Shown in pieces: positions 1 through 64,000 of a stretch of DNA of 64,000 nucleotides. Position numbers and translations under genes: made by a program. Source of the DNA: Allacma fusca (Eukaryota; Arthropoda; Collembola; Symphypleona; Sminthuridae); NCBI GenBank assembly GCA_947179485.1, contig OX359245.1, positions 71,969,067 to 72,033,066 of the forward strand, in the 5' to 3' direction. The stretch's first letter is position 1; the number at the start of each line of letters is the position of its first letter. The notes under the pieces were generated by a model. It was not told the DNA's origin and did not search any database. It worked only from the letters and a program-made list of their open reading frames with translations.

Positions 1-2897
1 TATAAGGGGAAATGAGTCGATGCCATCATTTTGGCTACATCTTGAACTACTAATGATTGTTGATACTTGCTAACTATCTTAGGTATAGCAGCGCGTATTT
101 CGTCCGGCGATTTGCAGTTCCATAAACCTTTAGGCAGAAAATCCTTGATTCTGAAATAGAGCAGTGAGCTCCAGTTGAAATTTTGAAGGTCCGTTTGTTC
201 TTCCCACATGTCCTTGTAACAGCAGAGAAGCAAATTGCTGGTATTTTTCTGAAGACATTTAGTCCATAATCTTAATGATCGCCGTATGATATCCACACTT
301 ATTCTTTTAAGTTTGAAATCTAGGCTAAGAAAGAACCCAGGGGTGTTTACTGGGAGCTTTAGAAGCTTTTTCACAAAGAAGTTTTGGAGGTTGTCAATTT
401 CTTCCAGGTGACGCAGTCCCCAGATTTCGGCGCCATAGGTCACCACGGAACGAACCATTGAGTTGAAAAGTGAGAAATGAGCTGTGCTTAGTGGAAGTTT
501 GGCTTTTACTAATAGCGGCCATAGGGCTCCGATTGCTGCTTTACCTCTGCTTAGAAAGTCAATCAGTGTTCGATTAGGGGAGCCTGATTGAGAAAATAGG
601 ACACCCAAATATTTATATTCATTAACGCACTCGAGTTTGCTCTTTCCCCAGAAAAATGTGTGTTTCTTGGGTTTACCACCTGGCCTTTGAAAAACTACGA
701 TTTGGGATTTAACCGAATTGAGAGTTAATTTATTTTGAGCAAAGAATTTTTTAACAACGTCAATTTTTCTCTGAAGGCTTTCGGCGGAGAGGGCGAGGAT
801 TACAACGTCGTCGGCATACAGAAGGGCATGCACATGCCTTTCCCCGATCTTAATTGGACTTGTAAAGGAACTGTCAAGTGATGCGATGATTCCATTAATG
901 AAGATATTAAATAGAGTTGGGGAGAGACTCTCCCCCTGTAGAACACCAATATTAATTTTGAGCGGTTCAGTAAGGCCATCCTCTGTCTTAATGCGTGCTT
1001 TAGCTTGACCATATATTGCCCTGACACATTTTATAAACTTTGAACTTATTCCGGCGGAGGCCATTTTGGTCCAAAGTAGATTATGGGTTACACAATCAAA
1101 TGCACCCGATAGGTCAACGAAAAAGCAGAATAATTTGGAATTGAGTCTCAACTGTTTATGAATTAAAGATTGTAATAGAAATATGTGATTAAGACATCCC
1201 ATGGTTGGCTGATATGCAGCCTGCAAGTCCGTTATGAAATTTGTTTTCTCATTCCACTTGAGCAGCCTATAGTTAAGTATAGTGGTAAACAATTTCAGTT
1301 TAGTCATGACCAGTGAAATGGGCCTATAATTTTTGGGGTTATCACAATCTCCTTTTTTGAAAAGTGGTGCTATGGTAACTTGAGCCCATTCAGGGGGAAT
1401 CTCTCCAGAGAAATACATTTTGTCAAACAAAGTCCGCAGTTGTTCAAGGCTGGCCACAGTGAAGGATTTCCAAATTTCATTAACAAAAGCATCGGCTCCA
1501 GGGGCTTTATTTTTCTTCAGATGGTTCACAGCCTTCGTGATTTCAGATAGACTGAAGGGTTGGTCGAGTTCGCCGTCGATATTATCGTTGCCCATTATGC
1601 AAGCGGTGACCGGACAATTGATTTTGGATTGAAACATTTTCTCATAATAGACAGTCCATGTTTGCTTATCAATAGGGCAGGTAACTTTAGGTATGTAAGG
1701 ACGGAGTTCACGAATCGCTTTCCAGAAGTCACAGCTCGTTCTGGTGTTAATAATTTTAGACACCATGTTGTCTAGATAATTTTTACGGCTATTTTTTAAC
1801 TTATGCTTATACTGTTTTTTGGCAATAAAGTAATCATTAACATCTTGAGTTAGTTTGGTTGCCCTAAGTCTTCTTAATTTCCTCTTTAGCTCTCTTTTCA
1901 GAGAGAGGCATGTAGAGTCAAACCATTTCGCAGGTTTAATATATTTGCAAGGTTGTTTAATCATATCACATTTCACAAGTGCGTTGTTGATAGTTTTAGA
2001 GAGTAAATCATCCATCTCATAAATAGAGGATTTATCCGAAAATAAAAGGTTTAGTTTGATTTCTGAACTGAAAGTATCTGCTTTTTCATCTGACCATTTT
2101 ATTCTTTTACCAATCTCACTGCTACTAGCATGGCTACGAATTGACAAAGTTATAGGCATATGATCGGAGTGAAAAGAGTCACTGATATTGAATTTTTCGA
2201 AATATTGAACAAGGGAGGTTGACGCAAAACATAAATCAATGGTACTTTTACCAGTTTTACTGACGAATGTATATTTTGAGGAAGATTCAAGACCACTAAT
2301 ACCATTAATGAGAACAAGATTGTAGGATGTAGCAAGATTAAGTAATTTTTGGCCAAAAGGGTTTACTGTTTGGTCTTCCGAGTGCCTATGTGTTTGAGAA
2401 CCCAAGGTTTGGAGACTGCCTACTCTTGAGTTGAAATCTCCCATCAGTATGATGTTGTAAGATAGCAGTTCAAGTTTTTCAATATGTGTAAACATCTCAC
2501 TGAATTGACCTTTCTCAGATATTGGGTTGATGTAGCAGAACAAAACTGCAAGATTTTTAATTTCATCAAGTTTTTTAAATGTGAGTATAATTAGCCAATT
2601 ATTTTTAAAGTATAGTTCGAATTTAATGGCGTTGTGTATTGCTGCAAAAAGTCCACCTTTATGTCTGCCGTGCGACGCATCTTTTGTGGCGTTAACTACA
2701 AAAGTTGTGTGTGTATTATCAAAATAGTTAATTGGAACCGTAGACCAGGTTTCACAGAAGCACATAATTTTAGGTGATATATCTTTAATATCACTGAAGA
2801 AATCTATTGTTTTATTGGCTATCCCATGAACATTCCAGAATAAAATTTTGAGTGGTTTAGTTGGGGTTGAGGTAGGTTGAGAAGGAGCGCGGGTTCT
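1..2897 (-). CDS. LINE ORF2: AP-type endonuclease + reverse transcriptase (partial)
   Basis: The frame is open from just after the ORF1 stop to base 1 (over 960 codons) and has no stop. Reading down the minus strand, the endonuclease opens with LKILFWNVHGI (near 2850-2818), then MGDFNSRVG (near 2447-2424) and SDHMPITLSI (near 2170). The reverse transcriptase follows with NYRPISL (near 1340), FFVDLSGAFD (near 1120-1095), GVLQGESLSPTLFN, and the catalytic YADD at 818-807. The product nicks target DNA and reverse-transcribes the element's own RNA at the nick. Unusually, no ATG lies between the ORF1 stop and the endonuclease N-terminus, and this frame is the same as ORF1, separated from it only by one TGA. 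Translation must therefore use read-through, reinitiation at a non-ATG codon, or a recently acquired stop. Confidence 0.88.
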
Positions 2898-3650
2898 TCA
2901 GGAGGCCGAGATAACAGGGGCTCTGATTAGGTTTCCCTCGGAGTTTATAATATGAAGCACATCATTCACTATCAAACCTTCACGAACGAGTTTAGCGTTG
3001 TTTCCGGCTTCTCTTTCCAGTTTTCGGAATTTGAGGTACTTTGATCTCTTTAGTTTACTGGCTGGGCAGAGATCATCTGATATGGAGTATGGCGTGTCTT
3101 TAAGGTTCCTTATATTCTTAAAGAATTGACCTCGGAAATATTCATGTCTGAGGACCATGAGAATTGGGCGTTTCGGATTGAGAGGTTTGCCAATACGGAA
3201 GAGATCAGTAATTATGTCAGTGCTAACTGTTAGTGTATCAAAAACGGGTTTAACTGCACTCAGTAGCTTCTCGTGGGTTTCGTCTTGGCATATGGGAATT
3301 CCGTGCAGGATAATGTTCCTCATTCTTAAGCTGTCTTGCATGTCATCAGTTTTGGATGTCAGGATTTCAATTTTTTCTCGGTTAGCTTCAGAAGTGTTGT
3401 GAACAAAATTCAGGTCAGCTCGCAGTTCACTTAAGGTTTTGTCCATCTTCTCCATCTTTTGTTCTATTTTTTGTGCTTGATCACTTGTGGCCATCTTTGA
3501 TAAGATCAAGTTTACTTTTTCCTCCATGCTCAACTGAGTGACATTGGCTTCTAACATTGCAATTTTAGCGGGGGGAGAGTCCGATTCTGAGGAGAGACTT
3601 GATTGATTGTGATGGAAACGGGCTTTGTTCAGATGTGATCTCTTGGGCAT
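2898..3650 (-). CDS. LINE ORF1: coiled-coil, RRM-like nucleic-acid chaperone
   Basis: A 250-residue protein starts at the ATG complementary to 3648-3650. Residues about 35-105 are rich in Glu, Lys, Leu and Ile in heptad-like spacing and look like a coiled coil. Residues about 110-190 (RNIILHGIPICQDETHEKLL onward) have the layout of the RRM in L1-type ORF1 proteins, followed by a basic C-terminal part. By family knowledge such proteins trimerise and coat the element RNA. The N-terminus is basic and Ser-rich. The TGA stop (2900-2898) is immediately followed, in the same frame, by ORF2. Confidence 0.85.
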   Translation of the reverse strand: MPKRSHLNKARFHHNQSSLSSESDSPPAKIAMLEANVTQLSMEEKVNLILSKMATSDQAQKIEQKMEKMDKTLSELRADLNFVHNTSEANREKIEILTSKTDDMQDSLRMRNIILHGIPICQDETHEKLLSAVKPVFDTLTVSTDIITDLFRIGKPLNPKRPILMVLRHEYFRGQFFKNIRNLKDTPYSISDDLCPASKLKRSKYLKFRKLEREAGNNAKLVREGLIVNDVLHIINSEGNLIRAPVISAS

Positions 3651-3960
3651 TTATAGTGCTTTCCAGTGTGTTGCCAACCGATGGATATCTGTACTGGGTG
3701 CACAAACGGCTGATTGTGAGTTGAGGTCTAGAAAGAGGAATCCTTGGCTATGGAGATTGCCGGCTCTTGACGGGAGTTTGGTAGTAGGGACGTAAACTTG
3801 TGATTTTCAGCACCAAAAATAGTAGTATCGGTAAAATTTCGATTGGATACAGATGTAGCTTATTCCCAGGTCACCCGGGAGTTAACTCTCGTGATCACAG
3901 AAATACGTTGGAGGTGTAAATTTTACAAAAAGATCGGAGTGGATATTTACTAAGGTCACA

Positions 3961-4267
3961 CTTGTTTAGATTTGAAATTGCCTCTCTAGTTACGACTAAA
4001 GTGTAATTTCTTATACATTGGTATAGCGCTTATATAAGTTTAGAATACATATGACGAAAGGCATATAAAAATAGTACATACATACATAGGTGACAAAAAT
4101 AACTGAATATACAAATGAGTGATCGGTAGTTCAAATGCAAGCGAAATCTCCGCAGCGAAATATGCTAATGTGTTCAAAAACGTAGGCTATTTTATGCAAA
4201 GGAGTTGAACGACGATATTTTTTAAAACTGCAACAATATATTTTATTTTCCTCGAAATATATTAGCT
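3961..4267. other. Intergenic, no gene seen
   Basis: AT-rich spacer between the presumed LINE 5' end and the IR gene. No ORF, repeat or RNA gene is recognisable. Confidence 0.5.
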
Positions 4268-6184
4268 TTACGCCCCCATCTTAATTTTCTTAATCAAAGT
4301 TGAATGTACTTTGTACACATGAATATGAAAAATGTTTGAAGTACACATATATGACTGGAGAGACTCCACAATAAACCAACACATTCCCAAACTAATCCCC
4401 ATTCCCAGGAACATAAACAAAGCAGGCCCCTGGGGATTATCCCACGTTAGTAAAAGCAGGGGTTCGTTTCTTCCCTTGGGAGTTTTTTCCGCTGTTCCCC
4501 CATAGTAGAATTTCAACCTCTCATCGTACATATTCCGAGACTGATCCTTCCGAATGGTGTCGAATAAATTAAACATCCCCGTTTCTATGAACTGTTGTAG
4601 ACGCTTTACCAAACCAGTGTGGAGTGGGCCAGTGACCATCCAAATCATGGGATACAGATTGAATTTCTCGAGTCCTTTGTAACATCTGGTCTTCCGGGAA
4701 AGCTTTGGAATGTACTTTAAATAAGTGTCAACTTTCGGTTCAGTTCCCATTAATGCCCGCTTCCGTTTCCGTATGAGCATTTCTGAAATAGTTCTTTCAT
4801 TTTTTATTTGAGTGAAGTCGACCCGGGATCTTAATTGAATCATATAGTCAATGGAGTAGAAAGGACCCTTGGATAACATTAAACTAACCATTAAATCCTT
4901 GTCCCTCACAATAAGTCTGTATTTGGCTTCGGAGAGCGCCTTGAAGGTCTCAATATACTTTTCTTTCGCAGGTGAGACCAGCAAACTCTCAATGTGTGAG
5001 GTGTAGTGGACACTGATTACTACAGACATGAAGCTCCATAAAAAATACCAAACCAACTTCCTACTGGAAATCCCATAACCTTGAGACACCAGCGTGTTTG
5101 TGACAATTAAGACCCAGGTTACAAAGGATCTTCCGTCAACTTTCCACATTAGAATTGACAAGCTCAACATTGATAGAAACAAGAATATCCACACCAGCAC
5201 CTCAAAAGGGTAGAAAATTGCAAGTAAATTTGTATTAATTTTCATTGTAGAATTGGAACAGTACAAAAACAAATGTGGGGAGTCAGAAACTCGGATAGAG
5301 CTCGCCATACTGTACACAAATACACCTATCATGTACTTATAAGGATTAAACGAGGGACGCTTAATTTTTTTTGTTTTATCATACTGAACTACTGATGATA
5401 CATTTAGAGACTTGGTTATTTCCAAAATCATTTTTTTCTCCACAATAAATGGACCGTATTTACGTCGAAACCCCCGACCGAGTCGAAGATCTAGTAACGT
5501 CAGAGGATCCACATCTGTTTTTAAAGGTTTCGTACCCATGGCATTGAATGTGTCTATTTGCCAACCATTGAAGGAATACTGTCGATTAAAAAGTCGGCCA
5601 AAATTTGGCTGCCTATGCAGGCAAAACGCGACTCGGTTGGGACAAAGTTTTTCCAAGGAAAATAGTTCCATCACCTCATAATCATTTCCGAATTTTGTCA
5701 GCTCAAAAATGATATTATTGTCCGCAAGATAGTGGAAATTGGGTATGATACTGTCCGAATCAAAGCGTACCAATTTCCTTTTCAATGGGGATTTAGACAG
5801 TATGAGTAACAATACACTGTCCTTCTCTTGGTTAAAACGAAATGTCCTTGTTAAGTAAAATGGGGGATAAATCAATAAGCCATTTGCATTTTGTGATAGC
5901 CAAGTTATGTGAATTCGGCCAGTCAGTTTGTGACTGCTGGGTAGATTCTCACCAAAGAAAGTAGTACTCACCATGGATTTTAATATTGTGGGCCTGTTCG
6001 CCAGAAATAGTACGTTGCACAGGGATTTTGAAAACATTCGGGGGTCTCTGTTGTGATAGATAATTTCGACATTTTCTAACTCGCTCAGAAAAGTCAGTAA
6101 GGATTCGGACCGGGAGGAATTAATGGAAGGGAAGAAAATCAAATAGGAATGTAGAAGGTAAAGGAACGCGGCTCTGACACTCAT
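4268..6184 (-). CDS. Divergent ionotropic receptor (IR), intronless
   Basis: A 638-residue receptor in a single exon. The ATG at 6184 is chosen over an upstream in-frame TTG because it opens a hydrophobic signal-like stretch (MSVRAAFLYLLHSYLIFFP). The first ~300 residues are the extracellular ligand-binding part. M1 is near residues 320-345 (FEVLVWIFLFLSMLSLSILM), then a pore-loop/M2 segment (FVTWVLIVTNTLVSQG), and M3 near 378-400 (FLWSFMSVVISVHYTSHIES), in the place of the SYTANLAA helix of true glutamate receptors. The last membrane segment is near 588-608 (ALFMFLGMGISLGMCWFIVE). This order is that of iGluR/IR ligand-gated channels; the degenerate M3 motif and single exon fit the divergent, chemosensory IRs of arthropods. 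The ligand cannot be read from sequence. It is not closely similar to the IR pair at 44-53 kb. Confidence 0.85.
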   Translation of the reverse strand: MSVRAAFLYLLHSYLIFFPSINSSRSESLLTFLSELENVEIIYHNRDPRMFSKSLCNVLFLANRPTILKSMVSTTFFGENLPSSHKLTGRIHITWLSQNANGLLIYPPFYLTRTFRFNQEKDSVLLLILSKSPLKRKLVRFDSDSIIPNFHYLADNNIIFELTKFGNDYEVMELFSLEKLCPNRVAFCLHRQPNFGRLFNRQYSFNGWQIDTFNAMGTKPLKTDVDPLTLLDLRLGRGFRRKYGPFIVEKKMILEITKSLNVSSVVQYDKTKKIKRPSFNPYKYMIGVFVYSMASSIRVSDSPHLFLYCSNSTMKINTNLLAIFYPFEVLVWIFLFLSMLSLSILMWKVDGRSFVTWVLIVTNTLVSQGYGISSRKLVWYFLWSFMSVVISVHYTSHIESLLVSPAKEKYIETFKALSEAKYRLIVRDKDLMVSLMLSKGPFYSIDYMIQLRSRVDFTQIKNERTISEMLIRKRKRALMGTEPKVDTYLKYIPKLSRKTRCYKGLEKFNLYPMIWMVTGPLHTGLVKRLQQFIETGMFNLFDTIRKDQSRNMYDERLKFYYGGTAEKTPKGRNEPLLLLTWDNPQGPALFMFLGMGISLGMCWFIVESLQSYMCTSNIFHIHVYKVHSTLIKKIKMGA

Positions 6185-6754
6185 TGAAATTTTTTGTAAG
6201 TTTTGACTTGGAATTGATACGCCCTGTTGGAGGAATAGTGTAAATAATACTGACGAGTCCTTCAAAATTGTAGAAACATTTGCCAGTATCTGGAATCATA
6301 ATAAGGTAGTAGGATCCTCATGTATGTAATTACATATACTTGGAATAGCTCGCCCACGAGAGCAAATGTGAAGTATGTTGGTGAGTGCTACTCACACGAA
6401 ACCAGTACACACGAAGAGACAAATTGTTAAAACCTAAATTAAATTTCTATGTCAGAGGAAGCCATTTCTAGGGGGAATTAATATTTTTAAATGAATTTAT
6501 TTGCGCAAGAACATCACCTATGGCTGAGAGACTACTGATTGTGAGAGAGTTATGGGATTGGTACAAATAATATTACGCATCGGAAATTCAAGTGACTATC
6601 AATGTTTTCTCAAGTTGTTCGTTTTTAATTTTAACTAAATAAATGGAATCAAGCACTTGTAATAATAAAATGACTGGTAAATAATTATGTATGTCATGCA
6701 TTTGTGTAAAGTACGTACTGCATGGTGCGGTACATTGCGTAATAGGATTAGCAT
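6185..6754. other. Intergenic, no gene seen
   Basis: Upstream region of the IR gene. No conserved promoter element or ORF can be supported. Confidence 0.5.
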
Positions 6755-6990
6755 TAGTGGTCGTCATGGGTACAAAATGGTTGACCCCGTTCCCCTTCCT
6801 ACTCAACGGGTACTCCCCTTAAGTGTTCTCGGGAACGGGTACAAAATGAAGACCAATATTCCTGTTCCCACTCCTGTTCCTGGTCCCAACGGTCGGGTCC
6901 ACTTGAGTATGTTCCTGTTCCTGTACCCAAACGGATTGGGAACAAAATATTTGTTCCCGTACCAGTTCCTGTACTCGTTTGTTCATAAAT
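6755..6990. mobile_element. hAT-like MITE, single end with GGGAAC-type array
   Basis: The sequence TAGTGGTCGTCATGGGTACA at 6755 is nearly identical to the terminal inverted repeat of the complete element at 11778-12993. It runs into degenerate repeats of GGGAAC/GGTAC-type units (both strands) up to about 6985. No opposite terminal repeat follows, so this is an end fragment and no target duplication can be shown. Short open frames across it are repeat artefacts. Confidence 0.6.
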
Positions 6991-9597
6991 AACGTACAAG
7001 CTCCAACAATGCGTCTTGTAAGAATGACGTTACGTTACGGGTTTTACATCGGGAAGTTTTTCTTGTAGCTTTACGAGTTTTTTATTTAATCGCTCACCGT
7101 AAATACCTTCCAAATGATTTCCCCCACATTAACTTAAAATTGTTACAAGTGCGCAAGTTTCACTTTCCTGCACCTGCAAACGAAGTTTGCTCAAATCGGT
7201 GCATTGCACGGATTTGTTTCATTGTCGTTATTTATTTATTGCGAAGATCGAAGTCCAAGACGTGCTTATTTCAATTTATTGTGTTAATTTTTAAAAATTA
7301 TATTATTATGCATACCAATGTCTTTAAGTGATAATTAGATCCTCGTAGCTCACTGTTTGCAAAAAAAGGTTACTTTTTTTGGAATCACTGCTATTTTCAA
7401 GGTTTAAAGAAGTTGGAAAACACAAACCCATTGTCCACCAATGTTTTGGTTCTTGAAGTGTTAGGATCCCATTTTTGAGCTGTGTGGCGTAACTTGTATC
7501 AGTCTCCACTTCCATTTTATTTTGTTACAATGTTTTTATAGATGTACTATTTTGTAGTACATATGACGGTTAATTTAATTTTAATTGTCTTCGTTAAACG
7601 ATTTAAATAATTGAGTATATCCGAAAACATTTATAACTTGCATCCTACGTACTTACATCCATGCGTATATCTTTGTTCTGATAAATACTCCATACCTGAG
7701 AGCCTAGCCTACATGCAACTCTTTTCTGACCAACCCTATTTTTGTATTATTACCTTACCCAATCTCGCAACGTACATATTTGCATTCCCTACATAAAGTA
7801 CTCTGAAGTACATACCAGCTTTTTGCTAGGATTTTGTCCAGAATCAATCCGGCAATCATGTACATGGAAATTGAAAATTCATCCACATCCTTTCAAGAAC
7901 ACCAATAAAAACTCTAAAATTCACCTGCTAAAATGGCGTACTTTAACAAGGAAATAAATCATTCTGTTTATTGGGAATGTTCCAAATCAAAAACAAGGAT
8001 CATTTTGAATACCGAAGCATAAAAGGACTTTACCCGGGTATTATTGGAAATTTTCAGGCTTCGGAGGACTCTGGAGGTTGTTAGGCAGGTTGGAAGCTTG
8101 GTCGGAAACGTGCGCCATATGTCGAGGGATGAGTGGTGCTGTTAAAATAAAAGATGCACAAGATGAATCGGTAGGGTTTGAGCTTTTCCGCTCAGGAATA
8201 ATAATTCGAATGTATTAAGACAATATGATAAACAAAAATGGTAAACACATATGGTAAATGAAAAACAACGCTTTCAATGTAGCGTGACCTACAATTAATT
8301 CACTTAGATTAGTGATGGGCGTTTCTTGAATAGAGATTCAGTCTGTTTCAGGATTATTTTTATTATCAATATGCACCAATTTCGGCAGAATATTAGAACA
8401 AATTTAGAACAAGTTCAGGCTAAGTTTCAGTTATGTAATTGCTTAAAATGTCAACCTGGATGTACATGGTCAGCTTATGAGCAAGGTAACTGCGAAAGCC
8501 TGGGGAAGCTCACAAATGCCGTATACGACATTGTGGCTTTATCTTTGGGCAATGCTGACTGCAATGAATTTAAGGAAGTGCTATGCTGAAAAGCTTCTAG
8601 CATGGCCCCTTCAAATTCGCACTATGATCCGGCGTGAAGATTCTTTACGTTTGAAAAACTTACTGTAGTAATATTAAAACCATTGAATGAATTTTTCAAA
8701 TGCTTCGAAAAATGTGTCTCTAATCTAGTATAAGCAAAATATTTCCCTTGAAATGTCATACAAAATTCCGTGTCAAATACCTTGAAATTGTCAAAGTACA
8801 ATTAACAAAACATTTTCACAATATATGACTTTTGGGCAAAGTCTGAAATTCGGGTTCAGCGGGTTCTCAGTATTTACGTATGTACACTTACAAAATCACA
8901 CAAATATATGGTAAACAATTTCCATGTATAAAAACCTCCTTATTGGAGCTCCGATATGAGTTCCAAAGTATCCCTCCTCAAATTCAAATGACACACTTTT
9001 ACGAAGAATAAACCTTTCAACATTTTGTCTTCCACAGTAATGAACGCTCAACTCTTCTTTTTGTCCAATATCATCATATGAGGTCAAGGTATAAAATAAT
9101 GGGTCTTGCATATCTACTTCTATGCTCAAAATCAGCTGTGCTCGTTTAAACTGGTGGTGAGAACTATTTTTGGGAATTAACACAATGCACATATGCGCGT
9201 ATAAACATTTATGCGCCTAGGAGCACAAAAACTACTATTGTTAATTAAACTGTTGTTTATTTACCAAAAACTCCTACAATTTTTAGAGGCACAAGATTAT
9301 TACAGTCATAAATATAAATGGTCATAAATATTTCCTATAACGAATGAAGCAACTCTAACTACGGAGGAAAATCCTGGAACAATTGGGGCATGACTTGAAA
9401 TCCCCCCCCCCAATGTATCATTTGGGTTCCCTGAGGTTCTTAGATCAACTTATGATCAACACCGGCCTTAATCTTTTCCAGATACATTTTTTGTAAATTA
9501 AAAAATTTATAATAAACAACAGTTACAAAATTGTTTTCAATACTGGAAAAGCAGAAAATGTATATAAAGCAGTCATTTAGAACTATGAGAGCCTAAA
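6991..9597. other. 2.6 kb without a recognisable gene
   Basis: Only short open frames occur (for example plus 8326-8589, with several Cys, and minus 8896-9192). None shows a known domain, a credible start with splice sites, or similarity to another part of the window. I annotate nothing here. Confidence 0.4.
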
Positions 9598-11076
9598 TTA
9601 TTCTACAATGAAATCCGAAATGGGTGGAGGTAGAGGACCAAGCACTACAAAAGGTAAGCTGTGCACGTTCTCATTATGCAAAGCCACAGATTGATTCTTC
9701 TCGTTCCGGTAAGTACAGATTTTGCAGGTGTACATGATTTGACTCGAGTCAAAATTATTTTCCTTCCTAGACTTACCAACAGCATTTCTATGACCTGTTT
9801 TCCTTACAGTGTTCAGTTGATGGGATCTCACATGAGAAATTAAATCATGGGTGTAAGGAGTCTCGTAATTACAATTTGCAATCGGGCACTTTTTTAAATA
9901 TGTCTGAAGCCGTTTGTTCTCCAAATGTTTGTACTGGTGTATTTTAAGGGCCTCGGGTTCCTTAGTACAGTGGTTACATTTGTCGCATTTGTAAGGCCCC
10001 TCAAGGGAATGGGACTTTAAATGTCTCAGGAGACGGGATTGGAAATAAGTTTGGTATTGGCAGGAGTCAAAGGAACATTTTTTAAATATTTTCTGCTTTT
10101 CCTCTCTGCTCAAATGCGTCAGTTGATGGGTTTTCAAGAGAGCTTGGGTTTTTCCAGTGTACTCGCACTTGTCACACTGGTAGGGCCACTTAACTGAGTG
10201 GGTCTTCAAATGATTGTTTAGACTACCAAAAAAATTTGTTTGAAATTGGCAGGACACAATGGGACAACTTCTCATCAGTTTTGTTCTTCCCTTTTTACTG
10301 CTCGAGTGCTGTATTTGATGGGATCTCAGTACAGCTGGGTATTTTCCTGAGTAGTCACATTTGTTGCACTTGAACGGCCGTTCCTCCGAATGGATCTTTA
10401 GATGGGTGACCAGGTTCGCACGAAAAATTGTTTCAAATTTGCATGACTCGAAGGGACATTTTTTCATGAGCTTCCGCTTATTCTTTGCACTCAAATGTAG
10501 CATTTGATGGTTTTTCAATGTTTTCTGCGTTTTTGCGGAGTAGTCGCATTTGTCGCACTGAAATGGCCGTTCCTCGGAGTGGCTCTTCAAATGATTACCG
10601 AGATTCCAGCTGTAAATGGTTTGGAAATGACAGGATTCAAATGGGCATTTCCTCATGCGTTTTTGTTTATTTTGTCTGCTCAAATGCTGAACTTGATGCC
10701 TTGTCAAGGATCTTCTCAGATTTGACGAGTAGCTGCATTTATCACACCTGAACGGTAGTTGAGCTGAATGTTCCTTCAAATTTGTTTGTGGGCTGATTTT
10801 GTGGACATTCAGGCTCAAATTTCTCATTGGATCATTTTGAGCTCCTTTGCCCACTTTTGTGCATGCTTTTTGCTTCCCCTCGGATTTTTTAAGCACTTGC
10901 GGGTCCTTACGTGAGGATTTTCTTTTGAAGGTCCTGGAATCCCGTGGCTGGAAATGTTCTATTTCTGTTTGAGGTTTAAGATTCGGATCACTCAAGGATT
11001 TGGAATTATTATTACAATCCCAATATGCCCTGTTTTTGGATCTTGCTTTTCCTCTTTGTGCTTTTGACGGTGTCAT
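9598..11076 (-). CDS. C2H2 zinc-finger protein, 11 fingers in alternating modules
   Basis: A 492-residue protein from the ATG at 11076 (an in-frame GTG lies 33 bases upstream). Residues about 1-95 are basic and Lys/Ser-rich without a recognised domain. Eleven C2H2 fingers follow. Ten form five tandem pairs: a Cx2C finger (such as FRCDKCSYSSNLRRSLTRHQ) followed by a Cx4C finger (such as CPFESCHFQTIYSWNLGNHL), with basic linkers. The eleventh (YTCKICTYRNEKNQSVALHN) stands alone near the C-terminus. All Cys and His ligands are present in the fingers I checked. Family knowledge supports nuclear nucleic-acid binding; target and role are unknown. A non-coding 5' exon may exist upstream but cannot be placed. 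A decayed zinc-finger relic lies 0.4 kb away on the other strand. Confidence 0.85.
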   Translation of the reverse strand: MTPSKAQRGKARSKNRAYWDCNNNSKSLSDPNLKPQTEIEHFQPRDSRTFKRKSSRKDPQVLKKSEGKQKACTKVGKGAQNDPMRNLSLNVHKISPQTNLKEHSAQLPFRCDKCSYSSNLRRSLTRHQVQHLSRQNKQKRMRKCPFESCHFQTIYSWNLGNHLKSHSEERPFQCDKCDYSAKTQKTLKNHQMLHLSAKNKRKLMKKCPFESCKFETIFRANLVTHLKIHSEERPFKCNKCDYSGKYPAVLRSHQIQHSSSKKGRTKLMRSCPIVSCQFQTNFFGSLNNHLKTHSVKWPYQCDKCEYTGKTQALLKTHQLTHLSREEKQKIFKKCSFDSCQYQTYFQSRLLRHLKSHSLEGPYKCDKCNHCTKEPEALKIHQYKHLENKRLQTYLKKCPIANCNYETPYTHDLISHVRSHQLNTVRKTGHRNAVGKSRKENNFDSSQIMYTCKICTYRNEKNQSVALHNENVHSLPFVVLGPLPPPISDFIVE

Positions 11077-11465
11077 CCTCACATGGGAAACTGTTTTCAC
11101 CAGCACCACTTTAGTTATACACGAATTATTTGCGAAAATTTATTTAAATAATTGCATTGAAATTATGAGACGGAATCAGTGTAATTATCTCTAGTCGTAT
11201 ATATTTTTAAATTAAGTTGATTATTTTAAACTCTCCTGCTCCTGAAATTCCCACAAGAGAAATACCTCTGTCAACGCCTCTCTTTCAATTAACATTGGAG
11301 ATCGAAATGAAGATTCACAGTCTTGTCTTGGCACTAGAAAATATCTGCGCAAATAATAATTTCAAAGAAATAAGAGTCATGATTCGTTATTTAATATTGG
11401 TACAAGTTTTGATTCCATGAAAGAATGGGTTCCAGAAAACAATTTTAACCTGAATAGTTTACTGT

Positions 11466-13127
11466 TTGTATCAAAATTCATTTGTAAAAGTAAAATCTGG
11501 CTGCTCATGTAATAAGACTCCACACAGAAGGGAGGCCACAAGAATACGAAAACAGCCCCTCTATTCTTGTACGTTCAGAGCTAAAAATCACCTCAACTTT
11601 CAACGTGAGCTTCACATTAGTGAAAAACCACAGATGCATATGCAATTTGTGCTGCAAGAGTTTTTTGCAAAAACTGGCAACCTTCAGGACCATAGGAGGA
11701 AGCTAACGCTAAGGAAAAACCTTAAGAGTGCTCGAATTGCCAGAGCAGGTTCTCAATAGTACTTTACTCAATGAAACCAGTGGTCGTCACGGGAACGGGT
11801 AAAACCCGGGAACATGGGAACGGGAACGAGTACAGGAACGGGTACGGGAACAAATATTTTGTTCCCAACCTGTTTGGGTACAGGAACAGGAACACGTTCA
11901 GGTGGACCCGACCACTGGGAACAGGAACAGTAGTGGGAACAGGAACCGATATTTTTAATTTGTTCCCGTTCCCATCGGGAACGGGTACGGTCTACACATG
12001 ATCCCGTTCCCATACCTGTTGTTCCCGGGATCAAGTGGGTACTTTTACCATTTTCTTGAAAAACACTCAAAATTGATCTTGGAAGACTTGATAGTACTTT
12101 ATTTATGTATACAATTCAATTTGCATATTCCATTCCGTTCTTTTTTTGTGCAATTTCTACGCGCATATCCTTGTCTTAAAGATAATAATGTTAGAACTCG
12201 TGTTTCAATACAGTTGCGGTATTTTCTAGAATAGTTCTACAAGTTAATATAGGAAATATTAAAATAATTATTATTAATTTATACTTTTGCTCCGCGTTTT
12301 ACCCTTGAAAAATTGATTGCACGAGTTAATATTCAAAAAAAATAAAACTAACAAAGGGAAACTAACCCGTGCTGGAATATATTTTTCAGATATATTTTAT
12401 ATGCAGAATAATTATCTTTGGGCCAGCAATTGATCTTAAATATTAAGTTCCATTTTGAAACCCGCATCAGTATTCAATTTTATTATTGGCAGAGCAATAT
12501 CAATGTTTCATTCATTCTTGCATCATTTCCCAGTATGTCATTTTAAAGTGTAGATATTCGGTCTACTCGGTACATAATCTCAGAAGAATTCAACAATCAG
12601 TAATTATACTGATACGTCTCGCTTTGGGAGAGCGTTTAGCCGCCCTGCATATTGCCTGTTTTTTATCTGCAAACGAAGGGTTTGATGGTTCGTGAAATCC
12701 TGATAATAATTTTTACCACATTTAATTACAATACGACTTGGACCCGGGAACGGGACCGGGAACACCAGCTGTGGGAACGGGTACGGGTCCAAAAAATTTT
12801 TAATTTCTGGGTACGGGAACAGGAACGGGTCCGGGTACACATTTTTATTACGTTCATGGGAACGGGTACCTAAAATACTGTTCCCATCATAACGGGAACG
12901 GGTCCGGGTACGGGAACACTTAAGGGGAGTACCCATTGAGTGGGAACAGGAACAGGAACGGGAACAAACTTTTTGTACCCATGACGACCACTGAATGAAA
13001 CCACATGTACAAGCTCATTCAAACGAGATACCGTACATTTGTCACGTTTGCTCGAAGCATTACAAAAACGCAAGAATTAACTGGGAACGGCATTCAGAGG
13101 AAATGTATTTTCCTTGCAGTATGTAAA
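11466..13127 (+). pseudogene. Eroded C2H2 zinc-finger gene relic, split by a MITE
   Basis: Several finger remnants can be read in different frames: NHLNFQRELHISEKPQ with an EKP-type linker (about 11580-11640), CICNLCCKSF in another frame just after it, FFAKTGNLQDHRRK, and CSNCQSRFS near 11735. After the inserted element, bases from 13002 encode PYICHVCSKHYKNARINWE followed by RH, then CSM and a stop near 13127. At least one frameshift separates the finger pieces upstream of the element, so the gene is dead. Without the element and one copy of its 8-bp duplication, the frame runs straight from CSNC to YICHVC. It may be a decayed relative of the zinc-finger gene on the opposite strand; the spacing of its fingers is of the ordinary linker type. 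Confidence 0.6.
11778..12993. mobile_element. hAT-like MITE 1 (GGGAAC arrays), 8-bp TSD aatgaaac
   Basis: A 1216-bp element with inverted ends CAGTGGTCGTCACGGGAAC (left) and CAGTGGTCGTCATGGGTAC (right, read inward). It is flanked by exact 8-bp duplications aatgaaac at 11770-11777 and 12994-13001. About 250 bp at each side consist of degenerate GGGAAC/GGTACGGG units, inverted between the two sides; the ~700-bp core is AT-rich and non-coding. End type and duplication length fit the hAT superfamily. No transposase is present, so it depends on a transposase encoded elsewhere. Confidence 0.9.
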
Positions 13128-13235
13128 AACACAAATATGAGGAACTGCTATTCATAATTTTGGCTGACAATCAAAATCCTCCTTTTGAAAAAAACACTTT
13201 GAATTATTGTAGGTAGAATTTCCTCCAGTTCAATC

Positions 13236-13768
13236 TAGTGGTCGGACTAGTTCAGTTTGGTTCGTAAAATTCAGTTTAGTTCGGTTCACAAAGTGAACTG
13301 AATCAAAAATCAAAATTTCAGTTCAGTTAGCTATTCTTCGGTTCAGTTCAGTTCAGTTTCCTCTACGAACTGAAACTGAACTGAACTGAACTGAATATGT
13401 ATATATAGAGAGAGATTTTTTAAATAAGGGGTATACAGTTCTTTGTATTCCACTTTAATCTGATTTTAAATATGTTCAATCTAGTACTGTTCTAGCACTG
13501 CAAATGCAATCGCATTTTACGTAGATATTCCTTAAAAAAAGTAACAGTCAGAGATGAGAAGTGCGTCATACAGAACGTCAGAAACAGGCTTTATTGTGCG
13601 TGCGTAACAATCAGTTCAAACTATTCAGTTCAGTTCAGTTTTACGCTGGAACCGAACCATTCAGTTTAGTTTGTGTATCGAACTGAACCAAAATTTGTAT
13701 GAACCAAACTGAACTGAACTGAACTGAACTGAAATTTTCAGTTTTGAACTGAACTGGTCCGACCACTA
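13236..13768. mobile_element. hAT-like MITE 2 (GAACT arrays), 8-bp TSD gttcaatc
   Basis: A 533-bp element with ends TAGTGGTCGGACTAGTTCAG and TAGTGGTCGGACCAGTTCAG (19 of 20 identical, read inward). Exact duplications gttcaatc lie at 13228-13235 and 13769-13776. Left (to about 13395) and right (from about 13610) arrays are made of CAGTT/GAACT units in opposite orientation, so the two sides could pair over more than 100 bp. The core is non-coding. Confidence 0.92.
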
Positions 13769-13776
13769 GTTCAATC

Positions 13777-16700
13777 CGACTCTTTCCCTCAAGTTCTGAT
13801 TATTCAAGTAAGTTAGAATTTTTACTTGAGCATTTCCGTTTGATGTTTTGCTGGAAATGAGATCTTCCTGAGTGACGCTTAAGATTCGTACAGGACAATG
13901 TTTTGCAAAATTGCGATCCAATTATGAAAATTTTATGAAACTTGCCATGGTACTTTGTCCGTTTGATAGTGTCATCATGTCCTGTTTGAGGCTCGTAGTT
14001 TATTTGTTGTGACTCAACCTGTTTGTTTTGACTCGAAGGAATTATTCTTAATTGGGACGAGAATTATTCGAGAAACAACTAAATTCTCTGAATTTTAATA
14101 TTACACAAATCTTCTACAATTTAATTTACATTTATTTTTGCACGTATGAACTCTTGGTTCTTTTTATTGGCACAAACTTTTGGTATTATTACTTGGAATT
14201 GCACGGATCTGAACATGCTCTAACTAACTACAGTATATATGCAGAGCATTTCCAAGATTCTAAACGCCTTCCTTGACATGCCACCCTTAATATAACACTC
14301 GCTTGACAGCATAGTCCAAGTTACTGTACAAGTATTTACAGTTAGGTATATATAAGATTTTTAGTTCAATGTGTAAATGCTGGGAGGATTTTGAAACATA
14401 TCCTTTTCTAGGCCCAATTACAGCATATTTACAAGGGAATATGCACAATTAAATTGATCAATATATAGACTATTTACATACTTACATCCAAATGCTGGAT
14501 TTGTCATCAAGATCCGAGCCTCTGCTGAACATGAATTCATAAAAAAGTATTTCACTGATTTCCCACTCTCTCATCGCAACTGGACCTGATGAGGGCCATT
14601 CCGAAAATATGCAAAAATTTAGTAGTACATACAATGTCTTGATGCCTTTGTAATTTAGAATGATAAAAAAATAAAGCAATACGACTAACAGTCATATGTT
14701 CATAAAAAAGGCTTTACTGAGCAAATTCTATGCACGCGAATGACAAGGACAAATAAATTGAATGAACAATCCCAGCTGTCAGTGTTTTCTCTGACTTACA
14801 TTTTTACATCAAATTCCCTCAATTCTTTAAACTTCAAACTTAAATATTTTTCTGGCGATATGCTTGGCTTGGATGCTCTCATCAGCCAGAAGAGTTACTT
14901 TTGTGAATAATAATTTATTACCCAAAAAAGTAACTGTTAACATTCCTACAATCTACATTTGATACAAAAGTATATCATGATATTCGGGGAATATGTACAC
15001 CAATCTCAGATAATTAAAAAGCTCTCCATAATGTAAGGAATGTGTGCTTCTCGGAGTGACATTGAGGATTTCCATTAGAATTTTTGTAAATTAATGGATT
15101 TCTTTCGTCAAAAACATTTTCACAAAAACTCAATAGTTTCATTCTTTTACAAGTGCATTGTTTATTTTTCATTGGTAGTTTCTAACTCCATATTCGAGGT
15201 TGCTCAAAGTCTTTGTAACAATCAAACACTTTTTTAATGGCGCAATCAGCAATAAAAAACTCTCACGAGATCGTAATTTTAAAGAATATAACAATTCCTT
15301 GTCGGCACATAAATGACTTTTTAAAAATTTATGTAAACGGATTCATTGTCAGCAAAAATGCATTTGAACATAATTATCTTTGATAATTGATCCTCCAAGC
15401 TTGTTTAATTTCATATTCGTTTCACTAGATCGAAACATTCGAACATCTACTCGCAACATCTCCGGAGGGTGTAGTTGAGTTCAAGAAATTTTGAACATTC
15501 AAACCATTTGAACCGAGCAGAAATGAAGGCAAAAAGGTTGTAAAATATTTATCACTAATTTTTTATAAATTATTCCCAGAGTTTTTTTTCTGAAAAAATT
15601 CTGATAAATTCGTGTGGAATTAAACATCAGACTACAAATAAATCTAATAAAAAGAAGTTTTTGTTCTATTCACAGAGAATTCCCAATCAGTATCTGGACC
15701 ATTATCGTGGTTCTACTGATGGTCACTATTGTACTTGCATCTCCATCTCCCCCTATTGGTCCCCCGGGTCCACGTTGGCGAATGTGTAAGAAATAATTAC
15801 CAGATTTCTGCTACAAAAAACATTTTTTTAAGGAACTATCATACTTGAAATATTGTAAGAGACACAAACGAGAGAGGTTTAAAACCTAATCTTTATTTTG
15901 TTTAAGGGGGCTGATAAACCAACTCTTCGTGATGCTACCAAAAAGCTCCAAAATGTATCCCATTTTTTCTCGGACAACGGAACATAAATCGAGGATGCAA
16001 TTTTCAATAACCTACCCTGCAAATAACAAAAAACATTATACATATTATAATTTGGCAACATTTACAACTAATTATATATACACCCAAGCATGTATTTTAT
16101 TTTTTAATAATTACTATTCCAAAATTTTGAACATATAATTTGTTGGATTGCCTGCGTAATAAAAAATGCTCGATTAATCCTATTTTTCTTTTTCTTTTTG
16201 AAATTAACAGTAAAAAATAAATTGAATTTCGCGAAGTGACAAAGTTTTATATTCATTTCCGTTTCCTGGATGTCATTTCCCATAATCAGCATCCTGATCT
16301 CGCCTGCATTGCGTACTGAAGTCATATTTGCTGTTGTCAGAAATAACTCACATATATCGTATCATATCATACCACAGTAATGCATGGTTTAGTGCATTTC
16401 ACTCTGTTTAAAGAAGATTTCGGATTTCATTAATGATTTTTTGGGACGAAGCAAGACTAACACAGAAGTGACTCCCTCAAAATCTACGCCCCATTAATTT
16501 TTGTACGATTGGAGGGAGCAGGATAAATTATTTTAATATAATTTAAATGGGTAAAAAATTAATTAAGGGCTTATGTTTATTAGAATACATAAATATACTG
16601 AATGTTTCTGTTCTGACAAAGGGTTCGATCTTAACAGTCTTGGTATAAAACATAACCAGAAAAAGGTGCAATAAATATGCCCAATAAAAAACGATTAAGC

Positions 16701-17020
16701 TTCACAATTACTTGCGGTACACATTTTTACTTAAAAGTCACTATTTGTAAAATGTACATGATTACAGGTAATTACATTAAAAACTCTACATTATTATTTT
16801 AAATACATACTCACACATGGATAATTTATCTAGAGGTAACCTAAATGGATCGTTTTGTTTGTCCTGTGTATAGTTTGAACTTTGAACTATATTACAGTAG
16901 GACTCTACCAATCTACACACCCGAACATCATAAACCACACTCATAATTATATGTACATAAGACATAATTAATCAGAAGAATTACCATAGGAACTCACTCA
17001 TTACAATTTTGGTATACAAT
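13777..17020. other. 3.2 kb without a recognisable gene
   Basis: AT-rich sequence downstream of the ACE-like gene. The only frame of note is plus 15614-15796, a hydrophobic stretch followed by a Pro-rich tail, which I could not support as a gene. No repeats or RNA genes were recognised. Confidence 0.4.
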
Positions 17021-20000
17021 TTAATTTACAAGAAAGAAATCCAACTTTGTCAGGGAAACTGCACACAGGAAGACGCCCAGTATGAATGTTATTGAAGGAT
17101 TGGAATTTGATTGGCTTCCACTTTTTTTGGTCTTCGTCCGGAGACACGGGGGATGAGATTTGTCTGTAAAGGAAGGGCAGATAGAGATATAAAAAATTCT
17201 GACGTTCATTTAAATTAATTAAATTGGCTTCAATCATAAATTATTACTCACCTCTAACCCAACCGATGTGCTCCTTGGTTTTGTTGTTCTCTTTCTCCAG
17301 CCATACGATGAGGGGATGGAAATAGTCCAGAATAGCACTCGCATCTAATTGTCTCTTCCCTGTGACAATCTCCAGAGCTTCTGGCCAGGGCTTGGATGAT
17401 CCCAATTGTAACATTTTCCTGGAAATAAATTATAATTGACGACATTTATGTCAGATCTCAACATCGATTGTTATGATCTACGGATCAACAAAAAAGCTTC
17501 AACAGAATCTCTACTCAAATTAGTATTAGACTCGAACTCAGACCCAAAGTCTGATCACGAGTCGAAAGGTCAAGTTCATATCAAGAATTATCAATTAATT
17601 GAAGAATATTTCTTTACGCTAATTTTTCTCCAGCAGCATGACTCCTGTAAATATCACATTTGTGTAAAGGCTTCCCAACTCTATTCGCCGGATCGAACTG
17701 ATCCGCTGTAATGCACAGGGCTTGATGGAACTGGAACTGAACTATGGAGCTCACGAAGTATCTGAAAATATAATAATTATTTAAGTTACAATATAATAAC
17801 CCCTTAAATCAATTTAATGAGATACTGGCCTAAGGAGATCCGTAATCCATTAAAATAAACTCACTGTATGTAAGGACTGTTCGTAGTAATATGAAACTTG
17901 GACCCAGGATCGAAATCATCTTCTGTTCGGACTTCGGGAGGGGAAACTCCTTGATACTGCTCCCTGTGTGCAATTTGATCAATAATTATTTTAGATACAA
18001 GTCCCAGAAACTTCTAATCATAATAGTCATAATCGTCCAAATAAAAAAAATTGTTATCATATCCTCGACTCGGACAAGACCCAAAACCATTAGACTCTAT
18101 CCTTTACACAGAATTATTAAAAAAGTACATCCACCCGAGTCGAATTAAAAGTAGATACTCAATATGACTCTGAGGATCTTCCCGATGCATCGGAGTAGCT
18201 ACATAGATATCGATCTGATTACCTCAAATCCCACCAGTCACAGTTGTACGTATCAGGATTGGTTTTGTTCTTGTACACATTCCATCTCCAGAGATCCATG
18301 AGATAGCCGAAAGGAAGGAATGCAATCTTCTCGAGGGCCATGGACAGAAGATAATTAATCTCAGCCTCCTCATCCTCTTCGAACTGATCCAGGAGCCCGA
18401 TCCCATGGAGATGATGAGGGGTTTGGACGGACAGGGCCATTAAATCTCCGATGGCCTCATGGAATCCGGGATTAGCCCCATCTCGAAAAATCTTGGGCTG
18501 GTTCTTGTACTGCATTTGATACTGCGTGTGACCCATTTCGTGATGCAGGGTCACTAAATCTTCCATATTGACCCTTGTGCACTGCTTGATCCTGAAAACA
18601 ATAGTTTGAATTTACACCCAAAAATAATATAAAAATTTTTAAATAAAATATTATAATCACTAGTATTTAATTACCAAAAGTCCTTGCCATTGCACATGTC
18701 CCAAGCGGAAGCATGACAGATGATCTCCCGGTCCTTTGGCTTCTCCAAAACTGATCCTGACCAAAATTCTGAGGGCATTGCAGTGAGTCCCAGGGACACA
18801 AAAAATTCTTCAGCTATTTTTGCCATATCCACAGGTTGCATCCCTTTCTCTACCATTTTTTCAGTGACATCAATACTGGACTTGTTGTAGGGCTTCACAA
18901 TGTCCATAATGTTTACCCAACTTTGGCTCCACATGTTACCTTCGTAAAATTAAATTTAAAAAAATTATTCATGACAAATCATTCCTTCAACAGCAGGCTC
19001 ACTATTTCCAATAACATTTTTATATAAATGCTAAAGGTGTTCCCGTGTCCGCAAAAAAAGGAATCAAAACGCGCTTTTAATTTGAGTGTCTCAGCTTGCC
19101 CCATTCCCAGGGGGGACGTCTCACAGTGCCCCTAAAAAACACTACGCTCTGTACATTTTAATAGTAAGTCCCTGGAACATAAGGATCATTTTTTCTATTG
19201 AATATCTATAGTTAAAAACCCTATAGCTGTATAAGCCGAGCCCCTCTTTGAAGCTGGTTTTTTGAGTCATAGTGAGCTTACGCATTTAAGAAGGACAGAA
19301 ATTACAAAGTACACAAAAGTCAACTGGGATGAATACAGAGTAATGACATTTTTATAGCTGTGACAGAGAAAAAGAACGCTGTTGGGTGTTTTGCAAAGTA
19401 GTAGCATTTTTTAGCGAAGCGTACAATATTTGCAGTAATTATTATACGTGCGATTAGGAGTGAGCAAAGAAACTAGTTTAGAGTTGAGTTGAATGTTCCC
19501 GTATAGCCCTCGTATATATGTTGAGGTTGAGGTGGCTTTTTGCTGACGACTGTCAACAGCACTGGAAAAACTGCCCATAAAGCATTGACTGAGTGGAAAG
19601 AACCTTGAAAGGATCTCTCAAGGCTATGTTGAGTAGCGTCAGGATTCCTAACCATGCCTAACATTGTCAGGATAGAGAACTGAGCAGAAAGCTCCCGCTT
19701 CTCAGAGTGCCCCAAAACCTTGAGTTTTTGCACTCGCGAAAATTTTTGCACTCCTGATATTTACCGCTCTTCTGCAAGGCCAGCATTCAAGCCAGAGCCA
19801 GCCCGAGTGAGCATAGGATTTTATTACAGCATTGCTTCAGTACGTTTATATACCCTTTAGTTCTTAAATCTTAAATACTTATACTTACATATAAGTAGAG
19901 TTATATTCCGTTGAGCAGTTTGAGAGGACGTATGTATGTATGTACAAGTCAGTAGTGTTATTTAATACCAGAGAGAGAGGGCAAAGCTTTAAAGAGAAAA

Positions 20001-23000
20001 TAATATCCTCACGCTATATTCCCAGTACGTACGCAGGTTGGGACTCCCTACTTGAGAATTGCAACTGGGAAAGAATATTACAACTGGGAAAAAATATTGT
20101 AACTATATCCCTTGACTATTAACATTCTGACTCTGCTCCACATTTCTACTCAGTTACAAATAATTACATGACAACCCTTTATTTTCTACTTTAGTAGTAA
20201 CATTCCATATCGTGTTACATGAGTCATATTTAAGGAATTAATGAGACATTTATTAGCATGGGGGAGTAGACTAAACAATTTCCCAGTTAGTACATTCACG
20301 ACATATTTGTTTTTTTTTCTCTTTCACGAAAACAAATACCACAATCCATTAAACACTGTGTAAAGGGGTCATTTACCAGAAGAAATCCCTACTCTATTAT
20401 TACGCATTTATCCGAACATATAAGGAACCATTGTGAGATAAGCAAAATTACGTTTGTAAACATACATTTCCTTTGGTAAGATTCAAAATTCAAATACCAT
20501 TGGATTTAAATTCCCATCCCTTTTGAAGACATTTTTTCGGTAGCTAAAAAAAATTCCCACGGAGGTCTTTATATTTAGTGTTTAAAAATAAAGCTTAATT
20601 ACGTTTGCAGATAATGTTTACTCTAAAAACACTACAGACACCAAGATACAAATATAAGCACTAGCCACGGCATTAATTTTGGCCAAGTTTAAAAGAATTG
20701 TTATTTAACAGCGTATGGCAGGAGTAATAATTACCTTATAATTATGTGGACACACGTTATATTCTTACTAATGTATACTTTGTTACCTGATAAACAAATA
20801 ATAATAAAGACTCAAGCGAGCCAAGTGTATGGCTGGGATAGCCCTAAGCTCAAGGAGCTAATTTAATTCTCACGTGTGTCTCTTTAAAGGGGTAATGTAG
20901 TTGCTAATTAGACATGAGCATTAGGGCTGAGCACTCTGTAGTGTGAATTCTCTTTTAAATGTTAATTAGTGACTATGACTCTTAAAAACTTACAAGAGGG
21001 AGAAGAGTCAACACATTTATCATGTATTAATTTCCCATATAATAAAAATGATAATAACATATGATATTCCATGTTTGCATGTATTCGTACAGTGCATTCA
21101 CACTGTTGTAGAGAGTCAGGGGTAAGATGAGACGCTAAAGTAATTATGTAATTATTTGTCTAAGGATTAAGTCCTGACTGTCATAATTACGGAGGAGATC
21201 AAGCCCTCAGTGAAATATCACTTGTGATAAATAATGATAAATAGTAATATTTTTTACCCAGTAAATGTGCAGGGATTGGTCCATTCAGAGAGATTAATTC
21301 CGGGCCGTAATACTGACGGAGTTTGGAACGGACGTAAGCATGGAGCTGTTGGTAGAAGGGTTTCAATTGGAGCCAAAGGTTCTCAATGTCTTGTCGGAAT
21401 GTGACTGACTCATAAGATCTCAATTCGTACTCAGCTCCGTCCGGGAATTCTATCCAAAATAATAAATCTGTAGTTAGCCTTTAATAGTAGCAGAAAACAA
21501 TATCCATCTGCACACTTGTCAGTGGTTGTTGCTAAATAAGTGATTCTTTGTGTGTATGTGTTTTGTATGTGTGTGTCTAGGATTGTGTCATTAGCTCGAA
21601 TATGTAGGTTCAGAATAAAAAAAAAGTGCAATTAAAAGTCATTGGAACACTTCAAATTCCATACATGCCGTTTGTATGAGTAGAAAGGACTTACTGTTCA
21701 GGATCGCAGCCTGACTGAATAATGTCACCATCTCCGTGTAATTTTTTCGCATTTTCCTTCCAGTCTGATTCCTCCATTGGAGCCAAACGTGCTTGAGGAG
21801 CTCGGGCTCTCGGCTCGTCATCATTAATTCCGTTAGCTCTGTCTCAATGCATTAAATCAGAATCATTATTGTAATTGCTCACATATAGGGTATGAACATC
21901 AACAGTCAAATCTTTTTATAATAGCACCTCCACAAGTAATTATCTGGGACTACAATTTTGTTAGAAATGCTCTTATTAAAAAATATCACTATGTAATTGA
22001 GTCACATCATTATAATCATAAAATCTTATTTTCTTTTAAAAGAGGGAAATTAATATAAGGGCAAAAAAAAATCATTTTTTTTTAGTTACTAAAACGCTGG
22101 GATATTGATATATAAATTTCTGTCTTGTAGCAAATAAATGTCAAAGATCGGGAAAAAATTAACACGTGAGTTGACTCATCTTTATCTTCACACTTACAAT
22201 TATTACAGTAGTCCCATATCACACGATAGTAATATTTCATTTCTGTAGTGACGTCAAGCATAATTATATAAGCATTGAATTCATTTGATATAAAAAAAGA
22301 AGGAAATTATAGCACTAAGGCTTGTATCATGTCTCCTTTGATTTGGCAAGACTAACGAGGAGGTTAGCATTTTTTAAAGATCAAATACAGATCTGTTGTA
22401 AAGCAGTTTTTTTTATGTGGAGAGAAACACATGGGAAAAAAATAATTCTGTTGGAGACGATTATAATTATTTACTATCGAGATTTTTTTATTCTTTCGAA
22501 ATACTTTACCTGGCTCCAGGCTCAAGTTACACTTGGTTTTGTTCTTCCAGTCACAGACCTTGGCTGTGGAGTAAGTGCTTACTAAAGCTTGCTTGGCTGT
22601 TTGGTACTGTATAGGGACGAAACGCTTAGAATAATTATTTCCATTGATAATAAAATTTTGCCGAGATTTAATCTAAAATAATTTCAAGATTTAAATCCCG
22701 TAATCGTTACTGCACATTGCCTTTAAAAAGTTTGTCCGGGCTTAGATCCATTGGTGTCAAAGAATTTGTCAATGAATAACATTTGTTTCTAGTGCATTTT
22801 ATGTAGTCCCAGAATTATTTATGACATTAAGATTTCATTCACGTTTGTTTATACTATATTCAAACCTTTTTTTTGCAATATACAGATAGGTAATTACACC
22901 ATACAGGGAATTTTTTTATGGCCATGAATAACGTTGGGAAAGTTCCTGGAGGATCATAAATGGTAAGAATGACTCCTAAAAAAATTAACCTTCCGGAGCT

Positions 23001-23626
23001 GAACTTCTGGTAGGATTGAGATCCCCATAACCGAAAGTAAATGAAACTGTCTCCGCACACTCGGGTCATGGAAGCCCGTCCAATTGAACTGACTCAGCTT
23101 GCCCCACATCTCCTTCCAAAACTTGGAGAAGGCGACGGATGCCTCCGTCTAAAAATAGAAACTCTAGTATGTATATGGATCACTGAAATCCTTTTAATCA
23201 GTCATTGATATATTTTCCCAAGAAATAATAAAAGAAAGACTGTCATCCACGTCATACCGCCTGTTGTTTATTGAAGACAGTGATATTCGTGGCGTACATC
23301 CAGTCCTTGATGGCACGATTTTGACAGGCAGCTGTGGCTTGGCTATTTAAATCCTCAAGAAATATTTTGGCAGCCGTCTCATTCGTTATGAGTTCCTTTG
23401 GGGCTGGGGGGGTGGGGGTGATTTGAGATGGCTCTCCGTGGGTTTCAGGCTTTGATGAGGTCGTCACCGCTCCATGACCTGAAGAGTGACCTCCACTATT
23501 GCTATTGCTGCTGCTATTGCATGTCCCTCCTTGGAACTGAAGGAAGAAGAGGAGGACAAACGACAGGAGTAGAAATCTGAGGATTTTGTCAATTCTATCC
23601 TCAAATATTGACCTCGGTCTTGTCAT
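17021..23626 (-). CDS. ACE: Angiotensin-converting enzyme-like peptidyl-dipeptidase (M2), 11 exons
   Basis: Exons (minus, 5' to 3'): 23626-23258, 23148-22990, 22606-22510, 21838-21695, 21449-21258, 18939-18675, 18591-18223, 17963-17865, 17761-17618, 17418-17252, 17163-17021. All splice sites are GT-AG and phases join without a break, giving 715 residues, the size of a single-domain ACE. A hydrophobic signal/anchor near residues 17-33 is followed by a Ser/Gly/Thr-rich linker, then the M2 domain. Visible are [27 protein letters not shown], the zinc motif HEMGH (18542-18528), the third ligand in [22 protein letters not shown], and [12 protein letters not shown]-terminal hydrophobic tail ([20 protein letters not shown]) suggests a membrane anchor. 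The enzyme should remove C-terminal dipeptides from peptides outside the cell. One oddity: the Arg of the PYIRYF motif that binds the second chloride in human ACE is Gln here. Confidence 0.95.
18940..21257 (-). other. Large intron 5 of the ACE-like gene
   Basis: 2.3 kb between exon 5 (GPIPAHLLG) and exon 6 ([10 protein letters not shown]). It is AT-rich with no coding potential that I can support and no transposon ends recognised. All other introns of this gene are shorter than about 0.8 kb. Confidence 0.7.
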
Positions 23627-26619
23627 TTTGCTGTGCTAAAATAATTATTCACTTTCACTCCTTCAGTATTTACTTGGGGTTCTAGTATCTATTAGAAGAA
23701 AAATTTGCAAAATACCCCTTTGATATTCTTAATGAATTTTGAACTCACTTGTCTTTTAATGTATCAGATGGAAAGATCTTCAGAGATTTCACACAACATC
23801 CGAAATTTGTCAAAGGATATTTTTTGGCAGGTGACAGAAACTGTGAAATGTTCCAGTGGAGTTAGTTACAAATAATAGTAAAGTCTTACACACAAATTTA
23901 CGTGAGCTCTGACTTTGCATGTATTTGGCTGGGAGTCAAAAGAGCATGTAACAATTTCGTACCTACTTTCACAGAGCTACTGCCTCAGAGTGCTTAGTCA
24001 GATGTATCGAATGTAAAGTGAAGCTATTGCTAGTAGATATCTGAACTATAATCAATGTAAACACACAATCTCAACTATGCACTGAGGCTCCGATAGTTAT
24101 TCTCAGAATCTCTTCCACAACAATAATAATAATAATTATTACATTAAACCTGGAATCTCTCAACCCTCAACACAGTATCTAATCCCAAACAATGTAATTA
24201 GGCTGTTGACACTGTCCTCAAAATCAAAGTCACTACAAATGAGTCAGCTGGATGGCATGCATTTTGCATGGGGCAAAGATTTGCCCAAACGAGAAAGATT
24301 AGTGCTCCCTTTATAGATTTTATTTCCTGAAGACAAAAGTCACTTTTATTTTTTCGAGAAGCAATTTCAGGAGCAATGATGAGGCTGATGTGGATGCTTG
24401 TGGGATACTTTCCCTTCTTGTGGGAAGACTCTGTAAGCCTTCCGTATATTATATCTCTTAAGCCTGACGGATATCAGATTGATTTTTGTGAGTTTCTAGA
24501 GAGGCGGAGATTTGTTCCCGTCAATCCCGACCGCTTCTGTAGACATTACACACGGGTCAGTGTTAAATAGAGAGAGGAACGTGCAACAAGTTAATTTGAT
24601 CCGTGTTGTTCCCTATCACGAGTATAATATTTATGTACAGTGCCTAATTTGTATGAGGACAGTCTAAAATTGCGTTTTGGACAATGGGTTTTTCAAAACC
24701 CAGAATTAGCATTATGTTCAAATGTGTGAGGAAATATTTTGGAGAGTTAATTTGTTAGTGACTGGTATAACAAGAGCTCACTGTAAATTATTACATTACT
24801 GTATTTACATTTTTGAGGAGTTCATGCCAAAGCGTTAAACAAGGCCTTTGTGGGGTGCTATTCATCCTGCTCCCTTGAAGAATAGCAATCCCAGCAAACA
24901 ATTTGCAATTTAGATCCAGGAGTCTCCACGGAAGAATGCTTTATTGACGAGGCTATTATTTCCATATCTATCTTGGCTATACCTCTCATATAATTACACT
25001 ATGGTTACTACATACATGTAGGCCTTTGCAAGTGGAACCAGTGCTATAGGAATGTGTATATAAGCTTGCCACTTGTAATAACAATTTTCATGCAAATGGG
25101 ATTTTCATTTTTGTCACTAAATGTGTTGTTACTGTAAATTACAGGTTGATTAACATGCAGAGCATATTTCATGTATACTGGGCTCGTGGTTCCGTTTCGT
25201 AAGAATGTTTGTGTAGTGAGGGATTTTTTTTTTTGCGGGCCCCAACATTAATGTATTAATAAATTCAGATTACATTTTCACAAGTGGGTAATGCCAAGGC
25301 ATATTTGAAGGGGTTTAATGATACCTGGAAATTTTTAACAATGTCGTATCTTTTTGTATAGCTTTCAATGTGCAAGTAGTACAGGGACGGGTTGTGCTCA
25401 ATATGATTTGTGATAGGGATTCGTGGTAAATGTTATTTTATGTTTACACAGTAATGTTAATGCGTAATTTGGCATATGAAAGAAATCCATTGCAGACTTT
25501 TTGGCAGTAAATGCAGGCTGTTTTTACTGTTAGCACAGAGCAGCATTTCACAATGATCAAAATATACAGTGGAGGCTCTCACACAAGGGATTTCGGAAGT
25601 ACAGAAAAGGGATTAGAATTTCAAGTATCAAGTAATTATTACTAACAACATTAACCAAACAGAATAATGGGTGCTGATTTTCGGAGATCAGAGATAATTC
25701 TACTGAGGATGTTTATTGGGGGCAACATTTAAGCTAAATTTACCTTCCTTCTTCCTAAAAATGAATAAACCAAAATCATTTGCCTTCCATCAGCCCTCCT
25801 TCAATTTTTTAAATAATTCACCCTTCATTCAGCCTTCTTTCAAAAACAGCCATACTTTATTTCGAGCCTTCATTTACAGATACTGCAAAAATTTTAGAAA
25901 TAGTATTAAAACGGGTATGAATTTTGAAATCATTGGCCCATACATTGTTCAACTACAAATAAATACATACAAGAGTGAAACAATTTCAAGGCACTAAGGC
26001 AGTTTGCTTCATTAGCCGGCACCAAATGAAAATGAAATGTGCCAATATGGTTTTAGAAATTATAATACCAAAATTCTGAATTTACGTAATTATTTACGGG
26101 CTTACCCGACCGCCCACACACAAATAACTTGAAAGATCAAATTGAAACTGATAGTGTATGAAAATACTTGGGAATAACGTGAAATTCAATAGATATTTAA
26201 AACAGCGTATAATTGGATATTTTTGCCCAGAACTGGTGGACCACCTTCTAAAATCACTTGGATTTTTATTACATTAGAGAGAAAGACATTTTTTCAGTGA
26301 TATTCAACAGTTTTTGATCCGTCCATTTCAATACAATTCCCCTGTTGCTTCAAAATTGGCTTTTTCGAAATCCGTTCGAAAATATTGTACGTAATTTAGA
26401 AAAATGTGTTCACCGATTGATTGTGTTCCTACTTCCCGACAAGATAAGGAGGAATTTTTTTTTTGCTGGTAACTGGTTTTATAATGCAAGAGGTTTGGAA
26501 AGCCACCCTTGGAATATACATACTACACTGTCTGTACAACTGTAATAACGAGATAATAAAGAACCAGAAAATCAAGAATCAGATGTCGTATGATGACATT
26601 CTTACAAATTAGCGCAACT
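23627..26619. other. 3 kb without a recognisable gene
   Basis: Upstream of the ACE-like gene. It contains a short (AAT)n run near 24120-24140 and AT-rich sequence. A promoter for the ACE-like gene presumably lies just above 23626, but I see no clear core element. Confidence 0.4.
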
Positions 26620-27576
26620 TCATGGATGGTGTGGCTATTAAAATTTCCCGCGCTACACACTGACACCATAGCAGGGCTGGAGTATTCGAAAAATACGGAT
26701 ACAATTCTGATTAAAATTAATCCTAGCGGATTCTAATCCCAATTCAAATGTGTTTTTTTCATAAAATGAAAGTTCCAATTCAATTTATTCAAATATTTTC
26801 TACGAATTCCAATATAATTCAAATACTTTAGTTATTAAATATTTGTACCCGGAGGTACTAGAGTCCCGAAATATATATTAATAATTTTACAACTAAAAAG
26901 CCAGAAAGTGTCTAAATTCGGCAATTATGAATGCAAAGAAGCCAGGGGATATGCCAGACCATTTTATAAAGGCGTTACTGCTTAATCTACACAAGTAACA
27001 TAACCGTAAATGACGTGTTGATTCACCTTGTTTTTCAGGGATACCCTAGTAGTCAAAAAAAGTGAACTGCATGCTCTTTCCCCTGAAATAGACCCCTTTC
27101 CCAAATCAGAAAATTACGGACAAATGAATTAATTTCCTATTGATTGCTGCGAATTCATTTCCGTAAAGAAATAGTGTCGTTGCTTTGCGTCATTTTGTAG
27201 AGTCAAACGTAATCCCAATTTTTGTATTCCATTGCGTAGTTTAAAAAAAATATGTAATGGCTGAGAAAGAACTTCTTCGTTTTTTGAATTTACGAGACAC
27301 ACTGCAATATTTCACGGAATGATATCTAATATAAGCACTGGATACAGGATTCAAATATATTTTGAATACTAATTCGAATACAGATATTTTTTTCGATTCA
27401 ATATAGATTTAAATACTTGAAAAAATATATTTAAGAATACCAATTCCGACAAAAATATCACAAAATAGGAATGAAATACCGATTCCAATTCCGATTCCGA
27501 TTCGAATGACCAGCACCATATAGCACCTCTCCAAGTAATTTTCCCTGTGAAGCACAGGGCTGTTCACTGTTACTAG
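26620..27576 (+). mobile_element. Helitron copy split by a MITE; 3' hairpin and CTAG end
   Basis: The 3' end has the Helitron hallmark: perfect 7-bp hairpin CCCTGTGAAGCACAGGG (27543-27559), a short spacer, and CTAG (27573-27576) followed by T. The upstream part GTGGCTATTAAAATTTCCCG (near 26630) matches a stretch ahead of the same hairpin at 63487-63649, showing one family. The body is interrupted by a MITE (26672-27513). The 5' end was not found; 26620 is where similarity to the other copy starts. Non-autonomous, no Rep/helicase gene. Confidence 0.7.
26672..27513. mobile_element. hAT-like MITE 3 (ATTCCGATTC arrays), imperfect TSD
   Basis: The left end CAGGGCTGGAGTATTCGAA and the right end, read inward as CTGGTCATTCGAATCGG, flank arrays of ATTCC/GATTC units (to about 26840 and from about 27350) around an AT-rich core. 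Flanks read caccatag and caccatatag, an 8-bp duplication with two extra bases on the right; the right terminus seems to have lost a few bases. It is placed with the other elements by layout; boundaries are less certain than for the others. Confidence 0.6.
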
Positions 27577-30275
27577 TGATGACTGATGTATCGGAGTAAT
27601 TTCAAACTTTCTCGCCCCGGCTTTACAATTTTAAGCCTTGACGGCTTGGAGTAACGAATAAAGGACATTTACGAGGCATTTTAGATAGGCACGTACATCA
27701 TTCTTTAGCCTTGATTTATTTAATTCAAACAATAAAATAATGTTTCATAATTTATAAATAACAATAATAGATTATTATAAAATTTTCTTATGAAAAATTT
27801 AATATATGAGTTTCCATGCAATTTGAAATTAAAACACTTACATGGTACATTTGTGCTTTTGTTTGTTGTAATGCACCTCATAAATAAACCACACCCCTGT
27901 CCATTAAATTAGATGAATTTAAACAGTGAACTCTTGCTATTAGAGCCTCCGTTAAAAGAGTGCTTCCAACCTGAAGACTTCCAGGATCAACGTGTTTCAC
28001 AAACGCTGTATTAAATTCTGTGCAAATTTTCTTGCACTCCATGTATCAAGCAAAAAGACATGACTTATGGTGTGAGAGTACGAAGCGTTATGACGAGGTA
28101 ATAAAATGGCTATTTTAGAATAATCAACAAGATTATAAACAGGATGTACACAGGATTCACAACACTCTGAGCGTGCGAGCAAACAAAAAGCTCCGCTAAA
28201 CATTTTTGTCTAAAATAAATACTAACGCTGTCATCATAATTCACCAATAACCACGAAGTCATTTTTTTATTTTGAGTTATATGTACACACATAAACACAT
28301 TCAAATAGTACGTGCTCTCGGATGAAAATTACTCTGTATGCATTGAATTTCTTATATAGTGGTTTCCTCTAAGACAGCATTCGCTCAGAATACATTTACA
28401 GTATACGTATAGGAATAATTCTTTCTTTACTATTATAACATATGGGTCTCAAAGATGCTAGCCTATCCAACATGTAGGCCTACTTGTAGGCCTATTTATA
28501 GGGTGCGAGCTATTTTCAGAAAAAATTATAAGCAAAATAGGGTGCACTGGTTTTTACAGAAAAAATTCCTATAAAATAGGAAATGCATTCCTGCATACAC
28601 GCGGTCATGTTTAGGCATACGCGTAGGTTGCAGGAGTTCAGGAGAACACGCTTGTATGAAGGGAAATATATAGGTATCTACATATATACATACATAGAAA
28701 ATATTATGTGGGGTGCAGGCTTCTATCACAAATTATTAGGAATATACAGATAGTACAATGTTTTTAACAATAACTATTGTCACATTTTTATGGAAGTTTT
28801 CTCTCAATGCAAAATGCAAACCAAAACGATTTTTAAATGTTAGAAGATCAGGCGACTGGAAGGACATATATGAGATTTCCCATTAAAATAATATTCATGC
28901 AGAACTGACAATAAGTAATTACATTATTGTATGCATGTGACCGCTCGATGTCTCATACTTACTGCAACCTGCAATAGGAATTCTCACATAACTGGGTAAC
29001 TTTAATTTTGTAGAAGTCAGTTTGCTTAAAAATATGACTACATATGATAGTAACATAAAGTGTTTGCAGAGTCTAAATTTTATCTAAAGCAATGTTATAC
29101 TACGTCCAAAATAAATTTGCTTTATTTCTACAGTATAGGGATGTATCCAGTCCCATGTAGAAAGGGGCTAACACGTAATTATAACGTAATTAGTCAGACA
29201 TGGTTTAATTTAGGTCACTTTGCAGACTATATAGTTTCTTTTAGATAATTAATCTTACGATGGGTTTTTACAGGAAATTATTCGGAACAGAAGGAGGCAA
29301 CGCCCCCTGGCTAGATTATATAGCAGTAAGTTATAGCAGCATCTCCATATATTGGTACCTTTTTTGTCATCTATTGGGAGCAATCCCTTGAAATATTTTT
29401 ATATGACCAGAGTTTCCTTGAAAACTCTGATATGTCAATTTTACATGAATTCGAAATTCTGAAAAAATCTGACTTAATTCAAATATGTGTCCCCGTAAAC
29501 ACCAAATGGTCCTAGAGCGTTTCCTTCATAAACAATTTACTTCCATTAGTTTGCAGAAAATTGTTTTTCACATTTTCTAACATCTACTTTAATGACCTAG
29601 GTCAATTTTTGACATTGGAGGGGTCGCAACGTGAACATTGCTGTTAAATAATAATTGCTTTTTTAATATTTTAATTCGGTTTCCGCCATTTGTATTTAGT
29701 ATTGCTGTCGCTTTTTTTTCAGTATGTACCAGGAATTTTTAACAACTTTTTAACAAAATGAGTTGCTCACGAGCTTAAGGTTGTAAGCAATTATTTGATT
29801 TATTTTGTGTATATTAGATTGCGTAGTTCCCTTTTGTTTGTCCACAGAACATACTATTTATTACAACGGTTTTGTAGTATGAGTCATACAGTATGACTCA
29901 TCAAGTCATAGTATTATTAAAAGTATAACAACGCTCAACCTTAAAATTTGTATTTGTTTGCAGCAATGAGAACACATTTTGCTCACAAAATAGAAACCAT
30001 AGTATTTGCAGCTGTCAATTTCTCTTGTTCTTTTAGTTTCTTATTTTTTATTTCAGAGGCTCAGTACGTATACAGAAGGAACATGTGCTTGTAAGGTTTT
30101 AATGACCTCATAAGGATTTGCACCATAAAAATAGCTTTTGGATATTTTGCGGTAAGTGTGGGGAGGAAAGAATGCTGATTTAATGCTGTAATATTGAAAT
30201 GTAGCTTCCTTGTAGTGTGATTTAATTTTATTGCTGATTTTCCTTCAACAGCCTCACAATCAGTCCAGTCCAGCC
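27577..30275. other. 2.7 kb without a recognisable gene
   Basis: AT-rich. The last few hundred bases must contain the promoter and 5' UTR of the Mlc-c gene; a CAG at 30249-30251 after a pyrimidine run may be the acceptor of an intron in the 5' UTR. Nothing else can be supported. Confidence 0.4.
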
Positions 30276-31171
30276 ATGGGTTCCTGTCACCAGGATGAAG
30301 AATTTATGGAAACATATCAGCTTTTTGACACCAAAGGTGATGGGAAAGTACAAGTAAATCAAGTTGGAGATCTCCTCAGGGCTTTAGGCCAGAATCCAAC
30401 TGAGGGGGATATTCTGAAACTTACTCAACAACATAAGCCAGGTAAGGAGAATTGTCTGGAATAATTATATGTATAAATTTATATAGTTTCAAGGGAATAC
30501 AATAATGGTTCAATTCAAATAATGTATCCAGAGGATCGTATCACTTTGGAAACCTTCATTCCAATTTACTATGCAATTTCCAATAACAAGACCCGAAGTC
30601 ATACTACTGCAGATGATTTTATCGAAGGCTTGAGGCAATTCGACGTAGAGGGTAATGGATACTTCTCGTCTGTGGAGCTTCGTCATTTATTAACATCCCT
30701 GGGTAAGTACTCGTTATTGGTTATATTAAATAGTATATGTAATAGTAATAATAATTATGGCAATAAATACAAAAAAACTGAAACATTTCTTTTCAGACCT
30801 TTAAAATTTTTTGAGCCAGCAGTTTGGAAGGGAATTATTAGCCGCAACTGTTAAAATATTTTATTACTCAGTTCCTATCATAAACTTTTTTTAATTTCCT
30901 TCCTTGTGTTATTTTTCCGTAGGAAAGAGTATTTAACCTGAACTTCCTTTAGTTCATTTTTGTTTTTCTTGTTTGATATTACATAATCATATAAAAATCT
31001 CATGTCCTGCGCTATTGTCTCTTGTTATTTATGAACACTCATGACGGATTTTGTACTATTTCAGGAGAGAAAATGACAGATGAAGAAGTAGAACAGTTGC
31101 TGGTGGGGCAGGAAGATGCTCAAGGAAATATTCATTACGAGGAACTTGTGAGAGTCGTGTTGAATGGCTAG
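30276..31171 (+). CDS. Mlc-c: Myosin essential light chain, non-muscle (Mlc-c)
   Basis: Three exons (30276-30441, 30532-30702, 31065-31171) join in frame with GT-AG introns to 147 residues, the usual length of arthropod cytoplasmic essential light chains. The protein begins [20 protein letters not shown] and contains [57 protein letters not shown] and [20 protein letters not shown], all close to Drosophila Mlc-c as I remember it. It has EF-hand-like repeats whose loops (such as [12 protein letters not shown]) have lost the final acidic ligand, so calcium binding is unlikely. By family role it clamps the first IQ motif of non-muscle myosin heavy chains (II, V, VI). The stop TAG is at 31169-31171, followed by AATAAA near 31184. 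Confidence 0.95.
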
Positions 31172-31184
31172 AATCTAGGATTTA

Positions 31185-32223
31185 ATAAATATACAAAAAA
31201 TCCACACTTACACACGTATATAAACACGTACAATTAGAACCTCAAATGATTTTATGGCACGAAAATACTGTACTAAAAGGTAAATATTGAATGACGGTCT
31301 ATCTATCGAAATAAATTTTTAATAATTAAAAATTGGTTATTAGACGAAAAAGACGGTAATTATTACCGTCTTGTTCTTCTGCATGTTAAATGCGTTCAGA
31401 GTGTTACAACTATTACAAATTAATGGCAGATTAAGGCATTTCAGATCTTCAAGGGAATGATGAAGTTAGATGTTGTTTGAATCCGTGCATTTAAAGAAAA
31501 AATTATTCGGAACGTTTTACTAAAGACAAGTTAACTTCTAGTAACTTTGATTCCAGTAGTCTTGGAACAATGATCCTTGGCCAGGTCACACGGGAATTAA
31601 TTATACAGTTAAATGGGAATCCCATCCGAGATACAATGACATAGCAGTTGTGGAATAATACCTATTATATAAATATAATTACCTAAAACTAGCCCAGCCT
31701 GACTGATTCGACTGGAAATATTTCGCAGTATTTGATATAAAGAAAAAGAATTTTGGTTCGATTAAAATCCTTACTCCTCAATCCCGGTTCAATGAATTCC
31801 GTTCAATCCAGAATCCTAATCCAATTATCGTTGAAGAATGTGGTCAATCCTAATTCCAAAATCCACTTCAGTTAGCATGGTCGAATATGGATTGGACTGT
31901 TGGGTTGCCAGTGAGTTTATAGTAGATTTGTATAACTACTAATTGCATCCAATTATTATTATAATGTATTATTCTACACCTAGCGGCATTGTATAGAACT
32001 TGTCTTCATATTACAGCTTGCACTTTGCAATGTTGCAATTAACAGTTTCAAATACGACGTTATTGAAAACGTTATTAACCGGAAAAATGAACAAATGGAT
32101 TTTGAAAACGGAAATGCAAACCAAAAATAAATATTTCAGTTAAACATGCGCAATTTATTTCCAATCCCGTACTCCAAAACCAGATTTTGGGATTTTTATT
32201 GATGAATCCCTTAATCCACTCAG
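31185..32223. other. Gene-free, AATCC-rich repeat sequence
   Basis: From about 31750 the sequence is a loose array of AATCC/GATTGG units, and the motif AATCCCTTAATCC recurs at 32206 and, after the inserted MITE, near 33140. This looks like another array-type element related to the one at 36843-37291, but I could not find matching ends or a target duplication, so it is left unnamed. Confidence 0.35.
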
Positions 32224-32231
32224 AGGATCTG

Positions 32232-33115
32232 CAGAAAATTGGAAAATACTTATTTTTTTCCCCTGAAAATACAACATAAATTATATTTGAAATAAAAGCC
32301 AAAATACAAAATTCAAAATAAAAATACCTCCATTAATTTTATGAAAATACAAAGTAAAAATACATTATATTGTTGGTTATTTAAAATACTCTATTTCAAA
32401 TACTTTTCTCAAAATACAATTCACCTCGATTTCGTGAGCACAGTATTAGAAAAACAAGCTTTTTAAAAACATCATCAGAAAGCGAAGTCCTTTTGGGACT
32501 AAATATAAGACCAGCATAACTCATAACCGCTCCACAGGGGCTGACGAGACCACTGGAGTATTAAAATAAAAAAACATTTCTTTGACGTTTGGATACTTGT
32601 CCAAAATAGCCAAACTGTCAGAAGTGTCCAACAGATAGTTTAAACACTCCAAAGAAACTTGAATTGTCTGCTATTAATTGAATATTAATATTACTATAAT
32701 GACTTGGCCGACGAGCTTAACAGAAAATTAACTGACAATAAAATTCATACTTCGACTTGCAGTCAGGGAGAGTGAAATTCTTTCAGGCGAGCAGTTGCTA
32801 ATGCTTGTTGTAAAGTGCGCTCTTATCATACGAGTGTTGTTACTCGATGGTGGCTACATTTTGATATAAGAGATATATTAATGATATACATTAGAAGATC
32901 AAGCGAAAAGTATTTTGAGCAAAATACTTTATTTGAAATACATTTTGTTGGGCGCTGTTGGCAAGAAAATACAAAATACTATTTTATTCAAAAACATGTA
33001 AAATATAAAGTATAAAATACTTATTCAGTGCATTAGGGCTACAAAATACAAAATACTCGAAGGTTTCAAAATACGTATTTTAAAATACTGTATTGCCAAA
33101 TACTCCAATGCTCTG
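32232..33115. mobile_element. hAT-like MITE 4 (AAATAC arrays), TSD 7 of 8
   Basis: An 884-bp element with ends CAGAAAATTGGAAAATACTT and CAGAGCATTGGAGTATTTGG (read inward). Flanks are aggatctg (32224-32231) and atgatctg (33116-33123), 7 of 8 identical. Both sides are arrays of AAATAC / GTATTT units pointing in opposite directions; the core from about 32430 to 32880 is not repetitive. Confidence 0.8.
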
Positions 33116-33123
33116 ATGATCTG

Positions 33124-34069
33124 AATATTTCGTATTAATCCCTTAATCAAATGTAATCGTTCAACTAATTAAATTTCCTAACACTGATGACGAACCTGGT
33201 TGAATCAAATCAAAAAAAACGGTCTGATACAACCTATTGGACAATTATTTCTTTTGAAAAGTTAGATGGGTTTTAATATAGGTATAGCAATAACCACTGC
33301 ATATAAGCATTAATAATGAACTGTGATACGAGGTTTGTTCGTGGAAGGTTCTATGCCTTGTAAACTATTTTCATTTAGCTAATATTACAATAATTGACAG
33401 TGTACCTGTATTTTTGGCGTTACATTCCAAGGTGTAGCTAAAGCTAATTGGTGTGCCCCTGAGAGAATATTGTTCAAAATATGTTTTGCAGTAAGTATAA
33501 CTTGTAAGAGACTAACTAACGATTATGTTCTACCTGCTGTTTACTTTTTACTTATTTACTTTTTGACAGCTATCTACTTAAATTTTCTATTTATTTGGAA
33601 AATCTAGTCCTAGAAATTGTAAGGTCAGTGCCAGTTTATTCTGTAATTTCTATATTTTACAAGCGACGTCTCAAATGCTTTCAAATGCTGTTGATAATAT
33701 CACATGTCTGAACGATATCTGAGGAACTTGACGTATGAAGGATATTTTGTCAGCCTTAAATATTTCACACTGGCTAGATATTTAATGCATTATTTGATGT
33801 GTAATTCCTTTATAAAAGTATCCCATATTTTTCCCATAACATTGTTTCCTTGGGTGCATTTCGATGTAATGCCAATCAATGCAGCAATCTTTCCACATGT
33901 ACATATTTTTCATGTTGTTAGGTCTGGAGGCTTAATATAAAATCTCATGTTACCTCTCACTCGGGACAACAAGTAGCTGGAAGAGTGAGAAGGAAGAAGC
34001 AGACAAGCGTTGAGAGAATTACAGACAGTAAAGACTAGAATAAACTAAACATAGAGGAACAATACTTAT
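33124..34069. other. Intergenic, no gene seen
   Basis: AT-rich. The frame at plus 33704-33940 has no recognisable domain and no supporting splice or start context. Confidence 0.4.
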
Positions 34070-34077
34070 ATACATAC

Positions 34078-34904
34078 TAGGCATGTTCATAACGATATAC
34101 CGATACGATATTATCGTCCATATCGTACATTTTTTAGAAACGATATACCACGATATTTATCGGGGTTTCCCGACGATATATCGTCACATGATTTTATCGT
34201 ACATTCGCGAGTAATAACAAGAATTGCACATTTTTTTGACAAAAATGCTAGCAAAACTTGGGGGTAAAGTCATACCGCACCAAATTCGGTCTAAAAATAT
34301 TGAAAACATTTTTTTTATTTTATGCCTGATCCATTTAACAGTTGAAATTAATGAACTGGCCGTCATTCTAATACACAGGATTTAACATTAAAGAATAAAG
34401 ATTTGCAACTATAATTTTGGATTTTCGCTAAGTTGACTTTAGTTTGAAAACTTCAAAAAAGTTAGAACCTTGAATGACTTAAGTTCCCAAATAAGGTTAT
34501 CCGAATTCGGGCGTCAGTTGTCAATGTAATGATGAACAGAAATTCTATGGTGTAATTATTATGTTTAGTTTTATTGTTTTCTTACTGATGCTGATTCCTT
34601 GCATTATTATCTTTGAAATGCTTCAAGTTGTACATATTTTCAACTCAATGCCTTTTTGACTCATGTATTTGGAATAAAATGTAATCTGTGCTAATTTTAG
34701 TTGAAAATTTGGTTCTTAAGGAGCCTTAGTAATAATAATTAGCTTATACACGAAATTAAAGTTTCATTAATTTTCGTTAAATAATGCCAGAAGCCACAAC
34801 GTGATATATCGTTATATCGTTCCTCGACATCGTTATCGGTAATTTTTCAGAGAACGATAACGATATGATCGATATTTTAAAATCGAATGATATGAACATG
34901 CCTA
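34078..34904. mobile_element. hAT-like MITE 5 (CGATAT arrays), 8-bp TSD atacatac
   Basis: An 827-bp element with ends TAGGCATGTTCATAACGATA and TAGGCATGTTCATATCATTC (read inward; the first 14 bases identical). Exact duplications atacatac lie at 34070-34077 and 34905-34912. Arrays of CGATAT/ATATCG units occupy about 34085-34200 and 34800-34890. The core is AT-rich and non-coding. Confidence 0.92.
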
Positions 34905-35122
34905 ATACATACGCAGTCTTTTATTTATCCCAACCAATTTTTTTAGGCACCAAATCCGGTATGGGTGTGATACTGACCCCGGAGGTCACAGATGGGTCAT
35001 ATATAGTGTCACAAACTGGAACCAAACTTGACAGGCAACTCATATGGGCGTAATCCAAAAGTTCTAGCCTATTTTCGGGCAATTCGAATAATTTTTAGGT
35101 ACCAAATCCGGGATGGGTAAGA

Positions 35123-36094
35123 CATGCTTGCAACAAGTTCGTTCAGTGAACTAGTTCAAGAACTGAACTTTTCAAAAATATTTAATATTTTGAGTGAAAA
35201 TGAATGAACGGAAATAAATTAATAGAATAAATGCCTGAACGTGAACTGAACTATTTTTCGCTTTGAATGAACGGAAATAAATTAATAGAATAAATGCCTG
35301 AACGTGAACTGAACTATTTTTCGCTTTGAATGAACTTGAATTATTTACGATAAGTATAGCAAATCGCTGAACTGCACTTAGTTGAACTTCAGGAAATAAT
35401 AGAACGTATAGTAACCGATATTTTATTTGACTCCATCTTCTCACCTGCAAATACCACTAGTTGATCGGGTTTGTTGTTTATGATGTGCTTTTATTATTTG
35501 TACCAGAGCGATTCATCTGGTAAATCCAGAGTGCATGAACAACACACGTAAAATTGCTTCATGCCGAAATGAATTTCGAATTTTTGTTCGATGTGTAATT
35601 TATTTGTTAAGTAATTTTTGATAAAATCGGAATTTTATCAAAACTAGTATTTCAGAAATAAGCAGTGAATTACATTCTGTATTTAGTTTACCTTATAATA
35701 GAAACCAAAAGTAAACCAGACAATGAATTGAATTTTCCTGCAACGCTGAGACTGGCATTTGTTCCCCCTTACTAGTCTTAACATTAAAAACTCGGTTAAA
35801 TAACCGGCTTTTAATGCCAAATAAATTATTAGCTTAAATGCAGAATTGAATACAAAATTATTAAAAATGAGCTGAATTGAACGACTAACTGATTTAACTG
35901 AACTTGAACTGAACTGTTATAATTGCAAAATTAATTTGAACTGAACTAAATGAGCGGTAAACAAAATTACAGTGAACTTGAGTGAACGTCATATTTGTAT
36001 TTATACAGCGAACTGAGTTGGAATGAATGCGTTTGAAATCCATGGAGTAAGGAGTTGAACTTGAATTGAATTTTACCTCGAAGTTGCAAGCATG
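35123..36094. mobile_element. hAT-like MITE 6 (TGAACT arrays), 8-bp TSD gggtaaga
   Basis: A 972-bp element with ends CATGCTTGCAACAAGTTCG and CATGCTTGCAACTTCGAGG (12 identical bases, read inward). Exact duplications gggtaaga lie at 35115-35122 and 36095-36102. The terminal regions are full of TGAAC/GAACT units. The first bases are CAT rather than CAG/TAG, so hAT membership rests on the 8-bp duplication and the shared layout. Confidence 0.87.
35201..35326 (+). repeat. Exact 63-bp tandem duplication inside MITE 6
   Basis: The 63 bases from 35201 (TGAATGAACGGAAATAAATT...) recur without change from 35264. This is a recent duplication in the left array of the MITE and shows how such arrays can lengthen. 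Confidence 0.9.
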
Positions 36095-36175
36095 GGGTAA
36101 GATATTGACCTCGGAGGTTACAGCTGGGTCGTTGTGTCACAAACTGGAACCAAACTCAGCACACGCTTAATTTGT

Positions 36176-36834
36176 GTCTAAGCAAAGCCCTAGTTCTAAT
36201 CTGGGACAGTTTCGTCACGGTTTAGATTATGAAACCGTTATCGACGCTCTTTGACCTCTTGACGTCAGTATCTTGGAATTTGGAGGTCATATGTATGTGG
36301 ATGATTTTTTTGCACTTTATTTAATTGTTTTTCTTGCCATTTTTGAAGTAATATTGCTAATGTTCACTGTTTGAATTTTTTGGTACCCCATGAGCCCCCC
36401 CTCAATATTTGCTAACTTTGACCCTGGATATCTCCGAATCCTGTCGTCAGATTTTATTGGAGCAATTATCAAAAATGATCTACGCATCAAGGTGCACCCT
36501 GCAGTAATTGTTTTGTTAAAATGGAACAGAGGGCAGTTCCTCGTAAGGATTGTGGTGTCCTTTCGAAAATTCCCCGAATTCACGTAAAAATTTGATTTAA
36601 CAGCACGAACGAATTCGTCACTAAAATTGTGGAAAACACCTTCCCCGCAACAAAATTCAAAATTTCATGAAATTTCTAAAAAAAACTTCGAATTAACGTG
36701 AAAACCAGGTTTAACCACCGGAGAATACTCGTTGGTCACTAAGGCCGTAAAAAAACCTTCCGTAAAAATATTAATTATCTGTATTATACGAGCATTGAAC
36801 TGAGTATGTACATGTAAGAGCCCCAGTTCGGGAC
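36176..36834. other. Intergenic, no gene seen
   Basis: Open frames on both strands at 36317-36587 overlap each other and show no domain; they are taken as chance frames. Confidence 0.4.
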
Positions 36835-36842
36835 ATTATATT

Positions 36843-37291
36843 CAGGGATAAGAATGGATTATTAATCCATATTTATTAATATTAATAATATATGTAATAG
36901 TAATTATATATATGTATGTGCTGACAAATGTTGATACAGTAATATAATTTTTATTATTTAAATTGCTAATCCTTTAGATGTGGTTTAATTTTTCTTCATC
37001 AATCCCTTAATGTTTGCATCTTTATTGGAAATCGCCAATCCAATGTAAGTCTGCGAATTCTTATTCATCAATTTTAGTTATTATTATTTCTAATCCAAGT
37101 GATTAGAATTTTCCCCCTAAATCCCTTAATACAATCCAAGTGGTTGGAATTTTTGCCCTCAATCCCTTAATCCAATCCAAGTGATTGGCATTTTTCCCTT
37201 CAATCCCTTAATCCAATACAAGTGATTGGAATTTTTTTGCTCAATCCCTTAATCCAATCCTGTAGGTCATCTGGTAAATTTCCAATCCCTG
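36843..37291. mobile_element. hAT-like MITE 7 (AATCC arrays), TSD 7 of 8
   Basis: A 449-bp element with ends CAGGGATAAGAATGGATTA and CAGGGATTGGAAATTTACC (read inward). Flanks are attatatt (36835-36842) and attatagt (37292-37299), 7 of 8 identical. Its right half is the 41-bp tandem array annotated separately. Confidence 0.78.
37092..37262 (+). repeat. 41-bp tandem array within MITE 7, about four units
   Basis: Units starting near 37092, 37133, 37175 and 37216 each contain AATCCAAGTGATTGG, a T-rich spacer and CAATCCCTTAATCC, with a few substitutions. Each unit itself holds inverted AATCC/GGATT-type motifs. Confidence 0.8.
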
Positions 37292-37496
37292 ATTATAGTT
37301 CTCCAATGACTGCTAGAAAAAACTACAGCCTTCACTTACATGAAGCCAGAAAGAATCCTCCTTTGTGAATTATTACTGAGGATTGCAAAATATGTTTTAA
37401 ATAGTGATCAAATAGCAGTTGGAATTACATAATTATTTTTAGAAGTAATTGACTTTTCCAACAGATTCATCTACTTTCTTCCCGTGCGTAAGAATT

Positions 37497-37568
37497 AGCA
37501 GAGTGGCGCAGTGGAAGCGTGCTGGGCCCATAACCCAGAGGTCCGTGGATCGAAACCACGCTCTGCTA
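37497..37568 (+). tRNA. tRNA-iMet-CAT: Initiator tRNA-Met (CAT)
   Basis: A 72-base cloverleaf: acceptor stem AGCAGAG pairs perfectly with CTCTGCT (37561-37567), discriminator A at 37568; anticodon stem CTGGG/CCCAG encloses CCCATAA, with anticodon CAT at 37529-37531. The A1-T72 end pair, the GGG/CCC pairs of the anticodon stem and the TCGAAA T-loop are marks of eukaryotic initiator tRNA. Internal pol III boxes: A box TGGCGCAGTGG (37504-37514) and B box GGATCGAAACC (37547-37557). A TTTT terminator follows at about 37575. No intron. Confidence 0.97.
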
Positions 37569-37595
37569 ATAAAATTTTGCAAATGTCGGATGGAC

Positions 37596-37716
37596 AATAG
37601 TATATATCGTTGGCGAAATTGTAAAAAGTACCATTTTTATTTGCAAATCCATTTAAAAAGCATAGGTTATGAAATGAAAATGGTACTTTTTAGAATTTAG
37701 CCAACGATATACTATT
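37596..37716. repeat. Snap-back inverted repeat, 121 bp, next to tRNA-iMet
   Basis: Arm 37596-37640 (AATAGTATATATCGTTGGCG ... AAAAGTACCATTTTT) is nearly complementary to arm 37672-37716 (AAAATGGTACTTTTTAGAA ... CCAACGATATACTATT), with a loop of about 30 bases. It could be a tiny palindromic MITE; TAT or TA flanks are possible, but no duplication is certain. Arms are well matched, so the insertion is probably young. Confidence 0.75.
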
Positions 37717-39673
37717 AATGTTTAAAATATGCATGTAATGTGATTGCATCAATTTTAAAGAGTTGAACCGTATGACCGCACCTCATTCTGACTTTCTTTT
37801 AGTGCTAACATAATGAAATTGTTGTTGCATGGAAAGATTTAGCTCTTAAATATATATTTACTGTCGGGAGTATCTCACAATGTGTCATAATATTATACAA
37901 AAAGTTATACACTAAAAAAATATTAAAACTCACATGTACAACAAAATGCGGCAGAATTTATAAAAGTTGGACAGGATAGGATTCCATTATTCTAATAATT
38001 ATTAAAGGACACATAATTTGTGCATACAATATTGTGAGGCAATTTGAAAGGGCGGAGCACAAATTTTAGACTTTTCCCGTTTTGGAGTGCGAACTTCATA
38101 ATTCATTCACCTCGAGTATGAATTGCAAGGTGAAGTCTAACTTAAACTGGAACCTCGGCTGGAAAAACTTAAGAATTATTACACCTCAAATGCTAGTTTA
38201 AATTTTAAACGTGAAGAATCTGTGACCCTGCAAACAACGTAACACGTCTCCCAGAAACTGCCTCTTCCATGCTGACATAGCTGTTTGAATGAGAAATGAG
38301 ACTCTAATAGAGTCACTCTATATTAAAAATACTAACAGCGAAACTTGACCTATTACCAACCAGTTCGTTCATGTCTTGACCTGACTTCAGTGTCCATGGA
38401 TTTGGATTCCATAATTAAGGTACATGAGTTAGAATTGACTCCACCAACATCATGCAAACAAATACTTTTTCAATATTTGGCCCAACATTTTGAATCTCCA
38501 GTCACTGATATTGTGTACTGCAGGGGTCGGATTTTTGCGGGAAGGCGGGAAGATTCTTCCCAACAAAACGTTTTTCTGGACGGGAAAATCTCAAAAGGAA
38601 GGTTTTTTTCCCGTGCAAGGACACGAAAACATTATCATAATAGAAAATTTAATTAAATTTAGTGCAAACTAGAAAAAGTTCATTCCTCGAAATTTTATTG
38701 CCACCAACAAATTGCACCTGGATGTTAAGAAATTTTGTGAGACAGAGGATTTCGCCAGATTCTAATTGAAAAATAATGTGAGCTTGTAATTCTCAATCAC
38801 GTGGAATGTATAATTCTCCAAAATGAACTTGTTTTGTTTGCATCCGACCTCCTCAAATGTATGCATTGACAATTGAAAATGAAAAGGTAGAATTTGTATC
38901 TTCAATACACAATCAATCATGCAACGTAGAAAAATACTCAGCTTACTACAAAGACGAATAATATACATATTTGAAAATCTGATGATGAAGCCAAGGACGA
39001 TCGTTGATGTTATCTATGTTTGCATTCTAAATAAATGTACATATATACATATAACATTCAGTACAGAATGAAAACTTAGAAAAGGAAATTTTTAATTTGC
39101 ATTTGTCTCAAATTTTAGACCTGAATCATAAACCCCGAATGATCTTCCTCCATATTTGTAGATCTTCACACCGAATCGCTTCTGTATCCAAGTCTCCTCA
39201 TTGGGTCTCATCCTTCTCTAATTTTTTATGGTTTGTTGACGATAGAGCTATGTGAAAGTCCCAGTCACAGTGTATGGATGGGAAGGGGCGCATCTGGAAG
39301 TTTCATTTTTTCCATCGAAACTGCATAGCATTAATCCGTCATGTTACTCATGAATTACAATTTATATATTTTTAATAACAATCAGTTGATCTGATTTCTT
39401 AACGAAGTTCAATCAGTGAGATTCAGTTCATTCTTCAGCTTGAAGTACAATACCAAATAATGCAAGCAAACGAGTTTAAGCTAAACTAATCGCTGAGGGT
39501 AATGACAACAACAATTTTATATGTGACTATTCCGGTAGACCGACTCCAGAATGTATGTACTTACCATAACTATTATTAACTTTCCGCCTCTACAAGTAAC
39601 CGTGGAAAACACTCAGGTTTTTCAGATCCGAGGTAGATACTTGTATCTATAATTAAATTCCGAATAGAGCAGT
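37717..39673. other. 2 kb without a recognisable gene
   Basis: At 38521 the sequence CAGGGGTCGGATTTTTGCGG followed by repeated GGCGGGAA/TTCCC units looks like one more array-type MITE end, but no partner end was found. The frames at plus 38345-38672 cross this sequence and are not taken as genes. Confidence 0.4.
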
Positions 39674-40030
39674 ATTAGCACTAGTGTTTCTATCGGTAAC
39701 AAATAGTTGAGCTCGACCCGAAACAAAAACCCGGTGTAAATTAAACTTTTTGTCCCGAACTCGAACTCGGGACATTTGAGTCGGGAAATTTGTTTGTACT
39801 CGAAACCGAGACCGTTAAAAAATGTTCTACCCTAAAACGACCTAAACTCGAACCGAAGCCAGACACAAAATGTTCGTAATTTTTTGTGTAAAAGTAAATT
39901 AATGTAGCAATCCCGGGACCCATTTTTAATTTCATTTTAATTAGGTACCATTGAACATCTTATCTTCCTTTTTTCTTTGATAAACTTGTTAGATCCTGAC
40001 TTTAACTGCGGTATTAAAAGCAGTATTGTA

Positions 40031-41292
40031 CAGGGTGTGGCGCTTTGAGTGGTACAAGCCCGCACGCGCTATAATGTCCCGGTCAAATGACCTGTCACAA
40101 TGGAATTTTGCACACTTCAGTATAGAACCCTTTTTAAAGTGTGTGCCAAGTTCCATTGTGCTAAGTGAAACAATGGGTCGTATAATGACTCCGGAAGTTG
40201 AAGGTGCCATAAAAACACTTTCCAATCAGAAACTGTCGTGTAGAAAGGTGAAAGAAGTGCTCCAGATTCAAGGCCATGACCTGTCAATGATGACCATATA
40301 TCGTGCCATTAATAATATTGGCATACGTCGAAAACATCGCACCGAGGGATTGCCACCAGCAAAGTTTCAGTACCACCGAAAAGTGAGGTCAAAGGCCGTG
40401 TATCGAACAGTTGACCTTATGACCCTGAAGGTCAATCCAAGATCCCAAAGAGAAATGGTTCGTCGATTGCAGGTATCTCCTCGTACTCTCCGGCGAGTAA
40501 CATACGAGGATATTGATCTCAAGAAGAGGAAGAAGAGAAAAGTTCACCGGCTCTCCGATACCCACAAGACAAATCGGAACCCCCGGCAGCTCTACGAACC
40601 GAATCTGGCAGGGGAAGATCCGAATTCGCGGTTATTTTGAACGAAGACACTTTTGTTGTGGACGACTGGAACAGAGAACGCGCTATCTTCTATACGTAGG
40701 AAGATATCCTCTCCGATACCATGACCTTGAAGAAGCGCGAGAGGTTTGGTGAAAAAATGATGGTGGCAGGAGCGATGTCTGGCGTGGGGGTTTTACTTCT
40801 TATCCGAGTACCCCCAAAAGTCAAGTTCAACGCTCAATACTATATGGACCAAGTATTGAGACCCTTACTTGAGGATGGTATCGCCCAGCTTTACGGTGAG
40901 GACTCGGCCAATGTGTTTGTTCATCATAATGCTGCAAGATTTGATACAGCGAGATTGACCGAGCAGTACGCCAAGGATCTTCAAGACATGACCGAAATTC
41001 CTGCCAAGAAACCGGATGTCAGTCTCAGGGATGTCTTCGGCTTTGAATTCTTGACGCAAACTCTTCAAAGGACGAAGGACTCTACGATGAACGGTGTGTG
41101 GAAAAACTTAGCGTATAGAACGACGGAACTCCTGAAAAATGTGTTGAAGTTATTGGGTCCCGGAAACGACGCCTCCGTACCATATCAGAAAAAGATGGGG
41201 AACACGTAGAAAATGTTAAATTTATTCACAGACGTGTACTTAGCACCACAAATTGAATAAAAACATTGTACCAATCAAAGCGCTAGCCTCTG
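40031..41292 (+). mobile_element. Tc1/mariner-superfamily transposon, decayed
   Basis: A 1262-bp element with inverted ends CAGGGTGTGGCGCTTTGAGT and CAGAGGCTAGCGCTTTGATT (read inward), flanked by the TA target duplication at 40029-40030 and 41293-41294. It encodes a broken transposase on the plus strand and lies inside MITE 8. Confidence 0.87.
40173..41209 (+). pseudogene. Tc1/mariner transposase, frameshifted
   Basis: Starts MGRIMTPEVEGAIKTLSNQK (40173) with a helix-turn-helix-like region (SCRKVKEVLQ, DLSMMTIYRAINNIGI), then a second DNA-binding part (NPRSQREMVRRLQVSPRTLR). The frame changes near 40630 and again near 40725; the last part (KFNAQYYMDQVLRPLLEDGI, AQLYGEDSANVFVHHNAARF) is open to the stop at 41209. 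Where active relatives have an Asp (typically QDNAP-like), this copy has HHNAA, and the usual SPDLNPIE-type segment with the third acidic residue is not recognisable. It is therefore inactive by both frame and catalytic residues. Confidence 0.82.
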
Positions 41293-41738
41293 TATCTGCT
41301 TGAGTAGCACAAATTGGTGTGTTAAAATGTCGTAGTCAAACGAAAAAGCATCCAAGATAGGAATTCTATTGCCACGAATGGCCAAAAATTCCCGCGCTAT
41401 CCTTGCAACATTAGGGTACTTAGATTCGTGTGCTAACAAAAATTATGTAGATATGAGGAGTGTTATGCGGTGTACTTTTGCACAAAAACTTCATATTTTT
41501 TATTAAATCGAACTAGCTTGGTGGGACCAAAAGTCCGATTTTCATTGTTCAGGTAACATACATCAATAATTCCAAAATAAGTTTTTACTTTCGAGTTTTG
41601 GTGCGGAACGGTAGATTTTTCAAACTTGACCCGATTTTTTCGGGTCGAAAGTAAACGGTACCAAAAAATTAGACTCGAACTCGACTCGAACCCGAAACCT
41701 CGAGTTTCCGGAACTCGAACAAAAACACTAATTCGCAC

Positions 41739-42108
41739 TTCAAGTATGTGAATTGTTATGCAAACAAGTTATACTTGGCGAACCAGTTTAATGGGAAATA
41801 TGTCAGAGCTACTTGTCATCATATAGATGGGTAACGATATTTAAATACTTAACCCTAAATAAACCGGATTACCTAACATGTCCTGAATTACATCATGTAC
41901 TCCTTTCAATTCGTCAAGCTGTTTACGTCACTAGTCCTCACATAAAAGCAAGCTCCTTCAATTCTACGTGTTTACTTCTCATTTGGGTTTTTGTGCCTTT
42001 CCATTCTGTGTAGGGCTTCTGTGCACATTTAATTACGATAAGCAATTTCAACAGTAGTATAGTATTGATATATACTTACAGACGAACTCACTTTGCATAC
42101 CAACGAAA
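41739..42108. other. Upstream region of the cyclase-like gene
   Basis: 370 bp between MITE 8 and the ATG at 42109. It must hold the promoter and 5' UTR, but no clear core element is visible. Confidence 0.4.
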
Positions 42109-43176
42109 ATGCTATCTGAGATTCCAAATACTGGTAATTTGTCACTAATATTTTACATATGTACATAAACATATTTCATAAAAATTCTAACCTCATGGAA
42201 GACGCCCTCAGTACATATAAAATCACTAGTACTAGATTTTATTTGTATTGTTTCTCCAGATTACAACAAACAACTATGTCATGCCATTAAAACCGGGCTT
42301 GAATATCTGGAAAGTTTATTTGATCGCAAACCTTGGCCATTTTCTTGCGTGTCGTATAGCAAAACACGAGAAGAATTCACAGATAATTACGAATCCAGAC
42401 ATAAAGGACATGACGAAGTGTTCACTCATTACTTAGCATTACGTGTTCTCGGAGAGCACTTTTCACCTGCAATAAAGGAGCGTCTTATTGAGTTGACTCT
42501 GCCCAGGTCCTTGGATGCTGTGCGGTACTGGGTCTCGTACGATGCCATACCTGCCGATACTGACACAACATCGCTGGCTTATTCGGCTCTTCTCAAACTG
42601 AATGTGGTTACCGAATCCGATGTACAAGACGTTGCCAAAAAGGTTTTTGCTAACAAAACGGATCAAGGGACAGTTGATTTGTTTTTTGATTCACCGAAAT
42701 ATAAGGACATATACGATGCGTCAGTCATGGCTAATGTACTTATCCTGGCATATATATTGAAACAAGAAGACCAAGTAACGAAAACTGAGGACTACGTTTT
42801 TAACTGGTTGACATCCGGGCAATGGAAAAATGGAACCCTGTTTTACCATGCTGGAATGATATTTCTTTACTACTTGTTGGAAGTGATTAAAACCAATCGG
42901 AAATTCCAAACTAGATTCAAGTCACATGTGGAAAAAGCAGTGATGGACTGCACACCAAAATTTCCGTTGGATGTTGCCTTTAAAAAGTTAATTCTTGTTA
43001 ACTTACAATTAGATTTGCCGGATGTTAAATTGGAGTTGGACAGAACTTTGCTTGATATGCAAAGGGAAGATGGCAGTTGGCCAGCTGATGGGGCTTGGGG
43101 TCATTGGGATAAAGTATATTGGGGTGGGGAAGCCGTTTCCACTATGTTTGCTGTTGCTGCATTAATCTCATCTTAG
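42109..43176 (+). CDS. Terpene-cyclase / squalene-hopene-cyclase-like (alpha/alpha-toroid) protein
   Basis: Two exons, 42109-42133 and 42260-43176, joined by a 126-bp GT-AG intron in phase 1, give 313 residues starting MLSEIPNTDYNKQLCHAIKT. Residues 108-112 are DTDTT within IPADTDTTSLAYSAL, matching the acidic DxDTT/DxDD motif that protonates the substrate in class II terpene cyclases. Residues 276-282 (QREDGSW) match the QW motif (QxxxGxW) of squalene-hopene-cyclase and prenyltransferase repeats. The remainder is predicted largely helical, without signal peptide or membrane segment. At 313 residues it equals about one barrel domain; known two-domain cyclases are longer, and I see no second domain in the neighbouring DNA. 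Arthropods lack hopanoid cyclases, so transfer from a microbe is inferred; the intron argues it is a real host-genome gene. An AATAAA is near 43443. The reaction is unknown. Confidence 0.75.
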
Positions 43177-43789
43177 TGGTCAAGAATATATTATCGTAAT
43201 CAATGATTTTGATAAGCTAATTGAACACGTTTTGGGAAAAAAACTTTACTATAAAGAAAACGCGCCGATTGTAAGATTTCACTTGTTGTATAACATATAA
43301 TGTTTTACACCACATTGGTTATACGAATCATAAAAATATTCAGATGCTATACTTGCAACACAGACTTTATAAGGATTTAATTCGTATGACTTCTAACAGT
43401 GTCATGAAGTCAAATTGTGTATTTTAATCAATTCAACAGACTAAATAAACGTGCGCCAATAAAGATATCTTAGATAATATATTTGTTATAACTACATACT
43501 TAGCCATAGTAATTTTTTTCACGGAAAATTAATTCAAGGAAAGAGTTAAAAAGTCATTAGAAAAGTAAAAAAGGGATTATATTTTTCTAACTTCGTGTTT
43601 TACAATCGGAAAGATTCTCACGAGATCCTATGAGGAGTGTTTCACATTACCCCCATGCTGTCGCAACGTCAGCAATCAAATACTGTCCCAAGTTGGTTTT
43701 CATAATAATGGTTGAACGCAAGCGTTGAATTACATACTGACAAGGACCGAAAATTCAAACCAGAAAGAATGTCAGGGAGCTTATTATAT
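43177..43789. other. 3' flank of the cyclase-like gene, no other gene seen
   Basis: AT-rich. The first ~270 bases are likely the 3' UTR of the cyclase-like gene, since AATAAA occurs near 43443. Confidence 0.4.
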
Positions 43790-43981
43790 AAAAACGAGCA
43801 CTGCACAGCCAGTATTTGCTGGCTCAGAACGGCAAATGTAAATAAGGAAGGCAGTAAATAGTTGTATGCAATAGCTAGCTACATATAGCTATGGTAGTCG
43901 CTACAGCCAGAGCGCGCGAATATTTGAATCTTACCATCACGGACACGGAGACTATCCACTCTTTCAACTTAGAAGAGAGGA
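43790..43981 (-). mobile_element. Helitron 5'-end fragment, inverted relative to the 62 kb copy
   Basis: Read on the minus strand, the sequence begins TCCTCTCTTCTAAGTTGAAA at 43981, preceded by A, and continues for about 190 bases in step with 62148-62345 (shared TTGCATACAACTA, GAGCCAGCAAAT, TGGCTGTGCAGTGCTCGTTT). The TC start after A fits a Helitron 5' terminus. No hairpin/CTAG 3' end occurs nearby, so the copy is truncated. Confidence 0.65.
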
Positions 43982-44273
43982 TATCCAGGCGTCCTACCAC
44001 TTGTTTGAATTGACATATTGTAAAACAAATTGAGGTCAAAACATTTGTTCATTACCCAAAATGGTTTATTACTTCTGGGTGTATTTAATCCAATAAAGTA
44101 TAGCAATAACTCGGTTTCTTGAGTCACGACATGTTTACTTAGCTGTTAACGTGTGCACGCAAAGTTTTTCAGCATCTAATTCCTTAAGAAGCTCAGTATT
44201 ATTCAGTATGTATTTACAATTCCGTGTGAATTGGAAAATAAAATTACTACGAAGAATTGAGCAGAACTTTACA

Positions 44274-46442
44274 ATGCCACTTTTAGGAAATTTACGATTT
44301 TTCATATTATTTTGTGCAATTACGCCCTTAATATTTAGTAAGAAACATTCTGTAAATTTCAGTGACTTGAGTTTCTGGCAAGAGGTATTTCAAGACTGTT
44401 TGAAAATCTTTTACAGCCCAAAAGTGGTGTTAGAGAACCTTCATGAAAGTATCCATCCAATAGTGTACTACACAGTCCCATACATGAAATCTCCAAACCC
44501 ACAAATTTTCAGCCTCATTGAATACATTCAATCGGTTTCGAAGCCATCCAACTGTCAGTCTTCTTTTTTATTCTTTAACGGAGAAGCTTTGAAATCCTGG
44601 AAAGCCTTCTCCTATCACGCATCACGAAGCGAAGGATTTCTCACCAGCTATCAGGTCCAGCCTTATATAATTTTAGGAGTCATAATTAAAGCTCCTTCAA
44701 AATCCGAATACCTGAGGAATGCCAAGTATTTCTCAGAATATTATGCTGCCTTCTACCAGCACCATAATTTAAACTGGTTCTTGTCAGCATTCCTTCTAAA
44801 TCCAAGTTATGACAAAATAATCCCTAGAAATAAAACAAAAACCATTTACATTCACGCTTTTCTTAAAGTGTGCCACGAATGTTTTCACTCAAGATGGAAA
44901 TCTCACGATATAGTGATCCAGAGGAAGGACCCTCTAATTTCCCGTGAAAACATTCAAACCATCTGCAATTATCACAGCGATCATAAAATCTATCAGCCGG
45001 AGTTTGCAAACATTCATTTGGAAAAACAGGATTTATTCCTGGACTTGCTTCAAATGGGGAAACTCGTCTTTACCGCCAAAACGGATTTTAACAGATATGA
45101 ATTTATTATCATGTCAATTGCAAATAAAAGATTCTCAAATTCAAGTTTCTTCAGCCCATATTTTAGCAGCCCTCAAAGTCAAGACAGTAGAATTGTTAAC
45201 TCTCAGGTTTTGTTCAACTCCCGGGAGAGCACGCAGGCATTTTTGCCTTTGAGAAGCGACAGCGTCATGTTCATTTCCTGCGACGGCGTGGAAACGTCCC
45301 TCACCTACAAAATCTACAGCGACCCCTTCCAGGATAATACTTGGGTCTTCATTTTTGCATTTGCATTCCTCACGGGGGTTTTCCTGGAATTTCATGTGAA
45401 ACAAGCCCTCGTTAAAATTTACCCCATGCTAATGTTACCTTTAAGAGCACTTCTGGAGCAAGTGGACGTGGATGAGGGGGAGGTTCCAAAGACGAGGAAA
45501 CTCAAAATGGTCATGACCATGTGGTTGCTGGCCTCAGTTGTTTTGAGTAATGCATATAAAGGGATCCTCACTTCGGACCTCACAGCCCTCAAACCTGCAA
45601 AGGGTTTTCAAGCTTTTGACAATCTTACGGATTTTGATTTGATTATTTCCCCTTACGAACAATTTTATGAAAGAGTTCACTTCGGAAAAAACACAGAATT
45701 TGATAACTACATTATTTCTGACTTCCCGGTTCCTCTTCAATCGGACTTGAGCCGGCTGATGAAGCCCACGTCTGAAGAATTAATTTTTGAGGCCAGAAAG
45801 AGGGACAGATACCAGGTGAGTTTAACTTCACTCAAGTATCGACTTTTGGCGTACTCCAAAGTTGGGGGATTTTTCCTCAACTTTTTTATCCATCAAATGA
45901 TAACCCAGGATGAGAATGACTTTCAGAGGTCTGTGAGGAATGTGAGAGTACTGGAAAAGGCTGTGGGGATTTCTCAGCACTTGTGCTATCCTTTGAGTCC
46001 TAATGTGCGAACTTTGGTGGATCATGTTCTGTCATGTGATCGTGTGGCCTTTTTAGACTTTGAGAGCAACATTATGAACTTGCAGATTTCAAGGGGGAAA
46101 AGGGCAAGTTTGAGGACAAGTCCTTTAATTCTGGGGAAGGAGAAACTTTTAACGGGGGTTGTTGGATGGGCTTGCCAGGATTCGGCTTCTTATTCCTTAT
46201 TGAGGTTTTTGGGGAAGATTAATGAAGCAGGGATATTCCTTTGGTTGGAGGGGAGGATCAATTCTGTACAGGAGACTAAATTGGAATTGAAGTATTGGAT
46301 TAGCACTCCTCGAGGGGTTGAGGAACTTAAAATATCCTCGAATTTTACTCAAACTTTATTTAGTATATTTAGTTTCTTGTGTGCCATTTGCATGGGGTCC
46401 TTTGCTTCAGAAAAATTCATGAAAATGTTTTACTGGAACTAG
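44274..46442 (+). CDS. Divergent ionotropic receptor (IR), intronless, intact
   Basis: A 722-residue receptor in one exon. The ATG at 44274 is preferred over the one at 44208 and a non-ATG start at 44151, because it opens a signal peptide (MPLLGNLRFFILFCAITPLI) in the same position as in the paralogue at 50006. A long extracellular ligand-binding part is followed by M1 near residues 353-375 (WVFIFAFAFLTGVFLEFHV), a pore/M2 segment (MLMLPLRALLEQ), M3 near 415-435 (WLLASVVLSNAYKGILTSDL, the counterpart of the SYTANLxSxLT helix), a second ligand-binding half, and M4 near 689-709 (TQTLFSIFSFLCAICMGSFA). Layout and lengths fit an IR. Together with the broken copy 3.5 kb downstream it forms a tandem pair separated by a solo LTR. 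Chemosensory function is inferred. Confidence 0.87.
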   Translation: MPLLGNLRFFILFCAITPLIFSKKHSVNFSDLSFWQEVFQDCLKIFYSPKVVLENLHESIHPIVYYTVPYMKSPNPQIFSLIEYIQSVSKPSNCQSSFLFFNGEALKSWKAFSYHASRSEGFLTSYQVQPYIILGVIIKAPSKSEYLRNAKYFSEYYAAFYQHHNLNWFLSAFLLNPSYDKIIPRNKTKTIYIHAFLKVCHECFHSRWKSHDIVIQRKDPLISRENIQTICNYHSDHKIYQPEFANIHLEKQDLFLDLLQMGKLVFTAKTDFNRYEFIIMSIANKRFSNSSFFSPYFSSPQSQDSRIVNSQVLFNSRESTQAFLPLRSDSVMFISCDGVETSLTYKIYSDPFQDNTWVFIFAFAFLTGVFLEFHVKQALVKIYPMLMLPLRALLEQVDVDEGEVPKTRKLKMVMTMWLLASVVLSNAYKGILTSDLTALKPAKGFQAFDNLTDFDLIISPYEQFYERVHFGKNTEFDNYIISDFPVPLQSDLSRLMKPTSEELIFEARKRDRYQVSLTSLKYRLLAYSKVGGFFLNFFIHQMITQDENDFQRSVRNVRVLEKAVGISQHLCYPLSPNVRTLVDHVLSCDRVAFLDFESNIMNLQISRGKRASLRTSPLILGKEKLLTGVVGWACQDSASYSLLRFLGKINEAGIFLWLEGRINSVQETKLELKYWISTPRGVEELKISSNFTQTLFSIFSFLCAICMGSFASEKFMKMFYWN

Positions 46443-46752
46443 AACATTGAGACTTTTCGAATAGAAATTTTAAAGGAAGTGTAAACCTCGAACAATAATA
46501 TACTCTGTAGTTGCAAGATACCTCTGACAAAGAATTTCTAAAATGTGGCGTATGTTCCCTGATTATTTTTAAAGTTGTTTTATTTACTCAGATTCAAATA
46601 AGTACTGTAGCTTTACATTTCACAAGAATTTTATACATGATTTGTGGCTGTATTTGATGAAGCATAACCATGTCTGCGGAGTCTGACGGGTTCATACATA
46701 CAAAGGTTTAAGGTACAGAGAATTTATGCCCAACATATTCAGTCATAAATAC

Positions 46753-48371
46753 TGTCGGGTTTAATTATACGCGTAGGCGTATATACCAACATACCACCAA
46801 CATACCACCAACATACCACCAACATACCACCAACATACCACCAACATACCACCAACATACCACCAACATACCACCAACATACCACCAACATACCACCAAC
46901 ATACCACCAACATACCACCAACATACCACCAACATACCACCAACATACCACCAACATACCACCAACATACCACCAACATACCACCAACATACCACCAACA
47001 TACCACCAACATACCACCAACATACCACCAACATACCACCAACATACCACCAACATACCACCAACATACCACCAGACATACAACAGCCAGTTGCTTTACA
47101 TGAGTAAAGTTTCTTGGGGGATGGAGCAGAGACGTGCTCACTATCCTCAGTGTCACTGGAATCACTAGAGACTATTCTCTGTCGGGTTTAATTATACGCA
47201 TAGGCGTATATATATTTATGTATATATATATATTTGCCTCATTTGGAGGGAATCCTTGTTTTGGGGAGCCGAAGAGCTCCAGGGTTTTGAATATAGGAGC
47301 CGGTAGGCTCATTAGTTAAATTGAGGGCTCGGATGAGTCTCACCTGTTTTGTTTACCTGGCCATGGGTTTTTTTAGAGGCTGGCCAGGTTAATTATAAAT
47401 CTATTTATAGAAGTGAGGCTCCCTGTCCCGACCCACTTAAATTAATTTAGTTTATTAGTATTTTTATGCTGATCCAGTGAACACCATCTATGTATATATA
47501 TGTACTCCCGTAAGTACCTGCTCTAATATACATATATATAGTGTTCAAAAGTGAAGTGCTCGAATTATTTAAAAGACTCCTGACCCAGCCGATGGCTTGG
47601 TCCTCTCAAATTTCAGGAGGTCACGGAGTGACTCCTTTGTTCCATGAATGGTCCCGCTTGAAACTTCTCCTATATAAAGAGAAGGTCCTCCAGGGATCAG
47701 CGTCAGATATTTCTTTTGTAGAGGCCAGATATGCTTTTGTCTGAAATCTTTATCTTTCGAAGTTGTGATTTCTGAGTCATTACTGTGTTATTACCTGCCG
47801 AGTATTATAGATTTTTGTTGCTAGACATTGTTCTTAGAATTATTCTGAGTAATTATTTTTTTTGTTCATGATCCTAAGAGTTCCGTGTGGAACTGGATTA
47901 ATTTATTCTCTATTTGTTGAAAGTTATAGATATTATTTAATTGTTAATAAAATAGTAACTATAAATTAGTTACTAGACTAAACTTACCCTTTTGAAATCT
48001 TTACAAGAATAATTTATTCTGTTGATTCATATTTATAGTTCAGAATCCTCATCCACCTTACCCTTCCTGCTCACGACCTTTTGTTTTCGGACTTTTACGC
48101 AAAAGTGCCATACCCTACCCCCTTTTTGTGGAGTTTTCTCTGCGAATAGGCTACAAATTAATATTTGTTGGGGACCGTGATTGACGAGAACCAATCCTCC
48201 TATTCCTTATAAAATTTCCTATTCTTAGAGAGGGTCATAATCTCGTAGAGTTAGTCTGAGAGGAAAACTGAACATAGGAAATACAGTTGACGTACATACA
48301 AGCCATCTCCGCTAACTATTTTAGTAGTGCTACTTTCTTCGTCTCCTGGATCCTCCGAAATCTTGCCGACA
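46753..48371. mobile_element. Solo LTR (Ty3/gypsy-like by TSD), 4-bp TSD atac
   Basis: A retroviral-type LTR fossil without internal region. It begins TGTCGGG (46753), ends CCGACA (48371), and is flanked by 4-bp duplications atac (46749-46752 and 48372-48375). Regulatory parts are visible: a TATATAAAG box near 47671 and AATAAA near 47947. The unusual length (1.6 kb) is partly due to an internal minisatellite and a second copy of the first ~34 bases at 47180. The 4-bp duplication suggests Ty3/gypsy rather than copia or BEL, but family is not certain. It arose by recombination between two LTRs; the exact duplication suggests moderate age. Confidence 0.7.
46785..47074 (+). repeat. 11-bp minisatellite, about 26 units
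   Basis: The unit ACCAACATACC repeats about 26 times without visible change. Because 11 is not a multiple of 3 and the unit has no stop on the minus strand, all three minus frames stay open and would encode repeats of VVCWWYVGGML; these frames are not genes. It lies between two copies of a ~34-bp stretch starting CTGTCGGGTTTAATTATACG (46752 and 47179). Confidence 0.97.
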
Positions 48372-48375
48372 ATAC

Positions 48376-50005
48376 AGTCTTATGAATAAATACAGGTACT
48401 TGAAATGTAAACATAATTCACGTTTTTCAAATAAAGCGAAAATTAAATTAAAAAATATTTCGTAACTCTATGACAGTGGGGACGGAAAATACACACGGCA
48501 TTGTTTAAAGTAGAGCATGAGTGAAAAGAGAAACTTGTCTTCTGTTTCCTGACTGAACTTTCATGTACAGTTTTTGGAAACGAGAATTGTCCTTTGAGCT
48601 ATATATTAAACGATGGATCATTTCTTAAATAAAATAAGTCTGAGATGAAAATTAGCTTTAGAAGATCAAGAGAGGTTGAAATGTCAGCTTAAAATATCCC
48701 AACATTTTAATTGAAGGTTTATGAATCTCTTTCAGCATTTTGCAGCTGCGTCTAAAATCACTGGTCCAGTGGTCCCTATTTACTCAAAAAACAAAACAAT
48801 TTTGAGGCTAAAACAGTGTAGTGATAAATCTGAATACTAATCTGCAACCATTGAAAGTTACATGCATCCTGCTATATTAACGTATGTATAAAATATATTT
48901 TAATTGTAAATGTCTTGTAGATTGTAACGTAATTAAACGATTTTAAAGTGATCTCTACAGATACACAACCGGTGCATCACTTCAAAAATCAATGTACTGC
49001 AGTTCTTTCACAACAGAGTTAATTCTCGTAATCATTATACATAATTGACATTTTGAACACTGGTAAAGATGAATTTAAAATCTTTACCAAAATACATTTT
49101 AGCCTATTTAGGGACTCGCCAGGAAAGAACCAACTGATTCTTTCCTGGCGAAAAAAGTTGTAAATCGTGGTCAAACAATTGAAATGACACATCCTAGCAA
49201 AGTTATTTGAGTTTAGGATAGCATTATGACCAAACCCGTTTCTTAATGTACCTAACTGATATTTAAGAACTAACTTTTCAGGAGTGACACAACTTGCAGA
49301 ATATTTGGGATAAAATAATTAAAATAAGATGTTTAATTAATTATAAAGAAGGTCAAATTATTTATACTGCAGCTAGCCCGTAACTAGGAAAGCATAATTT
49401 CCTCATTTATAAAGTTTACCGAGTCAAAGGTAATATTAAGGAAGCGTAGCATTCAGGAAGTAACATTTTGGAAGTTACAACATTTCGTGTAGGAAAATTA
49501 ATTCATAACACTCAAATGTAACTTGGAGAGGCAGGAAGCATGTTTTTAAGTCAATAAAATATTAACAAGTATGTACTCTTGAATGCTGGATTTTTGCATT
49601 TGTAATTAAAGCTTTTCGGCATTTTCGTGGTTTCATTACACATTTGGTAACGCAATTGCAATACTGAATCACTTGAGAGTATATATTATATTAACCCAGC
49701 ACAAAATCTATTTCCGGGGATTGGATTTTCCTTGTATAGTTTTTCTTGTAGTAAACTGAATTAATAAAAATCACATATTTTTCTATGAGCGAATGGTCAG
49801 CGTTTTTAATCCAGCGCAATATTTACAAGCATCCCTCTTTTGCGTTGAATGTGTCCTTTCGTTTTATTCTAGCAAACCTTAAATTTTTGTATAATTCCGT
49901 ATCTACACTTGTCAGCAATACGATAAAATCCAGCGCTAGCTAATTGTAAGTGCACGTGAAAATAAATTCTGTATTATTTAAAGAAACCGTCAACTTACGT
50001 TCACA
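48376..50005. other. 1.6 kb without a recognisable gene
   Basis: AT-rich sequence between the solo LTR and the broken IR. No RNA gene, repeat or coding segment recognised. Confidence 0.4.
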
Positions 50006-53000
50006 ATGAGAATTTCAGAAAATATTTCCATTTTGATATATGTTATTACAATTTTACGCCCATCATTGAGCAAAGACCGTTCGGTACACTTCACGGACCT
50101 GAATTCCTTTCAAACAGTATTTCAGGATTGTTTGAATGTCCTTTACACCCCTAAAGTAAAACTAGAGAATCTTCATGAAAACATCGGACCAATTGTGCAC
50201 TACACAACACCTTTCTTGGAATCTCGAGATGGGAATTTTTTCAGACTAATTGAATACATCCAAGCATATTCAAAACCATCCAATTGTCAATCAGTCTTTT
50301 TATTCTTTAATGGGGAAGTTCTCAAGTCCTCAAAAGTGTTTTCTTACTACTCTTTACGTAGTTTCGGCTTCCTCACAACATATAAAGTCCAGCCGTACAT
50401 AACGTTGGGAATAATTGTAAAAGCTGCAATAACATCAGAATATCACAAGAAAAACAAATTATTCGCAGAATTTCACACCATGTTCCACGGTCGTAGCAAC
50501 TTACACTGGTTTTCCGCCGTATATCTTCTAAGTCAAAGCTCTAAAAATAAAAACCCAAAGAGTAAAACTAAAAACGTTTTTATTCACACCTGGCTAAAAT
50601 TGTGCCACAAATGTTTTCACAAGACTTGGGAATTCCACGATCTACAAATGAATAGTTACCGGAACAACATTACCCAATTCAGAGAAAAACTCCAAATGTA
50701 CTGTATTTACCAAAGCCGGCACAAACTCTACTTCCTGGGATTGGACGTAGCCGGTCAGAATTTACATATGGCAAGCGAATACACCCCATTACTTGAAAGG
50801 GGCAAACATATATTTACATTCAAAACCCCTCTTGCAAACTATGAATTTGTTATTATGTCAATAGCAACGGACAAATTCTCGAATTCAAGTTTCTTCAGCC
50901 CTTTCTACAACTACAACATTCATCAAACTTCTGGGCATGAAAATCTGGACTCAAAATCAATGGTCTCGTTTCGCTCCTACGAAAGTACACAAGCATTTTT
51001 GCCATTAAAAAGTGATAGCATAATGTTCATTACCTGTGATGGCGTGGAAGCATTCCTAACCTACAGGATATACAGTGACCCATTTCAGGCTAACACTTGG
51101 CTTTGTATTTCCGCAATTGCAGTACTTACCGTAATTTACCTGAAATTTCATGCAAAAGGCAGTCACGTATATGCAATGCTTTTATTGCCTTTAAGAACAC
51201 TTCTGGAGCAATTGGACGTGGAATTGGGGACGAAAAAATTAAAACTGGTCATGACCCCATGGCTACTGGCGTCCATTGTTTTGAGCAATGCTTACAAAGG
51301 AATCCTTACTTCTGACCTCGCAGCCCACAAGCCTATCCATGGTTTGGAATATTTCGATAACCTTACGGATTTTGATTTAATAATGGCTCCCAGTATTTAT
51401 TAATTACCCTTGGGAGCTCGAATCTAACCGAGATTTCAATGAGAACATTATTTCTTATATTTGGCCTACTCAGTATGAATTATAATATGAAATGTTTAGA
51501 CCAACGGCGGGAAAAGCTGCTCTGGAGGCCAAACAGCGAGACCGATTTCAAGTTAGTCTAACCACGTCAAGATTTGGATATTTGGCTATGTCTAAAATTG
51601 GGAGATTTATCCTCAAATTTGCGATCCGTAAGATTCCTTCCCGGAGGGAGAATCAATATGAATTATCTCCACGAGGCATGAAATTACTTAAAAAGGTTGT
51701 GGGACTTTCCAAACGCATGTGTATTGCTTCCAACCCTTCGGTAAAAACTTTAGAGGATCATGTCCTATCGTGTGACCGGGTAGCTTTTGTGGATTTCGAG
51801 AGTAATATCATGAATCTGCAGATTTCAGAGGAGAAAAGGAAGGTTTTGTTGACGCGCCCTTTGATTTTGGGGAGAGAGAAACTTATTTCGGGGACAGTCG
51901 GATGTAGTGCTCCGCATGGGTACAAAAATGTTGTACCTGGACCTGAACCTGTACCTGAATCATGGGTATATGGATTCTTTGAACCTATACCCGTACCTGT
52001 ACCTGAATACCTGGGTTCAATTTTCCTGAACCTGTACCTGTACTCAAACCAAATCAGGAGTACCTGTACCTGAAAAGTACCTGTACCCAAAAAGTACCCA
52101 AAAAGTACCTGTACCCGGGTATATTTTAAAAGTACCTGAACCTACCCGGGTATTTTCCATTGTACTAATTTAAAGGATTACCAAATATTTTACACGAAAT
52201 AAAAAATTAAATATCTGCGACATTTTGACTCAATAAATTTATTTATCTGATTAGATATATTTTTATTATTTATTCTTCGAAAGAATGACTAAGTACTGGA
52301 ATTATCAGTGGCTAAAAATGATTACATAAAGGTAGAAAAGGATAATAGATAGCAAAATCTACGATATGAATAAGTTCAATACAACAATACAAATGCAGTG
52401 TAATATTTTCTAAACGTTCAATAATGGCGAGAAATTAAACGATTAAGAATTTGTTTTGCACCCTGCAATTTCTTTTGCAATGGAAAACATTTTTTTAGAT
52501 TCAAACTCCTCAGATTTTAACTTCAGCCAAGCTTTGAAACAAAAACATTTCCTACCGTAACTCCACTCTTATATAAGCGTTTATGCGTCAGAAGATCTGG
52601 GCCATAGGAGAAGGCTCGCTCAATCTTAGATCTCTGTTCTTTAGCAGTTCCAGGAACTGATAAAAAATCTCTGGTCATTCCAGCTAATGCTATGCTGGGT
52701 AACTAGCCACGCGTTCCTACAGTATACGGAAGAATTAGCTTTCCTGACTGATTGTGAGCTTATACGTATAAATTTTAATGTAAAATGTTTCAAGGTCAAA
52801 AATTCGGAGGAGTTTTTAAAGCTCAACAGCACCTTTACAGGCATTACTTGGAAATTATTATTGACTGAAAAGTACCTAAAAGTTCAGGTATTTTACATTC
52901 AGGTTCAGGTATTTACCCAGTGCGTACCCGTACCTGATGGGTTTATACCCAAAAGATTTCATTTTGTACCTGTACCCATACCTGAACCTGAACCTGAATT

Positions 53001-53409
53001 TTCAGGTATCTTACGACTGAACCTGAACCTGTACCCAAATTGGATGGGTACAAGAAGTATGTACCTGATACGTACCTGTACCTGAACCTGTACCCAAATA
53101 CCCGGGTAAAACCTGTACCCATGTGGGGCACTAGTCGGATGGGGATTTGCAGACTCCTCGTCATACTGTTTATTGAGCTTTCTGAGGGAGCTTCACGAAG
53201 CTGGGATTTTCCTTTGGGTTGAGAAAAGAATCAGGTCTTTACAAGAAACCGGGCTGGAGTTAAAATATTGGTTAAGCGTTTCAAGAGGAGTTGTTAAACT
53301 TCAAGTCTCATCTAATTTCGCTCAAACCTTATTTAGAATTTTCACTTTTTTGTGCTCCTTTTGTTTTGTGTCTTTTGTTTGTGAAATGATCCGAAGGGTG
53401 TTTAGGTAA
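50006..53409 (+). pseudogene. Ionotropic receptor paralogue, broken by frameshift, stop and a MITE
   Basis: The ATG at 50006 opens a signal-like N-terminus (MRISENISILIYVITILRPS) and a frame colinear with the intact IR at 44274 over its whole length: PSNCQS.FLFFNGE.LKS, WLLASIVLSNAYKGILTSDL, DHVLSCDRVAF.DFESNIMN and the end VSSNFAQTLFRIFTFLCSFC. The frame is lost after FDNLTDFDLIMAPSIY (51403), continues in another frame (YPWELESNRDFNENIISY), meets a TAA shortly before 51492, then is open again to ISGTVG, where a 1.2-kb MITE (51905-53133) sits. After it the receptor continues from 53142 (GFADSSSYCLL; SFLRELHEAGIFLWVEKRIR) to a stop at 53407-53409. The receptor is therefore dead, but its sequence is still close to the intact copy, so loss is not ancient. 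Confidence 0.88.
51905..53133. mobile_element. hAT-like MITE 9 (CCTGTACCTGAA arrays), 8-bp TSD gtcggatg
   Basis: A 1229-bp element with ends TAGTGCTCCGCATGGGTACA and TAGTGCCCCACATGGGTACA (18 of 20 identical, read inward). Exact duplications gtcggatg lie at 51897-51904 and 53134-53141. Arrays of CCTGTACC/CCTGAACC units occupy about 51925-52150 and 52870-53120 in opposite orientation; the core is AT-rich and non-coding. The inner part of the terminus (ATGGGTAC) is shared with MITE 1, so the two families are related. Confidence 0.94.
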
Positions 53410-54765
53410 ATGTTTTTACCGTGATATTTTTAATTCATCTGATTCTAACCTTATCTTAACAAGAGATCGTTATGTGGTTTTAGTTTCCAACTTGATTACA
53501 TTTTGGCATCCTATTATTTTTTAAATGGACCAAATCACAATACCATCAAACTGGCCCTAGTTCGGACGTCCTGTAAAACTGACCAATCCCTTTTGCAATG
53601 TTTTCTTGGAAACATTTTCCGTTTATTGATTTCACCATTTATTTTTCTTTAGCACTGCGTATTAAGCAGGGTATATTTCGTAAATTTTTTGTTCCTCTTA
53701 GTTAGCAGTTAGCACCTCAGAGAGTGCCGCGAAATCATAAGGGAATTGCTCATGAAGTATCTCAATGTTCGCCTTTCTATTATAAAGACTATATACATAT
53801 AGACTTTCTAATCATTTTTTTCTAAATGAGAATTTTTAAAACGTATGCATAAAAATAAGTTGTGGTGACATTACATGTTCAATCGAGGTTATACATTCCC
53901 TCACCGTCAGTCACCCTTTATTTATAATGCATATTCTTCTGTTGATTTAAATGGAGTGTCATTTTGGGAATATTTCAGTATGTACTGGTTACCTAAGCAA
54001 ACAGAGTTGAGGGATCTCAACAACTAAGTAGTGTCTTCATATGGCAACAAAAATCCTATAATTATACATATATTAGGATAGTCTTGTTTTTCCGAAATAT
54101 ATCTCGTTTGCACAATTTCAAACTATTGTTGTATTTTCCCCTAAAAATATACATTCATCTACCGATTCCGAAGACATTAAAAACCAGATCTGGTGACTAA
54201 TAGGCTCCGAGATAAGTGACCTCAAAGCTATGTTCCAAAATTACCACTAAAAATAAATGTCTCTGGTTGAATTCTTGGAATGTCCTGGTGGAATGTCTGT
54301 GTCCTATTCTTACAATTAGTTATATGTAATTATTGTTGTACCACAAATAATATAAATAACTATACGTTACACTTCATCCTCCCAAAAATTGAGTGATTTC
54401 CGGCCCGTAAACTCCGGGGAAGACAAATCCGAATTTAGATTTTTAAGCCGCAAAATTTGATTACGAATATTATTGAATGAAAATTAAATTGAATGGTTAT
54501 TATTACGAAATATGATTACGACCGTCGGATTGCACTTTTTATTTTGTTGAGATAGATTGGTAAGATTGTTTACAGAGATTTTACCTGATCAAAAGATGAG
54601 GATTATTTGGAACATTAAATGACACTTTATTCAAGATTTCGAATGGCTATTCTAACATTATCACAATACAAATTGTCACATTATCCCCGGAACTGGCGTT
54701 TCGTCTATTTTGACGGTCATTGGGGGCCAATTAAATTTTCCCGCGACCGTTCAGATCAAAATAGC
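53410..54765. other. 1.4 kb without a recognisable gene
   Basis: AT-rich spacer. The frame at plus 54619-54831 runs into the duplicated receptor end on the other strand and is not a gene. Confidence 0.4.
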
Positions 54766-54827
54766 TACGAAAACTTTCAAACCGTGGTCTCACCTTTAAA
54801 GTCAAATATCTCTGGACCCGATGCTAA

Positions 54828-54946
54828 TTAAAAGATTACCAGCAAATTTATAGTATTTGTAGTAATGAATTCAAGCATGGTGAGAACCATTCCCATATCG
54901 CAGAAGTAGAATGACCCAACTGTTATCGTCAGTGGTTGGCAGCTCC
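54828..54946 (-). pseudogene. Duplicated 3' end of the gustatory receptor gene
   Basis: On the minus strand this encodes SCQPLTITVGSFYFCDMGMV followed by LTMLEFITTNTINLLVIF and a stop, almost the same as the C-terminus of the receptor gene at 56262. The similarity continues into the 3' flank (to about 54766). Upstream of this short piece the sequence does not continue as receptor, so it is only a tandem duplication of the gene's end (spacing about 190 bp before the MITE inserted). Confidence 0.85.
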
Positions 54947-55014
54947 ACGATAGGATACCCTTTGAAACTTTCAACACCTCGACCTCGCAGCTTCAAAGTC
55001 AAATAAGTCTGGAC

Positions 55015-56241
55015 CAGAGCTGCGCTCAAGTCAAGTAAATCCCAAACTTGACCCTGAACTTGACTTGAACCTGACAGTCAAGTAGGTTTTTTAGACGGTC
55101 TTGAACTTGACGGTTCATGGTCCGACAATTACTTGAAAATTCAGGGTCAAGTAATCAAGTACTTTTCGCGTAACTTGAACCTGGTCAAGTATAGCCGGGA
55201 CAACTATTGACTTGACCATGACTTGACCATGACCCGAACTTGAACATGAGTTGAATTTTTAAGTTTTTTCAAAATAGAAATAGAGAAATATTATTCACGC
55301 TTAAAATACAGCACGTACAGCATTTATGGTTAAAACATAGCAAATAGCAATGTTATTCGCAATTCACAAGCTTCTCCAAGTAAATGTTGAGTTGCTGCTT
55401 CAGTTCGATGCTTTAATGTCTTGTGTTTTAGTCTCAGTGAACCTTCAATCAAGAAAAATTACGAATAGTCTCTGTTAATTGTAAGATAGACAGTCTTTTA
55501 GGTGTAAGTACATCATTTCGCATTGAATTTTACTATTAATAATAATTACTTGCGCTAACATTCCAGTCTGGGTTGCTTCACTAAAAATATCCACAGTTCA
55601 GCTTCCTCCCTGTTAATGAAACTAGCTGGCTTATGTAGTAGTGTTTAACGTTGTACAAATGTTAAATTATTTAGAATCAAAATAGTACTTGGATTTTAGT
55701 AACTTAATTCATTAACAATGCGCTTGTTTTATACAACAATTGAATACTGTTGCTTTCATAAGTGCTGCTCCAAAGTTTTTATATTCATATTCTTAAGTTC
55801 ACTATTGCAGCTTTGGCTTTCCAAGCGTATCTAGAGGTATTCAATCGTAACGCAAAAATATGTAATTTAGACGAACATGCATGGATACAGAGTCTCGGAG
55901 TAACGACAATGAACATTTTGAAAGAAAGTCTATTGAAATATACGGTGCCACAACTTCGTTATGCGTAACGTTTCGTTATTTGAATAAGTACTTGAAATAC
56001 TCACGGTTCATGGTCAAGGATTTAAACATTTTCACTTGACCATGAACATGACTTGACTCTCAAGTAGAACTTTTTGTCTTGACCATGATAGCTACTTGAT
56101 TTCAAATCTCAGGGTCAAGTAAATAAATTACTTGACCATGCCTTGAATGTTCAAGTATCCATTATATTTTACTTGACCATGACCCGAACTTGACCATGAC
56201 TTGAAATACTCATGGTCTACTTGAACTTGAGCGCAGCTCTG
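55015..56241. mobile_element. hAT-like MITE 10 (ACTTGACC arrays), 8-bp TSD gtctggac
   Basis: A 1227-bp element with ends CAGAGCTGCGCTCAAGTCAA and CAGAGCTGCGCTCAAGTTCA (first 17 identical, read inward). Exact duplications gtctggac lie at 55007-55014 and 56242-56249. Arrays of ACTTGACC/CAAGT units fill about 55025-55260 and 55975-56230; the core (about 55270-55970) is AT-rich. It sits just behind the receptor gene's stop codon, within the tandem duplication. Confidence 0.94.
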
Positions 56242-56261
56242 GTCTGGACGCCCGGTCGAAA

Positions 56262-57615
56262 TTAAAACATGACCAGCAAATTGATGGTATTTGTAGTAAT
56301 GAACTCCAGCATGGTGAGAACCATTCTCATATCACAGAAGTAGAATGACCCTACTCTTATCGTGAGTGGTTGGCAGCTCCGGAGAAATCTCCGGAAATAC
56401 TGTGACTGAGATCTCCGCTTCCAACTATGCAACATTTCCTGAGAAGATTTCCGGGATTTTCCGAATGTGGTAAACTCGACGATCAAATATGTTGTACAGA
56501 CCACTGCCGCAAATCCACATGCAAAGAATGGTAAGCCCTTCAACCTCACTGCACCATTAATGAGTATTACTACTACTATTTTAATGAGCCATCCGTGGAC
56601 AGACATTGCGATGGGAGAAAGTAGCCCCTCCCATTTACGAAACATGATCTGGCATCGTCGATACTCCCTTCGAAAGTTTCCCGCGAACCGAAGATTATTC
56701 GTAGTCAAGTAGATTGGGGAATCCATGCTGAAAATACGTTTCATAAATCTTCTCATGTAATTTCCGCTAGTAATATCTATTTCAATTCTAGCCTTTTATT
56801 TTACAACGTAAGTTTACATGCACCCACCTTAATTCCGACATAAGGAAAAATACACCAAAGGTATGCTCGATTAGAATTGCACCGTAGATAAATAAGTTAG
56901 ACACCCCCATAGTTGCCATGTAGAATACAAATATTGAATTCAATATTCGAAGCAGAATATAAAAGGGTCTGGAGGATACTCGAATCAAGGACACAAAAAG
57001 GAGTGGCTGGTCCGGTTGAAGGAAAGATATTGTCAGTGCCAAGAATTCCACTATAACGAGTCCCCACCATATGCAAAAAAACGAGGAACCCTAAATTGTC
57101 TGCATAATTCTTTCCTCCATTTTTCATATACAATCCTGTTTAAAAAACACAATTTGAGTAGCAATTCCTTTATCAATTATTAAACAATAGTGTTATATGA
57201 TTTGGATAATATTAATGGTAAAAATTTCACACTCCATGAGCTAACGTTTAAAACGCAAACAATCTGCAGTGTAATTGTGAACAAAGAAAGGTAGCTCCTC
57301 CAAAAATAGGACTTGATTTATTCCGGCGAAGAAATGAATCACTTGAGCAATCGTAGCGACAGTTGTTGCAAGGAAATAGTAATATTTCAGCACGGACCCG
57401 TCCAAGTTCTGGAAGGAATTAATTGTTCGTACCGCACTCCAAACTATCATGAGCGTGAAAAGGATTTGGCTCAGATGCCATCCAAAGCGGGCCTTAAGAC
57501 CTTTTTTGACTGCCAGGGTCATTTTTTCGGGGTCCCATTTATATGGCAAATGATGGAGATATCGGCTCGACCAAAAGCCAGCATAAATGTATTTTTGCGC
57601 AACTGGACCCAACAT
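56262..57615 (-). CDS. Gustatory-receptor-family 7TM protein, about three exons
   Basis: Exon 1 starts at the ATG at 57615 (MLGPVAQKYIYAGFWSSRYL) and contains two membrane segments (FGWHLSQILFTLMIVWSAV; YYFLATTVATIAQVIHFFAG). Exon 2 (about 57090/57050 to 56819) has FFCIWWGLVIVEFLALTISF and FVFYMATMGVSNLFIYGAIL. Exon 3 (56768-56262) has WLIKIVVVILINGAV, FFACGFAAVVCTTYLIVEFT and the final segment MLEFITTNTINLLVMF. The exon 2/3 junction (GT at 56818, AG before 56768) joins in frame with an intron of about 50 bases; for exon 1/2 two junctions keep the frame and I cannot choose. Seven segments and the conserved C-terminal helix with a short tail fit the arthropod gustatory/odorant receptor superfamily, which form cation channels in chemosensory neurons. 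No obvious stop or shift was seen. Ligand unknown. Confidence 0.75.
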
Positions 57616-59089
57616 TTTGAGGGGCTAAGTAAGTAGATGCATTTACTGGTTTCACAAATTTTAATTTTTAATTGCATGCAAACTCATATTGTCCCCACCC
57701 CCATGTGATATTTAAATTCCTGAACCTTAAATTCCACTAGCATTGGGAAACACTTTGCCCCCATGTGAATTACAATAATTACAAAATTACCTGCATGGTA
57801 ACAATCATCGATGAATTTATTAGACAACTCACTGGACCTTTGGGTTCAAATTCACCTGTAATAATTGCTTTTCCGAACGAACAGTACAATTACGTGTAGC
57901 GTTTTGTCTGAACACTGGCAGATCCTGGACTTCGTGGTCAAGTAATGTTGATAGCAGGTCAAATCAATATTTGAGAAACAATGGAAAACTTGTACGTGGG
58001 ACGTGGTTCTGGGTTGGTTCAAATGTAATAATTGAAATTGATTTTGCTTGTAACCTTTATTTGTGAAAGTTTTTAATTCTGTTCATTGTAATCTGCATTA
58101 CGCGCAACCCAATTGAGCTAATTTTAAATCCAGATCATACACAAAAGTTACGAGCAAAATCAATTTCAGCCACGTTTCAACAAACCCGGAACCACTTCCA
58201 AAACTTGAATTTTAATATTATGCTAGATTAAATTGACTTAAAAGGTTTAAACAATTTTCTGGACAAACATTCTACGGACTGTTTCATGTCGTGTTTCTCC
58301 TACCCTTAGCTCATTTAAAGGAAATTAGCATTGCCAAAATATATGATTCCTCAATTTGAAGCAAATTGTTTATCGAGATTATTCTAAATTTGATTCTTTG
58401 CCCTAGGTTCGTATGGTTCGGTATGTATTTCCTAATTTTCCAGACCATAAGAATTTGAGGAGAGGAGAATTTTAGTGTTCAACTAAAGTACGCATAAGTG
58501 TGGGATTCCTATTAGGGAAAATCAAATGTAATTTAAAGTACTTATTGCAGAACTTTTTATATTTAAATTCTCAAATACTCCATTGCCGAATTTATTTGCT
58601 CACTATTTTTTAATTACAAGCCTTAACATCTACATTTTATCTTTATATCACCTAAAAATATCATTAAGCAATAAGGATTGATTTGTAGAAACCATACATT
58701 TTAGTGACTATAGCACGTGAAACATGCTGCGCAATTACGAATTTCTTTCATTTTTCTTATTTTAAATAATCAGTGCGTCCAGTGTCAGAGACTTCAGTTA
58801 CGTTATTATGGTACAACTGAGCTACATATAAATTATAATAAAATTATAAAAACTCATGGGCAAAGCACCATACAGTGATGCAACAGTAGGATTTAATAGC
58901 AATGTAATGTTAGTATTAAATTGATCAAACGATTAGTTAAACTCCACGTGTATAGCCAAATATTGAATTTGGGAGAGAACCTTGGTATGCCAGAGCGTTG
59001 TATCATAATTTTTTGATGATATAATGTCAACCAGCTATATGAAACGAATTGTTAATCTTCTTACAATTAATAGTTCACATGTCTTATAT
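57616..59089. other. 1.5 kb without a recognisable gene
   Basis: Upstream of the receptor gene and ahead of the LINE. No coding or repeat structure was recognised. Confidence 0.4.
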
Positions 59090-61818
59090 TGAATTTGAAT
59101 TTGTATAACATACAAGGCTATAATACTGTTATTAAGAGCAGAAGTAATGGGAAGAAAGGTGGTGGTTTATTGATGTATGTGCATAAAAGAGTCAGGTATA
59201 ATATTCTTGATTTGAATGTAGAGTTGTTTAACTCGGATGTTGAACTCATTGCCTGTAAAATTGGCCTCACAGAATTCCAGTCAATATTGATAGTAGCTAT
59301 CTGTAGACCCCCGTCGAGCTCAATTGAAAAGTTTCTGTTATTCTTGAATAATCTGTTTGATAAGATTTCTAAACTTAAATATGCATGCATTATAACAGGT
59401 GATATCAATATAGATCTGTCAAATGCTACAGTTGATACTATTAAGTTACTGTCATGTTTAAGTAAGTATAGCTTTAAACAAATTATTAATGTTCAAACTC
59501 GTAGGACAGTTGGTAAACGCTCGTCAAGTTCTCTTATAGATCACCTTTATATACCAGCTTCATTATGTATAGAATGGAGTAGTTATACTACAGGATTGTC
59601 CGACCACGACTATGTTTGTTTCAATTACAGCTTTAAGAAAACCTCTGCACATGTAGTGAAGGAGATTGTATATCGTGATCTCACTGGTATTGACTGGACC
59701 TTGATTAATACGGAATTATGCAAAATTGACTGGAATTTCCTTATGAATGACAAATATGATGTTGACTTTGTGTACAATGTTATATCAACAACCGTACGAG
59801 TTCTTTTAGATGAATTTGCTATAGTTAGGAAGAAACGTGTTAAATGTAATACGAAGTCATGGGTAAATGCCGATATAAGGCTCCTCATTAAAGATAGAGA
59901 TAAGACCAAACGACTAGCATGTATGAATGACTGTACGCATATGTGGAGTAAGTATAAGGAGTTGCGTTCTAGAGTTAAAGTTGAACTTTATGCAGCAAAA
60001 AGAAACTACTTTAGCACCCAAATCAATAGGAATACCTCTACCAATGGTATATGGAGAATTGTGGATGAGGCTATGGGTGTGGAAAGAAATGCGTGTACTC
60101 AAATAGATAACTTATGTGCTACTAATAACAAGAATATCTCTTCCTTTAGGGAAATATGTGACATACTTGCATCCTCATTCACAGTGCCTTGTGATTATGT
60201 AGATGATGATATTGTATCTTTTAAGTGCCAACTAGATAGTATTGTTGAGTGTACTCCAATATCACCAGATGAAATATGGTCTGCGGTACATAGTCTGAAA
60301 CGTAAATGTAATAATAATAAGTATGATGTTATCAACCGCGATATTTTCTGTAAAGCCTCTATTGTGACTCCAGTGTTATTACTTTTCAATCTGATCCTAA
60401 TGACATGTACTATACCTAGACATTTTAAGTCAGCGACTGTAACACCTATATATAAAGGCAAAGGAAGTAAGTCCTGTGCCGATTCCTTTCGTCCAATTCA
60501 TAGTCTCCCTTTTCTGAACAAACTATTTGAAAAGGTAATATGCAAACGTCTAGTTTCTGAGTGTGATAAGAAGCTCGATGAGAATCAGCATGGTTTTCGT
60601 CGTGGTCGCTCATGCTTTACTGCTGTGCTGGTTTTTATGCATAAGTTATGTAAGTATTTGGGGATACCTGTTGTAAAGGTTCTTGCGGTATTTATAGATC
60701 TAAGGAAAGCATTTAACTCTGTGTCAAGACTGCTCCTCTTACGTAAAATACGTACAAACTTTGATTGCAATGAAAGACTTTTGAAAGTATTATCTGACTA
60801 TCTCACCTACAGGAAATTTAAAATTTTTATCAATGGTTCGCTGTCACAGGAGTATGATGATTTAAATGGTGTGCCACAGGGTTCAATTCTTGGTCCGTAC
60901 CTATTTATTCTGTTCTTCTCAGATATTAGTAATGTTCTGACAATTGACTATGTAGCCTATGCTGATGACTTGGTTATGTTTATGTATGATACCTGTATAT
61001 CCAATCTTTTCACTAACATGCAAGTATGGTTAAATAAGGTACAGAGCTGGATGAATGATAATTCCTTGTCCATAAATACTGCTAAAACTATGTATGTAAT
61101 TTTTAACAAATCTAAGACTAATGTAGAAACTGACAGCCAACTTTATGTAAATGGAGAGGAAATATCCAGAGTGTGGTCTTTTAAGTATCTTGGTGTAATC
61201 ATTGATGACAAGTTGAGCCTTAAAGAACACTGTGACCATGTACTACATAAGGTCTCAAAATCAATGGGAGCGGTTTTAAGAGTACGCCGTTGCCTTAATC
61301 ATAATACGCTATGCATGGTTATTAATGCATTTGTATTCTCCCATATAGGATATTGCATCCTTGTTTGGTCTAAGGTATGTAAATCTAAAATAGACATCAT
61401 ACAATGTAAACTTGATCGCTTCCTCTTGACTCTGTACACTAATAGCTGTAAACCTAAGCGATCCCAGTCTCTGTCATATGTATATGAATATTTCAGTGTT
61501 CTGACTATACCTGAAAGTATTGTTTACTACAGTAGCAAGTTTACATATTCGGTATTACATTATGGACACTGTGTTAACTATATAAATGGACTGATAATTG
61601 CTAAGTTTAGTTCGGCTCGGCTTAGATCCTCAAAACATATTGAATTAACTCAACCACTACTAAAATTAGCTATTGCCCAAAAGAATATATTGTATCTCTG
61701 TGTAAAAATATGGAATGACCTGCCTAGTACTCTTCGTTGCCGTGATGGTTTTTATGGTATATTTCATAAAATGCTGGTTGAACACATTTTATCTTCACGT
61801 AATGAGCAAGTTATGTGA
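59089..61818 (+). CDS. LINE endonuclease-reverse transcriptase, N-terminally truncated
   Basis: An open frame of about 910 codons with no internal stop and no ATG at its beginning (the frame opens after a TAG at 59071). It starts inside the endonuclease (LYNIQGYNTVIKSRSNGKKG), with TGDINIDL and GLSDHDYVCFNY; the N-terminal catalytic segment is missing. The reverse transcriptase contains SFRPIHSLPFLNKLFEKVIC, VFIDLRKAFNSVSRLLLLRK, GVPQGSILGPYLFILFFSDI and YADDLVMFMYD, and ends with IWNDLPSTLRCRDGFYGIFH. The RT looks capable of activity, but the endonuclease is incomplete, so this copy should not move by itself. Intactness implies a recent insertion. Confidence 0.9.
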   Translation: MNLNLYNIQGYNTVIKSRSNGKKGGGLLMYVHKRVRYNILDLNVELFNSDVELIACKIGLTEFQSILIVAICRPPSSSIEKFLLFLNNLFDKISKLKYACIITGDINIDLSNATVDTIKLLSCLSKYSFKQIINVQTRRTVGKRSSSSLIDHLYIPASLCIEWSSYTTGLSDHDYVCFNYSFKKTSAHVVKEIVYRDLTGIDWTLINTELCKIDWNFLMNDKYDVDFVYNVISTTVRVLLDEFAIVRKKRVKCNTKSWVNADIRLLIKDRDKTKRLACMNDCTHMWSKYKELRSRVKVELYAAKRNYFSTQINRNTSTNGIWRIVDEAMGVERNACTQIDNLCATNNKNISSFREICDILASSFTVPCDYVDDDIVSFKCQLDSIVECTPISPDEIWSAVHSLKRKCNNNKYDVINRDIFCKASIVTPVLLLFNLILMTCTIPRHFKSATVTPIYKGKGSKSCADSFRPIHSLPFLNKLFEKVICKRLVSECDKKLDENQHGFRRGRSCFTAVLVFMHKLCKYLGIPVVKVLAVFIDLRKAFNSVSRLLLLRKIRTNFDCNERLLKVLSDYLTYRKFKIFINGSLSQEYDDLNGVPQGSILGPYLFILFFSDISNVLTIDYVAYADDLVMFMYDTCISNLFTNMQVWLNKVQSWMNDNSLSINTAKTMYVIFNKSKTNVETDSQLYVNGEEISRVWSFKYLGVIIDDKLSLKEHCDHVLHKVSKSMGAVLRVRRCLNHNTLCMVINAFVFSHIGYCILVWSKVCKSKIDIIQCKLDRFLLTLYTNSCKPKRSQSLSYVYEYFSVLTIPESIVYYSSKFTYSVLHYGHCVNYINGLIIAKFSSARLRSSKHIELTQPLLKLAIAQKNILYLCVKIWNDLPSTLRCRDGFYGIFHKMLVEHILSSRNEQVM

Positions 61819-61983
61819 GTGATGGTGTGTATCATAGGTATTTTTGTACTTTGACCCGGTATGTAATGATGATTGTATTGACTATGTATGTGCCTGAATG
61901 AGTGTCTGGGGTGAAAACCAATATTTATATTGACTCCTTTGACATGCTGATTAATAATAAAGACTAATAATAATAATAATAAT
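59090..61983 (+). mobile_element. LINE, 5'-truncated, with (TAA)n tail
   Basis: The element carries one long EN-RT frame and ends in a short 3' UTR with a (TAA)n tail at about 61950-61983. The endonuclease lacks its first ~50 residues, so the copy is truncated at about 59090. The C-terminal IWNDLPSTLR motif and absence of an RNase H domain suggest the CR1/L2/jockey group; the TAA tail alone does not decide the clade. No target duplication was identified. Confidence 0.85.
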
Positions 61984-62117
61984 ATGAGATTACTTTTTCC
62001 AGCGAAGCGGTCTATTAACATTAAGCCTTCAAGACAGGCCTCGATACGGGATTCATAGCCATTTACGGTAGGTCTTAAGTTTGTCTATATGTACTCACAC
62101 AATTCTCAAAAACTTGC

Positions 62118-62144
62118 CCCTGTGAAGCACAGGGCTTTTACTAG
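62118..62144 (+). mobile_element. Helitron 3' terminus
   Basis: The same 7-bp hairpin CCCTGTGAAGCACAGGG (62118-62134) followed by TTTTA-like spacer and CTAG (62141-62144), then T. Only the 3' end can be delimited; its body probably extends upstream to the LINE end near 61984. Confidence 0.72.
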
Positions 62145-62147
62145 TAA

Positions 62148-63649
62148 TCCTCTCTTCTAAGTTGAAAGAGTGGATAGTGACCGTGATGGTAAGAATCAAA
62201 TTTTCGCGCGCGATAGATGTTTCGAGTATCGACGACCATAGAGCTGTGCAGCTAGCTGTTGCATACAACTACTTACTGCCTTCGCTATTTACATTTGCCT
62301 TTCTGAGCCAGCAAATGCTGGCTGTGCAGTGCTCGTTTGAATTGAAGATGATGAGAGAGGGTCATTTTTAAATCTTCGCTCTCTCCTATAAGCGCTTTAT
62401 AGATTCGCGAGTACACACTGCCATAAAGGCTAAATGGCATAGGTACACCAAAGCATTATACAGTAGCAAGGGCGCTGATATTGCCACGGTCTACATTTAT
62501 AACAACTCAAACGGTGACTACTCATTGACATTAAAGAGAAGACAGTTTCCTACTAGCGTATGTTTTGCAAATTTTGCAAAGACAGTTAATAAATGTCACG
62601 GGCATTTTTTAAATGGCAATTTTTTGATAAAGCTGGGATTTATTTTCACATGGACAACTACAGGTTGCTTTTTCGAGTTGTAAGTCTAAAGAAAATATAA
62701 AGGTCGTTGTAACTGACACTGGCGAACAAGGTGAAACAACGGGAAAAGGTGAAGGTATATACACAAATAATTAAGTTTTTAATTCTTAAGTTCTGTAATT
62801 TGTTGGATGTTTAATAATTATTATTTCAAAAATTGGAGTAAAAAAACCTTCCTAAGGCTATTGGCTCTCTTCATACTAGAATTTGACGATGAGAGGGCAT
62901 TTCTAAATCTTCATTCTCTCTCTCCTAAACGCGATTTATTGGATAGCGAGTAAAAACAAATTGTGTGTTTAAAGAAGTTGTGTAATGCTAGATTATAATC
63001 ATACAACAATGTGCTTCAGAAGCAAATGCCCTTATTTAAAACCTTATTCGATTTGAATTTTTTTTATTTCGACAATAGAATTTTAATGCTGGTGGATGAA
63101 GCCACTAGACTGCGCCAGTTTTGTTATTGGGAAATATGGGGTAACCATTGACGCAGGCTCTGGCTTGATCCGATACATCATAACAATTTTACGATGATGA
63201 AAATTAAATCTTCGCTCTCCCTCTTAAAGGCTATAAGCTCCTATTGATTTACGATTGAGATTACCAATTACATCAAAGGCTAACTACCCGGCTTTTTTCG
63301 GTATGTATTATGAAAGTATTTACAATTTGCGTGTATGTATTTAAGGAAGTTTTTTAACGTGTAGCGTCAAATTTTTATTAAAAATAAATTATATTCAAAA
63401 TCTTGAGGACTACCTAACTAGAGTTCAATTTAAAAAAATTCCAAGTAAGAATCCTTATAAATTAATGCCTAGGCATGGAGTTTGTGGCTATTAAAATTTC
63501 GCGCGCTACTGTTAAAATAAGCGTCCAAGATTTAGGTCTCTACGACTGGGCTTGATTCCTGAGATATTAAGCCCCTACATCCACACTCACACGACCATCT
63601 CTCCAAGTACGTAGATAATTGTCCCTGTGAAGCACAGGGCTGTTACTAG
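62148..63649 (+). mobile_element. Candidate complete non-autonomous Helitron, 1.5 kb
   Basis: It begins TCCTCTCTTCTAAGTTGAAA at 62148 (after A) and could end with hairpin CCCTGTGAAGCACAGGG (63623-63639) and CTAG (63646-63649) before T, as Helitrons insert between A and T. It starts three bases after the CTAG of the preceding copy. Internally, the motif AATCTTCGCTCTCTCCT recurs in diverged form near 62373, 62909 and 63210, so the body may itself be a stack of Helitron pieces rather than one element. No coding capacity. Confidence 0.55.
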
Positions 63650-63849
63650 TTTTAGTATTACTTGCGGTAAAGTAACTAGCCTGCGTCGTCTTTTTTAAGA
63701 GAAACACTGTAATCCACCGACGCAGGTGGTGGCTATACCGCTAGCCCTATACTAATTTGAAAGAACGGCCCATCTTCGTCTTGGTGTAATACGGATTTGA
63801 GATACAAATTTAAGCGCGCAAAATAAATTATTTAAATTATTTTTAAATT

Positions 63850-63942
63850 ACTAAACCATTATACAGTCGCAAGGGCTGGCGACATTGTCACGGGCATTCA
63901 TCCACCAACAAGACGGCACACTCTTTCAAATTAGAAGAGAGA
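63850..63942 (-). mobile_element. Further Helitron 5'-end fragment, inverted
   Basis: Read on the minus strand, CTCTCTTCTAATTTGAAAGA near 63942-63925 resembles the 5' end of the copies at 62148 and 43981, followed by the TTGCGACTGTATAATGG-type stretch (about 63870-63850) also found near 62455-62470. The copy is diverged and without a visible 3' end; it may continue past the window. Confidence 0.5.
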
Positions 63943-64000
63943 ATTGATTTTTGAAAAATTTTTAAAATAAATTATTAAAGCATTCTACGGCAGCAAGGGC

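Follow-up and report, generated by a model that had tools for sequence, protein, structure and literature searches.

Short repeats in the ends of hAT elements have been shown to be transposase-binding sites (PMC10368747, PMC8097297, PMC3143072). In Hermes, a hAT element of the housefly, the subterminal repeats AAG(T/C) are bound by BED domains. STR1 of its left end (LE) is in sense and STR2-7 are in antisense, STR1-5 of its right end (RE) are in sense, and LE STR1 and STR2 form a quasi-palindrome. LE/LE constructs are nearly inactive and RE/RE constructs wholly inactive, and asymmetry between the ends is needed for activity (PMC10368747). Herves (CG/AATTCAT) and Tgf2 carry a short, transposase-bound site repeated in both ends (PMC3143072, PMC4890040), and the two ends of Herves are bound asymmetrically (PMC3143072). 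Subterminal repeats have been termed a defining feature of hAT elements, yet one that is "haphazardly present" (PMC4890040). In the available text of six sources (PMC10368747, PMC4763223, PMC3260210, PMC3143072, PMC4890040, and PMC8097297), repeat direction is described for Hermes and Kat1 and is tied to end asymmetry for Hermes only. A literature search on the direction of hAT repeats returned Herves as its only match, a weak result since the queries were partly narrow.

The window analyzed here, a 64,000-nucleotide stretch of contig OX359245.1 from the collembolan Allacma fusca, contains about ten small mobile elements. Their sequences support a classification as putative non-autonomous hAT-like elements with family-specific arrays. 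Like Hermes, they have inverted tips and many short subterminal sites at both ends, and some have one end whose sites are opposed to its first (five of ten) and a quasi-palindrome adjoining one terminal inverted repeat (TIR). Read inward, the antisense LE STR2-7 and the sense RE STR1-5 of Hermes would amount to one strand direction, given that LE STR1 and RE STR1 align and are both called sense. Unlike those of Hermes, the units in the window are specific to their family and partly tandem, with several kinds lying next to each other, and they come with no transposase.

The elements resemble Ac/Ds of maize in being non-autonomous, in their 8-bp target site duplications (TSDs), and in repeating a short unit, as Ac/Ds repeats its binding hexamers (AAACGG) in about 200 bp per end; their tips and unit differ, however, and a common strand direction is absent from the available description of Ac/Ds (PMC3260210). 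The short sites repeated in both ends of Herves and Tgf2 are a further likeness. Kat1 of Kluyveromyces also has hAT-type ends, with six hexamer copies between them, but its repeat polarity is reported to differ between ends, which is read here as an inverted layout (PMC4763223). In contrast to the haphazard repeats of PMC4890040, as far as these are described there, most arrays in the window run in one direction. Short-repeat ends are thus an already known hAT feature, and co-directional arrays across several families are the novel part. The original prediction had treated the range of unit types in one genome as unfamiliar. Several kinds do occur in the window, but this is less surprising given the at least eight distinct motifs found for hAT-derived DNA-binding proteins in a coelacanth protein-array study (PMC8097297).

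Tips, insertion sites, and coding capacity

A blind scan of the window for TIRs matching at no fewer than 10 of 12 bases (first three exact), 80-3000 bp in length, and flanked by an exact 8-bp TSD returned six matches, all starting with YA (11778, 13236, 34078, 35123, 51905, and 55015), versus a mean of 0.24 and a maximum of 1 in dinucleotide shuffles (n = 25). Control scans for exact TSDs of 7, 9, 10, and 11 bp returned no YA-starting match. Those for 4, 5, and 6 bp returned 18, 4, and 4, lengths at which chance is larger and which have no shuffle baseline. Tolerating one TSD mismatch gave 11 YA-starting matches versus a shuffle mean of 1.04 and maximum of 3; these comprise the six exact matches, 32232, 36843, and 39682, and two chance-like matches nested within other elements (13304 and 34406). 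The exact TSDs originally claimed for six elements were therefore recovered blind, and those claimed as 7/8 for 32232, 36843, and 39682 were recovered with the single mismatch. The TSD of 26672, described earlier as imperfect, is 7/8 (CACCATAG/CACCATAT), but the right tip of this element is unlike its left TIR. In total, six of ten elements have exact 8-bp TSDs, and four have 7/8.

The hAT tip consensus is a short TIR starting C/TA(A/G)NG. YAG is present at both tips of eight elements and C/TAG at the left tip of nine, while the fifth-base G is absent in 34078 (TAGGC) and at the left tip of 32232 (CAGAA). Element 26672 fits the consensus at its left tip only, and the tip of 35123 is CAT. A search with relaxed settings (YA tips, TIR 8/12, TSD 7/8, 200-3000 bp) produced 85 candidates, 12 of them with strongly shared arms. 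Nine of these were already known and three overlapped them, so the search added no complete element in the window. Near-copies of the target lacking the insertion are present in the window for three elements: at 51905, the reading frame joined across the element is colinear with an uninterrupted paralogue, and the near-copies for 35123 and 55015 align at the insertion point gap-free and with a 2-bp gap, respectively.

Nine elements, 449-1229 bp long, have no recognized domain. None of their 20 ORFs of at least 60 aa has a hAT domain at E 1, and two elements have no such ORF. In 39682-41730, the core is not the simple non-coding one predicted, because a Tc1/mariner-like insertion is nested inside it (40029..41294 including the flanking TA, + strand). 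The transposase-like reading frame of this insertion is in two pieces, with HTH_Tnp_Tc3_2 at 21.3 bits, under the cut-off of 31.5. Viral and prokaryote contigs, scanned for hAT transposase relatives with end sequences, yielded no confirmed case. A Pfam family search of two virus records was likewise negative, but it is uninformative because 14 control genomes gave no match either. Used as a 16-base pattern, the 11778 terminus occurs at 45 loci in viral contigs, which are attributed to chance because none of them (0/45) has at least three array units within 150 bp. Neither 51905 in plasmids nor 11778 in phages had a match. With no matching hAT transposase in the sequences searched, hAT membership rests on the ends and duplications.

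Array direction and kinship between families

Arrays in both arms, as predicted, were recovered by a k-mer test that excluded the first 20 bp and compared the arms with 4000 pairs of regions drawn at random from the window. Direct-orientation k-mers common to both arms exceeded all 4000 random pairs at k = 5, 6, and 7 in eight of the ten elements; sharing was weaker in 34078 and 39682 (fractions 0.0003-0.0083 across both orientations). Core units have 0-2 matches in each of seven element cores (267-669 bp) and none in the 1489-bp middle of 39682, while 13236 and 36843 leave no core.

The arrays had been described as inverted between left and right, and this proved incorrect: a common strand direction is clear in six elements (with significant unit counts in five), weak in two, and absent in two. 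Direct arm similarity exceeds inverted in eight of ten, with a tie in 34078, a reversal in 13236, and values for 39682 within the shuffle range both ways. Direct/inverted z values are 18.3/5.5 in 11778, 17.0/5.2 in 51905, 20.5/6.1 in 55015, 5.6/1.1 in 32232, 4.7/1.2 in 35123, and 4.6/0.9 in 36843, and the k-mer test above, which is unit-free, likewise places direct over inverted in eight of ten. In 11778, 51905, and 55015 (z 5.2-6.1) and in 13236 (8.6), inverted similarity exceeds that of shuffles as well, because the arms contain some opposite-direction units.

By unit, the core units are co-directional on both sides in eight elements and mixed in 13236 and 34078. Fisher tests of unit orientation by end, which count units as independent (untrue of tandem blocks) and use core units picked after looking, give p values of 6.4e-07 to 0.0055 in five elements (11778, 51905, 35123, 36843, and 32232), 0.057 in 55015, 0.076 in 39682, and 0.11 in 26672. 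The bare count of 8/10 corresponds to p = 0.055. Merging two related families gives 7/9 (p = 0.09, hand arithmetic), and a tally limited to clear lineages gives 5/5 (p = 0.03).

Five elements have an array turn beside one tip only. 11778..12993 (+; TIR CAGTGGTCGTCAYGGG, TSD AATGAAAC) has co-directional arms of GGGAAC/GGWAC units and a flipped right end, in which the unit at 14 bp points inward and that at 28 bp outward. The other four are flipped on the left. The first two units of the flipped end of 51905..53133 (+; tips TAGTGCYCCRCATGGGTACA, TSD GTCGGATG; co-directional CCTGWACC units), whose insertion disrupts a receptor-type gene, also lie at 14 and 28 bp. The CTTGA(CC) units of 55015..56241 (+; TIR CAGAGCTGCGCTCAAGT, TSD GTCTGGAC) are mostly co-directional, and a 35-bp stretch is 94% similar between its two arms in direct orientation. 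In each of these three elements, the tip unit has the same position in the left end as in the right. 35123..36094 (+; non-YAG TIR CATGCTTGCAAC, TSD GGGTAAGA) has co-directional TGAAC units and an exact duplicate of a 63-bp block in its left arm (35201-35335, x 2.1, 100%), and the hAT-like MITE 36843..37291 (+; tips CAGGGAT, TSD 7/8) has co-directional AATCC units and 4.1 repeats of a 41-bp block in its right arm (37092-37260, 86%). Their tip-nearest units lie at unequal distances (18/34 and 13/3 bp, respectively) and thus are not one TIR unit.

The AAATAC units of 32232..33115 (+; tips CAGAAAATTGG/CAGAGCATTGG, TSD 7/8) keep a single direction throughout, with no turn. Adjoining this element is a 60-bp fragment (32162-32221) with 80% similarity to part of the AATCC element. 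Direction is weak in 39682..41730 (+; tips TAGTGTTT, TSD 7/8, ATTAGCAC/ATTCGCAC; CTCGA units), which is split by the nested insertion, and in the probable element 26672..27513 (+; left tip CAGGGCTGG; ATTCNAAT units). The exceptions, with neither a common direction nor a turn, are the hAT-like MITE 13236..13768 (+; TIR TAGTGGTCGGAC, TSD GTTCAATC), which has GAACT units in both orientations and strong local inverted repeats (13337-13360/13372-13395), and 34078..34904 (+; TIR TAGGCATGTTCATA, TSD ATACATAC), which has near-palindromic CGATAT units of mixed orientation. Quasi-palindromes lie near several tips.

The only further copy within the window besides the 60-bp fragment is at 6752..6979 (-). 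It supports the 11778 family, of which it is a second copy, and it is one-ended, internally deleted, and lacks one TIR. It is 83% and 86% similar to 11778-12993, its reference but not necessarily its parent, and consists of two arrays joined with loss of the core. The join falls at or within 2 bp of GTTCCCG, which 11778 has on both sides in direct orientation. The ends of 11778 and 51905 are themselves related (70% over 103 bp, with the ends swapped), and the idea that all elements represent fully independent families was rejected for this reason. Several units also have GAAC in common, by eye. The earlier statement that the unit differs in every family was therefore overstated. In the 11778 and 51905 families, the arms share 354 and 459 6-mers within one element, and corresponding arms share 102 and 72 between families. 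In each of these two related families, both arms thus carry that family's own unit, indicating that the arms change in concert; the proposed homogenization of arrays within families fits this one pair.

Arrays as putative transposase-binding sites

Transposase-binding sites are the best reading of the arrays. It is reasonably probable that these are cut-and-paste, non-autonomous hAT-like elements whose one-way arrays mark the left end from the right. The subterminal arrays would be multiplied sites for the BED-type DNA-binding domain of the matching transposase. Since the arrays mostly keep a single strand direction from end to end of an element, its left and right ends would be non-equivalent: at one end, the tip-nearest units and the array would point alike, and at the other, the array would be turned against the tip-nearest unit, producing a quasi-palindrome near the TIR. 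The transposase could thereby tell left from right and pair one left with one right end, as proposed for Hermes. Against this model stand 13236 and 34078, which have no common direction, 39682 and 26672, in which it is weak, the unequal distances of the tip-nearest units in 35123 and 36843, the differing repeat polarity reported for Kat1 (PMC4763223), and the lack of a hAT domain in the 20 ORFs examined.

A broader form of this model, which is possible but doubtful, treats array strand direction as a general hAT end-identity code: units would vary by family with the transposase, direction and one tip-proximal flip would be kept, and a left end would pair only with a right. Two Hermes results count against a role for direction, in the narrower model too. 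A two-left-end transposon did not regain activity when its first three sites were made asymmetric again, and mutation of inner sites had little effect (PMC10368747).

An unlikely but credible alternative is that the arrays are binding sites whose common direction has no function and is left over from their spread by direct-orientation copying between arms (through gene conversion, or through template slippage while the gap left by excision is repaired) and local block duplication. The tandem multi-unit blocks of 35123 and 36843, the 35-bp similarity between the arms of 55015, the GTTCCCG join in 6752-6979, and the joint change of both arms all accord with such copying. However, the tip unit is inverted in 11778, 51905, and 55015, so local duplication of the tip unit only would yield inverted arrays in these elements, and the Hermes data, as far as reported in PMC10368747, indicate that end asymmetry matters.

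It is rather improbable that some elements belong outside hAT, in a different superfamily that also duplicates 8 bp (P, for example). The likeliest case is 35123, whose CAT tip falls outside the hAT tip consensus, and the searches turned up no transposase for any of the elements; but nine of ten start with C/TAG at the left tip, and the exact YA-starting duplications found at 8 bp have no counterpart at 7, 9, 10, or 11 bp.

Recognition of the arrays as stems, through pairing between the two ends or hairpins at each end, is very improbable. The local inverted repeats and mixed orientation of 13236 would suit it, as would the quasi-palindromes near tips and the inverted similarity above shuffles in 13236, 11778, 51905, and 55015. 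Yet in 32232, 35123, and 36843, inverted similarity does not rise above background (z 0.9-1.2), and the end-to-end pairing stems suggested originally are disfavored because co-directional arrays cannot pair between ends within one strand. Ordinary simple repeats or satellite DNA located there by chance, a reading that draws on the short AT-rich units of some elements and the tandem blocks of 35123 and 36843, are already contradicted by the unit distribution, since core units are nearly absent from element middles and the arrays stop at TIRs with TSDs.

Should a single direction prove to be the rule for unrelated families, left/right discrimination by hAT transposases could be tested from sequence alone, whatever the genome, and experimentally by reversing one array. 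Arrays in direct orientation would, in addition, offer natural places for slippage to generate internally deleted copies, and 6752-6979 may be a case of this.

Elements, tips and empty target sites

A blind scan of the window, independent of the original prediction and requiring TIRs with at least 10 of 12 matches and an exact 8-bp duplication outside them, returned six places, all with YA tips, against a mean of 0.24 and a maximum of 1 in 25 shuffles. These are the same six elements for which exact TSDs had been predicted. Allowing one TSD mismatch gave 11 YA-starting matches (1.04 on average in shuffles, at most 3), of which two are chance-like, and recovered three of the four elements predicted with inexact TSDs; the fourth, 26672 (elements are named by their start in the window), has a 7/8 duplication and a right tip that does not match its left tip. 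Both the 8-bp duplication length and the subterminal repeats are those of hAT elements, and the hAT tip form fits most of the elements, not all; 35123 may belong to hAT or to another superfamily. The core of 39682-41730, the middle between its arms, had been predicted to be non-coding, but is not simply so, because a Tc1/mariner-like insertion with flanking TA is nested there (40029-41294; transposase matches sub-threshold only).

For three elements, the window holds a near-copy of the target without the insertion. The host locus of 51905 is a receptor-type gene, and excision of the element with one duplication gives ...GTVGWGFADSSSY..., a joined frame that is colinear with ...GVVGWACQDSASY... 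in the paralogue that has no interruption, 44097-46442; the nucleotide alignment has compensating 2-bp gaps just past the site. The target of 35123 aligns with 34940-35028, gap-free at the site; for 55015 the counterpart is 54788-54946, and here a 2-bp gap falls at the site. Both receptor-type paralogues, 44097-46442 and 49982-53400, are on the (+) strand with Lig_chan matches under the cut-off; the second is split by 51905, and its reading frame additionally ends near 51403.

Genomic setting

Gene content in the window is eukaryotic and arthropod-like, with ligand-gated receptor-type genes (Lig_chan under the curated cut-off), an M2 peptidase exon, a C2H2 protein, a non-LTR reverse transcriptase, and a tRNA-Met. 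The reverse transcriptase is a long open ORF at 59074-61818 (+) (RVT_1, E 9e-32), and the C2H2 zinc-finger ORF at 9598-11139 (-) contains internally repeated sequence. A 250-aa ORF at 2898-3650 (-), without a Pfam match, may be LINE ORF1-like, judged by eye. Shortly after the tRNA-Met gene (37496-37569) lies a palindrome-like 121 bp (37596-37716) with 40-bp arms that are 93% complementary. A nearly perfect array (46785-47081, 99% matches) comprises 27 copies of the 11-bp unit ACCAACATACC, and an inverted pair of ~190-bp dispersed repeats (43792-43982 and 62147-62338, 83% identity) lies outside the hAT-like elements.

ORF 42169-43176 (+) aligns with drimenol synthase structure 9mhs (E 8e-21; residues 125-332) and with AstC structures; searches of Pfam and of plasmids with it gave no match. 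It probably encodes a terpene-cyclase-like protein in an arthropod-like contig. Proteins of the kind it resembles are known from microbes, and it was possibly gained through horizontal transfer.

Direction and change of the terminal arrays

With the first 20 bp excluded, direct-orientation k-mers common to both arms (the array-bearing ends) exceeded those of all 4000 random region pairs drawn from the remaining window in 8 of 10 elements, with weaker sharing in 34078 and 39682 (0.0003-0.0083). Core units, the basic repeat word of each family, are almost absent from element middles.

The arrays had been predicted to be inverted between left and right, but most run in one strand direction along the element. 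Direct orientation gave the stronger local alignment of the arms in 8 of 10 elements, with a tie in 34078 and the reverse in 13236; 39682 lies within shuffle range in both orientations. The k-mer comparison, for which no unit has to be picked, agrees, with direct/inverted ratios of 1.29 to 5.42 in eight elements, 0.92 in 13236, and 0.79 in 34078. One core unit per element, mapped more than 25 bp from the tips, gave inward/outward counts of L16/5 R3/17 (11778), L17/1 R2/15 (51905), L12/1 R0/9 (35123), L3/0 R0/11 (36843), L8/1 R2/9 (32232), L10/4 R4/10 (55015), L4/0 R2/4 (39682), L5/0 R1/2 (26672), L5/5 R3/5 (13236), and L4/5 R3/3 (34078). Fisher p is <0.01 in five elements, 0.057 in 55015, 0.076 in 39682, and 0.11 in 26672, on units that were picked after inspection and are not independent, so the unit-free k-mer test carries the weight.

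11778, 51905, and 55015 each have a unit beside both tips, placed alike to within 1 bp and inverted together with the TIR; at a single end (11778 right; 51905 and 55015 left), the array turns against this unit. A like turn occurs at the left end of 35123 and 36843, where the tip-nearest units lie at unequal distances. The two outermost units in the flipped end of 11778 and of 51905 lie 14 and 28 bp inside the tip.

These two elements have related ends with orientation swapped (11788-11890 to 53123-53022, 70%). The 11778 arms carry GGAAC 13 and 12 times, and the unit strand of the 51905 arms lacks it; for GGTAC the counts are 4 and 5 versus 11 and 13. The two arms of the same element have 354 and 459 6-mers in common, against 102 and 72 for corresponding arms of the two elements (crosswise 112 and 68), which argues that both arms within a family changed together in this only comparable pair. 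Multi-unit blocks are tandemly duplicated at 35201-35335 and 37092-37260, and 6752-6979, an internally deleted further member of the 11778 family, retains portions of both arrays, with the core and one tip lost.

Comparison with Hermes and putative function

According to PMC10368747, Hermes BED domains bind AAG(T/C) sites; the first left-end site is sense and the following six antisense, and on the right end all of sites 1-5 have the sense orientation. Left sites 1 and 2 make up a quasi-palindrome, which is proposed as first bound. Left site 1 aligns with right site 1 and both are termed sense; the naming convention would therefore be inward, from which we infer that the outer sites run in the same direction along the element. 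The same text reports little movement with two left ends, none with two right ends, and no rescue when asymmetry was put back at sites 1-3 of one end.

A protein-array study (PMC8097297) reports four hAT-encoded proteins whose binding motifs match subterminal regions of the elements that encode them, and motifs that differ within one genome, which fits the family-specific units in the window. Repeat-bearing hAT ends are already known, being reported generally in PMC4890040, PMC3143072, and PMC3260210; for a rule of same-direction arrays across hAT families, no precedent was found in the open-access text searched. In light of the Hermes data and the protein-array motifs, the arrays are candidate transposase-binding sites whose direction would be a likely mark of end identity, a reading that seems reasonably probable as a whole and less so for direction.
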